Of a DNA stretch of 48,078 nt, positions 1 to 48,078 are shown in pieces. Positions within the stretch are counted from its first letter, which is position 1; every line of letters starts with the position of its first letter. Origin of the DNA: Eubacteriaceae bacterium (GTDB lineage Bacteria; Bacillota; Clostridia; Eubacteriales; Eubacteriaceae); assembly GCA_030156895.1 (NCBI GenBank), contig JASGLP010000020.1, positions 1-48,078 of the forward strand. Direction: 5' to 3'. The translations under genes and the position numbers were made by a program. A model generated the notes under the pieces. The model was not told where the DNA came from. It ran no database searches and saw nothing but the letters and a program-made list of their open reading frames with translations.

Positions 1-37
1 CCTGCGTGCGGGCTTCGCTAACGCTCCACCCGAACTA
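1..37 (+). repeat. 37-bp imperfect direct repeat, copy A
   Basis: Begins CCTGCGTGCGGGCTTCGCTA and matches 219-255 at 34 of 37 positions. It may extend beyond the left edge of the window. Confidence 0.8.
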
Positions 38-218
38 CTGATTGTGTCGTTTTCCGCCTTCGTCCTGGCCTGCCGGCCAGAGCGAGCGGCTTGCTAATAG
101 GTCTGGGTTGGCCTATAGCTTCGGGACGGCAAGCCGCCCCTTAACTGCGGTGACCGACCCCGCCACCGGCTTCATGCCGGAGGCTCCCCAGGCGATCGTG
201 ACTGGCATCACTGCACCG

Positions 219-255
219 CCTGCGTGCGGGCTTCGCTATCGCTGCGCCCGAACTA
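219..255 (+). repeat. 37-bp imperfect direct repeat, copy B
   Basis: Second copy of the repeat at 1-37, offset by 218 bp, with three substitutions in its second half. Both copies lie in the GC-rich non-coding part of the element. Confidence 0.8.
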
Positions 256-490
256 ATCATAGTTTTCGCTTTGGCGATCCCGGTTTCCCGGCTCAAACGA
301 AGTTAAATTTGCAAGGTGCATCAATCATTTTAAATGATCGACTACTGTCATTAGCAATGGCACGAATCACCTATCGAAATACAAAATGATCCGGCCGTAA
401 TCAAAAGCAAATGAAAACGAAAGTTTTTTTGCTGTGCCAAAAGCCAAAGTGCTGCTCCCGGTATATTAAACCGGGTTGAACATTAAAACA

Positions 491-528
491 TTAGCGCCAG
501 CCGTTCCGCTGGACCCCTGTTGCGCTAA
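491..528 (-). terminator. nested hairpin after the leftward element genes
   Basis: Outer arms TTAGCGC (491-497) and GCGCTAA (522-528) enclose an inner stem CCAGC (497-501)/GCTGG (508-512). It lies just past the stop of the last leftward gene (547), so it could stop leftward transcription, although no strong T-run follows. A structured RNA is an alternative. Confidence 0.35.
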
Positions 529-546
529 TTAAAACGGTCGCTTTTA

Positions 547-789
547 TTAATTATTGCGATAACATTTGACGATCTCCAAAACTTCGCCTAAAAATAGTTC
601 GCCCTTATCGATATCAAAACAGAACACACCATTGTTGCCGCTGAGAATAATCAGCGAATCCGCTTTGATCACATATCGCACTGCTTTTGGAAAGGCATCG
701 GAAGCGATCAAGATCCCTTTTTGCCGGTCATCTGTTGGCCAGTGGGTCTCATTGAAAATAATTTTGTTAATCTTTAAATATACCGTCAT
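547..789 (-). CDS. hypothetical mobile-element protein (80 aa)
   Basis: I do not recognise this protein. It is a small, probably beta-rich soluble protein with no signal peptide or membrane segment. It starts with ATG at 789, preceded by GAAGGTG, 12 bases after the stop of the RusA-like gene, so it belongs to the same leftward transcript. As the last gene of the replication and recombination series of the element, it is probably an accessory early gene of a prophage or island. Function is unknown. Confidence 0.6.
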   Translation of the reverse strand: MTVYLKINKIIFNETHWPTDDRQKGILIASDAFPKAVRYVIKADSLIILSGNNGVFCFDIDKGELFLGEVLEIVKCYRNN

Positions 790-801
790 CCGTCACCTTC
801 A

Positions 802-1218
802 TTACTCCAAATAATGAACCCCCACTGATACACAGGGCACCGCGGCGTATTTTTTGGTTAACACCATGCACACCACCTGCTTGTCATCCTGCCAGGCCAC
901 ATGATTCAGGGCATCTAAAATAATTTTGGCTATGTTATCCAGATCCGGCTTCTTGACCGGTCGGGCACCGTTGCGCATTTCTGCTTGTTTCTTGTCGCTG
1001 CAGGAAGAGGGAATCGCATAGAAGGCGGTGATATCGACCGCCACCTGGCCGGCATAATTGGCCTGCCGCTGTTGACACTTTTCGATGCAGACGTTCTTCA
1101 CGCGGTTTTCATAATCAAGGATATGCTCCGGCGTAAAATCAAAGCCACCTTTTGATAACCGGGACTGGCCTTTGCCCATCGGCGGGCCCGGGATGCTAAA
1201 ACGAATGCTGTCACTCAT
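802..1218 (-). CDS. RusA-type Holliday junction resolvase
   Basis: RusA nucleases cut four-way DNA junctions made during phage recombination or replication. The 138-residue length is typical. The diagnostic stretch KKPDLDNIAKIILDALN lies at residues 89-105, followed by DD at 111-112. The acidic residues D92, D94 and the D111/D112 pair, with K98, correspond to the metal-binding and catalytic positions of the family. The N-terminus PGPPMGKGQSR is also family-like. The ATG shares one base with the stop of the upstream gene (TGATG), so translation is probably coupled. It supports assignment of this block to a prophage or phage-like island. Confidence 0.9.
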   Translation of the reverse strand: MSDSIRFSIPGPPMGKGQSRLSKGGFDFTPEHILDYENRVKNVCIEKCQQRQANYAGQVAVDITAFYAIPSSCSDKKQAEMRNGARPVKKPDLDNIAKIILDALNHVAWQDDKQVVCMVLTKKYAAVPCVSVGVHYLE

Positions 1219-1451
1219 CAGGCCAAATACCTCCCCTGCTTAAAATTGGCGGCGGCCTTTTCGACTTGGGCTTGTAATCCCTGGTAAGCCTGATGCCTTG
1301 GCGAAAGTCGGGCAACCAATTTTTGCATCAGCCCGATCTGGAAATCAACTGCCATCATCTGTGACATCAGAATCACATCGCCTCTAACATTCGCCAGCGG
1401 TACCTGGGCTAACAGTTCTTCCAGTATCTTGTTATGTTCTGCTTTCGTCAT
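1218..1451 (-). CDS. hypothetical helical protein (77 aa)
   Basis: Unrecognised small protein, predicted mostly alpha-helical, rich in Ala, Gln and Leu, with no membrane segment. Its ATG at 1451 overlaps the stop of the 30-aa membrane peptide upstream (ATGA), and its own TGA overlaps the RusA start, so it is embedded in a tightly coupled series. Such small genes between a replication initiator and RusA are common in Firmicute prophages. Function is unknown. Confidence 0.65.
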   Translation of the reverse strand: MTKAEHNKILEELLAQVPLANVRGDVILMSQMMAVDFQIGLMQKLVARLSPRHQAYQGLQAQVEKAAANFKQGRYLA

Positions 1452-1540
1452 TTGACGCGCCGCTTGATGTCGACCGTCTGGCCGACAACAATCCCCACTA
1501 ACAAGCCCAATAATAATGCACTTAAATAACTAAAAATCAT
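1448..1540 (-). CDS. 30-aa single-span membrane peptide
   Basis: A short frame starts with ATG at 1540 and stops at 1448. A strong ribosome site (AAGGAG, about nine bases before ATG) precedes it, and its TGA overlaps the next ATG as ATGA. The product starts MIFSYLSALLLGLLVGIVVG and ends in a basic tail (DIKRRVK), giving one hydrophobic helix with a positive C-terminus. Very short membrane peptides of this layout, such as the DUF3789 group, occur in mobile elements of Firmicutes; membership is a guess. The ribosome site and coupling argue that it is translated. Confidence 0.6.
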   Translation of the reverse strand: MIFSYLSALLLGLLVGIVVGQTVDIKRRVK

Positions 1541-1564
1541 TTGCTTTGTCTCCTTCAAATTTTA

Positions 1565-2221
1565 TCAATACAGATCCGCCATCAGCTCCTGAAAAGCCTG
1601 TTCGGTTTTTTCCCGCTCATCCTTGTCAATCCAGGTGAGCAACGCCGCATAATCATTTGAATACTGATAGCCCTTGCTTTCTTTTCCGATGTCCAGCCGC
1701 CTGATCAATTCCTCCCAGGAATCGGGATGATCGGCTTGAAGCTTTGCGACCTCATCGATCGTCAATAAAACATTGCCAAACTCGCCGTATGCTGTTTTCT
1801 CTTTTTTAGAATTTGCTTTTGTTTGGTTTAGTTTATATAAGCGACCCGTTTCGGTACCCGTTTTAGAACCCGTTTTAGAACCCATTTTAGAACCCGTTTG
1901 CGGTTCAAAATTTGAACCACAGCGATTTGAACCGTCAAATAAAACAAACTGGTATTTATTGGGAGCCTTGTGTTTGCCTTTGGCCACGGTCAGCAAGCCA
2001 GCGTTAATCAGTTCATCCCTGGCCCGAATTAAAGTATTCTTTGATTTCATTTGAACCATGCCCATCATTCGCAGGGTGTCTACTTGCAGCCAATCCGGAA
2101 AACCCGCTTCGTTCCAGTAACAAAATAAATGAAACCAGAGCAGCTGGGCGTTATTGGAAAGATGTCTGCTTTTGAGCCAGCGATAGAAAGCGGTGATTTC
2201 TGAAACAAAATTTACCTTCAT
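1565..2221 (-). CDS. phage-type replication initiator / replisome organiser
   Basis: 218 residues. The N-terminal ~100 residues resemble the winged-helix domain of phage replisome organisers, with a helix-rich AFYRWLKSRHLSNNAQLLW segment and a later RARDELINAGLLTV segment. A repetitive linker of TGSK units follows (residues ~109-124), then a C-terminal helical region reminiscent of DnaD-like or helicase-loader contacts. Such proteins bind origin DNA and recruit the host helicase. The linker is encoded by 12-bp direct repeats that could themselves be the origin. ATG at 2221 is preceded by AGGTAG. The exact family is uncertain, but the replication role is well supported by context. Confidence 0.7.
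   Translation of the reverse strand: MKVNFVSEITAFYRWLKSRHLSNNAQLLWFHLFCYWNEAGFPDWLQVDTLRMMGMVQMKSKNTLIRARDELINAGLLTVAKGKHKAPNKYQFVLFDGSNRCGSNFEPQTGSKMGSKTGSKTGTETGRLYKLNQTKANSKKEKTAYGEFGNVLLTIDEVAKLQADHPDSWEELIRRLDIGKESKGYQYSNDYAALLTWIDKDEREKTEQAFQELMADLY
1793..1933. other. candidate replication origin of the element
   Basis: The 12-bp repeats are flanked on one side by an AT-rich run (1793-1842) and on the other by a palindrome GGTTCAAA-A-TTTGAACC (1902-1918) plus a third TTTGAACC (1926-1933). In phage lambda, iterons followed by an AT-rich unwinding region lie inside the initiator gene O in the same order relative to its reading direction. The arrangement is seen; origin function is inferred. 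Confidence 0.5.
1844..1903. repeat. five 12-bp direct repeats (iteron-like) inside the initiator gene
   Basis: Five consecutive 12-bp units start at 1844, 1856, 1868, 1880 and 1892, with consensus ACCCGTTTTAGA on the plus strand. The middle units are identical or differ by one base; the outer ones vary at the end. They encode the TGSK repeats of the initiator linker. Confidence 0.85.
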
Positions 2222-2256
2222 CCGGCTACCTGTGTGATCTGATCGGCGGCCGCTTC

Positions 2257-2475
2257 CTACATTTCAAGTTCCAAACCATTTTTCACACCAGCATGTTTTT
2301 GGCCTCTTCGCATCAGCCATTGATCCAGCCGGTCGGCATTGATCAGCCACTTGCAATTGGCGCCGGCCTGCACTGCCGGAAAGGTCGGATCCGTCAGCAG
2401 AATATTATTCAGCGACGTCCGGCCGATTTTTAGAATTTTGCAGGCTTCTTTGGTGGTGACAATATTTGGTATCAT
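2257..2475 (-). CDS. excisionase-like helix-turn-helix protein (72 aa)
   Basis: A small DNA-binding protein. Residues ~6-30 (TTKEACKILKIGRTSLNNIL) form a MerR/excisionase-type helix-turn-helix, and WLINADRLDQWL near 43-54 matches the wing and last helix of excisionase-family domains. Such proteins direct excision with the integrase or regulate early promoters. ATG at 2475 is preceded by GAGGTTG. It lies between the Cro/CI-like regulator and the replication initiator in the leftward series. Confidence 0.7.
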   Translation of the reverse strand: MIPNIVTTKEACKILKIGRTSLNNILLTDPTFPAVQAGANCKWLINADRLDQWLMRRGQKHAGVKNGLELEM

Positions 2476-2515
2476 TTTTTCAACCTCGCTTCAATCAATT
2501 TTTGAACCCCATAAT

Positions 2516-2716
2516 CTATTCGCTGTAAAATATTTCTTGAACTGTTTTGTTATACAATTTCGCAATATTCTCTTTGATGTCATCCCTGGGTATCCGGTTA
2601 CCGGATTCATATTGGCGGATCGCCGCTGGGCTTAATCCCAATTCAGCAGCGATATCACGCAGCGCCTTCTCGCCTCTCAACGTCGTTAGAAGCTTGCCAA
2701 TTTTTTCACTATTCAT
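2516..2716 (-). CDS. Cro/CI-type HTH regulator (66 aa)
   Basis: The whole protein is one XRE-type helix-turn-helix domain: RDIAAELGLSPAAIRQYESG (residues ~20-39) is the signature. No dimerisation or cleavage domain is present, so it resembles Cro or a short repressor. Start ATG 2716 has a strong ribosome site (GGAGGTG). The gene is divergent from the integrase, and three near-identical operator-like sites fill the space between them. It probably controls itself and the integrase, acting as the switch of the element. Whether it promotes quiescence or induction cannot be told from sequence. Confidence 0.85.
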   Translation of the reverse strand: MNSEKIGKLLTTLRGEKALRDIAAELGLSPAAIRQYESGNRIPRDDIKENIAKLYNKTVQEIFYSE

Positions 2717-2743
2717 GATTCACCTCCTTCAAAACATAAATTC

Positions 2744-2771
2744 ATTATACACGTTTCGTGTGATTTTGCAA
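2744..2771 (-). promoter_or_regulatory. leftward promoter of the regulator operon
   Basis: On the minus strand a perfect -10 TATAAT (2744-2749) lies 16 bases from a -35-like TTGCAA (2766-2771). Operator O1 overlaps the -10 and O2 overlaps the -35. Confidence 0.6.
2749..2761. promoter_or_regulatory. operator O1
   Basis: ACACGTTTCGTGT: inverted arms ACACG/CGTGT around TTT. It overlaps the -10 box of the leftward promoter. Confidence 0.7.
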
Positions 2772-2783
2772 CACGTTTCGTCA
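2771..2783. promoter_or_regulatory. operator O2
   Basis: ACACGTTTCGTCA, two mismatches from O1 at the right arm. It overlaps the -35 of the leftward promoter and is the likely weaker site. Confidence 0.65.
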
Positions 2784-2792
2784 ATTTTTTTA

Positions 2793-2821
2793 TTTACGAA
2801 CAACACGTTTCGTGTTATAAT
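2793..2821 (+). promoter_or_regulatory. integrase promoter
   Basis: TTTACG (2793-2798), 17-bp spacer, TATAAT (2816-2821); operator O3 occupies the spacer. The integrase ATG follows 25 bases after the -10, behind AAAGGAGG. Confidence 0.7.
2803..2815. promoter_or_regulatory. operator O3
   Basis: ACACGTTTCGTGT, identical to O1. It sits in the spacer of the integrase promoter, directly against its -10. Confidence 0.7.
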
Positions 2822-2846
2822 AGAGGTAACAAAGGAGGACGGGAAA

Positions 2847-4043
2847 ATGAAATATGATAAGGTTACGATCCACAACAAATTATATTTTCGTTATCGGCAC
2901 TGGGACACGGTTTTAAAAAAGCATACTAAAACAATTTATGGGTCAACTCTCAAGGAATTAAAAAAGAAACACCAGGATTTTCTACAGATGGAAAATGCGG
3001 GGGTTTCAGAAGATTCAGTAACGTACGTTGCGTATTTCAAAAACTGGCTTTATTCTGTCCATTTGGTCGATAAAAAGCCTAGCACAAAAAAGAGATACGA
3101 TACACTCTACAAGAAACACATCGAAGATTCTTATTTTGGTAAAATCCCGCTGCAAAAAATTGTGACGGCTGATCTGCAGAATTTTTATAATGAAAAATTT
3201 GAAAGCAGTGGCGAGAGTATTGTCAAAAATATTCACAAGCTGATTAAACCCTGTGTGCGTTATGCTTTCCATAACGGATTAATCCTGCGTAACTTCGCAG
3301 AATTTGTCAAAATCCCCAAGGATCTCAGTCAGGTTGAACATACCCATAAGAAAATAAAGCCGTTGACACTAGAAGAACATCGTATCTTTGTCAAAGCGAT
3401 TGCTGATCATAAATATACTGCTTTATTTAACACCGCCCTGGATACTGGGATACGACAGGGTGAATTATTCGCATTGACCTGGCAAGATATCGATTTTTAT
3501 GAAATGACGATCCGCATCAACAAGAACCACAGCTGCGTGCAAGATATCAATACTAATAAGCCGGTGAATTTTACAACCAACACCAAGACGGAAAAATCAA
3601 ATCGCATCCTGCCGATGGCGATGCGTACGAAAAATATCTTATTGGCGCATCTGCGTTATCAAAAAGAGGAGTTACTAAAAATTGGGATCATTCAAACCAA
3701 TGAGACGTTAGTATTCGGAAACATCGTCAACAAGCCAATGGATTCGCACAATGTGCTGAGAGAATTAAAAAGAGTTTATAAGAAGATTGGGATTGAAGAA
3801 AAAACGTTTCACGACTTGCGCCACACCTATGCGACACGCCTCTTTGAATTGGGAGAACCGGCCAAAACAGTCCAGGAGTTATTGGGCCACAGCAACATCA
3901 ATGTCACCTTGGGCACCTATACCCATGTACTGGAAAAGCAAAAAGTAAAAACAGCATCCTTAATAGATGCTATTTACGATACCGATATTAGTGCCGATGA
4001 CCCGGCAACTGGTTACAAATTGGTTAAAACGAACTTTTGGTAA
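2847..4043 (+). CDS. int: tyrosine-recombinase integrase
   Basis: 398 residues with the full tyrosine recombinase plan: an N-terminal arm-binding region, a core-binding SAM-like domain (~58-155) and a C-terminal catalytic domain. The catalytic set is visible: R203 (TGIRQGE), a lysine near 247-250 (TKTEK), H322 and R325 (HDLRH), H348 (LLGHSN) and Y358 (TYTH). It integrates and excises the element. The start chosen is ATG 2847 behind AAAGGAGGACGGG; longer frames upstream would cross the promoter and operators. It is transcribed towards the att site only 40-80 bp away, as is usual. Confidence 0.95.
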   Translation: MKYDKVTIHNKLYFRYRHWDTVLKKHTKTIYGSTLKELKKKHQDFLQMENAGVSEDSVTYVAYFKNWLYSVHLVDKKPSTKKRYDTLYKKHIEDSYFGKIPLQKIVTADLQNFYNEKFESSGESIVKNIHKLIKPCVRYAFHNGLILRNFAEFVKIPKDLSQVEHTHKKIKPLTLEEHRIFVKAIADHKYTALFNTALDTGIRQGELFALTWQDIDFYEMTIRINKNHSCVQDINTNKPVNFTTNTKTEKSNRILPMAMRTKNILLAHLRYQKEELLKIGIIQTNETLVFGNIVNKPMDSHNVLRELKRVYKKIGIEEKTFHDLRHTYATRLFELGEPAKTVQELLGHSNINVTLGTYTHVLEKQKVKTASLIDAIYDTDISADDPATGYKLVKTNFW

Positions 4044-4070
4044 AATAAAAAACAGCCACGAATGACTGTT
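4042..4070 (-). terminator. terminator after the half tRNA (leftward)
   Basis: Stem AACAGcCA (4051-4058)/TGaCTGTT (4063-4070), followed on the minus strand by a T-rich run (4041-4050). It sits just past the tRNA-like CCA and looks like the original tRNA terminator carried by the attachment site. It may also end the integrase transcript. Confidence 0.55.
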
Positions 4071-4082
4071 TAAGCACGTTTA

Positions 4083-4125
4083 TGGTACGCCCAGAGGGGC
4101 TCGAACCCCCAACCTACTGGTTTGC
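4083..4125 (-). other. attachment site: 43-nt tRNA 3' half
   Basis: Read on the minus strand, this is a complete tRNA 3' half from the anticodon on: GCA-AA, stem strand CCAGT, variable AGGTT, T-arm GGGGG-TTCGAGC-CCCTC, acceptor strand TGGGCGT, A, CCA. No 5' half exists next to it; instead the reading frame of a hemerythrin gene runs straight into it. It is therefore the attP-derived part of a junction, not a working tRNA. The bases GCA may belong to either partner, so the tRNA identity is open. Confidence 0.75.
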
Positions 4126-4443
4126 ATTGATGATGACAGAGATATTACTGCCGGATTTTTCGTATTCAGCCTGCAGTTTGCCAAGCTCACTGATAAACGC
4201 TTTGTGTGCTGTCTGTTGTTCAGCCAGACCGGGGTAATTAATTTTTTTCATATAGGCTTCTTCGTCGGCGAAATGCTGTTTGGTATAATTACCTAAAAAG
4301 GATAATAACTCGCCAACCTTTTCCTTTGATTTACCTGCTTTTCCAGCATCGAATAATTCATCTGCCATTTTAAACAGTTGTTGATGCTGAGCATCAATGC
4401 TGTCCACTCCAACGGATAAGTCTTTAGTCCATACAATTGCCAT
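4114..4443 (-). CDS. bacteriohemerythrin, C-terminally truncated
   Basis: Hemerythrins bind O2 at a di-iron site in a four-helix bundle and in anaerobes serve in oxygen sensing or scavenging. The first 109 residues fit: H20 (DAQH), H57 and E61 (HFADEEA) and H80 (TAHKAF). The family is usually ~130-140 residues, and the last helix with its H-x4-D iron ligands is missing. The frame ends ANQ-stop inside the half-tRNA attachment site, so the end was replaced by the mobile element. Start ATG 4443 has AGGAGG. The residual protein probably lacks a complete iron site; the lost end should lie at the far border of the element. Confidence 0.85.
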   Translation of the reverse strand: MAIVWTKDLSVGVDSIDAQHQQLFKMADELFDAGKAGKSKEKVGELLSFLGNYTKQHFADEEAYMKKINYPGLAEQQTAHKAFISELGKLQAEYEKSGSNISVIINANQ

Positions 4444-4629
4444 AATCGTCCTCCTAAAATTTATGATTTAAAATAATAAAGCGCTAGGCTGTAAAACCAA
4501 ATAATCTTTTGTGAGAATGAATAGTCTCATTTGTGATTTATTATACGCTAGCTCCTTGTTGAAATCAAGATTCATTCTAAATTAATTTCATGATCATTAA
4601 TTTGTTTCTGAATCTGAACAAAATAAATC

Positions 4630-4658
4630 GTGACCTGAAAAAAAAATTAAGGTATAAT
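4630..4658 (+). promoter_or_regulatory. promoter of the SEC-C gene
   Basis: GTGACC (4630-4635), 17-bp spacer, perfect TATAAT (4653-4658), 30 bases before the start codon. Confidence 0.55.
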
Positions 4659-4687
4659 AGGCAAAGAAATAAATGAGGAGAGATACG

Positions 4688-5188
4688 ATGAGTTTATACG
4701 AAGACTGGAGAAATTATATCGACGAAAATTCGCAGACTGAGGAAGCGCAGGATGCTTTCTGGCAAAAATACTGTCTGGAAGAGCAGGTTTTATACCAGGA
4801 TATTTTAAAGAATAAAAGAGCGGTGATTGAGGGTAAAGTGGCTGATTTGGCTCAGGAAAGCAAGATGGTATTGCCACAGTTCATGGGTTTTTTGGATGGT
4901 GTTAATGAAAGCCTTGTGAACCCGCTAAAGCTTGATGAAATTGAGCCTGAATCCCAGATAAAGCTGGAAATCGATTTTGCCATGCTCTATAAAAATATGC
5001 TGGCAGTCCCGGCTGAATGGCTTTATACACTCGATGAATGGGACAACATTTTTTCGGTGGCACAAAGGGACGATTTGAACAAGGAATATAAACGCTCAAA
5101 AACCGTTGTAAAAGGCGAAAAAGTTGGTCGCAACGATCCTTGTCCATGTGGCTCTGGTAAAAAATACAAGAAATGCTGTGGCCGATAA
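4688..5188 (+). CDS. SEC-C zinc-motif protein
   Basis: 166 residues. The last 22 residues are a classic SEC-C motif ([17 protein letters not shown]), the zinc-binding tail also found at the end of SecA, where it mediates contacts with partner proteins or ribosomes. The preceding ~140 residues are an acidic helical region I cannot assign. Start ATG 4688 follows GAGGAG at a good distance; an in-frame ATG 15 bases earlier lacks a ribosome site. It is monocistronic, with its own promoter. The specific role is unknown. Confidence 0.8.
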
Positions 5189-5250
5189 AAAACCAGGCAA
5201 GACTTTGATTTTCCCATGAACCTAAGAAGCATGCAATTGTAATGCCTCAA

Positions 5251-5357
5251 GATAAAGACCAAGTTAATATTGAATACCTGAGCACCGACAATTGGCTTTT
5301 TTTGTTGCACCCAAGCGCGTAGACTACGAAATCCAATTGGTCGGTGCGGTTTTTTTG
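5251..5357 (+). repeat. mobile hairpin element, copy 1 (short form)
   Basis: Outer stem GCACCGACAATTGG (5282-5295) pairs with CCAATTGGTCGGTGC (5333-5347) with one bulged base. The left leader (AAGACCAAGTTAAT) matches copies 2 and 3. The middle is shorter than in those copies and keeps ACTACGAAAT before the right arm. A T-run (5350-5356) follows, so it could also end rightward transcription between the convergent SEC-C and patatin genes. I see no flanking duplication for this copy. Confidence 0.8.
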
Positions 5358-5359
5358 TC

Positions 5360-6694
5360 CTATTTCTCATTTGCAATCTGCCTGATACAGGTATGAATAT
5401 TTAGGAGCGCGATGACGGCAAGGATCATTTCCGGGGTAAAGAGGTGGGTGAACCAGGCCGTTCTTTCAACCGGCAGGTCGTCTCGTAAAACCAGAAAGAC
5501 AAAATACAGGACAGAGAAATGGGTAAAGGTCTGATTAAGGCCCGGCATGGTTAGGTGATTAATCATTCCCGGTGTCTTTAAGAGATCGCGGTCTTCATTG
5601 AGAAAAGCATGAAACTGCTTAAGAATTAACAGAATCAGGGCATCCGCAGAATAAGCCTTTAATTTTTCGATGCCCAGCACCTTGGCTGTGATTTCCAGCA
5701 TCGATGGTGCCAGCTGAAAATTTTTAAACTCGGTTCTTTTATGCAGTTCACCCAGTTTTTTAAGGATGGCGTTCTGATCATCAGTGGGGGGGAGCGATAA
5801 AAGGGCGTGCATTTTATTGTTTAGCCGGACAGACGGTAAGGATTGACCAATATGCTTGCTAAAGCAATCAAAGACGGGACTTTTCCGGGACAGATCCAGA
5901 TAATAGCTTTTTCCGGATAAAACATCCAGCGCTTTTAAAGTTTCCAGATGTCCCAGTTCCATGTTGGAATGGATATTTACTTCATTAAAGTCAAGCATAC
6001 CGCCGCGAATCTGCTTGCTGCTGATATTGATTTGCTCAATTTTAGGATCAGATACCGAGCGCTTAATTCCCACAACCGGTAATTCTACGGAAATGATTTT
6101 TTTAAAGCCCTGTTCGACCATAAAATTGACCGGAACATTATCAAAGAAACCGCCGTCCAGATAGATATTGCCATCAATTTCCTGCTTTTGAAAAACTGGT
6201 AGTGCCGAACTGGCCAGTAAGTAGTCATGAAGCTGGCCATCTGGGATATCCTCAATCATCAGCTGGCGCGGGGTTAGATTGGTCAGATCAACTGTCACTA
6301 AACCAAAGCGGATCGGTGAGTTTCTGACAGCTTCTTCGCTGATCAGGTTTTTAAGACTGTCCCGCAGTGGGCTGATATTGAGGCCGCCATCAAAAAGCAG
6401 ATTTAAAAAGCCCGAGCGAAAAGCTTCAAAATTTCCATGGGACCATTTTTCCAGGTATTTCTGATTGACCTGATTTTTCAAATCAAGCACTTGTGAAAGA
6501 GTCAGGTTGGACCAGAATGAATAAGCCAGATCGAATTGATTCTGAACAATGATTGCGGCATTAAGGGCACCCACCGAGGTGCCGATAACGGCACCAATTT
6601 CGATGTGCTGTTCCCGTAGTGCCTGCCAGACGCCGATTTCAAAAGCGCCCTTGGCACCGCCGCCGCCTAAAACCAGACCATAGGGATTATTCAT
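5360..6694 (-). CDS. patatin-like phospholipase
   Basis: 444 residues. The N-terminal patatin domain has the oxyanion loop GGGGAKG (10-16), the nucleophile elbow GTSVG (38-42, Ser40) and the catalytic Asp in DGG (180-182), which together form the Ser-Asp dyad of cytosolic or membrane-associated lipid acyl hydrolases (RssA/YjjU group). The C-terminal ~180 residues are helical and unassigned. No signal peptide is present. ATG 6694 follows GAGAGG, 11 bases after the stop of the DUF4190-type membrane gene, so it is co-transcribed with it, within a leftward envelope and lipid group that includes lgt. Confidence 0.9.
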   Translation of the reverse strand: MNNPYGLVLGGGGAKGAFEIGVWQALREQHIEIGAVIGTSVGALNAAIIVQNQFDLAYSFWSNLTLSQVLDLKNQVNQKYLEKWSHGNFEAFRSGFLNLLFDGGLNISPLRDSLKNLISEEAVRNSPIRFGLVTVDLTNLTPRQLMIEDIPDGQLHDYLLASSALPVFQKQEIDGNIYLDGGFFDNVPVNFMVEQGFKKIISVELPVVGIKRSVSDPKIEQINISSKQIRGGMLDFNEVNIHSNMELGHLETLKALDVLSGKSYYLDLSRKSPVFDCFSKHIGQSLPSVRLNNKMHALLSLPPTDDQNAILKKLGELHKRTEFKNFQLAPSMLEITAKVLGIEKLKAYSADALILLILKQFHAFLNEDRDLLKTPGMINHLTMPGLNQTFTHFSVLYFVFLVLRDDLPVERTAWFTHLFTPEMILAVIALLNIHTCIRQIANEK

Positions 6695-6705
6695 GGGAAA
6701 ACCTC

Positions 6706-7599
6706 TCAGTACAGATAAGTGAAAACATCGCTGGAGAAATCATTGGCTAACTCGCTAAGCAGGCCGGTGGTACCCACCCCGATACAGGCGACACAGGCCA
6801 TCACGACGATTACTGACAGAACCAGGCCGACAATTGAACAGATCAGGCCGGCAAGTGCCATGGCGTGAGAGGCTCCGGTTTCTTTTAATTCTTTCATGGC
6901 GATGATGGCAAAAATAAGACCGATAGCGCCAGTAAAAAAACCACTGCCCATCAGCGGAATTGAGCTGACAATCGAAACAATCCCCAGGCTTAAAGCGATG
7001 ATGGATTTATCATCAATATTACTGTAAATAGTTTGAACCGCTGACTGGCGTTCATCATTAGCCGGATGATTTCTGATTGCAAAGATAAAAATCGGGGCTA
7101 AAAAAGGGAAAATGATACTCAAAACCAGAAAAACGACGCGATGGTTTTTGGCGTAAATGCTGTATAACCAGTATAAAGCCGTATAGTAATAAACAGCAAA
7201 AGCGATGGACAAAAGAATCGATAAAATGGCGCCCAGATAAGGGATCAGGGTGAGGATACCGCTGGCCAGAGCTAGAGCGAAAGATGAAAGGGTCAAAAAA
7301 ATCTTGGCATAGGGGATATGCAGGGACCCGAAAGTGACCTCATCATTGATCAGATCACCCAGAATATAATTGCTGGCAATCGGAATCCAGGCCAGCCAGG
7401 CGTGATCAATCTGGCGGTTTTTCGCCATTTTATAAAGGCCGATAGAAGAAAAAACATACGAAATAATGCCGATGATCAGACTAATTACAATCACTGCCGT
7501 GAGGATGGATAAAAAGACCGGAAGGAATTCCAGCATAAATTCCGAATCTGAACTGTGGGGCATGGAATTGCCCATTATTGCGTTGTACTCATACATCAT
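6706..7599 (-). CDS. multi-span membrane protein with C-terminal DUF4190-like part
   Basis: 297 residues with about seven membrane spans. The N-terminal ~170 residues, with a first span near 25-50 and the soluble sentence KNRQIDHAWLAWIPIASNYI, resemble the DUF5684 class of Firmicute membrane proteins. Residues ~195-285 resemble DUF4190, with paired glycine-rich helices (ALSLGIVSIVSSIPLMG and MALAGLICSIVG). The last span, VVMACVACIGVG, is close to the end of the neighbouring DUF4190 gene (VCVACVGILG). ATG 7599 follows AGGAGG. Function is unknown; it shares a transcript with the patatin gene. Confidence 0.7.
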   Translation of the reverse strand: MMYEYNAIMGNSMPHSSDSEFMLEFLPVFLSILTAVIVISLIIGIISYVFSSIGLYKMAKNRQIDHAWLAWIPIASNYILGDLINDEVTFGSLHIPYAKIFLTLSSFALALASGILTLIPYLGAILSILLSIAFAVYYYTALYWLYSIYAKNHRVVFLVLSIIFPFLAPIFIFAIRNHPANDERQSAVQTIYSNIDDKSIIALSLGIVSIVSSIPLMGSGFFTGAIGLIFAIIAMKELKETGASHAMALAGLICSIVGLVLSVIVVMACVACIGVGTTGLLSELANDFSSDVFTYLY

Positions 7600-7648
7600 A
7601 AGACTGCCTCCTAGTAAATAATAATACTATTAGTATACCCTTAAAAGT

Positions 7649-8419
7649 TTAAGACTTTCGCCAATTTTTATAAAGTTTCTGAGGGATATTTTTAAAAAAC
7701 AGGATGCCGGTAAGGATGACCAGCAGGCTCAGCCATTGAGAGGTGGAGAACCATAAAAAACTGCCGCGGGGATCGCCTCTTAAAAATTCGATCAGAAAGC
7801 GGAAAATGCCATAACTGATCAGATAGAGACCAGTGGTGTGCCCCGGTTGTCGGGAATTTTTGAGCTGGAGCAGCAATAGACCGCTGAGGATAAATAAAAA
7901 CAGAGATTCACTTAGCTGAGTGGGAAAAAGGGCAACACCGGATGGGGGATAAGCGCCCTTGGGGTATGTGACAGAACAAAAGCCATCATAAGAGATGCCG
8001 TAGCAGCAGCCGTTAAAAAAACAGCCGATTCGGCCAAAAGCTTGCGCCAGCGATAGACAAGGAACCGCCGCATCAAAAAAAAGGATGGGATTGAGATTAT
8101 AGATTCGGGTGTAAAAATAACCACCCAGGACGCCGCCCAGCAAGCCGCCAAAAAAAACAGATCCTCCTGATAAAAAAGAAATCAGAGTGTTGAGTGGATC
8201 GTGGATCAGGTCGCTAAGATTGACAAAGAGATACAAGGCTTTGGCCCCGATGATGCCGCCGATGATGCCAAATAAACCGAAAAAAACGATGTCCATGGTC
8301 AGAATTGCATATTTTCTGGCGGTAAGGGTTGATAACAGAAAAGCGGCAGTGACGCCAATTAGAAAGAGAATCCCGAAAGTTGGGATCGGCCGATTAAAAA
8401 TTTCGATAACTGGGTACAT
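7649..8419 (-). CDS. lgt: prolipoprotein diacylglyceryl transferase
   Basis: Lgt moves diacylglyceryl from phosphatidylglycerol to the lipobox cysteine of prelipoproteins, the first step of lipoprotein maturation in the membrane. 256 residues with seven spans. The Lgt signature is present as AQAFGRIGCFFNGCCYG, containing the essential Arg of the GRxGCFxNGC motif, and LRGDPRG lies near the C-terminus. The start chosen is ATG 8419 (MYPVIEIFNRPIP), preceded by AAAGGAG; an ATG 18 bases earlier lacks a ribosome site. The lipoprotein PrsA encoded at 18825 is a probable substrate. Confidence 0.95.
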   Translation of the reverse strand: MYPVIEIFNRPIPTFGILFLIGVTAAFLLSTLTARKYAILTMDIVFFGLFGIIGGIIGAKALYLFVNLSDLIHDPLNTLISFLSGGSVFFGGLLGGVLGGYFYTRIYNLNPILFFDAAVPCLSLAQAFGRIGCFFNGCCYGISYDGFCSVTYPKGAYPPSGVALFPTQLSESLFLFILSGLLLLQLKNSRQPGHTTGLYLISYGIFRFLIEFLRGDPRGSFLWFSTSQWLSLLVILTGILFFKNIPQKLYKNWRKS

Positions 8420-8442
8420 AATTCTCCTTTGCGTCATTGTGT

Positions 8443-8499
8443 TAAAAAAAAGAAGCCGCGGATGTCAGTCATCATGAAATGATTGACATTGCAGGCTTC
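8443..8499 (-). terminator. terminator downstream of the DUF4190 gene
   Basis: A long imperfect hairpin has outer arms GAAGCC (8452-8457)/GGCTTC and inner ATGTCAGTCAT/ATGATTGACAT. On the minus strand an eight-T run (8444-8451) follows it. It separates this gene from lgt. Confidence 0.8.
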
Positions 8500-8824
8500 A
8501 GCATAAATTGATAGTCTTATCCAAGATAAATAATGCCATCAATCTGCCGCGGGCAGAAAGCTGTGGCGGCAAGTTCTACATATAGGACATTGTGCCAAGG
8601 ATACCAACACAGGCGACACAAACTAAAAATCCCATTAAGCTCAGCGCCATACCGATTATGGACAAAACGAGTCCGGCAGTTGAAATGCCATCAGGTTTGA
8701 ATCCTTCATTTTGACCAGCTTTTCTGATTTGAATGCCAAAAACCATCCCAACAATGCCACAAACAACTCCGATGAGTGCAAAGTTTCCGGTCCAAAAAGT
8801 TAAAATAGAAATAATTCCCAAAAC

Positions 8825-8841
8825 CAGCGATGCAATCGCTT
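8825..8841. repeat. 17-bp target duplication, left copy
   Basis: CAGCGATGCAATCGCTT, identical to 9026-9042. It contains the palindrome AGCGAT-GCA-ATCGCT and encodes AIASL of the DUF4190 protein. Confidence 0.9.
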
Positions 8842-9025
8842 CGGACTAAAGACAAAGTTAATTTTATCTACCTGAGCACCGACAATTGGCTTTTCAGTTG
8901 TCCGCCTCGGGGCGAACAGTTGCTAGAAAACGTCAATAATTAGCGATTTCAAATTGAGCAACTGTACGAATCCGCGCGCGGACTACGAAATCCAATTGGT
9001 CGGTGCGGGGTTTGTCTACGCACTG
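8842..9025 (+). repeat. mobile hairpin element, copy 2 (full form, 184 bp)
   Basis: Nested stems: GCACCGACAATTGG (8876-8889) with CCAATTGGTCGGTGC (8992-9006); GTCCGC (8900-8905) with GCGGAC (8978-8983); ACAGTTGC (8916-8923) with GCAACTGT (8958-8965). Near the ends lie AGACAAA on the left and TTTGTCT on the right as a short inverted repeat. An exact 17-bp direct duplication flanks it. No protein is encoded, so it would need a transposase from elsewhere. Confidence 0.9.
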
Positions 9026-9042
9026 CAGCGATGCAATCGCTT
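9026..9042. repeat. 17-bp target duplication, right copy
   Basis: Second copy of CAGCGATGCAATCGCTT, in frame with the true start of the interrupted gene at 9061. Confidence 0.9.
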
Positions 9043-9065
9043 TTCCACTGTATTTTTCCATGATG

Positions 9066-9109
9066 CCCTCCACTTAGTTTTATGCATTCAGGATACAGCT
9101 AAGTGGCGG
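9066..9109 (-). promoter_or_regulatory. hairpin covering the ribosome site of the interrupted DUF4190 gene
   Basis: CCACTTAG (9070-9077) pairs with CTAAGTGG (9099-9106), and flanking CCC/GGG extends the stem. In the leftward RNA the ribosome site GGAGGG is in one arm, so the structure could limit translation. It may also act as a weak terminator after murC, although no T-run follows. Confidence 0.4.
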
Positions 9110-9114
9110 GAAAG

Positions 9115-10533
9115 TCAAGCCTGATATTTTTCTTTCAAGTGATCAACCAGGTCAAAGGCGACCCGGTTAATGGTCTGGGAACCGGCTACCAGCACCAGAT
9201 CGCCCGGTTTTAAGTGGTCGCTTAGATGCTTGATGATATCCGAAAATTCAGAGATTGTAACCGTCTCGATGCCGTATTTTTGAACAATGGCTTTTTGCAG
9301 ATCCTCCGAATAAATATTCCAGTCATTTCCTTCGCGGTCGGAATAAATATCATTGAGGATAACATAGTCGGCTTTGGCAAAGGCATCAACAAATTCGTCA
9401 AAGAAAAAGTAGGTGCGTGAATAAGTGTGGGGCTGGAAAACAACCCAGAGTTTTTCGTGCTCGTAATTCAAGGAAGCGTCAACCACCACTTTCAGTTCGG
9501 TGGGATGGTGGGCGTAATCTTCGTAAACGTTGATGCCATTGACCTCGCCGCGGAATTCAAAACGACGTTTGGCGCCACTGAAACGGCTTAGCGCATCAAT
9601 TGAAGTGGCTACCGGAATGCCCAGAAAATCACCACAGATAATAGCCGATAAAGCGTTTAAAACATTATGCTGGCCGGGGACGATCAGTTTGTAATGGCCA
9701 TAAAAGGTCTGGCCCTTGTAGACATCGAATTCCGGTTTTCCGACTTGGTCATAAATGATGTTTCCGGCATGCCAGTCGTTTTTTTCATCGATTCCGTAAG
9801 TGACAACTGGTGCGGATAAGCCTTTAACAGTTTCCAGAACAACTGGTGAATCACCATAAGCGATCATCAGGCCGTCGGCTGGCAGAATTTGCCCGAATTT
9901 ATGAAAGGATTCTTTGATCTGTTCAATCCCGCCTTTAAAATAATCCAGATGATCTTCTTCAATATTGGTAATGATGCCAATGGAATGAGTGGTTTTTAAA
10001 AAGCTGTCCACATATTCGCAGGCTTCAACGACGAAATAGTCTTTACCGTCAATTAGGGCATTACCGCCAAATTCATCGAGTTTACCGCCGATGCTTAAGC
10101 TTGGGTGCAGATTAGCATGGAGCAGCAGGGTAGCAACCATTGAAGAGGTTGTTGTTTTACCGTGGGTGCCGGAGACGGCGATTGTTTTATTGAAAATATG
10201 TGAAAAAAGCCCCAGGAAAGCGGATCGTTCAATTTTAGGAAGTCCCAGATCGGTCGCTTTAACCATGTCAGGGTTGTCATCATGAATCGCAGCCGAGTAG
10301 ACCACGCAGTCCGTATCAGTCGGAATATTATTATAATCATGTCCAATATGGACGGTAACACCTAAACTTTGCAGTTTTTCTGTGTAGCCGGAAGCAACCA
10401 TATCGGATCCTTCCACAGAGAAACCTTCATGCAGTGACATGGTGGCCAAGCCGCTCATGCTGCTGCCGCCAATACCGATAAAGAACAGTTTATGAACAGG
10501 ACGATTACATGTTTTTTCGAGTTGTGCTTTCAA
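9115..10533 (-). CDS. murC: UDP-N-acetylmuramate--L-alanine ligase
   Basis: MurC adds L-alanine to UDP-MurNAc with ATP, the first amino-acid step of peptidoglycan precursor synthesis in the cytosol. 472 residues, normal length. The N-terminal nucleotide-sugar binding loop FIGIGGSSMSGLA (18-30), the Mur ligase P-loop SGTHGKTTTSS (121-131) and the C-terminal DYAHHPTEL are all present. The start is TTG at 10533, with AAGGAG nine bases before it; no in-frame ATG of similar quality is nearby. It is divergent from purR. Confidence 0.96.
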   Translation of the reverse strand: MKAQLEKTCNRPVHKLFFIGIGGSSMSGLATMSLHEGFSVEGSDMVASGYTEKLQSLGVTVHIGHDYNNIPTDTDCVVYSAAIHDDNPDMVKATDLGLPKIERSAFLGLFSHIFNKTIAVSGTHGKTTTSSMVATLLLHANLHPSLSIGGKLDEFGGNALIDGKDYFVVEACEYVDSFLKTTHSIGIITNIEEDHLDYFKGGIEQIKESFHKFGQILPADGLMIAYGDSPVVLETVKGLSAPVVTYGIDEKNDWHAGNIIYDQVGKPEFDVYKGQTFYGHYKLIVPGQHNVLNALSAIICGDFLGIPVATSIDALSRFSGAKRRFEFRGEVNGINVYEDYAHHPTELKVVVDASLNYEHEKLWVVFQPHTYSRTYFFFDEFVDAFAKADYVILNDIYSDREGNDWNIYSEDLQKAIVQKYGIETVTISEFSDIIKHLSDHLKPGDLVLVAGSQTINRVAFDLVDHLKEKYQA

Positions 10534-10828
10534 ATTGATAAGCTCCTTATAACTTAAAATTTTCTTAATTTAATGTGTTTCATAAAAAGAGAAAGCTCTG
10601 TTTGAACAGAGAACTGAAAATATTTTTTCGAAAAACTTGTTGGATAAAGTGTGCTTTTATAAATTTCGCCTAAGAATGGGAAATCTTTATCTAAAAGTTC
10701 TGTTGAGAATTATATCATAAGAGTTAAAGTGTCGTAAAGTTTAAAAATCACTTGCTTTTTTTAAAAAACACGAATAAAATTATGATATAAGAAAAAAATG
10801 TTCGGATTTTTTCCGCTTGTGGTGAATA
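10534..10828. other. murC-purR divergent intergenic region
   Basis: 295 bp, AT-rich. The hairpin CTCTGTT-tga-AACAGAG lies near 10590-10607; on the minus strand it is followed by a T-rich tract ~50 bases before murC, so it could be a leader attenuator. A possible purR promoter is TTGCTT near 10752 with a TATGAT/ATATAAG region near 10782. I see no T-box or other known riboswitch. Confidence 0.35.
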
Positions 10829-11644
10829 ATGAAAAAAAATGAGAGAATCAGTGTTATAACAAAAATATTAGCCGATCATCCTAATCAGGTTTTTAGCTAC
10901 AATTATTTTGCCAATCTCCTGGATGCTGGGAAATCCAGTGTCTGCGAGGATATTGCCATTGTCAGAGAAGCCTTTTTAAAGCTTGAACAGGGCCGGGTGC
11001 ATACATTCTCCGGAGCCTCTGGTGGCGTGATCTATTATCCGGAAGTATCTGCGCAGGATGAAAAGCGGATGCTTTTAGAAATTGCCGATTTGTTGATGCA
11101 GCCGCAACGACAGATTCATGGTGGTTTTGTTTACTACAGCGATATTTTATCCAATCCCCGTTATTCCCAAAATATTGGCCGGATCATTGCGTCGAAATAT
11201 CTCGAAGCGGGTCTGGATTATGTTGTCACCACAGAAACGAAAGGGATTCCCGCCGCCATGGAAGCCGCGCATTATTTGAACGTGCCGGTGGTTTTAATTA
11301 GACGGTCCAATCGGGTAACAGAGGGTTCGACCATTAGCGTAAACTACATTTCCGGCTCCTCCAATAAAATTTCAACCATGTATTTAAGCCGACGAATTGA
11401 CTTGCATCAAAAGAAGGTGCTGATTATCGACGATTTCATGAAAGGTGGCGGAACAGCCAAAGGCATGGTCAGTCTAATGGAGGAAGTGGGTGCTGAGGTT
11501 CAGGATGTTTCGGTCATTTTTGCCACCCGCCATCCACTTGAAAAGCTGGTAGCCATTTTCAATCCCCTTTTAATAATGGATGACAGCCAAATTGGGGAGG
11601 GAAAACTGACCGTCGAAATTAACCAAGCTTCCCGTCACGACTAA
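10829..11644 (+). CDS. purR: purine operon repressor PurR (Bacillus type)
   Basis: This is the Gram-positive PurR, unrelated to the LacI-family one: an N-terminal winged helix (~1-72) fused to a PRT-fold effector domain. The PRPP-binding loop VLIIDDFMKGGGTAKG is at 197-212. It binds PurBox operators of purine genes, and PRPP releases it. 271 residues, as in B. subtilis. ATG 10829 has only a weak ribosome site (GTGGTG). It heads the conserved purR-spoVG-glmU-prs block, which fits nucleotide control of PRPP synthesis. Confidence 0.93.
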   Translation: MKKNERISVITKILADHPNQVFSYNYFANLLDAGKSSVCEDIAIVREAFLKLEQGRVHTFSGASGGVIYYPEVSAQDEKRMLLEIADLLMQPQRQIHGGFVYYSDILSNPRYSQNIGRIIASKYLEAGLDYVVTTETKGIPAAMEAAHYLNVPVVLIRRSNRVTEGSTISVNYISGSSNKISTMYLSRRIDLHQKKVLIIDDFMKGGGTAKGMVSLMEEVGAEVQDVSVIFATRHPLEKLVAIFNPLLIMDDSQIGEGKLTVEINQASRHD

Positions 11645-11792
11645 GAAATTGTTCCGGATTTGTAACTGATTCCCCATTCAGCGTAAAATCTGCAAAAAAC
11701 ATCAGGTTTTTGTTTCAATATTCTATAAATTATGGTAGGATATAGATAGAATAGGACATGTGACTTTATTTCAATAGGGGAGGCTTAAGCAG

Positions 11793-12113
11793 ATGGAAAT
11801 TACGGACGTAAGAGTACGGAAAACGTATCCAGAGGGAAAAATGAGAGCAATTGTCTCGGTAACGTTTGATGATCAGTTCGTTGTACATGACATCAAAGTT
11901 ATTGAAGGACAGAGTGGTTTTTTTATTGCAATGCCCAGTCGAAAAACACCGGATGGTGAATTCAAGGATATTGCCCATCCCATCAACATGGGTACCCGTC
12001 GACAAATGCAGGAAAGCGTACTCAAAGCATATGATCTTGCCGTTGAGCAGGAAGAAAGCAATAGCATTGAAGAAGCAGATGTTGAACTGGAAGTGGACTA
12101 CGAAGAAGAATAG
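11793..12113 (+). CDS. spoVG: SpoVG family RNA/DNA-binding regulator
   Basis: A 106-residue SpoVG protein beginning [20 protein letters not shown], with the conserved core [21 protein letters not shown] and an acidic tail. The family binds nucleic acid and is found in both spore formers and non-spore formers, where it acts as a general regulator. ATG 11793 follows GGGGAGG. A possible promoter, TTTCAA-17-TAGGAT, lies just upstream (~11714-11742). A strong terminator separates it from glmU. Confidence 0.93.
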
Positions 12114-12135
12114 ACCACATAATCGATACTTTATA

Positions 12136-12161
12136 AAGGGGAATCCGCTTCCCCTTTTTTT
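12136..12161 (+). terminator. spoVG terminator
   Basis: Perfect 8-bp stem AAGGGGAA/TTCCCCTT with a five-base loop, running into seven Ts. Confidence 0.9.
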
Positions 12162-12193
12162 GTCGTTTATGATTAAATAAAGGAAGATCAGGT

Positions 12194-13558
12194 ATGAAAA
12201 ATACAAAGGTATTAATACTGGCAGCAGGTCAGGGGACACGGATGCGTTCCAAAAGAGCCAAGGTTTTACATCCGCTTTGCGGAAAAAAAATTCTTGACTA
12301 CGTTATTGATAATGCTGAGGCTGCGGGCGCTGCGGAAATTGGCGTAATTGTTGGTTATCAGGCGGAACAGGTTCAGGCCAGCCTGACGCCGGAAATAAAG
12401 ATTTACCGGCAGCAAGAGCAGCTGGGCACGGCCCATGCCGTGATGATGGCCTTGCCGTTTTTTGAAAACTTTTCCGGCAGTCTGATGGTGCTGGTGGGGG
12501 ATGCACCCTTTACCCGGCGGGAAACCCTTAGAGCCATGCTTGAAACACACGAAAAAAATGGCTATGGGGTCACGGTTTTAACAGCTGAATTTAAAGATCC
12601 TTTCGGATATGGCCGAATGATCAAAAACGCAGCAGGGGAACTTTTGGCGATTATTGAAGAAAAAGATGCAGATGCGACCCAGAAACTGGTTAAAGAAATA
12701 AATTCTGGCATGTATTGTTTTGATGCTCAGGCCCTGGCAGCGGCATTAAAAGAAGTTAATACCGATAACGCTGCCGGAGAATACTATCTCACGGACGTTA
12801 TTGAAATCATCAGGAAAACGGGGCTTAAGGCAGGGACATATGTGACAGATGATCCCGACGATATCGCGGCCATTAATTCAAAACAACAGCTGGCTCAAGC
12901 AGAAACGCTGATGCGGGGACGAATTAACGCGGCCCTGATGGATGAAGGCGCGATTATTACTGATCCGGCGACCACTTATATCGGGCCGGATGTGAAAATT
13001 GCCGCCGATGCCGAGATTTTACCGGGTACGATCCTGGAAGGTCAAACGGTTATAGGTCAGGACTCGGTAATCGGTCCTTATTCAAGATTGAAAGACGCTG
13101 TGATCGGGGAACGGGTTACGATCGAAAATTCAACTGTACTGGAAAGCTCGGTTGGCCACGATACAAAAGTTGGTCCCTATGCTTATATCCGGCCGGGTAG
13201 CGTCATTGGTCAAGGCTGTAAAGTGGGCGATTTTGTGGAAGTTAAAAATTCCAATATGGGTGATCATTCAAAGGCTTCTCATTTAACCTATATTGGTGAT
13301 GGGGATGTCGGTCAGGGCGTCAACCTTGGCTGTGGGACGGTTTTTGTTAATTATGACGGCAAAAACAAGTATCGGACGGTGGTTGAAGATCAGGCTTTTG
13401 TGGGTTGCAACACCAACCTGATTGCTCCAGTGACAGTCAAAAAAGGCGCCTATATTGCCGCCGGGTCAACCATTACCGATGAAGTGCCGGAGGATTCTCT
13501 GGCCATTGCCAGATGCCGGCAGGTCAATAAAGAAGGCTATCTCAAAAAGAAAAAATAA
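12194..13558 (+). CDS. glmU: bifunctional GlcNAc-1-P uridyltransferase / GlcN-1-P acetyltransferase
   Basis: GlmU acetylates glucosamine-1-phosphate and then uridylates it to UDP-GlcNAc, the entry sugar for peptidoglycan. 454 residues. The N-terminal pyrophosphorylase signature LAAGQGTRMRSKRAKVLHPL is at 9-28. The C-terminal left-handed beta-helix of hexapeptide repeats starts near 250 and includes the acetyltransferase region with KNSNMG and GCGTVFVNYDG. It is downstream of spoVG and upstream of prs, the usual order. Confidence 0.96.
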   Translation: MKNTKVLILAAGQGTRMRSKRAKVLHPLCGKKILDYVIDNAEAAGAAEIGVIVGYQAEQVQASLTPEIKIYRQQEQLGTAHAVMMALPFFENFSGSLMVLVGDAPFTRRETLRAMLETHEKNGYGVTVLTAEFKDPFGYGRMIKNAAGELLAIIEEKDADATQKLVKEINSGMYCFDAQALAAALKEVNTDNAAGEYYLTDVIEIIRKTGLKAGTYVTDDPDDIAAINSKQQLAQAETLMRGRINAALMDEGAIITDPATTYIGPDVKIAADAEILPGTILEGQTVIGQDSVIGPYSRLKDAVIGERVTIENSTVLESSVGHDTKVGPYAYIRPGSVIGQGCKVGDFVEVKNSNMGDHSKASHLTYIGDGDVGQGVNLGCGTVFVNYDGKNKYRTVVEDQAFVGCNTNLIAPVTVKKGAYIAAGSTITDEVPEDSLAIARCRQVNKEGYLKKKK

Positions 13559-13632
13559 GGCAAATATATTTGCGGTTAAAATGTTTGTAAAACACATCAA
13601 TATATAAAGATAAAAGAAGAGGTAAGAAAATT

Positions 13633-14592
13633 ATGGATGGAAAGTACAGCGGTATTAAGATTATTTCAGGGAATTCCAACAAGGCCTTGGCCAAAGAAAT
13701 TGCGGATTACCTGGAAGTGCAGCTTTGTAATGCGGAAGTGGTTCATTTCAGTGACGGTGAAATTGGCGTTAATGTCTATGAATCTGTTCGCGGAGCGGAT
13801 GTTTTTGTCATTCAGTCAACGGGGACTCCGGTTAACGAAAATCTGATGGAGCTGTTGATTTTTATCGACTCGATGAAGCGTGCTTCAGCCGGACGTATCA
13901 ATGCGGTTATTCCTTATTACGGTTATGCGCGACAGGATCGTAAGGCTAAATCAAGAGATCCGATTACCGCTAAACTGGTTGCCAATCTCTTAACAACGGC
14001 TGGTGCTGACCGGGTTATCACCATGGATTTGCATTCGAATCAGATTCAGGGATTTTTTGACATTCCCCTGGATCATTTAACTGGTGGTGGTCTGATTACT
14101 GAGTATTACAAAGAAATGAAGCTTGAAAACATGGTTGTCGTTTCGCCGGATGCCGGTTCTGTTAAAAGATCCAGAAAACTGGCCAGAAGCCTGGACTGTT
14201 CTTTTGCCATTATCGATAAAGAACGACCAAAACCCAACGAAACAGCAGTCATGAATGTTATCGGTGATGTTAAAGGAAAAAACTGTATTCTGATTGATGA
14301 CATGATCGATACCGCTGGAACGATCACCACTGGGGCCAATGCCCTAATTGAAATGGGCGCTGAATCGGTTTACGCGGCCTGCAGTCACGGTGTGTTTTCC
14401 GGTCCTGCCATCGAAAGAATTCAAAATTCGGCGATTAAGGAACTGATTACTCTCAATACCCTGGTGATCCCCGAAGAAAAACAGATCGATAAAATTAAAA
14501 TTTTATCAACGGGTACTCTTTTTGGCCGCGCCATCGATTATGTCCATTTTGGCCGATCCCTCAGCAAGCTTTTTGTTGGCCGCTACGTCTAA
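13633..14592 (+). CDS. prs: ribose-phosphate pyrophosphokinase
   Basis: Prs makes PRPP from ribose-5-phosphate and ATP for nucleotide, His and NAD synthesis. 319 residues, class I length. The flexible-loop region [15 protein letters not shown], the [11 protein letters not shown] segment and the PRPP-binding loop [12 protein letters not shown] are present. ATG 13633 follows AGAGG. Its PRPP product is the effector of PurR encoded nearby and the substrate of Hpt at 27856. Confidence 0.96.
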
Positions 14593-14593
14593 G

Positions 14594-15163
14594 ATGCGCA
14601 TCATAGTTGGACTGGGCAATGTGGGTAAGGATTACGAGAATACCCGTCATAATATCGGATTTATGGTACTTGATGCTTATGCCCGAAAAAAAGGTCTGAA
14701 TATCACAAAAAAAGAACAGCATGGGCTGACGGCCAGTTTCTTTGAAAATGGGAATAAAGTGATGCTGGTCAAGCCCACCACCTACATGAACAATAGTGGT
14801 CTCTGTGTTTCGGGGCTGCTTGACTATTACGATATTGAACTTGAGGATCTTCTGGTGATTTACGATGATATTGATCTTTCTTTCGGTGATATCCGCATCC
14901 GAAAAAATGGCGGACCTGGTACCCACAATGGGATGCGATCAATTATTTCCAGTTTGGCCAGCAAAGATTTTGCCCGTGTTCGGATGGGTATCGGTTGTCC
15001 GAAAGAAGGTTTTGATCTAGTACATTTTGTCCTGGGACAGTTTTCCAAAGAGGAGCAGCCGGGGGTGGTGGATGCCATCGCCGAGGCTGTTCGGGGTATT
15101 GATATCTGGTTGGACCAGGGGATTGATATGGCCATGAATCAAATCAACCGGCGACCCAAATAA
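14594..15163 (+). CDS. pth: peptidyl-tRNA hydrolase
   Basis: Pth frees tRNA from peptidyl-tRNA that dropped off ribosomes. 190 residues. Conserved motifs: VGLGNVGKDYENTRHNIGF with the catalytic His, KPTTYMNNSG, the catalytic Asp in YDDIDL, and GGPGTHNGMRSI. The true start is ATG 14594, one base after the prs stop; the longer frame would overlap prs. Its TAA lies at the edge of a palindrome that is duplicated around hairpin element copy 4. Confidence 0.95.
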   Translation: MRIIVGLGNVGKDYENTRHNIGFMVLDAYARKKGLNITKKEQHGLTASFFENGNKVMLVKPTTYMNNSGLCVSGLLDYYDIELEDLLVIYDDIDLSFGDIRIRKNGGPGTHNGMRSIISSLASKDFARVRMGIGCPKEGFDLVHFVLGQFSKEEQPGVVDAIAEAVRGIDIWLDQGIDMAMNQINRRPK

Positions 15164-15184
15164 GCCTGGATGAGATCAGGGCTT
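15162..15184. repeat. palindrome flanking element copy 4, left
   Basis: A 23-bp imperfect palindrome starting AAGCCTGGAT. It matches 15270-15292 at 18 of 23 positions. Confidence 0.7.
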
Positions 15185-15268
15185 GGTCAGAAAATAAGGA
15201 TAAATTTAACGCCTGAGCATTGATAATTGTCTTTTTGAGTTGTCAGTCTTGGGGTTTGTCTACACACT
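15185..15268 (+). repeat. mobile hairpin element, copy 4 (degenerate, internally deleted)
   Basis: The leader (ATTTAACGCCTGAGCA) and the first half of the hairpin align with copies 2 and 3. The sequence then jumps at a GGGG run to the right end GGGGTTTGTCTACACAC, which matches copy 2. The inner loop and right arm are missing, consistent with recombination between two GGGG runs. Confidence 0.75.
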
Positions 15269-15269
15269 T

Positions 15270-15292
15270 AAGCCTGGATATAATCCGGGCTA
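15270..15292. repeat. palindrome flanking element copy 4, right
   Basis: 23-bp palindrome AAGCCTGGAT-ATA-ATCCGGGCTA, the probable second half of a diverged target duplication. Confidence 0.7.
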
Positions 15293-15320
15293 TTGCCATT
15301 ATGGTTTGGAAAGAGGAACG

Positions 15321-18300
15321 ATGAATCTTAGTAAAACGCAGACCTTTAAAAATATAATAAGGCAGTTCAAGCCGGATGAGCCGCTCAACTTAACCGGAAT
15401 GAACAAAGGGTTTAAGGCGGCTCTGGCGGCGGCTCTTCTAAAAGAGCAGAAGCAGATCTGTTATATTGCCATGAGTGATGCAGAAGCTTTAAAAATAGCA
15501 GCGGATTTAAAAAGCACCCTTGGCGATCAGGTGCTTTATTTTCCGATGGAGCCGATTCACGACTACTTTGCCGACGTCCATAGTCGAGACATCGCGAATC
15601 AGCGCCTGGCAGTCTTCAAAAAAATATTATCCGGTCAGTCCTGCCTGATAGTGATTGGGATTGAAGCGTTGTTTAAAAAGTTTCTGCCCAGACAAGCATT
15701 TGAAAAACTGCAAGTGTTTTTGCGCCTGGAACAGGAAATTGATCCCCAGGAGCTGATTAATACGCTTATTAAGCTTGGCTACGAACGGGATGTTCAGGTA
15801 GAAGCCCGGGGTCAGTTTGCACATCGCGGTGGCATTATTGATGTATTTGTGCCGGCCGAAGACCAGGCGTATCGTTTGGAATTTTTTGGTGAGTCAATCG
15901 AATCGATCCGGTCTTTCGATCCTGAGAGCCAACTTTCGGTTGAAAACCATGAAACCGTTACAATCACTGCTGCCAGGGAGGTGTTGCTGGCTGAAGATGA
16001 ACGGGAGGCGCTCTTTAAAAAGCTGAATAAAAAATATCGGGATGACGCGCTTTATCAGCCTCTTCTGGAACGCTTGTCTGAGGAAGGCTGCAATACCTGC
16101 GAAATTCTCTTTGCTTTGTCCAAATCGGAAGCGATTTTTTTCGATTATTTAAGCAATCCGCTTCTGATCTGGGACGAGCCGACTAAAATTAGACAGGTGG
16201 GGAACCAATATCTGGAAAAACTGGATCAGGATATCGAGAATCTTGGTACTGAGGGGATTTTATTTCCGGAAGAAAAAAACAAGTTTTTCAGACTGGCCAA
16301 GATTGAAAAAGAAGCAGCCCAGTATAGTGAGCTTAAATTTAATCTTTTTGGTTCGCGCAGCAAAAAAGGGACAAGCATTGAGATGAATGCGCTGGAGATT
16401 GAACCCTTTCTCGGCGCGATTCCGCGTTTCCTTGATTTTGTTGAGGACCGCTTAAAAAAAGAATACTATCTGGAGATTCATGTCCAGGATGAAACCGGTC
16501 GTAAACGGTTGGAGGAAATTCTTGTGCAGGCGGATATTCACCGTTTTACTAATACTTTTGATACAGGAATTCAGATTATTGATGGTGAAATAGCCGCCGG
16601 TTTTGAGCTGCCAACGGATCATTTTATCTGTCTTAACGAGCGGGAAATTATCCGTGACGGTTTTTCCCGAAAAAGAAGGCGGAAAAGAAAAGGTAAAAAA
16701 CTGGACTCTTTTACCCAGCTTAACCAGGGGGATTACGTTGTTCACGATATTCATGGGATCGGGGTTTATAAAGGAATTGAGCAGCTGCAAATCGATGAAA
16801 CCATTAAGGATCTGATGGTCATTGAGTACGCCAATGAAGCGAAGTTCTATTGTCCGGTGGATCAGATGGATGCGGTGCAGGTTTATGTAGGGACCGGCGA
16901 GAAAAAACCACGGATCAATCAGTTGGGCACTGCTGACTGGCATAAGTCAAAGGCTCGGGTTAAAGCGGCAGTTGAAGAAATGGCCGATGAACTGATTGAA
17001 CTTTATGCCAAGCGTCAACAACTCAGCGGCTACGCGTTTGGACCGGATTCTACCTTTCAAAAGGAATTTGAGGATGCTTTTCCCTATGAAGAAACCGGTG
17101 ATCAACTGCAGGCAGTGGAAGAGATCAAGGAAGATATGGAAAAAGCCAAGCCGATGGATCGTTTGCTTTGTGGAGATGTGGGTTACGGTAAAACTGAGGT
17201 TGCTTTGCGGGCGGTCTTTAAGGCCGTAATGGACGGCAAACAGGTGGCTTTTCTGGTGCCTACCACGATTCTGGCCCAGCAGCATTATCAGACAATCATC
17301 GAGCGATTTGAAAAATATCCGGTGCGGGTGGGTCTGCTGTCCCGTTTCAAGTCAAAAAGCGAACAGGAAAAAACCATGCGCGGCCTTTTAAGCGGCGAGG
17401 TGGATCTGGTTGTGGGAACCCACAGGCTGCTGTCAAAAGATGTGCGCTTCAAAGATCTGGGTCTATTGGTGATCGATGAGGAGCAGCGCTTTGGGGTAAC
17501 GCATAAAGAAAAAATCAAGCAGATGAAAGAGAATATAGATGTTCTGACCTTAAGTGCCACCCCCATTCCGCGAACGCTGCACATGTCGATGATTGGGGTG
17601 CGGGATATGAGTGTGATCGATGAGCCCCCGGAAGGCCGTCGCCCGGTTTTAACCTATGTGATGGAATACAATGATGCCTTAATTAAGGATGCCATTGAGC
17701 AGGAATTAAAGCGGCGGGGACAAATCTATTTTGTTCACAATCGGGTTCATGATATTTACGAGGTATCGGCGCGGTTAAGGGATTTGGTCCCAGGTTTGCG
17801 GCTGACCGTTGCTCATGGTCAGATGTCGGGGCCGGAACTGGAGGATATTATGATGGACTTTCTGGAATACCGCTATGATCTCCTGGTGACCACGACGATC
17901 ATCGAATCAGGTTTGGATATCAAGAATGCCAATACCTTAATTATTGACAATGGTGATCATATGGGGCTGTCCCAGCTCTATCAACTGCGGGGGCGGGTCG
18001 GCCGTTCCAATACTCAGGGCTATGCCTATGTGACCCACAAACAAAAAATGCTGTCAGAAGTTTCGGCTAAACGCCTGAAAGCGATCAAGGATTTTACCGC
18101 TTTTGGCTCAGGCTTTAAAATTGCCCTCCGGGATCTGGAGATTAGAGGTGCCGGCAATATTTTGGGGTCGGCACAGTCGGGTAATCTGGCCAGTATTGGA
18201 TATGAGCTTTATTGTCGGATTCTTGATGAAGCGGTTAATCTGCGATTGGGCAAAGCCTTGCCGGAACCGGTTCGGGATGTCATGATCAATCTCGATATTT

Positions 18301-18743
18301 CCAGTTACATTCCGGAAAGCTATATCCGCGATGAGGAACTTAAATATGACCTCTACAAAAAGCTTTCCTATATCAAAACCCGCGAAGATTACGATGAACT
18401 GGAGGATGAATTATTAGACCGTTTTGGTGCTATTCCTGATGGGGTCTATAATCTGATGTCACTGGCGATGATTAAATATCAGGCTAAAGTGCTTGGAATA
18501 ACCGAGCTTTCGCAACGAGGCAACAGCGTCAGTTTTGTTTTTGCAGCAGATGTTGTGTTGCCAATTCCTCAGCCGGAAGCGATGCCGATTTTTTCGGAAA
18601 GTTACAGTCTAAAATTTAATGCGGGGAAAAAGGATGAAATCAAGTGGCGGATTATTCTGAAAAAAGATACAGATCAGAAATATTTAAATAAGCTGAGCGA
18701 GTTTTTAAATCTGCTGGCAGCCCAAAAAATTAAGGAAAGTTAG
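15321..18743 (+). CDS. mfd: transcription-repair coupling factor
   Basis: Mfd pushes stalled RNA polymerase off DNA lesions and recruits UvrA. About 1140 residues: N-terminal UvrB-like domains, an RNA polymerase-interacting domain around residue 470 (YVVHDIHGIGVYKGIEQL), then an SF2 translocase with Walker A GDVGYGKTE (~618), DEEQ (~719), SATPIPRTLHMSM and the motif VI region QLYQLRGRVGRS. The start is ATG 15321 behind AAAGAGG; the open frame extends upstream into the repeat element but without a ribosome site. Position after pth is the conserved order. Confidence 0.95.
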   Translation: MNLSKTQTFKNIIRQFKPDEPLNLTGMNKGFKAALAAALLKEQKQICYIAMSDAEALKIAADLKSTLGDQVLYFPMEPIHDYFADVHSRDIANQRLAVFKKILSGQSCLIVIGIEALFKKFLPRQAFEKLQVFLRLEQEIDPQELINTLIKLGYERDVQVEARGQFAHRGGIIDVFVPAEDQAYRLEFFGESIESIRSFDPESQLSVENHETVTITAAREVLLAEDEREALFKKLNKKYRDDALYQPLLERLSEEGCNTCEILFALSKSEAIFFDYLSNPLLIWDEPTKIRQVGNQYLEKLDQDIENLGTEGILFPEEKNKFFRLAKIEKEAAQYSELKFNLFGSRSKKGTSIEMNALEIEPFLGAIPRFLDFVEDRLKKEYYLEIHVQDETGRKRLEEILVQADIHRFTNTFDTGIQIIDGEIAAGFELPTDHFICLNEREIIRDGFSRKRRRKRKGKKLDSFTQLNQGDYVVHDIHGIGVYKGIEQLQIDETIKDLMVIEYANEAKFYCPVDQMDAVQVYVGTGEKKPRINQLGTADWHKSKARVKAAVEEMADELIELYAKRQQLSGYAFGPDSTFQKEFEDAFPYEETGDQLQAVEEIKEDMEKAKPMDRLLCGDVGYGKTEVALRAVFKAVMDGKQVAFLVPTTILAQQHYQTIIERFEKYPVRVGLLSRFKSKSEQEKTMRGLLSGEVDLVVGTHRLLSKDVRFKDLGLLVIDEEQRFGVTHKEKIKQMKENIDVLTLSATPIPRTLHMSMIGVRDMSVIDEPPEGRRPVLTYVMEYNDALIKDAIEQELKRRGQIYFVHNRVHDIYEVSARLRDLVPGLRLTVAHGQMSGPELEDIMMDFLEYRYDLLVTTTIIESGLDIKNANTLIIDNGDHMGLSQLYQLRGRVGRSNTQGYAYVTHKQKMLSEVSAKRLKAIKDFTAFGSGFKIALRDLEIRGAGNILGSAQSGNLASIGYELYCRILDEAVNLRLGKALPEPVRDVMINLDISSYIPESYIRDEELKYDLYKKLSYIKTREDYDELEDELLDRFGAIPDGVYNLMSLAMIKYQAKVLGITELSQRGNSVSFVFAADVVLPIPQPEAMPIFSESYSLKFNAGKKDEIKWRIILKKDTDQKYLNKLSEFLNLLAAQKIKES

Positions 18744-18824
18744 GCGGCATCTGTGGTAGACTGGCTCAGGTATTTTTGAAATAAGACGGAAAAATCTGTC
18801 GAACAACATATGAAGGAGATTTAC

Positions 18825-20315
18825 ATGATAACAGTTAAAAAACGGGTTTTAACAGGATTCATTGTGGCGATTATGCTGACAGGAATGCTGTTTAGTGGAT
18901 GTAGTCTGGTGTCGGTGGATCCGGAAAAGGATCGCGCCCAGGTGATCGCCGAAATCGGCGATGAGACCATTCTCAAAGAAAGTTTCAACAATTACATGGC
19001 TTATTACTATATGTATTATAAAGCCAGCGGGATGACATTTCCCACCGGAGATGATTTAAACACCATGAAATCCGATTTGCTTGATGACCTGGTGCGGGTG
19101 AATGTTCTGACTATTCAGGCAAAGGCTGATGGGGTTGAACCGGCTGCCAGTTCAAGCGTGGATGTGGCTACGATGATCAGCTCTTTAAAAACCTCCTTGG
19201 GTGATGATGAATTTGCCAAGGTGATGAGTACCTACAATACAGATGAAGAATCCTTTACGGCATTTTTAACCGATCTGATGGACAAATACGGCTACGCAGA
19301 TGCCATGCAGTCAAAATTTGAAGAGGATCTGAAAGCTGATCCATCACAGGAATTAAGCACTGTCGTTGGAACGATCGACGGCGAGGATGTGACTAAAGAC
19401 CAGTATAACTACCAGCTGGCCAATCAGGAGCTGACCTACTACTATACAAACCAGTCAGCCATGCCAACTGATGATGACACCATGGCCACAACAAATGAGA
19501 CTATTTTCAATGATCTGGCTGAAAGACAAGTTCTTGCCGCTTATGCTGCCGAAAATGGGATTGAGGCAGATCAGCAGGATGTGACTGATTATGTATCGGC
19601 TCAGGACGCTTTTGTGGGTTATCTGTTTTCAGACGATGCGACCTTCCAGGAATATCTGGACTCTAAATATCTGACCATTGAACAGTGGGATGCCTTTGTG
19701 CAGGAAGACGGAACAGCCTCAGCGATTGCTTTGGCCATTCAGGATCAGATGAAGCAGGACGTTGAAATCAGTGATAAAGATATCGAGAGCTATTACGAAG
19801 ATAATAAAGATACTTATGACAGTGACACTGTTTCAGCCATGCATATCCTGGCCGATACTGAAGAGCAGGCACAGTCCATCTATGAAGAAGCTAAAAACAT
19901 TACAAACAAGGATGAGTTTCAAGCCTTAGTCGATAAATATCAGGGTCAGGATGGCATTCAGGAAGCGACCGATCTGGGCGCCTTTGATTATGACACGATG
20001 GTTGAACCTTTCTCGGAAGCGGCTTTCGCTGCGGATGTCAACACGGTAGTTGGACCGGTACAGACTGATTACGGCTATCATGTCATCTTTGTTTACGATA
20101 AACACACCGCTGAAATTCCATCTCTCGATGATAAACGCGACGAAATTAAAGAAACGCTGACTGAAAATGCGGTAACGGATAAATTTGATGCCTTGAAAGA
20201 AAGTCTGATGAAAAAAGTTAAAATTGAGATCAATGATATCCAGGATCCTTTTGACGCTTATGTTGAAGATCTGAAAACACAGATGAACGTGACGGTGTAC
20301 GATAATCGCATTTAA
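18825..20315 (+). CDS. PrsA-like lipoprotein peptidyl-prolyl isomerase
   Basis: An extracytoplasmic foldase, 496 residues. A lipoprotein signal peptide ends at FSG-Cys26. A SurA/PrsA-type N-terminal region follows, then a parvulin (PpiC) domain at roughly 330-425, with the family pattern from AMHILADTEEQA to GPVQTDYGYHVIFV. It is strongly acidic, typical of exported proteins. The start is ATG 18825 behind AAGGAG; the earlier ATG overlaps that site. Lgt encoded in this window would lipidate it. It occupies the place where spoVT sits in many spore formers. Confidence 0.88.
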   Translation: MITVKKRVLTGFIVAIMLTGMLFSGCSLVSVDPEKDRAQVIAEIGDETILKESFNNYMAYYYMYYKASGMTFPTGDDLNTMKSDLLDDLVRVNVLTIQAKADGVEPAASSSVDVATMISSLKTSLGDDEFAKVMSTYNTDEESFTAFLTDLMDKYGYADAMQSKFEEDLKADPSQELSTVVGTIDGEDVTKDQYNYQLANQELTYYYTNQSAMPTDDDTMATTNETIFNDLAERQVLAAYAAENGIEADQQDVTDYVSAQDAFVGYLFSDDATFQEYLDSKYLTIEQWDAFVQEDGTASAIALAIQDQMKQDVEISDKDIESYYEDNKDTYDSDTVSAMHILADTEEQAQSIYEEAKNITNKDEFQALVDKYQGQDGIQEATDLGAFDYDTMVEPFSEAAFAADVNTVVGPVQTDYGYHVIFVYDKHTAEIPSLDDKRDEIKETLTENAVTDKFDALKESLMKKVKIEINDIQDPFDAYVEDLKTQMNVTVYDNRI

Positions 20316-20321
20316 GAAAAT

Positions 20322-20344
20322 GAGACGCTGATTTTTAGTGCCTC
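20322..20344. repeat. hairpin left of element copy 3
   Basis: GAGACGCT-gattttt-AGTGCCTC, an imperfect stem-loop just after the PrsA stop. It shares CTGATTTT and GCCT with the hairpin on the other side of the element and may be a diverged duplication. Confidence 0.4.
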
Positions 20345-20349
20345 AGATA

Positions 20350-20525
20350 AAAGACAAAGTTAATTTTAACACCTGAGCACCGACAATTGGCTTTTCAGCT
20401 GTCTGCCTCGGGGCGAACAGTTGCTGGGAAATGCTGTTTTATTTGCACTTTCAAATGGGCAACTGTACGAATCCGCGCGCAGACTGCGAAATCCAATTGG
20501 ACGGTACTGCGTATATCTGCATACT
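20350..20525 (+). repeat. mobile hairpin element, copy 3 (full form)
   Basis: Same architecture as copy 2: GCACCGACAATTGG (20377-20390) with CCAATTGGACGGTAC (20493-20507); GTCTGC (20401-20406) with GCAGAC (20479-20484); ACAGTTGC (20417-20424) with GCAACTGT (20459-20466). In the second stem both partners differ from copy 2 so that a C-G pair becomes T-A and pairing is kept. Left AGACAAAG is intact; the right end is worn (TATATCT). Confidence 0.9.
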
Positions 20526-20550
20526 AAGGCTCTGATTTTATCAGAGCCTT
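20526..20550. repeat. hairpin right of element copy 3
   Basis: Perfect 11-bp palindrome AAGGCTCTGAT-TTT-ATCAGAGCCTT. There is no T-run on either strand, so it is not a typical terminator despite lying after prsA. Confidence 0.7.
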
Positions 20551-20574
20551 AAAATTAGAATGGAAGAGGATAGC

Positions 20575-22194
20575 ATGTCAGGACGTACAGCAAATTATTT
20601 AAAAGGTGCCACGATATTGGCAGCGGCGGGTATTCTATCCCGAGTTTTGGGATTGTTTTTCAAAATCCCGCTTTATCAGATGGTGGGAAGCTATGGGAAT
20701 GGGATCTATGGCAATGTTACCGCTATCTATAATACCCTCTTAATGGTTTCAACTGTGGGGATACCAGTGGCTATTTCCAAAATGGTTTCGGAAAACATTG
20801 CCAAGGGTGAGTATGCCACGGCTCACCGGGTTTTTAGGGTATCGATGTTGACACTGATTGGACTGGGGACAGCTTCGACGCTATTTTTATTTTTTGGTGC
20901 TGATTGGATTATCGAAACAGCCAATTGGACTTATGAGAGTCTGCCGGCCTTGATTGCCATCTCACCGGCACCCTTGATTATTTCCGTTTTATCGGCCTAT
21001 CGCGGCTTTTTTCAGGGCTTTCAGATTATGACACCGACGGCGATTTCACAGATTATTGAACAGATTATACGGGTTATTTTAGGGGTTTCATTGGCCTATG
21101 TATTTTCGGCGAATTTCTCTGTTGGTATGGGTGTTGGCGGGGCTGTTTTTGGAGCCACTGCCGGTGGCTTGGTCGCTGGTATTTTTTTGTTTTTTCTCTA
21201 CGAAAGCTTTGCCCGTAAGAATAAAAAGCTTTTAAAAAAGCGAAGCGGAAAACGTCAGAAATCAAATAAAGAACTGTTAAAAAGACTGGTGATTATTGCC
21301 GTACCGGTTACTTTGACTTCGGCTCTGGTTTCGATGTTTTCAACCATCGACTCCTTTATTTATGTGGGCAGGCTGGCTGTTGCCGGGATTGACGAGGTAA
21401 CGGCGACGATGATGTTTGGGGACTTTACCAATGCGGAGATTTTGATCAGCATTCCCCTTGTTTTAAGCGGGACGTTAGCGGTGGCGATGATTCCCACGAT
21501 TTCCGAGTCTTATGCAAAAAGAGATAAAGAAGCGCTGACACACAAAATTCAATTATCAATCCGCGTCATTTTTCTGATTGCCTTTCCTTCTTGTGTGGGG
21601 CTGGCGGTCTTATCCGGCGCGATATTTGATCTTTTATTTCCCGGCTCACCTTATGGGGCGGCGATTTTGCAGACCTATTCGGTGGCAACCATCTTTATGA
21701 TGCTCTCAAATACCTTTCAGAGCATGCTGCAGTCCATTGATAAATTTAGAGTGCCGCTTTACCATTTGGCAATTGCAATGGTGGTTCGCTTTGTAACAGG
21801 TTGGATCTTTTTATCGATTTCTTTTATCAATATACAGGGGATTGTTATCAGCAGCATTATCACCTTTGTTTATTTGACATTTGCCAATTATCGGGCAGTG
21901 AAGCGTTATAGTCGAATTAAAATCGATTGGGTTCATGATATGTTCAAGCCTTTAATTGCATCTTTGATCATGGGGGTCATCACATATTTTGTTTATTTGG
22001 GCATGAAAAGTTTGTTTGGGATGCTCTGGGGTCTCTTAATCGCTGTAGCGTTGGCAGTTGTCTTCTATGGTGTGATTATGATTCTGATTAAAGGAATCAC
22101 CGAGGAAGAGCTGGGCTACTTTCCCGGCAGTGGCCGATTGCTGAAAATATATGGTCGGGTTAATGGCCTGACGGGTAACAGAAAGGAAGATTAA
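20575..22194 (+). CDS. spoVB: SpoVB/MurJ-type polysaccharide flippase
   Basis: 539 residues, about 14 membrane spans, MOP superfamily (MVF/PST branch). It begins ANYLKGATILAAAGILSRVLGLFFKIPLYQMVG, the typical first helix of SpoVB/YabM proteins. Members move lipid-linked cell-wall precursors. SpoVB is named for spore cortex work but also occurs in non-spore formers as a lipid II flippase-like protein. Start ATG 20575 follows GAAGAGG; an in-frame ATG at 20560 has no ribosome site. The stop overlaps the mazG ATG (TAATG). Confidence 0.88.
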   Translation: MSGRTANYLKGATILAAAGILSRVLGLFFKIPLYQMVGSYGNGIYGNVTAIYNTLLMVSTVGIPVAISKMVSENIAKGEYATAHRVFRVSMLTLIGLGTASTLFLFFGADWIIETANWTYESLPALIAISPAPLIISVLSAYRGFFQGFQIMTPTAISQIIEQIIRVILGVSLAYVFSANFSVGMGVGGAVFGATAGGLVAGIFLFFLYESFARKNKKLLKKRSGKRQKSNKELLKRLVIIAVPVTLTSALVSMFSTIDSFIYVGRLAVAGIDEVTATMMFGDFTNAEILISIPLVLSGTLAVAMIPTISESYAKRDKEALTHKIQLSIRVIFLIAFPSCVGLAVLSGAIFDLLFPGSPYGAAILQTYSVATIFMMLSNTFQSMLQSIDKFRVPLYHLAIAMVVRFVTGWIFLSISFINIQGIVISSIITFVYLTFANYRAVKRYSRIKIDWVHDMFKPLIASLIMGVITYFVYLGMKSLFGMLWGLLIAVALAVVFYGVIMILIKGITEEELGYFPGSGRLLKIYGRVNGLTGNRKED

Positions 22195-23657
22195 TGGCAC
22201 ATATTGATATTGTAGGGCTGGGGCCAGGTGATCCCGGGCAGCTTACACTAACAACTCTGGAGTTGCTGGAAAATAAAACAAAAAACTATTTAAGAACAGC
22301 CATTCATCCAACTGTTGAATTCTTGGATCGGCGGGGCATCGTTTATGACAGCTTCGATTTTCTTTATGAGCAGAAAGAAGATTTTGATCAGATTTACGAA
22401 CAGATTGCCAATCGTCTTGTTGCAGAGGCTAAATGCATGGATATTGTTTACGCAGTTCCGGGCAATCCTTTGTTTGGCGAAGAAACGGTGGTTAAACTGA
22501 TAGAAAAAGCTCAATCTGAGGGTGTCGATTATCAACTGCATCCAGGTGTTAGTTTTGTTGATGTGACCATGAATGCGCTAAAATTCGATCCCGTTGCGGG
22601 TCTGAAAATTCTTGATGCCTTTGATTTGAACGGTTTGGATTGCAGTGGCAATCTTTTAATTACGCAGGTTTATAACCGTCATATGGCGTCGGAAGTCAAA
22701 CTGGAACTGATGAAAGTTTTTAATCCGGAAAAAAAGGTCACCCTGCTCATTAACGCCGGGGTTTGCGGAAGTGAAAAGAGTCTGACCATTCCTTTATATG
22801 AACTGGATCGGATTGAGGAGATTAATCATCTGACGAGCCTCTTTGTACCGGCTGAAAAAAACACGGGATTTATTGGCACTTTTGAGATTGTGGAGCGGCT
22901 TTTAGCTGAAGATGGCTGTCCCTGGGATCGTCAACAGACAGCCCAGACTTTAAAACCCTATCTGATAGAGGAAGCTTACGAGGTTCTTGATGCCATTGAT
23001 TTAAATGATAGTGAAAATTTGGCAGAAGAATTGGGCGATGTGTTTTTCCAGATTGTTTTTCATGCGATATTGGCTGAAAAAAGCGGGCAATTTAGCATTC
23101 ATGAGGTTTTAGCAGGAATCAACGAAAAAATGATTAGAAGGCATCCTCATGTCTTTTTAAGTCCGGAAGAAATTGAAGCGGGCGATGTGGAGTTGAATTG
23201 GGAAGCGATTAAACGTGTCGAAAAAGGACTTGATCAGTATCAGGCTGATTCGGTTCATGAAGTGTCGGAGAGTTTTAAAAAGGTACCTGACTCCTTTCCT
23301 GCTCTAATGCAGGCTCAGAAGATTCAGAAAAAGGCGGCTAAAGCCGGCTTTGACTGGCAGCAGCCAGTTGATGCTCTGGAAAAACTGACGGAAGAAATTA
23401 AAGAATTTATTGCTGCTGTGGAAGAAAAAGATATTTCAAACATGGAAGAAGAATTGGGCGATTTGCTTTTTTCGATTGTTAATGTGGCCAGACTTTACAA
23501 AATCAATTCGGAACTTGCGCTGAGAGAGGCTACAAAAAAATTTGTTGCCCGTTTCGTAGAAATGGAAAAACTGGCGAGTCAAGAGGAAAAAATCTTTAAA
23601 AACTGTAATTTTGAGACGATGAATCGACTCTGGACCCTGTCAAAAACGCAAATTTAG
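22194..23657 (+). CDS. mazG: tetrapyrrole methylase-MazG fusion (YabN type)
   Basis: 487 residues in two parts. The N-terminal ~210 form a SAM-dependent tetrapyrrole methylase-like domain (IDIVGLGPGDPGQLT at the start; VYAVPGNPLFGEETV near 83-97). The C-terminal part is MazG, an NTP pyrophosphohydrolase that cleans up aberrant NTPs, with CPWDRQQTAQTLKPYLIEEAYE and EELGDVFFQIVFHA repeated in weaker form as EELGDLLFSIVNVA. ATG 22194 shares one base with the spoVB stop. The same fusion lies at this position in Bacillus. Confidence 0.92.
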   Translation: MAHIDIVGLGPGDPGQLTLTTLELLENKTKNYLRTAIHPTVEFLDRRGIVYDSFDFLYEQKEDFDQIYEQIANRLVAEAKCMDIVYAVPGNPLFGEETVVKLIEKAQSEGVDYQLHPGVSFVDVTMNALKFDPVAGLKILDAFDLNGLDCSGNLLITQVYNRHMASEVKLELMKVFNPEKKVTLLINAGVCGSEKSLTIPLYELDRIEEINHLTSLFVPAEKNTGFIGTFEIVERLLAEDGCPWDRQQTAQTLKPYLIEEAYEVLDAIDLNDSENLAEELGDVFFQIVFHAILAEKSGQFSIHEVLAGINEKMIRRHPHVFLSPEEIEAGDVELNWEAIKRVEKGLDQYQADSVHEVSESFKKVPDSFPALMQAQKIQKKAAKAGFDWQQPVDALEKLTEEIKEFIAAVEEKDISNMEEELGDLLFSIVNVARLYKINSELALREATKKFVARFVEMEKLASQEEKIFKNCNFETMNRLWTLSKTQI

Positions 23658-23687
23658 CGATAAATCACGTAAAAAAGCAAAAAAGGC

Positions 23688-23717
23688 TTGTAATTAAGGG
23701 GCAGTCATGCTTATAAT
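23688..23717 (+). promoter_or_regulatory. hup promoter
   Basis: TTGTAA (23688-23693), 18-bp spacer, perfect TATAAT (23712-23717), about 40 bases before the hup start. Confidence 0.65.
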
Positions 23718-23757
23718 ATTACACATAGAATACTGGAACAATTAGATGGAGGAAAAA

Positions 23758-24033
23758 ATGAACAAATCAGAATTAATTGCCCAGATGGCAGAAAAGTCAG
23801 GTCTATCGAAGAAAGATTCGGAGAAGGCACTCGGAGCGTTCATGGATACAGTTGTGGAAACCTTGAAAAATGGAGACAAGGTTTCACTGGTTGGATTCGG
23901 AACCTTTGAAGTAAGAGAACGGGCAGCCCGTACTGGCTTAAACCCAAGAACAAAAGAGCCAATTGAAATTGCTGCTTCAAAAGCCCCAGGTTTTAAAGCG
24001 GGTAAAGGCTTTAAGGATGAAGTAAATAACTAG
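23758..24033 (+). CDS. hup: HU family DNA-binding protein
   Basis: 91 residues, the standard HU length. MNKSELIAQMAEKSGLSKKD at the N-terminus, then VSLVGFGTFEVRERAARTGLNPRT and the DNA-bending arm GRNP-like segment, ending KAGKGFKDEV. It compacts and bends DNA as a homodimer. Start ATG 23758 follows GGAGG; the ATG 12 bases earlier overlaps that site. It has its own promoter and terminator and is expected to be highly expressed. Confidence 0.95.
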   Translation: MNKSELIAQMAEKSGLSKKDSEKALGAFMDTVVETLKNGDKVSLVGFGTFEVRERAARTGLNPRTKEPIEIAASKAPGFKAGKGFKDEVNN

Positions 24034-24045
24034 AAGAAAACACCT

Positions 24046-24071
24046 GAAGCCAGAGCGCAGCTCTGGCTTTT
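24046..24071 (+). terminator. hup terminator
   Basis: Perfect 9-bp stem AGCCAGAGC (24048-24056)/GCTCTGGCT (24060-24068) with a short loop and TTTT. The ~200 bp that follow, up to the next gene, show no further gene. Confidence 0.85.
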
Positions 24072-24275
24072 CATATGCGCTAAAAAGCTATTCTTTTGAA
24101 GGTATTTGTTTTGGATAGCAGCAAAAGCTTGAAAAAACAGGGAAATGGTGGCTGCAATGTCCTCTTATTTGTTTGATTGATGAAAGCTTGCAGTTTGAAG
24201 CCGCAATGGCATTAGATTTTTTGTCCCGATTCAGGGCAGGCGTTTTAACGAATTATTTAATAAATAGGTGATAAA

Positions 24276-24515
24276 ATGAGAATCGATAAATTTTTAAAAA
24301 ATGCGCGGATCATCAAAAGACGAACAGTGGGAAAGGAAGCCTGTGACGGTGGGCGGATTTCCATCAATGGTAAAGTGGCCAAAGCCGGTGATCGCGTTAG
24401 TGTTGGTGACATTATTAGCATTCGCTTTGGTGAGCGGGAGCAGAAAGTGGAAGTGTTGGAACTTCTTGAACACGCGCCCAAGGAAATGGCGGCAACCATG
24501 TATAAGGAACTTTAA
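24276..24515 (+). CDS. rqcP: S4-domain RNA-binding protein (RqcP/YabO type)
   Basis: 79 residues, almost all one S4 RNA-binding domain: MRIDKFLKNARIIKRRTVGK, then GGRISINGKVAKAGDRVSVGD. It corresponds to B. subtilis YabO/RqcP, which works with RqcH in adding alanine tails to stalled nascent chains on 50S subunits. Assignment to RqcP rather than another Hsp15-like protein rests on its place between mazG and divIC. In many spore formers yabP and yabQ follow; here they are absent and divIC is next. Confidence 0.82.
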   Translation: MRIDKFLKNARIIKRRTVGKEACDGGRISINGKVAKAGDRVSVGDIISIRFGEREQKVEVLELLEHAPKEMAATMYKEL

Positions 24516-24593
24516 AAGTTTTGAATTAAAATAAAACTGCGAAATAACCAAGCAGCAACATTGGCAGGTAATTAATGATGGGGGAGGGCAGTG

Positions 24594-24923
24594 ATGAACG
24601 CAAAACAGAGAAAACAGCTGCAAAGAAGAATGCTGATTGCGGCAGCGATTGTATTTTTTATCGGTCTGGTTATTTATATGTATGGCGCCAATGCCCTGAC
24701 CATTTATAAACTGGAAAAACAGAAGACTGAGATCCTTCAGGGAATTGAAGACGAAGAAGTTAGAAGCAATCAGCTGGATCAACAAGTTGAGCAGATGGGC
24801 AGTAAGAGTTACGTAGAATACATCGCCAGAAAGTACCTGGGTCTTTACTACTCGGATGAAACGATTGTTATCCCGGTGATTGATGAGCAAACGACAGAAA
24901 GCGATGGTGAATCGATTGGATGA
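24594..24923 (+). CDS. DivIC/FtsB-type septum protein
   Basis: 109 residues: a short basic cytoplasmic tail, one membrane span (~14-34, ending MYGANALTIY) and an extracellular coiled coil (KLEKQKTEILQGIEDEE...), then a conserved YVEYIARKYLGLYYSDE block typical of septum-formation initiators. It should bind FtsL and DivIB/FtsQ in the divisome. ATG 24594 has GGAGGG seven bases before it; GTG 24591 is an alternative. The 3' end overlaps the following phosphatase gene. Confidence 0.85.
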   Translation: MNAKQRKQLQRRMLIAAAIVFFIGLVIYMYGANALTIYKLEKQKTEILQGIEDEEVRSNQLDQQVEQMGSKSYVEYIARKYLGLYYSDETIVIPVIDEQTTESDGESIG

Positions 24924-25857
24924 AATATTAAATCATAAAAATAAACCTAGCGCAGTGATGGATATTGGAACAAATTCTACCCGAATGCTGATTTTTAGAG
25001 AAGATCAGGGCGATTTGGTAAGAATTAATAAATCGGTACGATATACCCGCATGGGGCAGGGGGTCAATGAAAGCAAACAGCTTCATCCGGATGCCATGAA
25101 ACGCAATACAGAAGCGCTGGAAGAGTTCTTAAGGATTGCCACTGATTATGAGGTGCAAGATTTTTATATTTTTGGCACCAGTGCGATGCGTGATGCCAGC
25201 AATACGTCTGAATATCAAGCGCATGTAAAAGAGCGCCTAGGACTTGATGTGGCAGTTATCGGCGGAGAAGAAGAAGCTCAGCTGGGCTTCATGGGGGTTT
25301 CTCAGTGCTTTGATGAGAAAGTAGTAGTCTTTGATATTGGCGGCGGCAGCACCGAGTTTATTCTGGGTCAAAAGAATCAGATTGAACAGATGATGAGTTT
25401 GAATATGGGCTGTGTGCGGGGAACGGAAAGTTTTTTGCATGATGATCCACCAACCAGAGCCCAAATGAACGCCTTAAATGCGAAAATCAGCCAAGAACTG
25501 CAAGATAAGGTCAAAAGCATTATTCCAGCAGAATCCTATAAGCTGGTGGGTATTGGCGGAACAGCTACCAGCCTGTCGACGATTCAGCAAAGACTGGATA
25601 TTTATGACAGCGAAAAGGTTCATCAAAGTCTTATTACCCGTCTGGAACTGGAAGGGATAATAGCTGAACTTTCTCAAAAGACCATTGCTCAGCGTCAGAA
25701 AATCGCAGGACTTGAAGCCAAAAGAGCTGATATTATCCTGGCTGGTGCCATGATTCTACATAATATTTTAAGAGCCACCGGCAAGTTTTCCTTTACGGTT
25801 TGCGACTATGATAACCTGGAGGGTGCGGCGTTTAAACATTTTATTGATAAAAAATAA
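24904..25857 (+). CDS. Ppx/GppA phosphatase
   Basis: An exopolyphosphatase or guanosine pentaphosphate phosphatase of the ASKHA fold. Motifs: VMDIGTNSTRMLIFRE (phosphate 1 loop), FGTSAMRDASN, the GGEEEAQLGF catalytic Glu region and VFDIGGGSTEFI (phosphate 2). ~317 residues, the short single-domain form. The start is uncertain: ATG 24904, TTG/ATG 24880-24883 or ATG 24958 are in frame and none has a strong ribosome site. All but the last overlap divIC, so translation is probably coupled. Confidence 0.88.
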   Translation: MVNRLDEILNHKNKPSAVMDIGTNSTRMLIFREDQGDLVRINKSVRYTRMGQGVNESKQLHPDAMKRNTEALEEFLRIATDYEVQDFYIFGTSAMRDASNTSEYQAHVKERLGLDVAVIGGEEEAQLGFMGVSQCFDEKVVVFDIGGGSTEFILGQKNQIEQMMSLNMGCVRGTESFLHDDPPTRAQMNALNAKISQELQDKVKSIIPAESYKLVGIGGTATSLSTIQQRLDIYDSEKVHQSLITRLELEGIIAELSQKTIAQRQKIAGLEAKRADIILAGAMILHNILRATGKFSFTVCDYDNLEGAAFKHFIDKK

Positions 25858-25875
25858 AAAAACTTGAATTATCGC

Positions 25876-25904
25876 TTGACTTATTCTTTTGAAGCGAGTA
25901 TAAT
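25876..25904 (+). promoter_or_regulatory. tRNA operon promoter
   Basis: TTGACT, 17-bp spacer, TATAAT (25899-25904): the best sigma-A match in the window, 37 bases before the first tRNA, as expected for stable RNA. Confidence 0.85.
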
Positions 25905-25941
25905 AACACTTGTCCCTTGAACAAGAGGAAACAGACGAAGT

Positions 25942-26030
25942 GCCGGAGTGGCGGAACTGGCAGACGCACAGGACTTAAAATCCTGCGATTTTAACAGATC
26001 GTATCGGTTCGATTCCGATCTTCGGCACCA
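25942..26030 (+). tRNA. tRNA-Leu (anticodon TAA)
   Basis: Acceptor GCCGGAG/CTTCGGC, anticodon loop CTTAAAA, a long variable arm as expected for class II, and an encoded CCA. First of five tRNAs in one transcript. Confidence 0.95.
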
Positions 26031-26045
26031 CTTAAAATTTAATGA

Positions 26046-26122
<77 letters not shown>

Positions 26123-26138
26123 AACAAATTCTTTTTAT

Positions 26139-26215
26139 GGCGGCGTAGCTCAGTTGGCTAGAGCATACGGTTCATACCCGTAGTGTCAGCGGTTCGACTC
26201 CGTTCGCCGCTACCA
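26139..26215 (+). tRNA. tRNA-Met, elongator (CAT)
   Basis: GGCGGCG/CGCCGCT acceptor with a G-T first pair, anticodon loop TTCATAC, CCA encoded. A lysidine-modified Ile tRNA with CAT is the alternative, but the body resembles elongator Met. Confidence 0.88.
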
Positions 26216-26242
26216 TAAAATTCATTATAACAGCTTTTCAAA

Positions 26243-26317
26243 GGCCCCTTGGTCAAGCGGTTAAGACACCGCCCTTTCACGGCGGTAACAGGAGTTCGAT
26301 TCTCCTAGGGGTCACCA
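26243..26317 (+). tRNA. tRNA-Glu (TTC)
   Basis: GGCCCCT/AGGGGTC acceptor, anticodon loop CTTTCAC, T-arm AGGAGTTCGATTCTCCT, CCA encoded. Confidence 0.95.
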
Positions 26318-26338
26318 GTTTAATATTTTTATTTTTGT

Positions 26339-26414
26339 GGTCGCATAGCTCAGCTGGGAGAGCATCTGCCTTACAAGCAGAGGGTCACAGGTTCGAGCCC
26401 TGTTGCGACCACCA
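26339..26414 (+). tRNA. tRNA-Val (TAC)
   Basis: GGTCGCA/TGCGACC acceptor, anticodon loop CTTACAA, CCA encoded. A T-run follows directly, 25 bases before tilS. Confidence 0.95.
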
Positions 26415-26448
26415 TTTTTTTACCCTGTTTTAGATAGTTGGAGAGTCA

Positions 26449-27846
26449 ATGGAAAAAAAGGTGCTTCATTACATCCATGAAAATGATCTTATTACGGCTG
26501 GCGATCATGTGCTTATCGGAGTTTCCGGTGGAGCCGACTCGCTGGCCTTATTGCATTTTTTGGACCATTATAAAAAAAAATTAAAAATAAATGTGGCGGT
26601 TGCCCATCTCAATCACTGCCTGCGGGGAGAAGCGGCGGATCGTGATGAGGGACGAGTCAGGGATTTTTGTCAGGAGCATGAAATTCCTTTTTTTTCAGTC
26701 CACAGAGATGTAAAAAAAATTGCGTCAGAGCAAAAGATTTCAATTGAAGAAGCTGGTCGTCAGGCCCGCTACGCATTTTTCGAAAAAGTATCTCAAGAAC
26801 AGGGCTATAACCGGATTGCCCTGGGACACCATCGGGATGATCAGGCTGAAACCATCTTGATGCGTTTGATTCGAGGAACCGGCATCAAAGGAATTTCCGG
26901 CATTCGCTCGAACCGGACGGTGATTCGCCCCTTTTTGGCGGTGTCCAGACAGGAGATTCTAGATTACTGTACGGCCAAGTCACTTATTTACTGTACAGAT
27001 GAAAGTAATTTTTCTAAGGCCTATACGCGGAATAAAATCAGACTGGAACTGATGCCGATGATTCTTACGATAAACCCTCTGGCTCAGACGCATTTTTGCG
27101 AGTTCGCGCAAATTGCCAACGACTATGAGGACTTTCTGGAAGATTATTTGGAGCGTATCGAAAAAAAGATCATCCGCAAGAATAAGGACGAGGTACTGAT
27201 AAATCGTGAACTTTTCCTGCGGGAAAAAAAGATCGTCAGACAAGCCTTACTGCGCTCTGCACTGGCTCTTTTTAAGGGTAGTTTAAAGGAAATTGAGTAC
27301 AATCATATCATTGCCTTCGAGCGTTTAATTGAAGGCGACAAAACAACAGGAGAAGTCCACTTTCCTTTAGGTGTCAGAGGGGTTCGCCGTTATGGTGCAA
27401 TCAGTGTCGAAATGGCGGCTGAAAAAGAAGTAAAAATACCAAAAACAATCCTTCCTGACAAAACCTATATTCTTTCATCTTATCATCTGATTGTTGAATC
27501 AGAACTTCTGTCGGAAAAGCAGTGGGACGAGATGAAAAATGATTTTTTCAGGAAAGATCTTAAAAATCATAGTGAAAAAGTATTTGACTATGATAAAATA
27601 AAGGACACCCTTTTAATTAGAACTCGGGAAACAGGCGATTTCTTTTATCCTGTAGGAATGAAGGGGAAAAAGACGCTAAAAAAATATTTTATTGATAAAA
27701 AAATAATCAGGCAGAGACGGGATCAAATTCCGCTTTTGGCCATTGGAAATGAAATTATCTGGGTTATAGGTTACGCTGTTAATGGTCGATTGCTGGCTGA
27801 TGAACAGACAAAAAACCCGATTCGTATAAAAATTACATTATGTTAG
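26449..27846 (+). CDS. tilS: tRNA(Ile)-lysidine synthase
   Basis: TilS converts C34 of the CAT-anticodon tRNA-Ile to lysidine, with ATP and lysine, so that it reads AUA. 465 residues. The PP-loop GVSGGADSLALLHF is at 24-37, followed by HLNHCLRG and LGHHRDDQAETILMRLIRG, both diagnostic. A C-terminal TilS domain near 385-465 (RTRETGDFF...KKTLKKYFID) is present. It lies just behind the tRNA cluster and before hpt, the classical order. Confidence 0.95.
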   Translation: MEKKVLHYIHENDLITAGDHVLIGVSGGADSLALLHFLDHYKKKLKINVAVAHLNHCLRGEAADRDEGRVRDFCQEHEIPFFSVHRDVKKIASEQKISIEEAGRQARYAFFEKVSQEQGYNRIALGHHRDDQAETILMRLIRGTGIKGISGIRSNRTVIRPFLAVSRQEILDYCTAKSLIYCTDESNFSKAYTRNKIRLELMPMILTINPLAQTHFCEFAQIANDYEDFLEDYLERIEKKIIRKNKDEVLINRELFLREKKIVRQALLRSALALFKGSLKEIEYNHIIAFERLIEGDKTTGEVHFPLGVRGVRRYGAISVEMAAEKEVKIPKTILPDKTYILSSYHLIVESELLSEKQWDEMKNDFFRKDLKNHSEKVFDYDKIKDTLLIRTRETGDFFYPVGMKGKKTLKKYFIDKKIIRQRRDQIPLLAIGNEIIWVIGYAVNGRLLADEQTKNPIRIKITLC

Positions 27847-27855
27847 GAGAAAAGA

Positions 27856-28392
27856 GTGAGAGCCGATATTCAGGAAGTTTTGGTGGACGAAGCTGCTTTG
27901 AAAAAGCGGATCAGTGAAATGGGTCAGGAGTTAACGAAAGCTTATCAGGACAAAAATCCTTTGTTGATTGGTGTTCTTAAAGGCAGTGCGGTTTTTATGG
28001 CTGATTTGATCCGAGTCATGGATGTGCCCATGGAAATTGATTTTTTAAAAGCCTCCAGTTATGGAAATGAGGCTAGAAGTTCGGGAACAGTACAGCTTAA
28101 AACTGATATTTCGATGGATGTGAAAGATCGTTATATTCTGCTGGTTGAAGATATTATCGACACAGGCAATACCCTGAAGTTTCTGATGGAGAGTTTTGAA
28201 ACAATGGGAGCCAGGGAGGTTAAAGTTTGTTCATTGCTGAATAAGCATGAACGACGGGAACAACAGGTCACGGCTGATTATATCGGCTTTGAAATTCCCA
28301 ATGAGTTTGTTGTGGGGTATGGCCTGGATTTTGCTCAGAAATATCGGAATCTGCCATATATCGGCATACTAAAAAAAGAAGTATATGAATAA
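27856..28392 (+). CDS. hpt: hypoxanthine phosphoribosyltransferase
   Basis: It salvages hypoxanthine or guanine with PRPP to IMP or GMP. 178 residues, usual length. The PRPP motif ILLVEDIIDTGNTL has the catalytic acidic pair E98-D99. LIGVLKGSAVFMADL near the start and GYGLDFAQKYRNLPYIG near the C-terminus are typical of HPRT. The start is GTG 27856, nine bases after the tilS stop, behind TAGGAG. It is followed by ftsH as in Bacillus. Confidence 0.95.
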   Translation: MRADIQEVLVDEAALKKRISEMGQELTKAYQDKNPLLIGVLKGSAVFMADLIRVMDVPMEIDFLKASSYGNEARSSGTVQLKTDISMDVKDRYILLVEDIIDTGNTLKFLMESFETMGAREVKVCSLLNKHERREQQVTADYIGFEIPNEFVVGYGLDFAQKYRNLPYIGILKKEVYE

Positions 28393-28414
28393 ATGATGAA
28401 GGGAGAGATTGATT

Positions 28415-30268
28415 TTGAATAAATACCTTAAGATGATTGGCTTTTATATGGTGATCCTGCTGATTATTGTGGTAGCGGTAACTTTTTTAAATCCTGTTCA
28501 GGATGAAGTGACCACAATTATTTACAGCGACCTGTTAACTGAACTGGAAAATAATCAGGTTCAGGAAATTGAAATTAATAATGCTAAAGTAACCGGGGTT
28601 TTAAAAAGTGGTGAGCAGTTTGAATCCATTGTTCCTCAGTACGTGATTGATGAACAGGTTACACCGTACATTTTGGAAAATAATTTACAGGTTACGATTA
28701 CTGAACAACAGGATTCCTGGTGGATCTCTTTAATACCGTCAGTGGTCATTATTATTCTGATGGTCGTCTTTTTTATGGTCTTTTCACAGCAATCAGGCGG
28801 TGGCGGGGGCAAAGTGATGTCCTTCGGAAAAAGTCGGGCCAAACTCCATGTGGAGGGCGAAAATAAGGTCACCTTTAAAAATGTGGCTGGTGCTGATGAG
28901 GAAAAAGAAGAACTGGAAGAAATTGTTGATTTCTTAAAATCGCCTGATCGCTATCGCAAGTTAGGTGCCCGAATTCCCAAAGGTGTGCTTTTAGTGGGTC
29001 CTCCGGGAACTGGTAAAACCCTGCTTGCTCGTGCGGTGGCCGGGGAAGCTGCGGTACCGTTTTTTACCATCTCAGGTTCGGATTTTGTGGAAATGTTTGT
29101 TGGGGTTGGAGCTTCTCGTGTTCGTGACCTTTTCGAAACTGCTAAGAAAAATGCGCCCTGTATCCTTTTTATTGATGAAATTGACGCTGTTGGTCGTCAT
29201 CGTGGAGCCGGTCTTGGCGGTGGTCACGATGAAAGAGAACAGACCTTAAATCAATTACTGGTTGAAATGGACGGGTTTGGAGTCAACGAAGGAATTATCA
29301 TTATTGCAGCTACAAACCGACCGGATATTCTTGATCCGGCGCTTTTAAGACCGGGACGATTTGACCGTCAGGTGACGGTTGGTGTGCCGGATGTCAAAGG
29401 CCGTGAGGAAATTCTAAATGTTCATAAAAAAGATAAGCCTTTAGGCGAGGATGTTGATTTACAGATCATCGCCAAGGGGACACCAGGCTTTACCGGTGCT
29501 GATTTGGAAAACCTGATGAACGAGGCGGCCTTATTATCGGCTCGTAAACAGAAGAAAATCATTAGCATGGTGGAACTGGAAGAAGCGATTAAACGTGTTA
29601 TTGCCGGACCGGAAAAGAAGAGTAAAGTGATTAATGAAGATGACCTGGTTATTACCGCCTATCATGAAGCGGGTCACGCCATCGTCTTGCACTTGCTTCC
29701 CGAATGTGATACTGTCCACGAAATTTCAATTATTCCTCGTGGTATGGCAGCAGGTTATACCCTGTCCCTGCCTGATAATGACCGCCAGCATATGAGTAAA
29801 ACAAAGCTTTTGGAAAATGTCTGTGGACTACTTGGTGGCAGGGCGGCAGAAAAGATTGCCCTTGATGATATTTGCACTGGTGCCAGCAACGATATTGAAC
29901 GGGCGACTAAACTGGCTCGCAGCATGGTAACTGAATGGGGTATGAGCGAACATCTAGGACCAATGACATTTGGCCACTCTGATAGCGGTGAAGTCTTCCT
30001 GGGCCGTGATATCAGTCGTTCTCGTAATTACAGTGAAGAAGTTGCTGCTGTTATCGATAAGGAAATCCGCAATATTGTGGAAAATGCTTTTGAACGTGCA
30101 TGTGCGATTCTAAATGAACAGCGTGATAAACTGGAAGAAATTGCTCAGCGTCTTTTAAAAGATAAAACAGTGACGGGGGAAGAATTCAAGGCGCTCTTTG
30201 AAGGACTGCCAATTGAGGAAGCAGAAATCGTTGAAGTTGTGGACGGTGCGACCGAAATTACTGAATAA
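28415..30268 (+). CDS. ftsH: ATP-dependent zinc metalloprotease FtsH
   Basis: A membrane-anchored hexameric AAA protease for membrane and regulatory proteins. Two N-terminal spans (~5-25 and ~105-125) flank a small external domain. In the AAA domain, GPPGTGKT is at ~195-202, followed by [14 protein letters not shown] and the second region of homology [18 protein letters not shown]. The zinc site HEAGH is at ~417-421. 617 residues. The start chosen is TTG 28415, nine bases after GGGAG; TTG 28409 in the same frame is too close to it. Confidence 0.95.
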
Positions 30269-30281
30269 AAAATAATTTTTA

Positions 30282-30309
30282 GAGCCGTTAGCTGATAACG
30301 GCTCCTTTT
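30282..30309 (+). terminator. ftsH terminator
   Basis: Perfect 9-bp stem GAGCCGTTA (30282-30290)/TAACGGCTC (30296-30304), then CTTTTAT. The weak T-run suggests partial read-through to the following genes. Confidence 0.7.
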
Positions 30310-30322
30310 ATATGGAGGAAGA

Positions 30323-30700
30323 ATGGACGAGATACTTGAAAAAACTTTTACAGTTTCTAAAGATGATACCGCCCGATCATTAACTAGTGGTGGACTTGAA
30401 GTGTTGGCGACCCCCCGTCTGGTGGCCTGGATGGAAAACGTGGCATATGAGGGGATTGAAAGTCTGATGGCTGACGGCGAAACAACAGTTGGCATCAGTA
30501 TGGCAATTAATCATCAGGCGGCCACGGCGGTTGGCGGTCAGGTCAGCGTTGTAGCGACGTTGACGGAAATTGAAAAACGGCTTTATACATTTGTGATCGA
30601 GGCCTTTGATAATCAGGAAAAAATTGCCCAGGCAAGCCATCAGCGGGTCAGAATCTCAGTCGACCGTTTTCTTGCAAAGGTCAATGAAAAGCTTAAATAG
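30323..30700 (+). CDS. hotdog-fold thioesterase (FlK-like family)
   Basis: 125 residues, the size of a single hotdog domain. The pattern TPRLVAWMENVAYEGIESLM followed by TVGISMAINHQAATAVGG is that of the fluoroacetyl-CoA-specific thioesterase-like family, in which a Thr-His-Glu type site hydrolyses short acyl-CoAs; E39 and H69 region residues fit. The natural substrate is unknown, and most relatives do not act on fluoroacetyl-CoA. It lies ten bases before coaX, the first committed gene of CoA synthesis, which suggests a CoA-recycling role. Confidence 0.8.
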   Translation: MDEILEKTFTVSKDDTARSLTSGGLEVLATPRLVAWMENVAYEGIESLMADGETTVGISMAINHQAATAVGGQVSVVATLTEIEKRLYTFVIEAFDNQEKIAQASHQRVRISVDRFLAKVNEKLK

Positions 30701-30709
30701 GAGAAAGTC

Positions 30710-31483
30710 ATGATACTGGTAATTGATGTAGGTAATACCAATACCGAACTGGCGGTAATGGAAGGTGATAACATTTTGAATTCCTGGCGTTTTGTAACTA
30801 AAACACCGAGAACATCTGATGAATATGGTGTGCTGATTAAAGGACTGTTTGAATCAGCAGGGGTTGATCTGAATAAAATCGATGATGTGATTATTGCTTC
30901 GGTCGTGCCGAATATTATGTACTCTCTTAATAACGGAATTAGAAAGTATTTGGATATCAAACCTTTAGTGGTGGGACCGGGTATCAAGACTGGAATGCCC
31001 ATTCATACCTCGGATCCATCAGAACTGGGGGCTGACCGGATTATTGATGCGGTGGCGGCTTACAAGCTCTATGGCGGACCGGTTGTTGTGATCGACTTTG
31101 GGACGGCTACCACCTTTGACTACGTGGATGCAAGCGGAAAATTTGTTGCAGCGGTGACTACTCCTGGTATTCAGATTTCCATTGATGCCTTATGGAATAG
31201 TGCGGCCAAACTGCCCAATATCGAAATTAAAAAGCCGGAAACAATCTTGGCTAAGGACACAGTGACCTCTATGCAGGCGGGGCTGGTATATGGCTATATC
31301 GGCCAGGTAGAGTACATTATCAAACAGATCATCAAGGAGACCGGAGTTGATGATATGAAGGTCATTGCAACCGGTGGTTATGGTCGAATGTTTTATCAGG
31401 AAACTGAAATGATAAAAGTTTATGATCCGCAGCTTTCGTTAAAGGGTTTGAAAATTATTTATGACAAAAACAGAAAAAAATAG
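30710..31483 (+). CDS. coaX: type III pantothenate kinase
   Basis: CoaX phosphorylates pantothenate, the first step of CoA synthesis, and is not inhibited by CoA. 257 residues of the ASKHA fold: VIDVGNTNTELAVM at the start, PSELGADRIIDAVAAYKLYG and VIDFGTATTFDYVDASG in the middle, and GLVYGYIGQVEYIIKQI. ATG 30710 follows AGGAG. Its 3' end overlaps dusB by 23 bases. A good CoA supply matters in acetogens. Confidence 0.94.
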   Translation: MILVIDVGNTNTELAVMEGDNILNSWRFVTKTPRTSDEYGVLIKGLFESAGVDLNKIDDVIIASVVPNIMYSLNNGIRKYLDIKPLVVGPGIKTGMPIHTSDPSELGADRIIDAVAAYKLYGGPVVVIDFGTATTFDYVDASGKFVAAVTTPGIQISIDALWNSAAKLPNIEIKKPETILAKDTVTSMQAGLVYGYIGQVEYIIKQIIKETGVDDMKVIATGGYGRMFYQETEMIKVYDPQLSLKGLKIIYDKNRKK

Positions 31484-32462
31484 AGATTTGATTGAAAAAC
31501 TTTTTAAAAGTGAGACTGTCCCGCTTTTTTTGGGACCCATGGCGGGATACACCAATTTGCCCTATCGGATTATGGTTAAATCATATGGTGCCGATGCCGT
31601 TGTAACTGAGATGATCAGTGCCAAAGGTTTATACTATAAGGATTATAAAACAGCAGATTTGATGGTTACAGATGCTTTAGAAGCACCGGCTGGCCTGCAG
31701 ATTTTCGGATCTGATCCGGAAATTCTGGGCTTTGTTACAAAGGAATATCTGAACGCCAGCAGCTTTGATTTTTTAGATTTTAATGCTGGCTGCCCAGCTC
31801 CCAAAATCACCAAAAATGGTGAAGGGTCAGCGCTTTTAAAAAAGCCTGACCTGCTTTATCAAGTAGTTGCTGCTCTGGTTGAAAATTCCGAGAAGCCGGT
31901 AACGGTTAAAACCCGGATTGGCTGGGATGATGATTCAATCAATATCATTGAAGTGGCAAAAGGCATTGAAGCGGCAGGTGCCGCTGTTTTATTTATTCAT
32001 GGTCGAACAAGAGAAGCGTATTATTCGGGGCGGGCAAATTGGGAAATTATTGGACAAGTCAAGAGCAGCCTGAAAATTCCAGTAGTTTTGAATGGTGATA
32101 TCTGTTCCGGATCGACAGCAAAAAGAGCCCTTGACCAAACGGGAGTTGATGGCCTGATGATCGGGCGCGCGGCGATTGGCAATCCATTTATTTTTCGCGA
32201 ATTAGCACACTTTTTAAGAACTGGGGAAGAACTGCCGGATTCAACACCAGAAGAACGCTTAAATGCGGCTCTGGCCCATATTGAACTGCTATCATACCTG
32301 AAAAATGAGGAAGCGGGTCTTCGAGAAATGCGCAAGCATTTAGCGGCTTATATAAAAGGCATGCCCCATGCCACAAGCTTAAGAGATTCAATTTTTAGAG
32401 CTGCGGACAAGACGGCAGTTATTACTTTATTAAATGAAATGATTGAAAAAGTGAAGTCATAG
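31461..32462 (+). CDS. dusB: tRNA-dihydrouridine synthase (DusB type)
   Basis: An FMN enzyme that reduces uridine to dihydrouridine in the tRNA D-loop. 333 residues. TIM-barrel motifs: FLGPMAGYTNLPYRI (23-37), the catalytic Cys111 in NAGCPAPKITKNGEGSALL, TVKTRIGW, and IHGRTREAYYSGRANW. GLMIGRAAIGNPFIF binds the FMN phosphate. The ATG lies inside coaX and has no strong ribosome site, so translation is probably coupled. The stop is inside a bidirectional terminator. Confidence 0.93.
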   Translation: MTKTEKNRDLIEKLFKSETVPLFLGPMAGYTNLPYRIMVKSYGADAVVTEMISAKGLYYKDYKTADLMVTDALEAPAGLQIFGSDPEILGFVTKEYLNASSFDFLDFNAGCPAPKITKNGEGSALLKKPDLLYQVVAALVENSEKPVTVKTRIGWDDDSINIIEVAKGIEAAGAAVLFIHGRTREAYYSGRANWEIIGQVKSSLKIPVVLNGDICSGSTAKRALDQTGVDGLMIGRAAIGNPFIFRELAHFLRTGEELPDSTPEERLNAALAHIELLSYLKNEEAGLREMRKHLAAYIKGMPHATSLRDSIFRAADKTAVITLLNEMIEKVKS

Positions 32463-32476
32463 ACTTCACTTTTTTT
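32446..32476. terminator. bidirectional terminator between dusB and folC
   Basis: AGTGAAGTC (32450-32458) pairs with GACTTCACT (32462-32470), with A-run before and T-run after, so it can work on both strands. It contains the dusB TAG and reaches the folC stop. Confidence 0.85.
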
Positions 32477-33773
32477 AATTCAACCGATTTCTGATATGAG
32501 TCCGGGATTCACCGATCATATAAAGCGAGCCGACAAAAACATTTACAGCATCCGTATCAGAAAGATCAATGCTTTCAACCGCTTCTTTAATGGTGTCGTG
32601 GAAAGTCACTTCTTTCTGGTAGCTGTCCTTAATCAGCTTAGCCATTTCCTGCGCCGGCAAAGCTCGATCGCTGTTGGGGGTTAAGGTATGGATATTTTTG
32701 GCAATAGGAACCAGATAGGTCAGTGATTCTTCGATATCTTTGTCTTCTAGCATGCCGAAATACAGATTAATATTTCGATTCGGAAAATAAAGGTCCATAT
32801 TTTTGACAAAGGCCTGAATACCGTTAGCGTTGTGAGCACCATCGATTAAAATGACCGGTGATTCACTAAAAATTTCGAACCGGCCAGGGAAAACCACTGT
32901 AGCCAAGGCTTGGGTAATGGCTTCCTCAGGGATAGTGTAACCCTTGTCTTTCAAGAGGGCAATAACCTCTAGGGCGGTCAGACAATTGAGTGACTGATGG
33001 CTGCCTAAAAGTCTCAAATCAAAGCGGTTTAGTTTTAAGTGTTGACCTAAATAGTTTAAGGTTTGATAAGCAGTATGATGGTCAATAATTTCGATATCAG
33101 CCGGATTGACATAAACGACTCGGGCATTTTTGCTTTTTGCAAAATCTTCAATAGCTTTTAGGGCTTCCGGTTCCTGGGGATAGACGACTACATCAGAATT
33201 ATCTTTAATTATGGAGGCTTTCTCGAAGGCGATTTCGCCTAAAGTAGTACCCAGATAATCGGTATGATCCATGCTGATACTCATGATAACGACAGCTAAT
33301 GGGTTTTCAATGATGTTGGTAGCATCCAGACGGCCGCCCATTCCAACTTCAAGAACCACCAGATCAACCTGTTCCTGATAGAAATACTGCATGCCAACGG
33401 CTGTTACCATTTCAAATTCAGTGGGATGGGGTTTGCCCTGTTTAAGCATGATTTCAATCCGCTCTTTGACAAAGGCGGTTGCCGAAACCAGACCGTCATC
33501 ACTGATCGGGCAATTATTGATCTGAATGCGTTCATTAAATTTTTCCAGAAAGGGCGAAGTAAAAAGTCCGGTTTTATAACCAGCTTCTTTTAAAATGGTA
33601 GCGGTCATGGTTGAGGTTGATCCTTTTCCGTTGGTACCGGCAATGTGGATAAATTTAAGCTTTTTTTGTGGATTGTCCATGGCATCCAGCAATTCGGTCA
33701 TGCTTTCAAGCCCTAGACGGGTGCCAAACTTGTGGGTCGATTCGATATAGGATATGGCTTCGTTGACGTTCAT
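32475..33773 (-). CDS. folC: folylpolyglutamate / dihydrofolate synthase
   Basis: FolC adds glutamates to folates, which keeps the cofactor in the cell and is needed by the tetrahydrofolate branch of the Wood-Ljungdahl pathway. 432 residues, Mur ligase family: the P-loop HIAGTNGKGSTST (43-55), TSPFLEKFNERI, EVGMGGRLDATN and DGAHNANGI are all present. ATG 33773 has GGAGG located at the very end of the upstream gene, whose stop is directly adjacent, so the two are coupled. Confidence 0.94.
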   Translation of the reverse strand: MNVNEAISYIESTHKFGTRLGLESMTELLDAMDNPQKKLKFIHIAGTNGKGSTSTMTATILKEAGYKTGLFTSPFLEKFNERIQINNCPISDDGLVSATAFVKERIEIMLKQGKPHPTEFEMVTAVGMQYFYQEQVDLVVLEVGMGGRLDATNIIENPLAVVIMSISMDHTDYLGTTLGEIAFEKASIIKDNSDVVVYPQEPEALKAIEDFAKSKNARVVYVNPADIEIIDHHTAYQTLNYLGQHLKLNRFDLRLLGSHQSLNCLTALEVIALLKDKGYTIPEEAITQALATVVFPGRFEIFSESPVILIDGAHNANGIQAFVKNMDLYFPNRNINLYFGMLEDKDIEESLTYLVPIAKNIHTLTPNSDRALPAQEMAKLIKDSYQKEVTFHDTIKEAVESIDLSDTDAVNVFVGSLYMIGESRTHIRNRLN

Positions 33774-34352
33774 TTATACCTCCGGAACGGAACAGCAGTC
33801 ATTAAAACAGGATTCAGTAACCATGTAATCGACACTTTTGTCATGTGGATCCATGGGGATTTCGTCAAAGACAAAATCATCACGAACCAGGGCTACTGTT
33901 TTACAGTCAGGGCTGATGGTTTCCAGAAATCGGTCATAATAGCCGCCGCCGAATCCCATCCGATTGCCGTCAGGGGTAAAAGCACAGCCTGGAACCATAA
34001 CAAGATCGACCTGCTTGGGATCGACCACACGGATGCGATCTGGCTTCATTTCCAGAATCCCGTAGTGACCTTCCTGCAGATCGTCCGGAAAATTTTTAAT
34101 TTCCGATAGAGTCAGGGTGTGATCACAGGCGTTGCAGATGGGTGCAACAACATGTTTGCCGTCTTTAAGGGCTTGTTCAATCAGCTTGTGGGTGTTAATT
34201 TCGGTACCGAAACTGACATAAACCATTAGCCAGCTGGATTTTTCATAAATTTCGCTTTTTAAAAAATTGTCTACGACCATGGCATCGGTATTGGTGCAGT
34301 AGATTTCTTTGCGGCGACTAAGGGTTTCTTTTCTAAAGGCATTCTTATCCAT
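33774..34352 (-). CDS. 5-formyltetrahydrofolate cyclo-ligase
   Basis: It converts 5-formyl-THF to 5,10-methenyl-THF with ATP and so returns this storage form to the active folate pool. 192 residues. The family signature RMGFGGGYYDRFL is at 131-143, and VPGCAFTPDGN precedes it. The C-terminus is slightly extended and Cys-containing. It forms a two-gene leftward unit with folC; both support one-carbon metabolism, which is central in an acetogen. Confidence 0.93.
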   Translation of the reverse strand: MDKNAFRKETLSRRKEIYCTNTDAMVVDNFLKSEIYEKSSWLMVYVSFGTEINTHKLIEQALKDGKHVVAPICNACDHTLTLSEIKNFPDDLQEGHYGILEMKPDRIRVVDPKQVDLVMVPGCAFTPDGNRMGFGGGYYDRFLETISPDCKTVALVRDDFVFDEIPMDPHDKSVDYMVTESCFNDCCSVPEV

Positions 34353-34564
34353 TACATTCTCCTAAGACAAAAGTATTTTAGGCCATCTTGTCAGCCTAAG
34401 CAGGCGGTAAAATATTAAACATATTATATCACAGTCCCGGGCAGGGGGAAAAAGAAGTTAATAAGAATTTTTGCACAATATTGCTTTTAAAATCGACCAT
34501 TGCAGGTTATACTAAAAGAATATGGTAAATAATTTACTCTATTTAATTTTTGTAGGAGAAAGAA

Positions 34565-35221
34565 ATGAAACGATTATTGATTGCCTGTGAAACACTTAAA
34601 GACGAAGTGGAGCTGGCAATAAAGAATACCGGGCAAGAAATTGAAATTATCTGGATGTCCAACCTGCTCCACGATTCTCCTGACCGTCTACGTACAGCCC
34701 TGCAGGAGCAGATTGACGCAGTAGAAGAAGATTATGATCAGTTGTTGCTGGCGTATGGAAATTGTGGGAATGGATTGCTGGGTTTAAAAAGTGACAAGGC
34801 ACAATTGATTATCCCCAAATTTGAGGACTGCATCGGTCTTGTTTTAAGCAATAAGGAAAATTTGGATCGGATTCGTACCCGTACCTATTTTTTAACTTCA
34901 GGCTGGCTGCGCAGTGAAAAATCCCTGGATGCCGAGTATCAGCATCATGTTGAAAAATATGGGGAAGAACGGGCTAGAATGATTTACGAGATGCTTTACC
35001 ACAACTATAAAGAGCTGATGCTGATTGACACGGGCGCTTACAATGTGGATGACTGGCTGGAGAAGACAAAAGAAATTGGTCAGATGCTTAATCTTGAAGT
35101 GGTGGTTGATCAGGGATCGATTACACCAATCGAAAAATTACTTACAGGTGACTGGGATCAGAATTTTTTAGTCATTGATTCCGGCCGGGTGACAGTTCAG
35201 TCTGATTTTCTGGATTTTTAA
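34565..35221 (+). CDS. DUF1638 family protein
   Basis: 218 residues, soluble. The pattern LLIACETLKDEVELAI at the start, LLLAYGNCGNGLLGL near 59-73 and FEDCIGLVL near 85-93 is that of DUF1638. Such proteins recur next to corrinoid methyltransferase genes in methanogens and acetogens, but their biochemical role is not settled. No methyltransferase gene is adjacent here. Conserved cysteines (C8, C66, C88) could bind metal or cofactor. ATG 34565 follows AGGAG. Monocistronic. Confidence 0.8.
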   Translation: MKRLLIACETLKDEVELAIKNTGQEIEIIWMSNLLHDSPDRLRTALQEQIDAVEEDYDQLLLAYGNCGNGLLGLKSDKAQLIIPKFEDCIGLVLSNKENLDRIRTRTYFLTSGWLRSEKSLDAEYQHHVEKYGEERARMIYEMLYHNYKELMLIDTGAYNVDDWLEKTKEIGQMLNLEVVVDQGSITPIEKLLTGDWDQNFLVIDSGRVTVQSDFLDF

Positions 35222-35372
35222 GTGATAAAAATCTTACAATAAAAGGGAAACTGTGAATTTGTAATTGGAAAGCGGCTGATCAAGATTTGTTTATGGTAAA
35301 TTTGATTTGTATGATGATATTTCGGCAATTTACAAAGGAAGTAGAACGATCCGTTCGAATACAGGAGGTGCT

Positions 35373-36017
35373 ATGAAGACTTTAAGGGAACCTGTGAATG
35401 CTTTAACACATTTAACCGGTCTGATTTTATCGGTGATTGGAATTATTCTGATGCTGGTGATGGTTACGGTACGTCGTGATGTGAATCTGCAAACTGTTAT
35501 TTCAATTATCGCTTTTGGCACCGGTCTTTGTGCGCTTTATCTGGCCAGTTTTCGCTATCACGCAAAGCAGGCAGGAAAAGAAGAAATTGTCAAATTAAAA
35601 AAGATGGATCATGCAATGATCTTTATCCTGATAGCCGGCACATATACCCCCTTTTGCCTGCTCTGTCTGAGCGGCAGCAGCCGGATTGCGATGATGATCG
35701 CAGTCTGGTCGGTGGCCCTGATCGGCATCGTCTTAAAGGTTAAGTGGGTCTTTATGCCACGTTGGATTGGGACAGCCCTCTATATTTTTCTGGGCTGGTT
35801 TGCCCTTTTTGTCATAAAACCTCTGCATCAGGCTCTGCCGCCCAAGGGCTTTTTCCTGCTGGTGGCTGGTGGTGTCATGTATACAGTGGGGGGCGTAATT
35901 TACGCCTTGAAGAAACCTAATTTTTCGAAATCCTTCGGTTTTCATGAATTTTTCCATATTTTTGTGATCTTGGGTTCCTTTTGTCATTTTCTGTGTGTCC
36001 TGCTGTATCTGCTTTAA
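35373..36017 (+). CDS. hemolysin III family membrane protein
   Basis: 214 residues with seven predicted spans, the bacterial branch of the PAQR superfamily (YqfA/TrhA; formerly hemolysin III). Typical features: REPVNALTHLTGLILSVIG at the start, a conserved SFRYHA after span 2, and FHEFFHIFVILGSFCHF near the end with the His residues that bind metal in PAQR receptors. The name hemolysin is historical; in bacteria the proteins affect membrane lipid fluidity. Start ATG 35373 follows ACAGGAGG. Confidence 0.9.
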   Translation: MKTLREPVNALTHLTGLILSVIGIILMLVMVTVRRDVNLQTVISIIAFGTGLCALYLASFRYHAKQAGKEEIVKLKKMDHAMIFILIAGTYTPFCLLCLSGSSRIAMMIAVWSVALIGIVLKVKWVFMPRWIGTALYIFLGWFALFVIKPLHQALPPKGFFLLVAGGVMYTVGGVIYALKKPNFSKSFGFHEFFHIFVILGSFCHFLCVLLYLL

Positions 36018-37846
<1,829 letters not shown>

Positions 37847-37860
37847 ATGGTATTGGAAAA

Positions 37861-37889
37861 AATCGAGATCCCGGATCTTGATTTTTTTT
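37861..37889 (+). terminator. pyrG terminator
   Basis: A 10-bp stem, AATCGAGATC paired with GATCTTGATT (one G-T pair), three-base loop, followed by seven Ts. Confidence 0.9.
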
Positions 37890-37922
37890 GAGAACAAACA
37901 CCAGATTTAGATAATGAGGAAA

Positions 37923-38113
37923 TGTGGATAAGTTTGAGTTATTGACAGTTTCGCTGATAAATTAGTGGAAAAAGCGGTGGACAAGTCACGATAATGTGGA
38001 TAAGTTTGTGGAAAAGTGGAAAGAATGGCTAAAAATCCACAAACTTTAAAAGTTGGTCTAATCAAAAAGCTGTGAATAAGATGAGTAACGAAATTGGTTA
38101 TATTGTGGAAAAC
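37923..38113. promoter_or_regulatory. cluster of DnaA boxes
   Basis: Five 9-mers match the DnaA-box consensus TTWTNCACA, all read on the minus strand: 37923-37931 and 37995-38003 (TTATCCACA), 38007-38015 and 38105-38113 (TTTTCCACA), and 38071-38079 (TTATTCACA). Weaker relatives lie near 37963 and 37977. An AT-rich stretch runs from 38114 to the nadE start. No dnaA or dnaN is nearby. It may bind DnaA to titrate it or to control nadE, or may help initiation; only the boxes are seen. Confidence 0.65.
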
Positions 38114-38188
38114 TATTTTCAATCAATTAATTGCTGATAAATGCGAATAAAAAATGAAAGTGAAAATAAATAATATTAGGTGAATATA

Positions 38189-40126
38189 ATGCATGAATAT
38201 GGGATGGTACGTGTAGCTTGCGCGGTTCCCCGTTTACAGCTGGCGGCGTGTCAGAAAAACAGTCAGGGGATTATCGATTTGTCAAAAACGGCCTATGAAA
38301 ACGGGGTGGAGGTTCTTTTGTTTCCGGAACTTGCAATTACCGGTTATACTTGCGGCGATCTTTTTTTTCAGCGATCATTGCAACAAAATGCGGTGGATGC
38401 CCTTGGTCAGATCTGTGACTGGAGTCGAGGAAAAAAAATGCTCTTGGTGATCGGTATGCCTTTGGCGGTTGACGGGTGTCTTTATAATGTTGCGGCAGTC
38501 ATCAATGATGGAAAAATTTTGGGCCTTGTACCAAAGACCTACATCCCCAATCAGCAGGAATTTTATGAAAAGCGTTGGTTTCAGCCGGCAACAAGTTTAA
38601 GAAGAACAACAATTGAACTTTTAAACCAGCAGGTGCCGATTGGGACAGAGCTTTTATTTGAACATCAGTCTGTAAAAGACTGTGTTCTGGCCATTGAAAT
38701 CTGTGAAGATTTGTGGGTGCCGGTGCCGCCGGGATCTTTCCATGCCCTGGCGGGTGCGACCCTGATTCTCAATCCTTCAGCCAGCAATGAGATTGTCGGC
38801 AAAAGCGATTATCGACGTGAGCTGATTCGTTCCCAGTCCGGTCGTTTAAACTGCGGTTATTTATATGCCTCATCAGGATTTGGCGAATCCACCTCGGATT
38901 TGGTTTTCGGAGGTCATGCCCTGATTGCCGAAAAAGGGATTCTGCTAGAGGAATTGCCTAAATTTAATGAAGGTGATAAGCTTTTAATCACGGATATCGA
39001 TACGGAGTCATTGATTCATGACCGACAGATGCTGCAGGGGTATGGCGATTGTAAAGAGCTGTTAAAAGAAAAATGCTATCGGCGAATTGCTTTCGACACG
39101 CGTCCGGCTGAGACGCTTAGCAGAAAAGTCAATCCTTTTCCTTTCGTGCCGGGGAATGAAGCCCGCCGCAGTGAGCGCTGTGAGGAAATCTTTAATATTC
39201 AGACCATGGGTCTGGGCAGCCGAATCAAGCATATCGGCAACCCGAAAATGGTGGTGGGCATCTCGGGCGGTCTTGATTCCACCATGGCCTTGTTGGTCTG
39301 CGCCAGTGTTTGTGACCGCTTTGATATCCCCCGTGACAGTATTCACGCTGTCACCATGCCTGGTTTTGGCACCACTGATCGTACTTATGATAATGCTGTC
39401 GCATTGATTAAGGGGATTGGTGCAACTTTTCACGAAATATCCATCGTTGAAGCCTGTCAAAAACATTTTGCTGATATCGGCCATTCCATGTCAGTCCATG
39501 ATGTGACCTACGAAAACGTCCAGGCCAGGGAACGAACTCAGATCCTGATGGATCTTGCCAATAAATTGAATGGCCTGGTAATTGGCACCGGTGATTTATC
39601 GGAGCTGGCGCTTGGCTGGGCAACTTATAATGGCGACCACATGTCGATGTATGGCGTTAATGGCAGTATTCCCAAAACTTTGATTCGCTATCTGGTAAAA
39701 TGGGTGGCTGATCACGAAAAGGATGAAACAATCCGTGATATTCTTTATGATGTTTTGGATACACCGGTTTCACCGGAACTCTTACCACCGGATCAGAATG
39801 GCCAAATTCAGCAAAAAACGGAGGAAACGGTTGGCCCCTATGAGCTTCATGACTTTTTTATCTATCATATGGTTAGACAGGGAGCTTCCCCCAAAAAAAT
39901 CTATCTGCTGGCTTTAAATGCCTTTGCCGGGATTTATGAAAAGCCGGTCATATTAAAATGGCTCAAGAGCTACTATCGGCGCTTTTTTACCCAGCAGTTT
40001 AAAAGAAATTGTCTGCCCGACGGTCCCAAGGTGGGATCTGTCTCTTTTTCACCACGGGGTGACTGGCGGATGCCTTCAGATGCCCAGTTCAAAATGTGGC
40101 TTGAAGAATTGGAGACCATTCAATAA
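38189..40126 (+). CDS. nadE: glutamine-dependent NAD+ synthetase
   Basis: It makes NAD from deamido-NAD, ATP and glutamine. 645 residues with two domains. The N-terminal nitrilase-like glutaminase (~1-290) has FPELAITGYTCGDLFF with the catalytic Glu, and EICEDLWVP with the nucleophile Cys. The C-terminal PP-loop synthetase has SGGLDSTMAL (~359-368), then GTGDLSELALGWATY and NGSIPKTLIRYL. The start is ATG 38189 behind AGGTG; GTG 38180 in frame overlaps that site. It lies directly downstream of the DnaA-box cluster. Confidence 0.95.
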   Translation: MHEYGMVRVACAVPRLQLAACQKNSQGIIDLSKTAYENGVEVLLFPELAITGYTCGDLFFQRSLQQNAVDALGQICDWSRGKKMLLVIGMPLAVDGCLYNVAAVINDGKILGLVPKTYIPNQQEFYEKRWFQPATSLRRTTIELLNQQVPIGTELLFEHQSVKDCVLAIEICEDLWVPVPPGSFHALAGATLILNPSASNEIVGKSDYRRELIRSQSGRLNCGYLYASSGFGESTSDLVFGGHALIAEKGILLEELPKFNEGDKLLITDIDTESLIHDRQMLQGYGDCKELLKEKCYRRIAFDTRPAETLSRKVNPFPFVPGNEARRSERCEEIFNIQTMGLGSRIKHIGNPKMVVGISGGLDSTMALLVCASVCDRFDIPRDSIHAVTMPGFGTTDRTYDNAVALIKGIGATFHEISIVEACQKHFADIGHSMSVHDVTYENVQARERTQILMDLANKLNGLVIGTGDLSELALGWATYNGDHMSMYGVNGSIPKTLIRYLVKWVADHEKDETIRDILYDVLDTPVSPELLPPDQNGQIQQKTEETVGPYELHDFFIYHMVRQGASPKKIYLLALNAFAGIYEKPVILKWLKSYYRRFFTQQFKRNCLPDGPKVGSVSFSPRGDWRMPSDAQFKMWLEELETIQ

Positions 40127-40150
40127 AAAAAACCGGCTATCAGCCGGTTT
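40122..40150 (-). terminator. terminator between nadE and the XRE gene
   Basis: AAACCGGCT (40130-40138)/AGCCGGTTT (40142-40150). On the minus strand it runs into eight Ts, so it serves the leftward XRE gene; rightward it has only a short T-run but may stop nadE as well. Confidence 0.85.
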
Positions 40151-40553
40151 AGGATTCTTTTCTATACTGTTGCAAGAGTACATCGTGTTTGAAATTGATA
40201 AAGTCGAGGATTTCTCGCTTGGCTTCCTCGCTGACCATGGCATAGCCAAAAAGACCCAGCAGATCTTTCATTTCCAGTTCCTGCTGAAGCTGTTCATGGG
40301 TTTTTAGGCTGCCTTCTTCTTTTAGTTTGGCATCATTAAGCGAGGTCGGATTATTTGTTCGACAGAGCAGATAATCAACCGAAACATTAAAGTAGTCGGC
40401 TATTTCCAGCAACAACTGGTTTTCCGGCAGATTTTTATCTTTTTCATATTTTGAAATTGAACTTTTGTTCAGATTAAATTGTTCAGCAAAGTCTTGTTGT
40501 GTCATATCCATATTAATACGCAGCCGTTTTAAACGGGTTCCAAATGTAGACAT
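40149..40553 (-). CDS. XRE-family transcriptional regulator
   Basis: 134 residues. The N-terminal helix-turn-helix (~7-62) reads MTQQDFAEQFNLNKSSISKYEKDKNL (residues 17-42), followed by LLLEIADYFNVSVDYLLCRT, the usual end of this domain in Clostridia. The C-terminal ~65 residues are helical and unassigned, perhaps for dimerisation. It is monocistronic. An inverted repeat over its own promoter suggests autoregulation. Its target genes are unknown; the divergent DEAD-box gene is one candidate. Confidence 0.88.
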   Translation of the reverse strand: MSTFGTRLKRLRINMDMTQQDFAEQFNLNKSSISKYEKDKNLPENQLLLEIADYFNVSVDYLLCRTNNPTSLNDAKLKEEGSLKTHEQLQQELEMKDLLGLFGYAMVSEEAKREILDFINFKHDVLLQQYRKES

Positions 40554-40587
40554 TCCATACCTCCACTAAATTCTTAATAATGATATC

Positions 40588-40615
40588 ATTATACACTATA
40601 ATCACATTTTTGTGA
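40588..40615 (-). promoter_or_regulatory. XRE gene promoter with operator-like inverted repeat
   Basis: Leftward TATAAT (40588-40593) with the perfect inverted repeat TCACA-TTTT-TGTGA (40602-40615) over the -35 area. A second small palindrome AATGATATCATT (near 40579-40590) overlaps the -10. Confidence 0.5.
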
Positions 40616-40800
40616 CATTTTTTTCAAATAAATGCCTAATGAGCAACAATACTTAAACTTAAAAAACAAGGCTCTCAATCATTAAAAAAATTGTGATGTG
40701 ATAAATGGCTATTAAATGGGAATTAGTTAGAATAAATAAAAAAAGAGTTTTAAATCAGAAAATTGAGAAGGAGACTTTTCTTAAGGTAAGAAAAGTATGA
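40616..40800. other. AT-rich intergenic region with a 10-bp hairpin
   Basis: No gene is seen. A perfect stem ACTTTTCTTA-agg-TAAGAAAAGT lies at 40774-40796, upstream of the helicase promoter and so not in its transcript if that promoter is used. Its role is unknown; it could be a binding site or the leader hairpin of a longer transcript. Confidence 0.4.
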
Positions 40801-40829
40801 TTGCTATTAATAGCTAAATCATCTATAAT
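40801..40829 (+). promoter_or_regulatory. DEAD-box helicase promoter
   Basis: TTGCTA (40801-40806), 17-bp spacer, TATAAT (40824-40829), 30 bases before the ATG. Confidence 0.7.
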
Positions 40830-40858
40830 AAGATGTTAGATTCACGAAAGGATAATAG

Positions 40859-42535
40859 ATGAAATTTACAGAATTAGAAATTAATGAACACTTAATGCAG
40901 GCCATCGAAAAAATGGGTTTTGTCGAGATGACGGAAATCCAGGAAAGAGCCATTCCCCAGCTGATGGAAGGTGGAGATTTGATCGGTAAGTCCCAAACGG
41001 GGACCGGAAAGACCGTAGCTTTTTCCATACCTGCCATTACCAAAATAGATCCGGAGCTTAGAAAAGTTCAGGTTTTAATTTTATGCCCGACACGGGAACT
41101 GGCAGTCCAGGTTTCCGACGAAGTGAGAAAGCTTTTAAAATACAGCAGCGGCATTAAGGTACTGCCAATCTTTGGTGGGGCCTCAATTGAACGACAAATT
41201 AAAGATCTCAAAACGGGGGTCCAAATCGTCGTTGGAACACCTGGCCGAGTGATGGATCATATGCGCCGAAAAACCCTGAAACTCAACAACATATCCATGG
41301 TCGTTTTGGATGAAGCGGATGAAATGCTGAACATGGGTTTCAGAGAAGATATCGAATTGATTCTTGATGATATTGATCATGAAATTCAGACGGTTCTTTT
41401 TTCGGCAACAATGCCCAAACCCATTTTGAAGATTGCCGAAACCTATCAGAAAGATCCGGTAATGGTTGAAGTTTCACCTAAAAATATGGTGGCGCCAAGT
41501 ATCGAACAAAAGTATTTCAATATCAGCGATCATCACAAATTTGAGGCTTTGACCCGTCTGATCGATGTCTACAAGCCTAAGCGATCACTTATTTTTTGCA
41601 ATACCAAAAAATACGTGGATGAGATTACCGACGATCTGAAAAAGCTTGGGTATTCAGTGGATAAAATTCACGGTGATATGCGTCAGATGTCAAGAATGGC
41701 GGTTTTAAACCAGTTTTCAAAAGGCCAGTTAAATATTCTGGTTGCCACTGATGTAGCTGCCCGTGGAATTGATGTGGACGATGTGGATATTGTCTTTAAT
41801 TATGATGTGCCGGATAATGAAGAATACTATGTTCACCGAATTGGCCGAACCGGTCGGGCTGGAAAAAGCGGTTTATCCCTGACTTTAGCTAGAAGCCGCG
41901 ATCAGTTCAGACTGAAGAAAATTACTGACTACACCAAGAAAAGCATCGAGCGAGATCTGATTCCCACCAGTGAAGTCATCAACGATATCAAGATTGCGCA
42001 TTTCCATGAACGTTTTGCTCTGCGTGCGGAAAAAGAGCAGAGTCTTGAAAATTATCTGAAAATCATCGAGGAGCTTAAAGAAAAAGGATACACAGCTGAA
42101 ACAATTGCTGCGGTTTTATTACAGGTTCAGCTTCCTTTATCGGAGCTTGAAGATTTAAATATGGTGGAACGCCGTGCGCGTCGAACAGACAGTAATACCA
42201 GTCGTCGGGGTGTTAAAGGTCGTCGTGATGGCCGTGATAGTCGTGACAGCCGTGATGGTGGACGAGGCAAAAGACCCGGACCGGAGCGGACGAAAAGACT
42301 GTTTATCAGTGTTGGTGAAAAAGACCGGGTGCAGAAACGTGATATTTTAGGAGCTGTATGCGGTGAGTGCGGTATTCCGTCATCAATGGTTGGTAATATT
42401 GACATGTATGATAAATTCACCTTTGTTGATGTTGATGAAGAAATGGCCAAGAAAGTCGAAAAACGACTTGATGGCAAAACCATTAAAGATCACAAGGTTA
42501 AAGTAGAAGTTTCCAAGAAAAAGAAAAAGAAATAA
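40859..42535 (+). CDS. DEAD-box RNA helicase with C-terminal DbpA-like RNA-binding domain
   Basis: 558 residues. Q-motif MTEIQERAIPQLM, Walker A SQTGTGKT, PTRELAVQ, DEAD in VVLDEADEMLNMGF, SAT and HRIGRTGRAGKSG are complete, so it is an active ATP-dependent RNA helicase. A linker of Arg/Asp/Gly-rich sequence (RRDGRDSRDSRDGGRGKRPG, ~455-475) resembles RGG tails, followed by a DbpA/CsdA RNA-binding fold (LFISVGEKDRVQKRDILGAV) and a Lys-rich end. Likely roles are ribosome assembly or RNA decay, often cold-induced. ATG 40859 follows AAAGGA. Confidence 0.93.
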   Translation: MKFTELEINEHLMQAIEKMGFVEMTEIQERAIPQLMEGGDLIGKSQTGTGKTVAFSIPAITKIDPELRKVQVLILCPTRELAVQVSDEVRKLLKYSSGIKVLPIFGGASIERQIKDLKTGVQIVVGTPGRVMDHMRRKTLKLNNISMVVLDEADEMLNMGFREDIELILDDIDHEIQTVLFSATMPKPILKIAETYQKDPVMVEVSPKNMVAPSIEQKYFNISDHHKFEALTRLIDVYKPKRSLIFCNTKKYVDEITDDLKKLGYSVDKIHGDMRQMSRMAVLNQFSKGQLNILVATDVAARGIDVDDVDIVFNYDVPDNEEYYVHRIGRTGRAGKSGLSLTLARSRDQFRLKKITDYTKKSIERDLIPTSEVINDIKIAHFHERFALRAEKEQSLENYLKIIEELKEKGYTAETIAAVLLQVQLPLSELEDLNMVERRARRTDSNTSRRGVKGRRDGRDSRDSRDGGRGKRPGPERTKRLFISVGEKDRVQKRDILGAVCGECGIPSSMVGNIDMYDKFTFVDVDEEMAKKVEKRLDGKTIKDHKVKVEVSKKKKKK

Positions 42536-42543
42536 GAGAGACA

Positions 42544-43932
42544 ATGGAGCAGTCAATGAAAGAAAAAGAAAATAAATTGGGTATTATGCCGATTCCAAGA
42601 CTTCTCCTGACCATGTCCTTACCGGCGATCTTTTCGATGATCATTCAGGCCCTTTACAACGTCGTTGACAGTATCTTTGTCGCGCAGCTTGGGGAAGCCT
42701 CATTAACTGCTGTGTCGCTGGCTTTTCCAATTCAGATTGTGATTATTTCCTGCTTTGTGGGAATGGGTGTCGGTATCAATTCGTCCATTTCCCGACGGCT
42801 GGGGGAACATAAAAAATCGGAAGCTGAAAATGTTTCAGAACATGGTTTTCTAGTGGCGCTTTTTTTAGCGATCGCAATCGGAGTGATGGGCTTTTTAGTC
42901 GCGCAGCCTTTTATTAGTCTGTTTACGGATGATGCGGCGATTATTTCACAGGGACGCGATTATATTACGGTTGTGACAATTTTTAGTTTTGGCAGTATTT
43001 TTACCCAGGCGGCTTTTGCTACGCTGCAAGGCAGCGGTGAAATGATCAAACCGATGATTGGCCAGATAATTGGTGCTGTCAGTAACATCATTTTAGATCC
43101 GATTATGATTTTTGGTTTACTTGGAATGCCGGCACAGGGCGTTAAAGGTGCAGCAATTGCCACCGTTATTGGGCAGCTATTGGCGATGGTATATATTTTA
43201 CTGGTCTTATTTAGAGGCAAGAACAATTTACTCAAACTGAATTTTGCGAAATTTTCGTTTCAGTCAAAGATTATAAAGGATATTGTTGTTGTCGGTTTAC
43301 CGGCAGCCATTATGCAGGGCTTGGGTTCGGTTATGATTACCGGTTATAATCTGATTCTGTCAGGTTTTGGCATGTCTGCGGTGGCGGTATTCGGCGTTTA
43401 TTTTCGGATTCAGTCCTTTATTTTCATGCCGGTCTTTGGACTAGGGCAGGGAGCGATGCCGATTTTTGGCTTTAATTTTGGAGCTAAAAACAAGAGTCGT
43501 TTTAATGAAACGCTAAAAGTAGCCGGATCTGCGGCGCTGGCAATTATGCTGGTAGGGATGATTGTCTTTTGGCTCTTTCCACAGCAGCTATTAATTCCAT
43601 TCAATCCCTCTCAGGAAATGAAGGATATTGCCGTCCATTGCTTCAGGTCAATCAGTTTGGGATTTCCCATTGCCGGGGTATCGATCATGATTTCGACCAG
43701 TTTTCAGGCCATGGGTAAAGCTTATATCAGTATGATTGCTTCATTTATCAGACAAATTATCTGTTTATTGCCGATTTCCTGGCTCTTATCACAAATTGGC
43801 GGATTGCAATTAGTCTGGTATGGTTTTGTCATTGCCGAGGTGATTTGTATTGTTTACCAGCTCTTTATGTACAAGCGGTTAGAAAGTCAAATTATGGATC
43901 AGTGGGCAGTGGCGGAAAATGAATATTTATAA
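42544..43932 (+). CDS. MATE family efflux transporter
   Basis: 462 residues, twelve predicted spans in two MatE repeats; NorM/DinF-type cation-coupled drug export. N-terminal repeat begins PRLLLTMSLPAIFSMIIQALYNVVDSIFVA, and the second contains FGVYFRIQSFIFMPVFGLGQGAMPIFGFNFGA, both typical. The start is ATG 42544; ATG 42556 in frame has a better ribosome site (GGAG) and may be the true one. It is nine bases after the helicase stop, so probably co-transcribed. Substrate unknown. Confidence 0.9.
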   Translation: MEQSMKEKENKLGIMPIPRLLLTMSLPAIFSMIIQALYNVVDSIFVAQLGEASLTAVSLAFPIQIVIISCFVGMGVGINSSISRRLGEHKKSEAENVSEHGFLVALFLAIAIGVMGFLVAQPFISLFTDDAAIISQGRDYITVVTIFSFGSIFTQAAFATLQGSGEMIKPMIGQIIGAVSNIILDPIMIFGLLGMPAQGVKGAAIATVIGQLLAMVYILLVLFRGKNNLLKLNFAKFSFQSKIIKDIVVVGLPAAIMQGLGSVMITGYNLILSGFGMSAVAVFGVYFRIQSFIFMPVFGLGQGAMPIFGFNFGAKNKSRFNETLKVAGSAALAIMLVGMIVFWLFPQQLLIPFNPSQEMKDIAVHCFRSISLGFPIAGVSIMISTSFQAMGKAYISMIASFIRQIICLLPISWLLSQIGGLQLVWYGFVIAEVICIVYQLFMYKRLESQIMDQWAVAENEYL

Positions 43933-43960
43933 TCACAAAGCAGGTTTTTAGATTTCAAAT

Positions 43961-44001
43961 AAAAAAGTTCTACCGAACGAATTCGTTGGCAGAACTTTTT
44001 T
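43961..44001. terminator. bidirectional terminator after the MATE gene
   Basis: AAAAAAGTTCT...AACGAATTCGTT...AGAACTTTTTT: a long stem-loop with A- and T-runs at the ends, between the convergent MATE and mrnC genes. Confidence 0.9.
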
Positions 44002-44043
44002 AATGCAAAAAATTTAGCATAGTTGTGATTGACTATTGCGTAT

Positions 44044-44493
44044 CTAAATGGTTTTGATTTCTTTTGAGCCGTCAATCAAACTGATGCCCTTCAAGCAAAG
44101 CCAGTCAAGTCGCTCCTGGTTGCCAACCAGATAAAGATAGCCGACCAGGGCTTCAAAGCCGGTGGCATATCGGTAGTCACCGGGCTTAGCGTTTTTTGGT
44201 GCCTGTGATCGGGTGTTGCGACCGCGCTTAACAATTCTGAGCTCATCTTCGGTTAGCTGATCCATCAGGGCGTGAATGATAAAGGCCTGTGCCTCAGCCT
44301 TTACATAACGGGCTGAGGTCTTAGTCATAAAATGGACATTTTGGTGGCCAGTGCCGACAAGATAGAGTCTGATAAAATTCGAAAAGATTCCGTCACCCAC
44401 GTAGGCCAATGCCAGTGGGTTCATAGCCATTACCTCGGATACCGAATATTTTTTATAAACGGAGTCCTGTATTTCCTTTAGGCCCGTTTCCAT
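44044..44493 (-). CDS. mrnC: Mini-ribonuclease III
   Basis: 149 residues: an RNase III catalytic domain without the double-stranded RNA-binding domain. [22 protein letters not shown] (25-46) carries the catalytic Asp34, and [17 protein letters not shown] near the C-terminus has the second acidic site. In B. subtilis it matures 23S rRNA ends. It overlaps the cysS 3' end by 16 bases, the same cysS-mrnC pair as in Bacillus. Confidence 0.94.
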
Positions 44494-45875
44494 TTAACGC
44501 CTTCTCTGGTATCTTCAAGAATAATTCCCTGAGCCAAAAGTTGGTCGCGAATTTCGTCAGCTCGTTTGAAGTCTTTATTCTTACGAGCGGCCTGTCGTTC
44601 AGCGATTAAGCTTTCAATATTTTCTTCGAGCTTGCTTTCCTTCTCTTTAACCGCCAGTCCCAGGACATCAGTGAGTTCTGCAAAAAGCTTTTTACCGGCC
44701 ATAATGGCTTCTTTTGAAGAACTTTCCGAAAGATTGCTGTTTAAGTTTCTGACCAGCTCAAAAATACTGGCGATGGCATCGGCGGTATTTAAATCATCTT
44801 CCATAGCGTTGATAAAGGAATGGCGGTATTGAGACAATGAATCGATCCAGATTTTTTCGTCAGCACTGGCGGTTTCAAGAGCGCTATTCTCAAGCAGGTA
44901 ATCCAGCTGATATTTAGCGGTATAGAGACGGTCTAAAGCAGTTTCGGCCTGTTTTAGCAGTTCGTCAGAGAAATTGACGGGGCTTCGATAATGGGCCATC
45001 AGCATAAACATTCTTACCACTTCCAGATCGAAATGTTTGGCAATATCCCGAACGGTGAAAAAATTGCCTTTGGATTTGGACATTTTTTCGTTATTGATAT
45101 TGATATAGCCGTTATGCAGCCAGTAATTGGCAAAGGGTTTGCCGCAGCAGCCTTCGGATTGGGCAATTTCGTTTTCGTGGTGGGGGAAGATCAGATCCTG
45201 TCCGCCGCCGTGAATATCGATGGTATCACCCAAATGTTTTTTGGACATGGCCGAACATTCGATATGCCAGCCCGGGCGCCCTTGACCCCAGGGGCTTTCC
45301 CAATAAGGTTCACCATCTTTTTTCTTTTTCCAGAGGGCAAAATCCAGCGGGCTCTTTTTTTCGTCGCTGACATCCACCCGGGCACCTGCCTTTAAATCCT
45401 CCAGTGATTGTTTGGAGAGTTTACCGTAATCGGCGAAATGTTCGACTGAATAATAAACATTACCGTCAATATTGTATGCTAAGCCTTTTTCTTCCAGGGT
45501 TTTGATCATGCGAATAATTTCTTCAATGTGTTCGCTGACCTTAGGATGGGCTGTGGCGCGTTTGATCAACAAAGCATCGGCATCTTTAAAATATTCTTCG
45601 ATATATTTTTCCGAAACTTCCTGAGGCGAAATCCCTTCTTCCAGACTGCGTTTAATAATTTTATCATCCACATCGGTAAAATTCTGAATAAAAGTGACTT
45701 GGTAGCCTTGATATTCAAGGAATCGGCGCAGGGTATCAAAGACGATAAAGGGCCTTGCATTACCAATATGAAAATAGTTGTAGACGGTAGGACCACAGGA
45801 ATACATTTTGACTTTGCCTTCTTCGATGGGAACAAAGGTCTCTTTTTGTTGTGTTAAGGTATTATATAACTTCAT
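44478..45875 (-). CDS. cysS: cysteinyl-tRNA synthetase
   Basis: Class I synthetase, 465 residues, the standard length. Zinc ligand Cys27 lies in [20 protein letters not shown], with the HIGN form of the HIGH motif at 36-39. WHIECSAM and [19 protein letters not shown] supply the other zinc ligands, and KMSKSKGNF is near 263-271. The start is ATG 45875 ([10 protein letters not shown]) behind AAAGG; the open frame upstream has a hydrophobic, non-family sequence. No T-box leader is seen upstream. Confidence 0.95.
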
Positions 45876-46003
45876 GGACAAACCTTTCATTTTAAATTTA
45901 TAATTGATATGATATAGTAATATATTATACACTAGAAAAGCTAAGATGACCTGTCTATGAGGAAAAAATTTCAAAAAAATCAAGAGGATTGTTGAGGAAT
46001 AAA

Positions 46004-46285
46004 ATGAAAGCAAAAAGAAATACTTTGGCAAGGGCTTTTCTTGCTCTTACTTCGGAAGCGGAAGTTAATGCCTTCTTTGATGATCTGTGTACGATTCGTG
46101 AAGTGGAAGAAATGGCCAATCGATTTGAGATTGCCATGCTGCTAGCTGAGGGCAAAACATTTACAGAAATCGAAAAAGCCACAGGTGCCAGTTCGGCGAC
46201 TATTAGCCGGGTAAACCGCTGTCTGAAATATGGCGAGGGTTATCAGTCAGTTTTAAAGCGAATGGAAAACACAGATACAGAATAA
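46004..46285 (+). CDS. TrpR-like protein YerC/YecD
   Basis: 93 residues of the YerC/YecD family, which has the TrpR DNA-binding fold: [32 protein letters not shown] then [32 protein letters not shown], the helix-turn-helix. It is a small DNA-binding regulator whose ligand is not established; it is often mistaken for TrpR. The start is ATG 46004 with GAGG seven bases before it. Divergent from cysS. Confidence 0.9.
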
Positions 46286-46442
46286 CTGCGACTCCAAGAT
46301 ATGCTTAACTGGTCGATGTATACGAACAGCAAAGCTTTTGACGACCTGTTTTTTAAAGATGATTGAAAAAGAAGGTGAAATTAATGGCAATTTCGGATAT
46401 AATAGATCAATCATTTTAATATAAAGGAGTTGAGAGTTAATA

Positions 46443-47660
46443 ATGAAAGCTGTTAAGAAGTCAAAGAAATTGGACAACGTTTGTTATGATATTAGAGGGC
46501 CGGTGGTTGACGAGGCGGATCGCATGGTGCGAGAAGGTGTGGACATTATTATGCTCAACACCGGAAATCCCGCTCCCTTTCGCTTAAATGCCCCGGATGA
46601 AATCATCCGCGATGTCCAGTATAATTTGCGCGATTCTGAAGGCTATTGCCATTCAAAGGGGATTTTTCCAGCCCGTAAAGCCATTGTTCAGTATTATCAG
46701 ACCAAGGGCTTGATGGATTTAACGGTCGATGACGTTTATATCGGAAACGGGGTCAGCGAACTGATTCAGTTTTGCATGCAGGCCTTATTGGATGATGGGG
46801 ATGAAATATTGATTCCGTCACCGGATTATCCGCTCTGGTCGGCTGCTGTCAATCTGGCTGGCGGGAAAGCTGTATTTTATACCTGTGATGAAGAGTCTGA
46901 CTGGTATCCTGATCTAAAGGATATGGAAAGCAAAATAAATTCGAATACCAAAGGGATTGTGGTCATCAACCCCAATAATCCAACGGGTGCTTTGTATCCC
47001 CCGGAAATTCTTGAAGGAATTGTGAAGCTGGCGGTGGAGAATGACTTGATTATTTATGCCGATGAAATTTATGATCGGATACTTTACGATGATCTGGTTC
47101 ATATCCCCATGGCGACCCTTACTGATGAAGTGCTGGTGGTAACCTTGAATGGCTTGTCTAAATCCCACCGTATTGCTGGGTTCCGGGTCGGTTGGATGAT
47201 CATGACCGGTAACAAAAATATGGCCAAGGACTACATTGAGGGAATCAACATGCTGGCTTCAATGCGGCTTTGTGCCAACGTACCGGCTCAGCATGCCATT
47301 CAGACATCCCTGGGTGGCTATCAGAGTATCAATGACCTGGTAAAGCCGGGCGGTCGTCTGTATGAGCAAAGAGAAATTGTTCACAAGCGGGTTAATGCTA
47401 TTCCCGGACTTTCCTGCGTTAAACCCCAGGGCGCTTTTTATGCCTTTCCCAAGCTTGATGTTGAGCGATTTAACATCACCAGTGATGTGCAGTTTGCCCT
47501 TGACTTTCTCAAACAGGAACATGTCTTGATGGTCCAGGGAAGTGGTTTTAACTGGCCCAAGCCGGATCATTTCAGAATTGTCTTTCTGCCCCATCCCGAG
47601 GACCTGATTGAAACCATGGATCGGCTGGAGCGTTTTCTGGAAAATTATTATCAGGAATAA
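46443..47660 (+). CDS. PLP-dependent aminotransferase, alanine aminotransferase-like (AlaA type)
   Basis: 405 residues, fold type I class I/II aminotransferase. PLP lysine K240 lies in LNGLSKSHRIAGFRVGW, and INPNNPTGALYP and YADEIYDRILYDD hold the PLP-ring Asn and Asp. The N-terminus (YDIRGPVVDEADRM, LNTGNPAPF) resembles the E. coli AlaA/YfbQ group, which makes alanine from pyruvate and glutamate. Substrate assignment is by similarity only. ATG 46443 follows AAGGAG. The PspC gene follows six bases after the stop. Confidence 0.88.
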   Translation: MKAVKKSKKLDNVCYDIRGPVVDEADRMVREGVDIIMLNTGNPAPFRLNAPDEIIRDVQYNLRDSEGYCHSKGIFPARKAIVQYYQTKGLMDLTVDDVYIGNGVSELIQFCMQALLDDGDEILIPSPDYPLWSAAVNLAGGKAVFYTCDEESDWYPDLKDMESKINSNTKGIVVINPNNPTGALYPPEILEGIVKLAVENDLIIYADEIYDRILYDDLVHIPMATLTDEVLVVTLNGLSKSHRIAGFRVGWMIMTGNKNMAKDYIEGINMLASMRLCANVPAQHAIQTSLGGYQSINDLVKPGGRLYEQREIVHKRVNAIPGLSCVKPQGAFYAFPKLDVERFNITSDVQFALDFLKQEHVLMVQGSGFNWPKPDHFRIVFLPHPEDLIETMDRLERFLENYYQE

Positions 47661-47666
47661 GGTGAA

Positions 47667-47936
47667 ATGAAAAAAAGTTTGATTAGAAAAAAGGAAAATG
47701 CCATTGTGGCAGGTGTATGTTCAGGGCTGGGCGATTATTTTGGCATTTCGCCCTGGATTTTTCGCATTGTTTTTATTATCCCGGTAACGCCAATCTTTTT
47801 AGGCTTCTGGGCGGGCGTTCTAAGCATTGTCATTTATATTTTGCTTGCCTACAACATACCGGGCACCAAGCGCCTGAAAGACGGAGAAATTGTTGAAGTG
47901 GATTATGAAATTATTGAGGACGAAAATCAAGAGTAA
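47667..47936 (+). CDS. PspC domain membrane protein
   Basis: 89 residues: PspC domain with LIRKKENAIVAGVCSGLGDYFGISPWIFRIVF, a hydrophobic stretch (~38-64) and an acidic tail. In enterobacteria PspC takes part in the phage-shock envelope response; Firmicutes have many stand-alone PspC domains with unknown partners. It is six bases behind the aminotransferase gene and eighteen before tsaE, so it is in the same transcript. Confidence 0.88.
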   Translation: MKKSLIRKKENAIVAGVCSGLGDYFGISPWIFRIVFIIPVTPIFLGFWAGVLSIVIYILLAYNIPGTKRLKDGEIVEVDYEIIEDENQE

Positions 47937-47954
47937 AACAAATGGAGGATCACG

Positions 47955-48078
47955 ATGACGATCGAATTTCGCTCCCGGTCAGCCGAAGAGACATTCGAAT
48001 TCGGGAAGAAACTGGGGGCTGTACTGGCCTACCCCTTTGTGATCTTTTTAAAAGGCGAGATGGGAGCCGGGAAGACGC
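47955..48078 (+). CDS. tsaE: tRNA threonylcarbamoyladenosine ATPase TsaE, 5' part only
   Basis: The first 41 codons, cut by the window edge. The translation starts MTIEFRSRSAEETFEFGKKL, followed by VIFLKGEMGAGKT with the Walker A motif at 34-41, which is characteristic of TsaE (YjeE/YdiB). TsaE is the ATPase that drives the TsaB-TsaD complex making t6A37 in tRNA. ATG 47955 follows GGAGG. Genes tsaB and tsaD may follow outside the window. Confidence 0.88.
   Translation, partial: MTIEFRSRSAEETFEFGKKLGAVLAYPFVIFLKGEMGAGKT

Follow-up and report, generated by a model that had tools for sequence, protein, structure and literature searches.

What is the short folded sequence that occurs four times in the window (the whole stretch of 48,078 nucleotides analysed here), and how did it come to lie there? 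The preliminary description had placed four related copies in this DNA, and all four were found at those positions. A search of the genome to which the window belongs (G000) with a 43-nt pattern from the 5′ part of the core, allowing up to three mismatches, returned 99 matches, and the reversed control pattern returned none, which excludes a chance origin of the repeats. The element is a non-autonomous transposon of about 184 bp, a MITE, with the ends CAGACTGAAGACAAAG...TTTGTCTACACACTG: it is short, has no coding capacity and is present in many dispersed copies with common ends. Its length is mostly 182–185 bp in this genome (44 copies) and 176–178 bp in genome G009 (21 copies). Terminal inverted repeats are present, but imperfect, as seen from the comparison of CAGACTGAAGACAAAG with CAGTGTGTAGACAAAC, the reverse complement of the 3′ end; for the species of the window, the ends are also given as CAGACTGAAGACAAAG/CAGTGTGTAGACAAA. 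The end and core patterns were also applied to 20 selected stretches of G000 and to 20 of G009; behind ends without the listed core, they revealed no full-length elements.

The four copies, all on the + strand, differ in their state of preservation. Copy 2 (8842..9025) is full-length, 184 bp long and near the consensus, and its structured core (8876..9006; R1 match of 154.6 bits) consists of an outer stem, a middle stem, a conserved internal loop, an inner stem and a variable apical loop. Copy 4 (20345..20525, the start being approximate; R1 match of 130.7 bits) is nearly full-length with a decayed 3′ end, and its core (20377..20507) has the middle stem in the GTCTGC/GCAGAC form. Copy 1 (5252..5364, 113 nt) is decayed; the outer stem is retained, and the central part with the inner stem is missing (R1 match at 5282–5347, 46.6 bits). 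Copy 3 (15187..15268) is an 82-nt deletion form with its junction between two GGGG runs, and its hairpin has no 3′ half and hence no closed stem. The anatomy that had been ascribed to all copies therefore holds for copies 2 and 4, which have the three stems, but not for copies 3 and 1; the ends AGACAAAG and TTTGTCT are intact together in copy 2 only. A terminator scan across copy 1 detected none, nor did a scan of the region of copies 3 and 4 place any terminator-like site on either copy (6 for the region versus 5.5 in shuffles).

The most direct trace of movement is found at copy 2. It splits a DUF4190-type gene on the − strand into a 3′ part (8576..8841) and a 5′ part (9026..9061) with the start codon at 9061. 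The copy is flanked by a palindromic 17-nt target duplication, CAGCGATGCAATCGCTT (8825..8841), identical in 17 of 17 positions to its right counterpart (9026..9042). The remnant ORF gave no match in a Pfam search; PF13828 was found on the G009 orthologue of the split gene. In all 16 genomes of the genus where the site was read, the gene is uninterrupted, and the remaining two contain paralogue-like matches only. These empty sites, together with the high copy number, the fixed ends, the target duplication and the IS1182-like ends and targeting described below, bear out the proposal of a small non-autonomous mobile element.

The duplication at copy 2 is an instance of a general pattern. The flanks were compared for copies that had no more than eight mismatches over both ends and whose 40-nt flanks were complete, drawn from 50 sources in G000 (the window and L002–L050, a subset of the 99 matches) and from 27 loci of G009; window copies 1 and 3 fell out of this set. 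Direct repeats above the 99% null threshold abut the element in 36 of 44 copies in G000 and in 18 of 21 in G009, with median lengths of 22 and 23 nt, respectively; no repeat above the threshold was found in the other eight (including window copy 4) and three. In the genome of the window the repeated sequence is usually a terminator-like hairpin, with a median fold energy of −10.8 kcal/mol versus −0.5 for random segments. Among the 36 copies with repeats, 15 have a T-rich tract after the right repeat (5.7% at random) and 23 have an A-rich tract before the left one (6.9% at random). Different, unrelated hairpins are each found duplicated around the same element. In the window, copy 3 lies between hairpin repeats at 15161..15183 and 15269..15291, identical in 19 of 23 positions, and copy 4 between a decayed left repeat (20323..20343) and GGCTCTGATTTTATCAGAGCC (20527..20549), a pairing that stays under the 99% null threshold, as 1.35% of random pairs score at least as high. 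At copy 1, tested apart from the main set, a flanking hairpin repeat was not detected. Judged by the flanks, the element enters DNA hairpins, mostly terminators at the ends of genes, and leaves the hairpin on both sides.

The same target habit is found in transposons of the IS1182 family, as seen at L143 and L144. L143, in A. wieringae, is an intact IS1182 transposon of 1488 bp end to end, encoding a protein of 474 aa (NF033551, 362.5 bits, cut-off 270), with the ends CAGACTGTCAAAAAAG; it lies between copies of a duplicated hairpin, GGAGCTGAAGAAATTCAGCTC. Genome G007 contains a second full-length IS1182 transposon with a duplicated palindrome and one in-frame stop in its gene. From 195 matched IS1182 relatives, 80 were taken (a separate look covered 70 of them); both ends were recognised in 45, and 43 of these had full flanks. 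Long direct repeats flank 29 of the 43, which is a floor, as a wrong reading frame set the ends in a few cases (e.g., L147 and L152), and 28 of the 29 repeats fold to −3 kcal/mol or below. Family members combining matching ends with whole-hairpin duplication occur in A. wieringae and in other bacteria, mostly Clostridia.

The agreement of the ends is close at the 5′ side: the 5′ end of the G009 element matches IS1182 ends in 16 of 16 positions, and the window-type 5′ end matches the right end of L190, the best match, in 15 of 16, with a stop within the matched stretch of L190. At the 3′ side, no match of the window-type end exceeds 14 of 16, and the end of the G009 type (TGAGGTTGTC...) deviates from the IS consensus. 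The MITE shares only the ends with the insertion sequences, and none of those seen would yield it by simple internal deletion. An intact IS1182-family gene was not found in G000: in this assembly, which is 85% complete, there are two weak matches to the family, neither over the cut-off. The longer of them, L051 (DUF772 and DDE_Tnp_1_2), has no MITE-like ends and was rejected as a partner. The ends of other IS1182 groups of the genus, AGGGGCTTTTGCAAAA, GGGACCTGTGAAAAAG, GAAACCTCCGAAAAA and AGGGGCTGTCGGGAAA, also differ from those of the MITE.

Because there are IS1182 transposons whose ends match those of the element and which likewise duplicate the entire hairpin, a transposase of the IS1182 type probably mobilises it, and it is highly probable that the element is an Acetobacterium MITE moved in trans by a DDE transposase of this family. 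The transposase would bind the terminal inverted repeats of about 16 bp and excise or copy the element, the 3′ ends of which would be joined to a target hairpin, or cruciform, at both of its 5′ feet; repair of the gaps would then leave a copy of the whole hairpin on either side. Copies would land behind genes because many of the strong palindromes of the genome are intrinsic terminators. There they would remain between two terminators, and insertion should be nearly harmless; a palindrome within a gene could also serve as a target, as at copy 2. The enzyme, the strand-transfer chemistry, the cruciform substrate and the low fitness cost are what we infer from the comparisons above. Such a life between two identical terminators would explain how about 100 copies of a gene-less repeat are carried at low cost in a 3-Mb genome.

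The ends and targets leave the role of the folded core to be considered. The RNA fold of copy 2 has an energy of −68.5 kcal/mol versus a shuffle mean of −45.4 (z = −5.95), and the copy folds well on either strand. Compensatory base changes maintain the pairs of the core. The preliminary description had noted one such pair and had assigned the GTCTGC/GCAGAC form to copy 3; the form belongs to copy 4 (20350–20525), and the change, which is real, is between copies 2 and 4. A single pair was also an understatement, since nine of 34 pairs varied on both sides among 34 sequences of several species (alignment A2; the sequences of A2 and of A4, with 23, were chosen by hand). The test proposed there, further copies and covariation beyond one pair, thus had a positive outcome. 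Per-site diversity, calculated from 37 of the 44 copies (180–186 nt), is 0.02–0.06 in the stems and the motif versus 0.24–0.25 in the leader and the apical loop, so the core is 4–13 times less diverse than its neighbours. These patterns point to a constrained fold, which may act as RNA or as DNA.

One explanation of this constraint, to which we give somewhat less than an even chance, is that the fold only aids transposition in cis, holding the ends together or extruding as a cruciform, and has no role in the cell. Selection on source copies would be expected to produce such constraint within one genome, and the good folding of copy 2 on both strands agrees with it. However, L143 and L144, with their matching ends, show by eye no such core between the ends and the gene, and a foldless form of 82–85 nt exists in three copies, one of which (L034) lies between the copies of a duplicated hairpin, although deletion after insertion could account for these derivatives.

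It is also possible, at a slightly lower probability, that the core functions as a structured RNA, or as a DNA hairpin with a role in the cell, and is the true unit of selection, the IS1182 ends being one vehicle among several. Besides the covariation and the low diversity of the stems and motif, this would be consistent with the presence of the same motif in genus g9 (G026 and G032), in repeats with GGCGGT/ACCGCC ends, and, as judged by eye, in copies from Acetobacterium whose ends are not IS1182-like, some of them in tandem and some inside a gene row that we take to be rapZ-yvcK-whiA. On the other hand, hairpin repeats enclose most of the copies examined, and the foldless form speaks against a functional core as well. 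The element occurs in both orientations, with no clear preference relative to co-directional genes (11 versus 8; gene context from 42 copies). The wobble counts are no proof of RNA: among 87 distinct rows from the first 90 of 150 in alignment A3, G-U and A-C occupy 64 versus 35 cells and 12 versus 14 pairs, with 15 of the 35 A-C cells at one pair of doubtful register. In G009, no gene was called to the left of the copies in any of 15 stretches. Tentatively, the core may even represent a mobile structured RNA, or a single-strand DNA hairpin, that forms a class of its own. This class would be known so far from two genera within one family and would have travelled with two or more kinds of transposon ends, one of them belonging to an IS1182 group that enters at cruciform feet and duplicates the whole hairpin. 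Such an RNA module, selfish or useful, would change vehicles and spread into terminators and gene gaps.

The two remaining explanations are very improbable. A retro-element or a group IIC-intron-like RNA targeting terminators through reverse transcription would account for the terminator preference and the folded core, but not for terminal inverted repeats at the DNA level, insertion in both orientations, whole-hairpin duplication or DDE transposons with matching ends; moreover, Rfam at the gathering score gives tRNAs only in the window and no family for the element, and the best match of a permissive scan (E 0.081) is far below that score. If the copies were static repeats of the REP/BIME type, or tandem terminators of natural origin, their location behind genes would fit, but unrelated hairpins are each duplicated around one element, and for copy 2, which splits a gene uninterrupted in 16 relatives, this explanation is refuted.

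The MITE, probably mobilised by an IS1182-type transposase, can be compared with several known systems. Bacterial MITEs are short, gene-less, high-copy sequences with terminal inverted repeats, thought to be mobilised in trans, and the element resembles them in its size, its lack of genes, its inverted repeats and its many copies. It differs in duplicating a complete hairpin of variable length instead of a short fixed repeat, and in its conserved, covarying core, whose motif is shared with repeats having other ends. The bcr1 of Bacillus cereus, ERIC and RUP/BOX are likewise intergenic, mobile, folded repeats; the likeness is one of general description, the element here being without an Rfam match. 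The conserved core is a defined, testable structured module, and acetogens that can be grown in culture, such as A. woodii and A. wieringae, offer hosts for studying it.

The closest parallel is the IS1182 family itself (NF033551), which includes IS1272/TnSha1, shares the palindrome and terminator targets and, in the relatives, has ends matching those of the MITE. In the parts of PMC4923244 used here, TnSha1/IS1272 of staphylococci is described as always entering hairpins, with three of seven sites predicted as terminators and hairpins A–E shown to be terminators by RNA-seq, and some IS1182 members are said to target palindromes (Siguier 2015, as cited in PMC4923244). According to the portions of PMC4923244 and PMC5678879 drawn upon, IS1272 removes the hairpin that it enters, or takes its place, and makes no target duplication, whereas here the whole hairpin is duplicated and the element has no gene; duplication of the whole hairpin is drawn in the latter paper as a hypothetical 'pathway b'. 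Within these sources, hairpin targeting by IS1182 is thus already known, and whole-hairpin duplication is known as a proposed model; the novelty appears to lie in the MITE family and in its modular core. The present data offer genome-scale evidence for structure-guided transposition that duplicates an entire hairpin, which for IS1182-family elements had, in those texts, been a drawn alternative.

With copy 2, the full-length reference copy, as the query, blastn found at least 40 copies of the element in the window's own genome, 89–100% identical to it, and 99 places there match a 43-nt core pattern with three mismatches or fewer (reversed control, 0). By blastn, 15 of the 19 genomes from the window's genus carry the element, as against none of 42 others; R1, a covariance model of the element core, matched all 19 and, beyond the genus, two of 48 other genomes of the order, both from a second genus of the same family (g9). 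In a sample of 391 genomes of the class, R2, the model of the short core, matched five, which belong to two of the 222 genera. The host genus of the element is Acetobacterium. The preliminary description proposed a small non-autonomous mobile element or a mobile structured RNA, and a search for further copies in the genome and its relatives; these were found by pattern, blastn and covariance model, and the mobile-element identity is borne out.

The four related repeats of the window were confirmed, but the anatomy they were said to share only in part: copy 2 (8842–9025, 184 bp) is complete and copy 4 (20345–20525) nearly so, while copy 1 has lost the centre of the element and copy 3 (15187–15268, 82 nt) lacks the 3' half of the hairpin, with a junction between two GGGG runs. 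Deletion forms of 82–85 nt with this common junction also occur at L033:2873–2957 and L034:301–385; either hairpins promoted this deletion more than once, or the short form is itself mobile. The compensatory change in the middle stem, GTCCGC/GCGGAC to GTCTGC/GCAGAC, is real, but it distinguishes copy 2 from copy 4 rather than from copy 3; comparison of the copies also revealed another covarying pair (T-A to C-G) directly outside this stem. About five 12-nt units (ACCCGTTTTAGA) stand in tandem at 1844–1903 of the window.

Copy 2 splits a gene (MEKYSGKAIAS before the element, AIASLVLGI after it) and is bordered by a palindromic target duplication of 17 nt, CAGCGATGCAATCGCTT. The gene is uninterrupted in all 16 relatives where the site was read, its orthologue in another Acetobacterium genome (G009) matches DUF4190, and the remaining two genomes of the genus gave weaker, paralogue-like matches only. 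Since this palindrome lies inside a coding region, the target of the element is the palindrome itself rather than its terminator function. Copy 3, between genes for peptidyl-tRNA hydrolase and a TRCF-type (Mfd-like) helicase, is flanked by a 23-nt hairpin repeat (19/23 identical); the repeat of copy 4, whose neighbours are genes for a PPIC-type isomerase and a flippase-like protein, is decayed, its score being reached by 1.35% of random pairs. Near copy 1, which has a SEC-C motif gene on one side and a patatin-like gene on the other, a flanking repeat was looked for and none was seen.

Outward alignment of the copies in the window's genome gave the fixed ends CAGACTGAAGACAAAG...TTTGTCTACACACTG, and most copies have the same locus-specific palindrome on either side. 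The G009 copies have CAGACTGTCAAAAAAG...GTTTATCGACAACCTCA as ends and likewise lie mostly between duplicated hairpins. Direct repeats scoring higher than 99% of mismatched flank pairs accompany 36 of 44 copies in the window's genome and 18 of 21 in G009, with median lengths of 22 and 23 nt, a median gap to the element of 0, and median folding energies of −10.8 and −7.9 kcal/mol (random segments, −0.5 and −0.6). Of the 36 in the window's genome, 15 have a T-rich tract after the right repeat (random, 5.7%) and 23 an A-rich tract before the left one (random, 6.9%), the pattern expected of intrinsic terminators. The gene context could be read for 42 copies of this genome: the neighbouring genes are convergent around 13, co-directional around 19 (11 versus 8 by element orientation) and divergent around two, and at eight a gene was detected on just one side; one copy, counted separately, is inside an ORF. 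In G009, the end of another element directly precedes the left hairpin of the copy at L083, a layout that repeated insertion into a duplicated target would produce. Several copies in the window's genome and in G014 (L032:301–502, L036, L037, L064, L068) are interrupted by short GC-rich inserts around ACCCAAGGGGGCAGACCC / GGGTCTGCCCCCTAGGTCA, possibly a second, nested mini-element.

A search for IS1182 transposases across the genus, followed by an end scan, yielded a full-length element with matching ends and a transposase, of the kind that the preliminary description had suggested looking for, in A. wieringae (G012) but not in the window's own genome. The A. wieringae transposase (L120/L143; 474 aa; Pfam domains DUF772 and DDE_Tnp_1_6) scores 362.5 bits against NF033551, the model of IS1182-family transposases (cut-off 270), and the whole L143 element, with CAGACTGTCAAAAAAG at one end and the inverted partner of this sequence at the other, is 1488 bp long and flanked by a duplicated hairpin. 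L143 also carries terminator-like hairpins of its own directly inside both ends (GTCAGC...GCTGACTTTTTTT and GAACCCGATTTTCAGTTTGAAAATCGGGTTC). A second 1488-bp element with a duplicated palindrome, its gene having one in-frame stop, occurs in G007, a degenerate one with hairpins on either side in G014, and a remnant (L132) adjoining an CAGACTGTAGACAAA end in G009. The window's genome gave two weak transposase matches only, so its IS1182 partner is lost, unassembled or diverged.

IS1182 relatives in other genera, most of them Clostridia according to their record titles, behave in the same way at their targets. Of 195 such loci, 80 were retained, and 43 of these had usable ends; long direct repeats (median, 27 nt) flank 29 of the 43, and in 28 cases they fold to −3 kcal/mol or below. 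The hairpins on the two sides of L167, L170, L175, L181 and L187 differ, which suggests that IS copies recombined or that insertion took place between adjacent hairpins. The ends alone are common to MITE and IS. The 5' end of the G009 MITE is identical (16/16) to that of Chakrabartyella piscis ISs (L153–L156, L165), and its 3' end (TGAGGTTGTC...) looks, unscored, unlike the IS consensus; the window-type 5' end matches the right end of L190, an IS1182 relative whose gene contains a stop within the part matched, at 15/16 positions, and the window-type 3' end matches IS1182 ends at 14/16 at best. Judged from sequence, the element is very probably an IS1182-dependent MITE with duplication of the whole target hairpin. 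As we infer the strand-transfer chemistry, a DDE transposase would join the 3' ends of the element to the 5' feet of both cruciform hairpins, which would duplicate the whole hairpin.

The covariation of the folded core extends beyond the single pair noticed originally. In the main alignment (34 sequences from several species, 34 pairs, 500 shuffles), 96.8% of cells pair versus 90.7% in shuffles (0/500 as high), nine pairs change on both sides (shuffle mean 6.7; 11/500), double changes occupy 77 cells (27.2; 0/500) and the covariation score was reached by 0/500; further pair types were not above shuffles (16 versus 17.1; 483/500). The short-core alignment (23 sequences, 20 pairs) gave 95.0% versus 85.9% pairing (0/500) and double changes in eight pairs (4.5) and 44 cells (13.0; each 0/500), with further pair types reached by 111/500. 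The wobble counts, which bear on strand use, point both ways: 64 G-U versus 35 A-C by cells, but 12 versus 14 by pairs. The internal loop GC(A/C)UC-NN-GGCG(A/G)AC...GU(A/C)CGA is almost invariant. Among 37 copies of the window's genome, mean per-site diversity is 0.019–0.057 in stems and motif, as against 0.122–0.156 at the ends, 0.237 in the apical loop and 0.249 in the leader. Given this low diversity, selection probably acted on the fold as the family expanded, the shuffle and diversity controls leaving the relatedness among copies in place.

The core also occurs in other surroundings. Several Acetobacterium short-core copies are without IS1182-like ends, and some stand in tandem, 147–159 nt apart; in G006 (C11, L330:5380–8060), five repeats in one orientation occupy gaps of a gene row, which we take to be rapZ-yvcK-whiA, and three of these repeats form a tandem with a spacing of about 158 nt. 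Short-core copies L281 and L319, from two species, lie beside the same downstream sequence (...gtgatttactaaatct...), which suggests an old copy retained by vertical descent. The missing ends can be attributed in part to decay of older copies. However, the g9 repeats (10 loci, by eye) lack IS1182-like ends and have common ends of their own, GGCGGT.../...ACCGCC, and decay of Acetobacterium copies is an unlikely origin for them; the IS1182 search of the two g9 genomes gave fragments below the cut-off in one and no match in the other. Hence the tentative and rather doubtful reading of the core as a structured module that changes vehicles.

In the open-licence PMC literature, neither this MITE family nor data for whole-hairpin duplication were found. 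A study of TnSha1/IS1272 reports entry into hairpins with partial deletion (PMC4923244), and another paper lists IS1182 among the families over-represented between convergent genes (PMC9208149). As a MITE, the repeat belongs to a known kind of mobile element. A third paper draws whole-hairpin duplication as pathway b beside its own data, in which IS1272 replaces the hairpin with no duplication (PMC5678879), whereas the MITE described here duplicates the hairpin as a whole.
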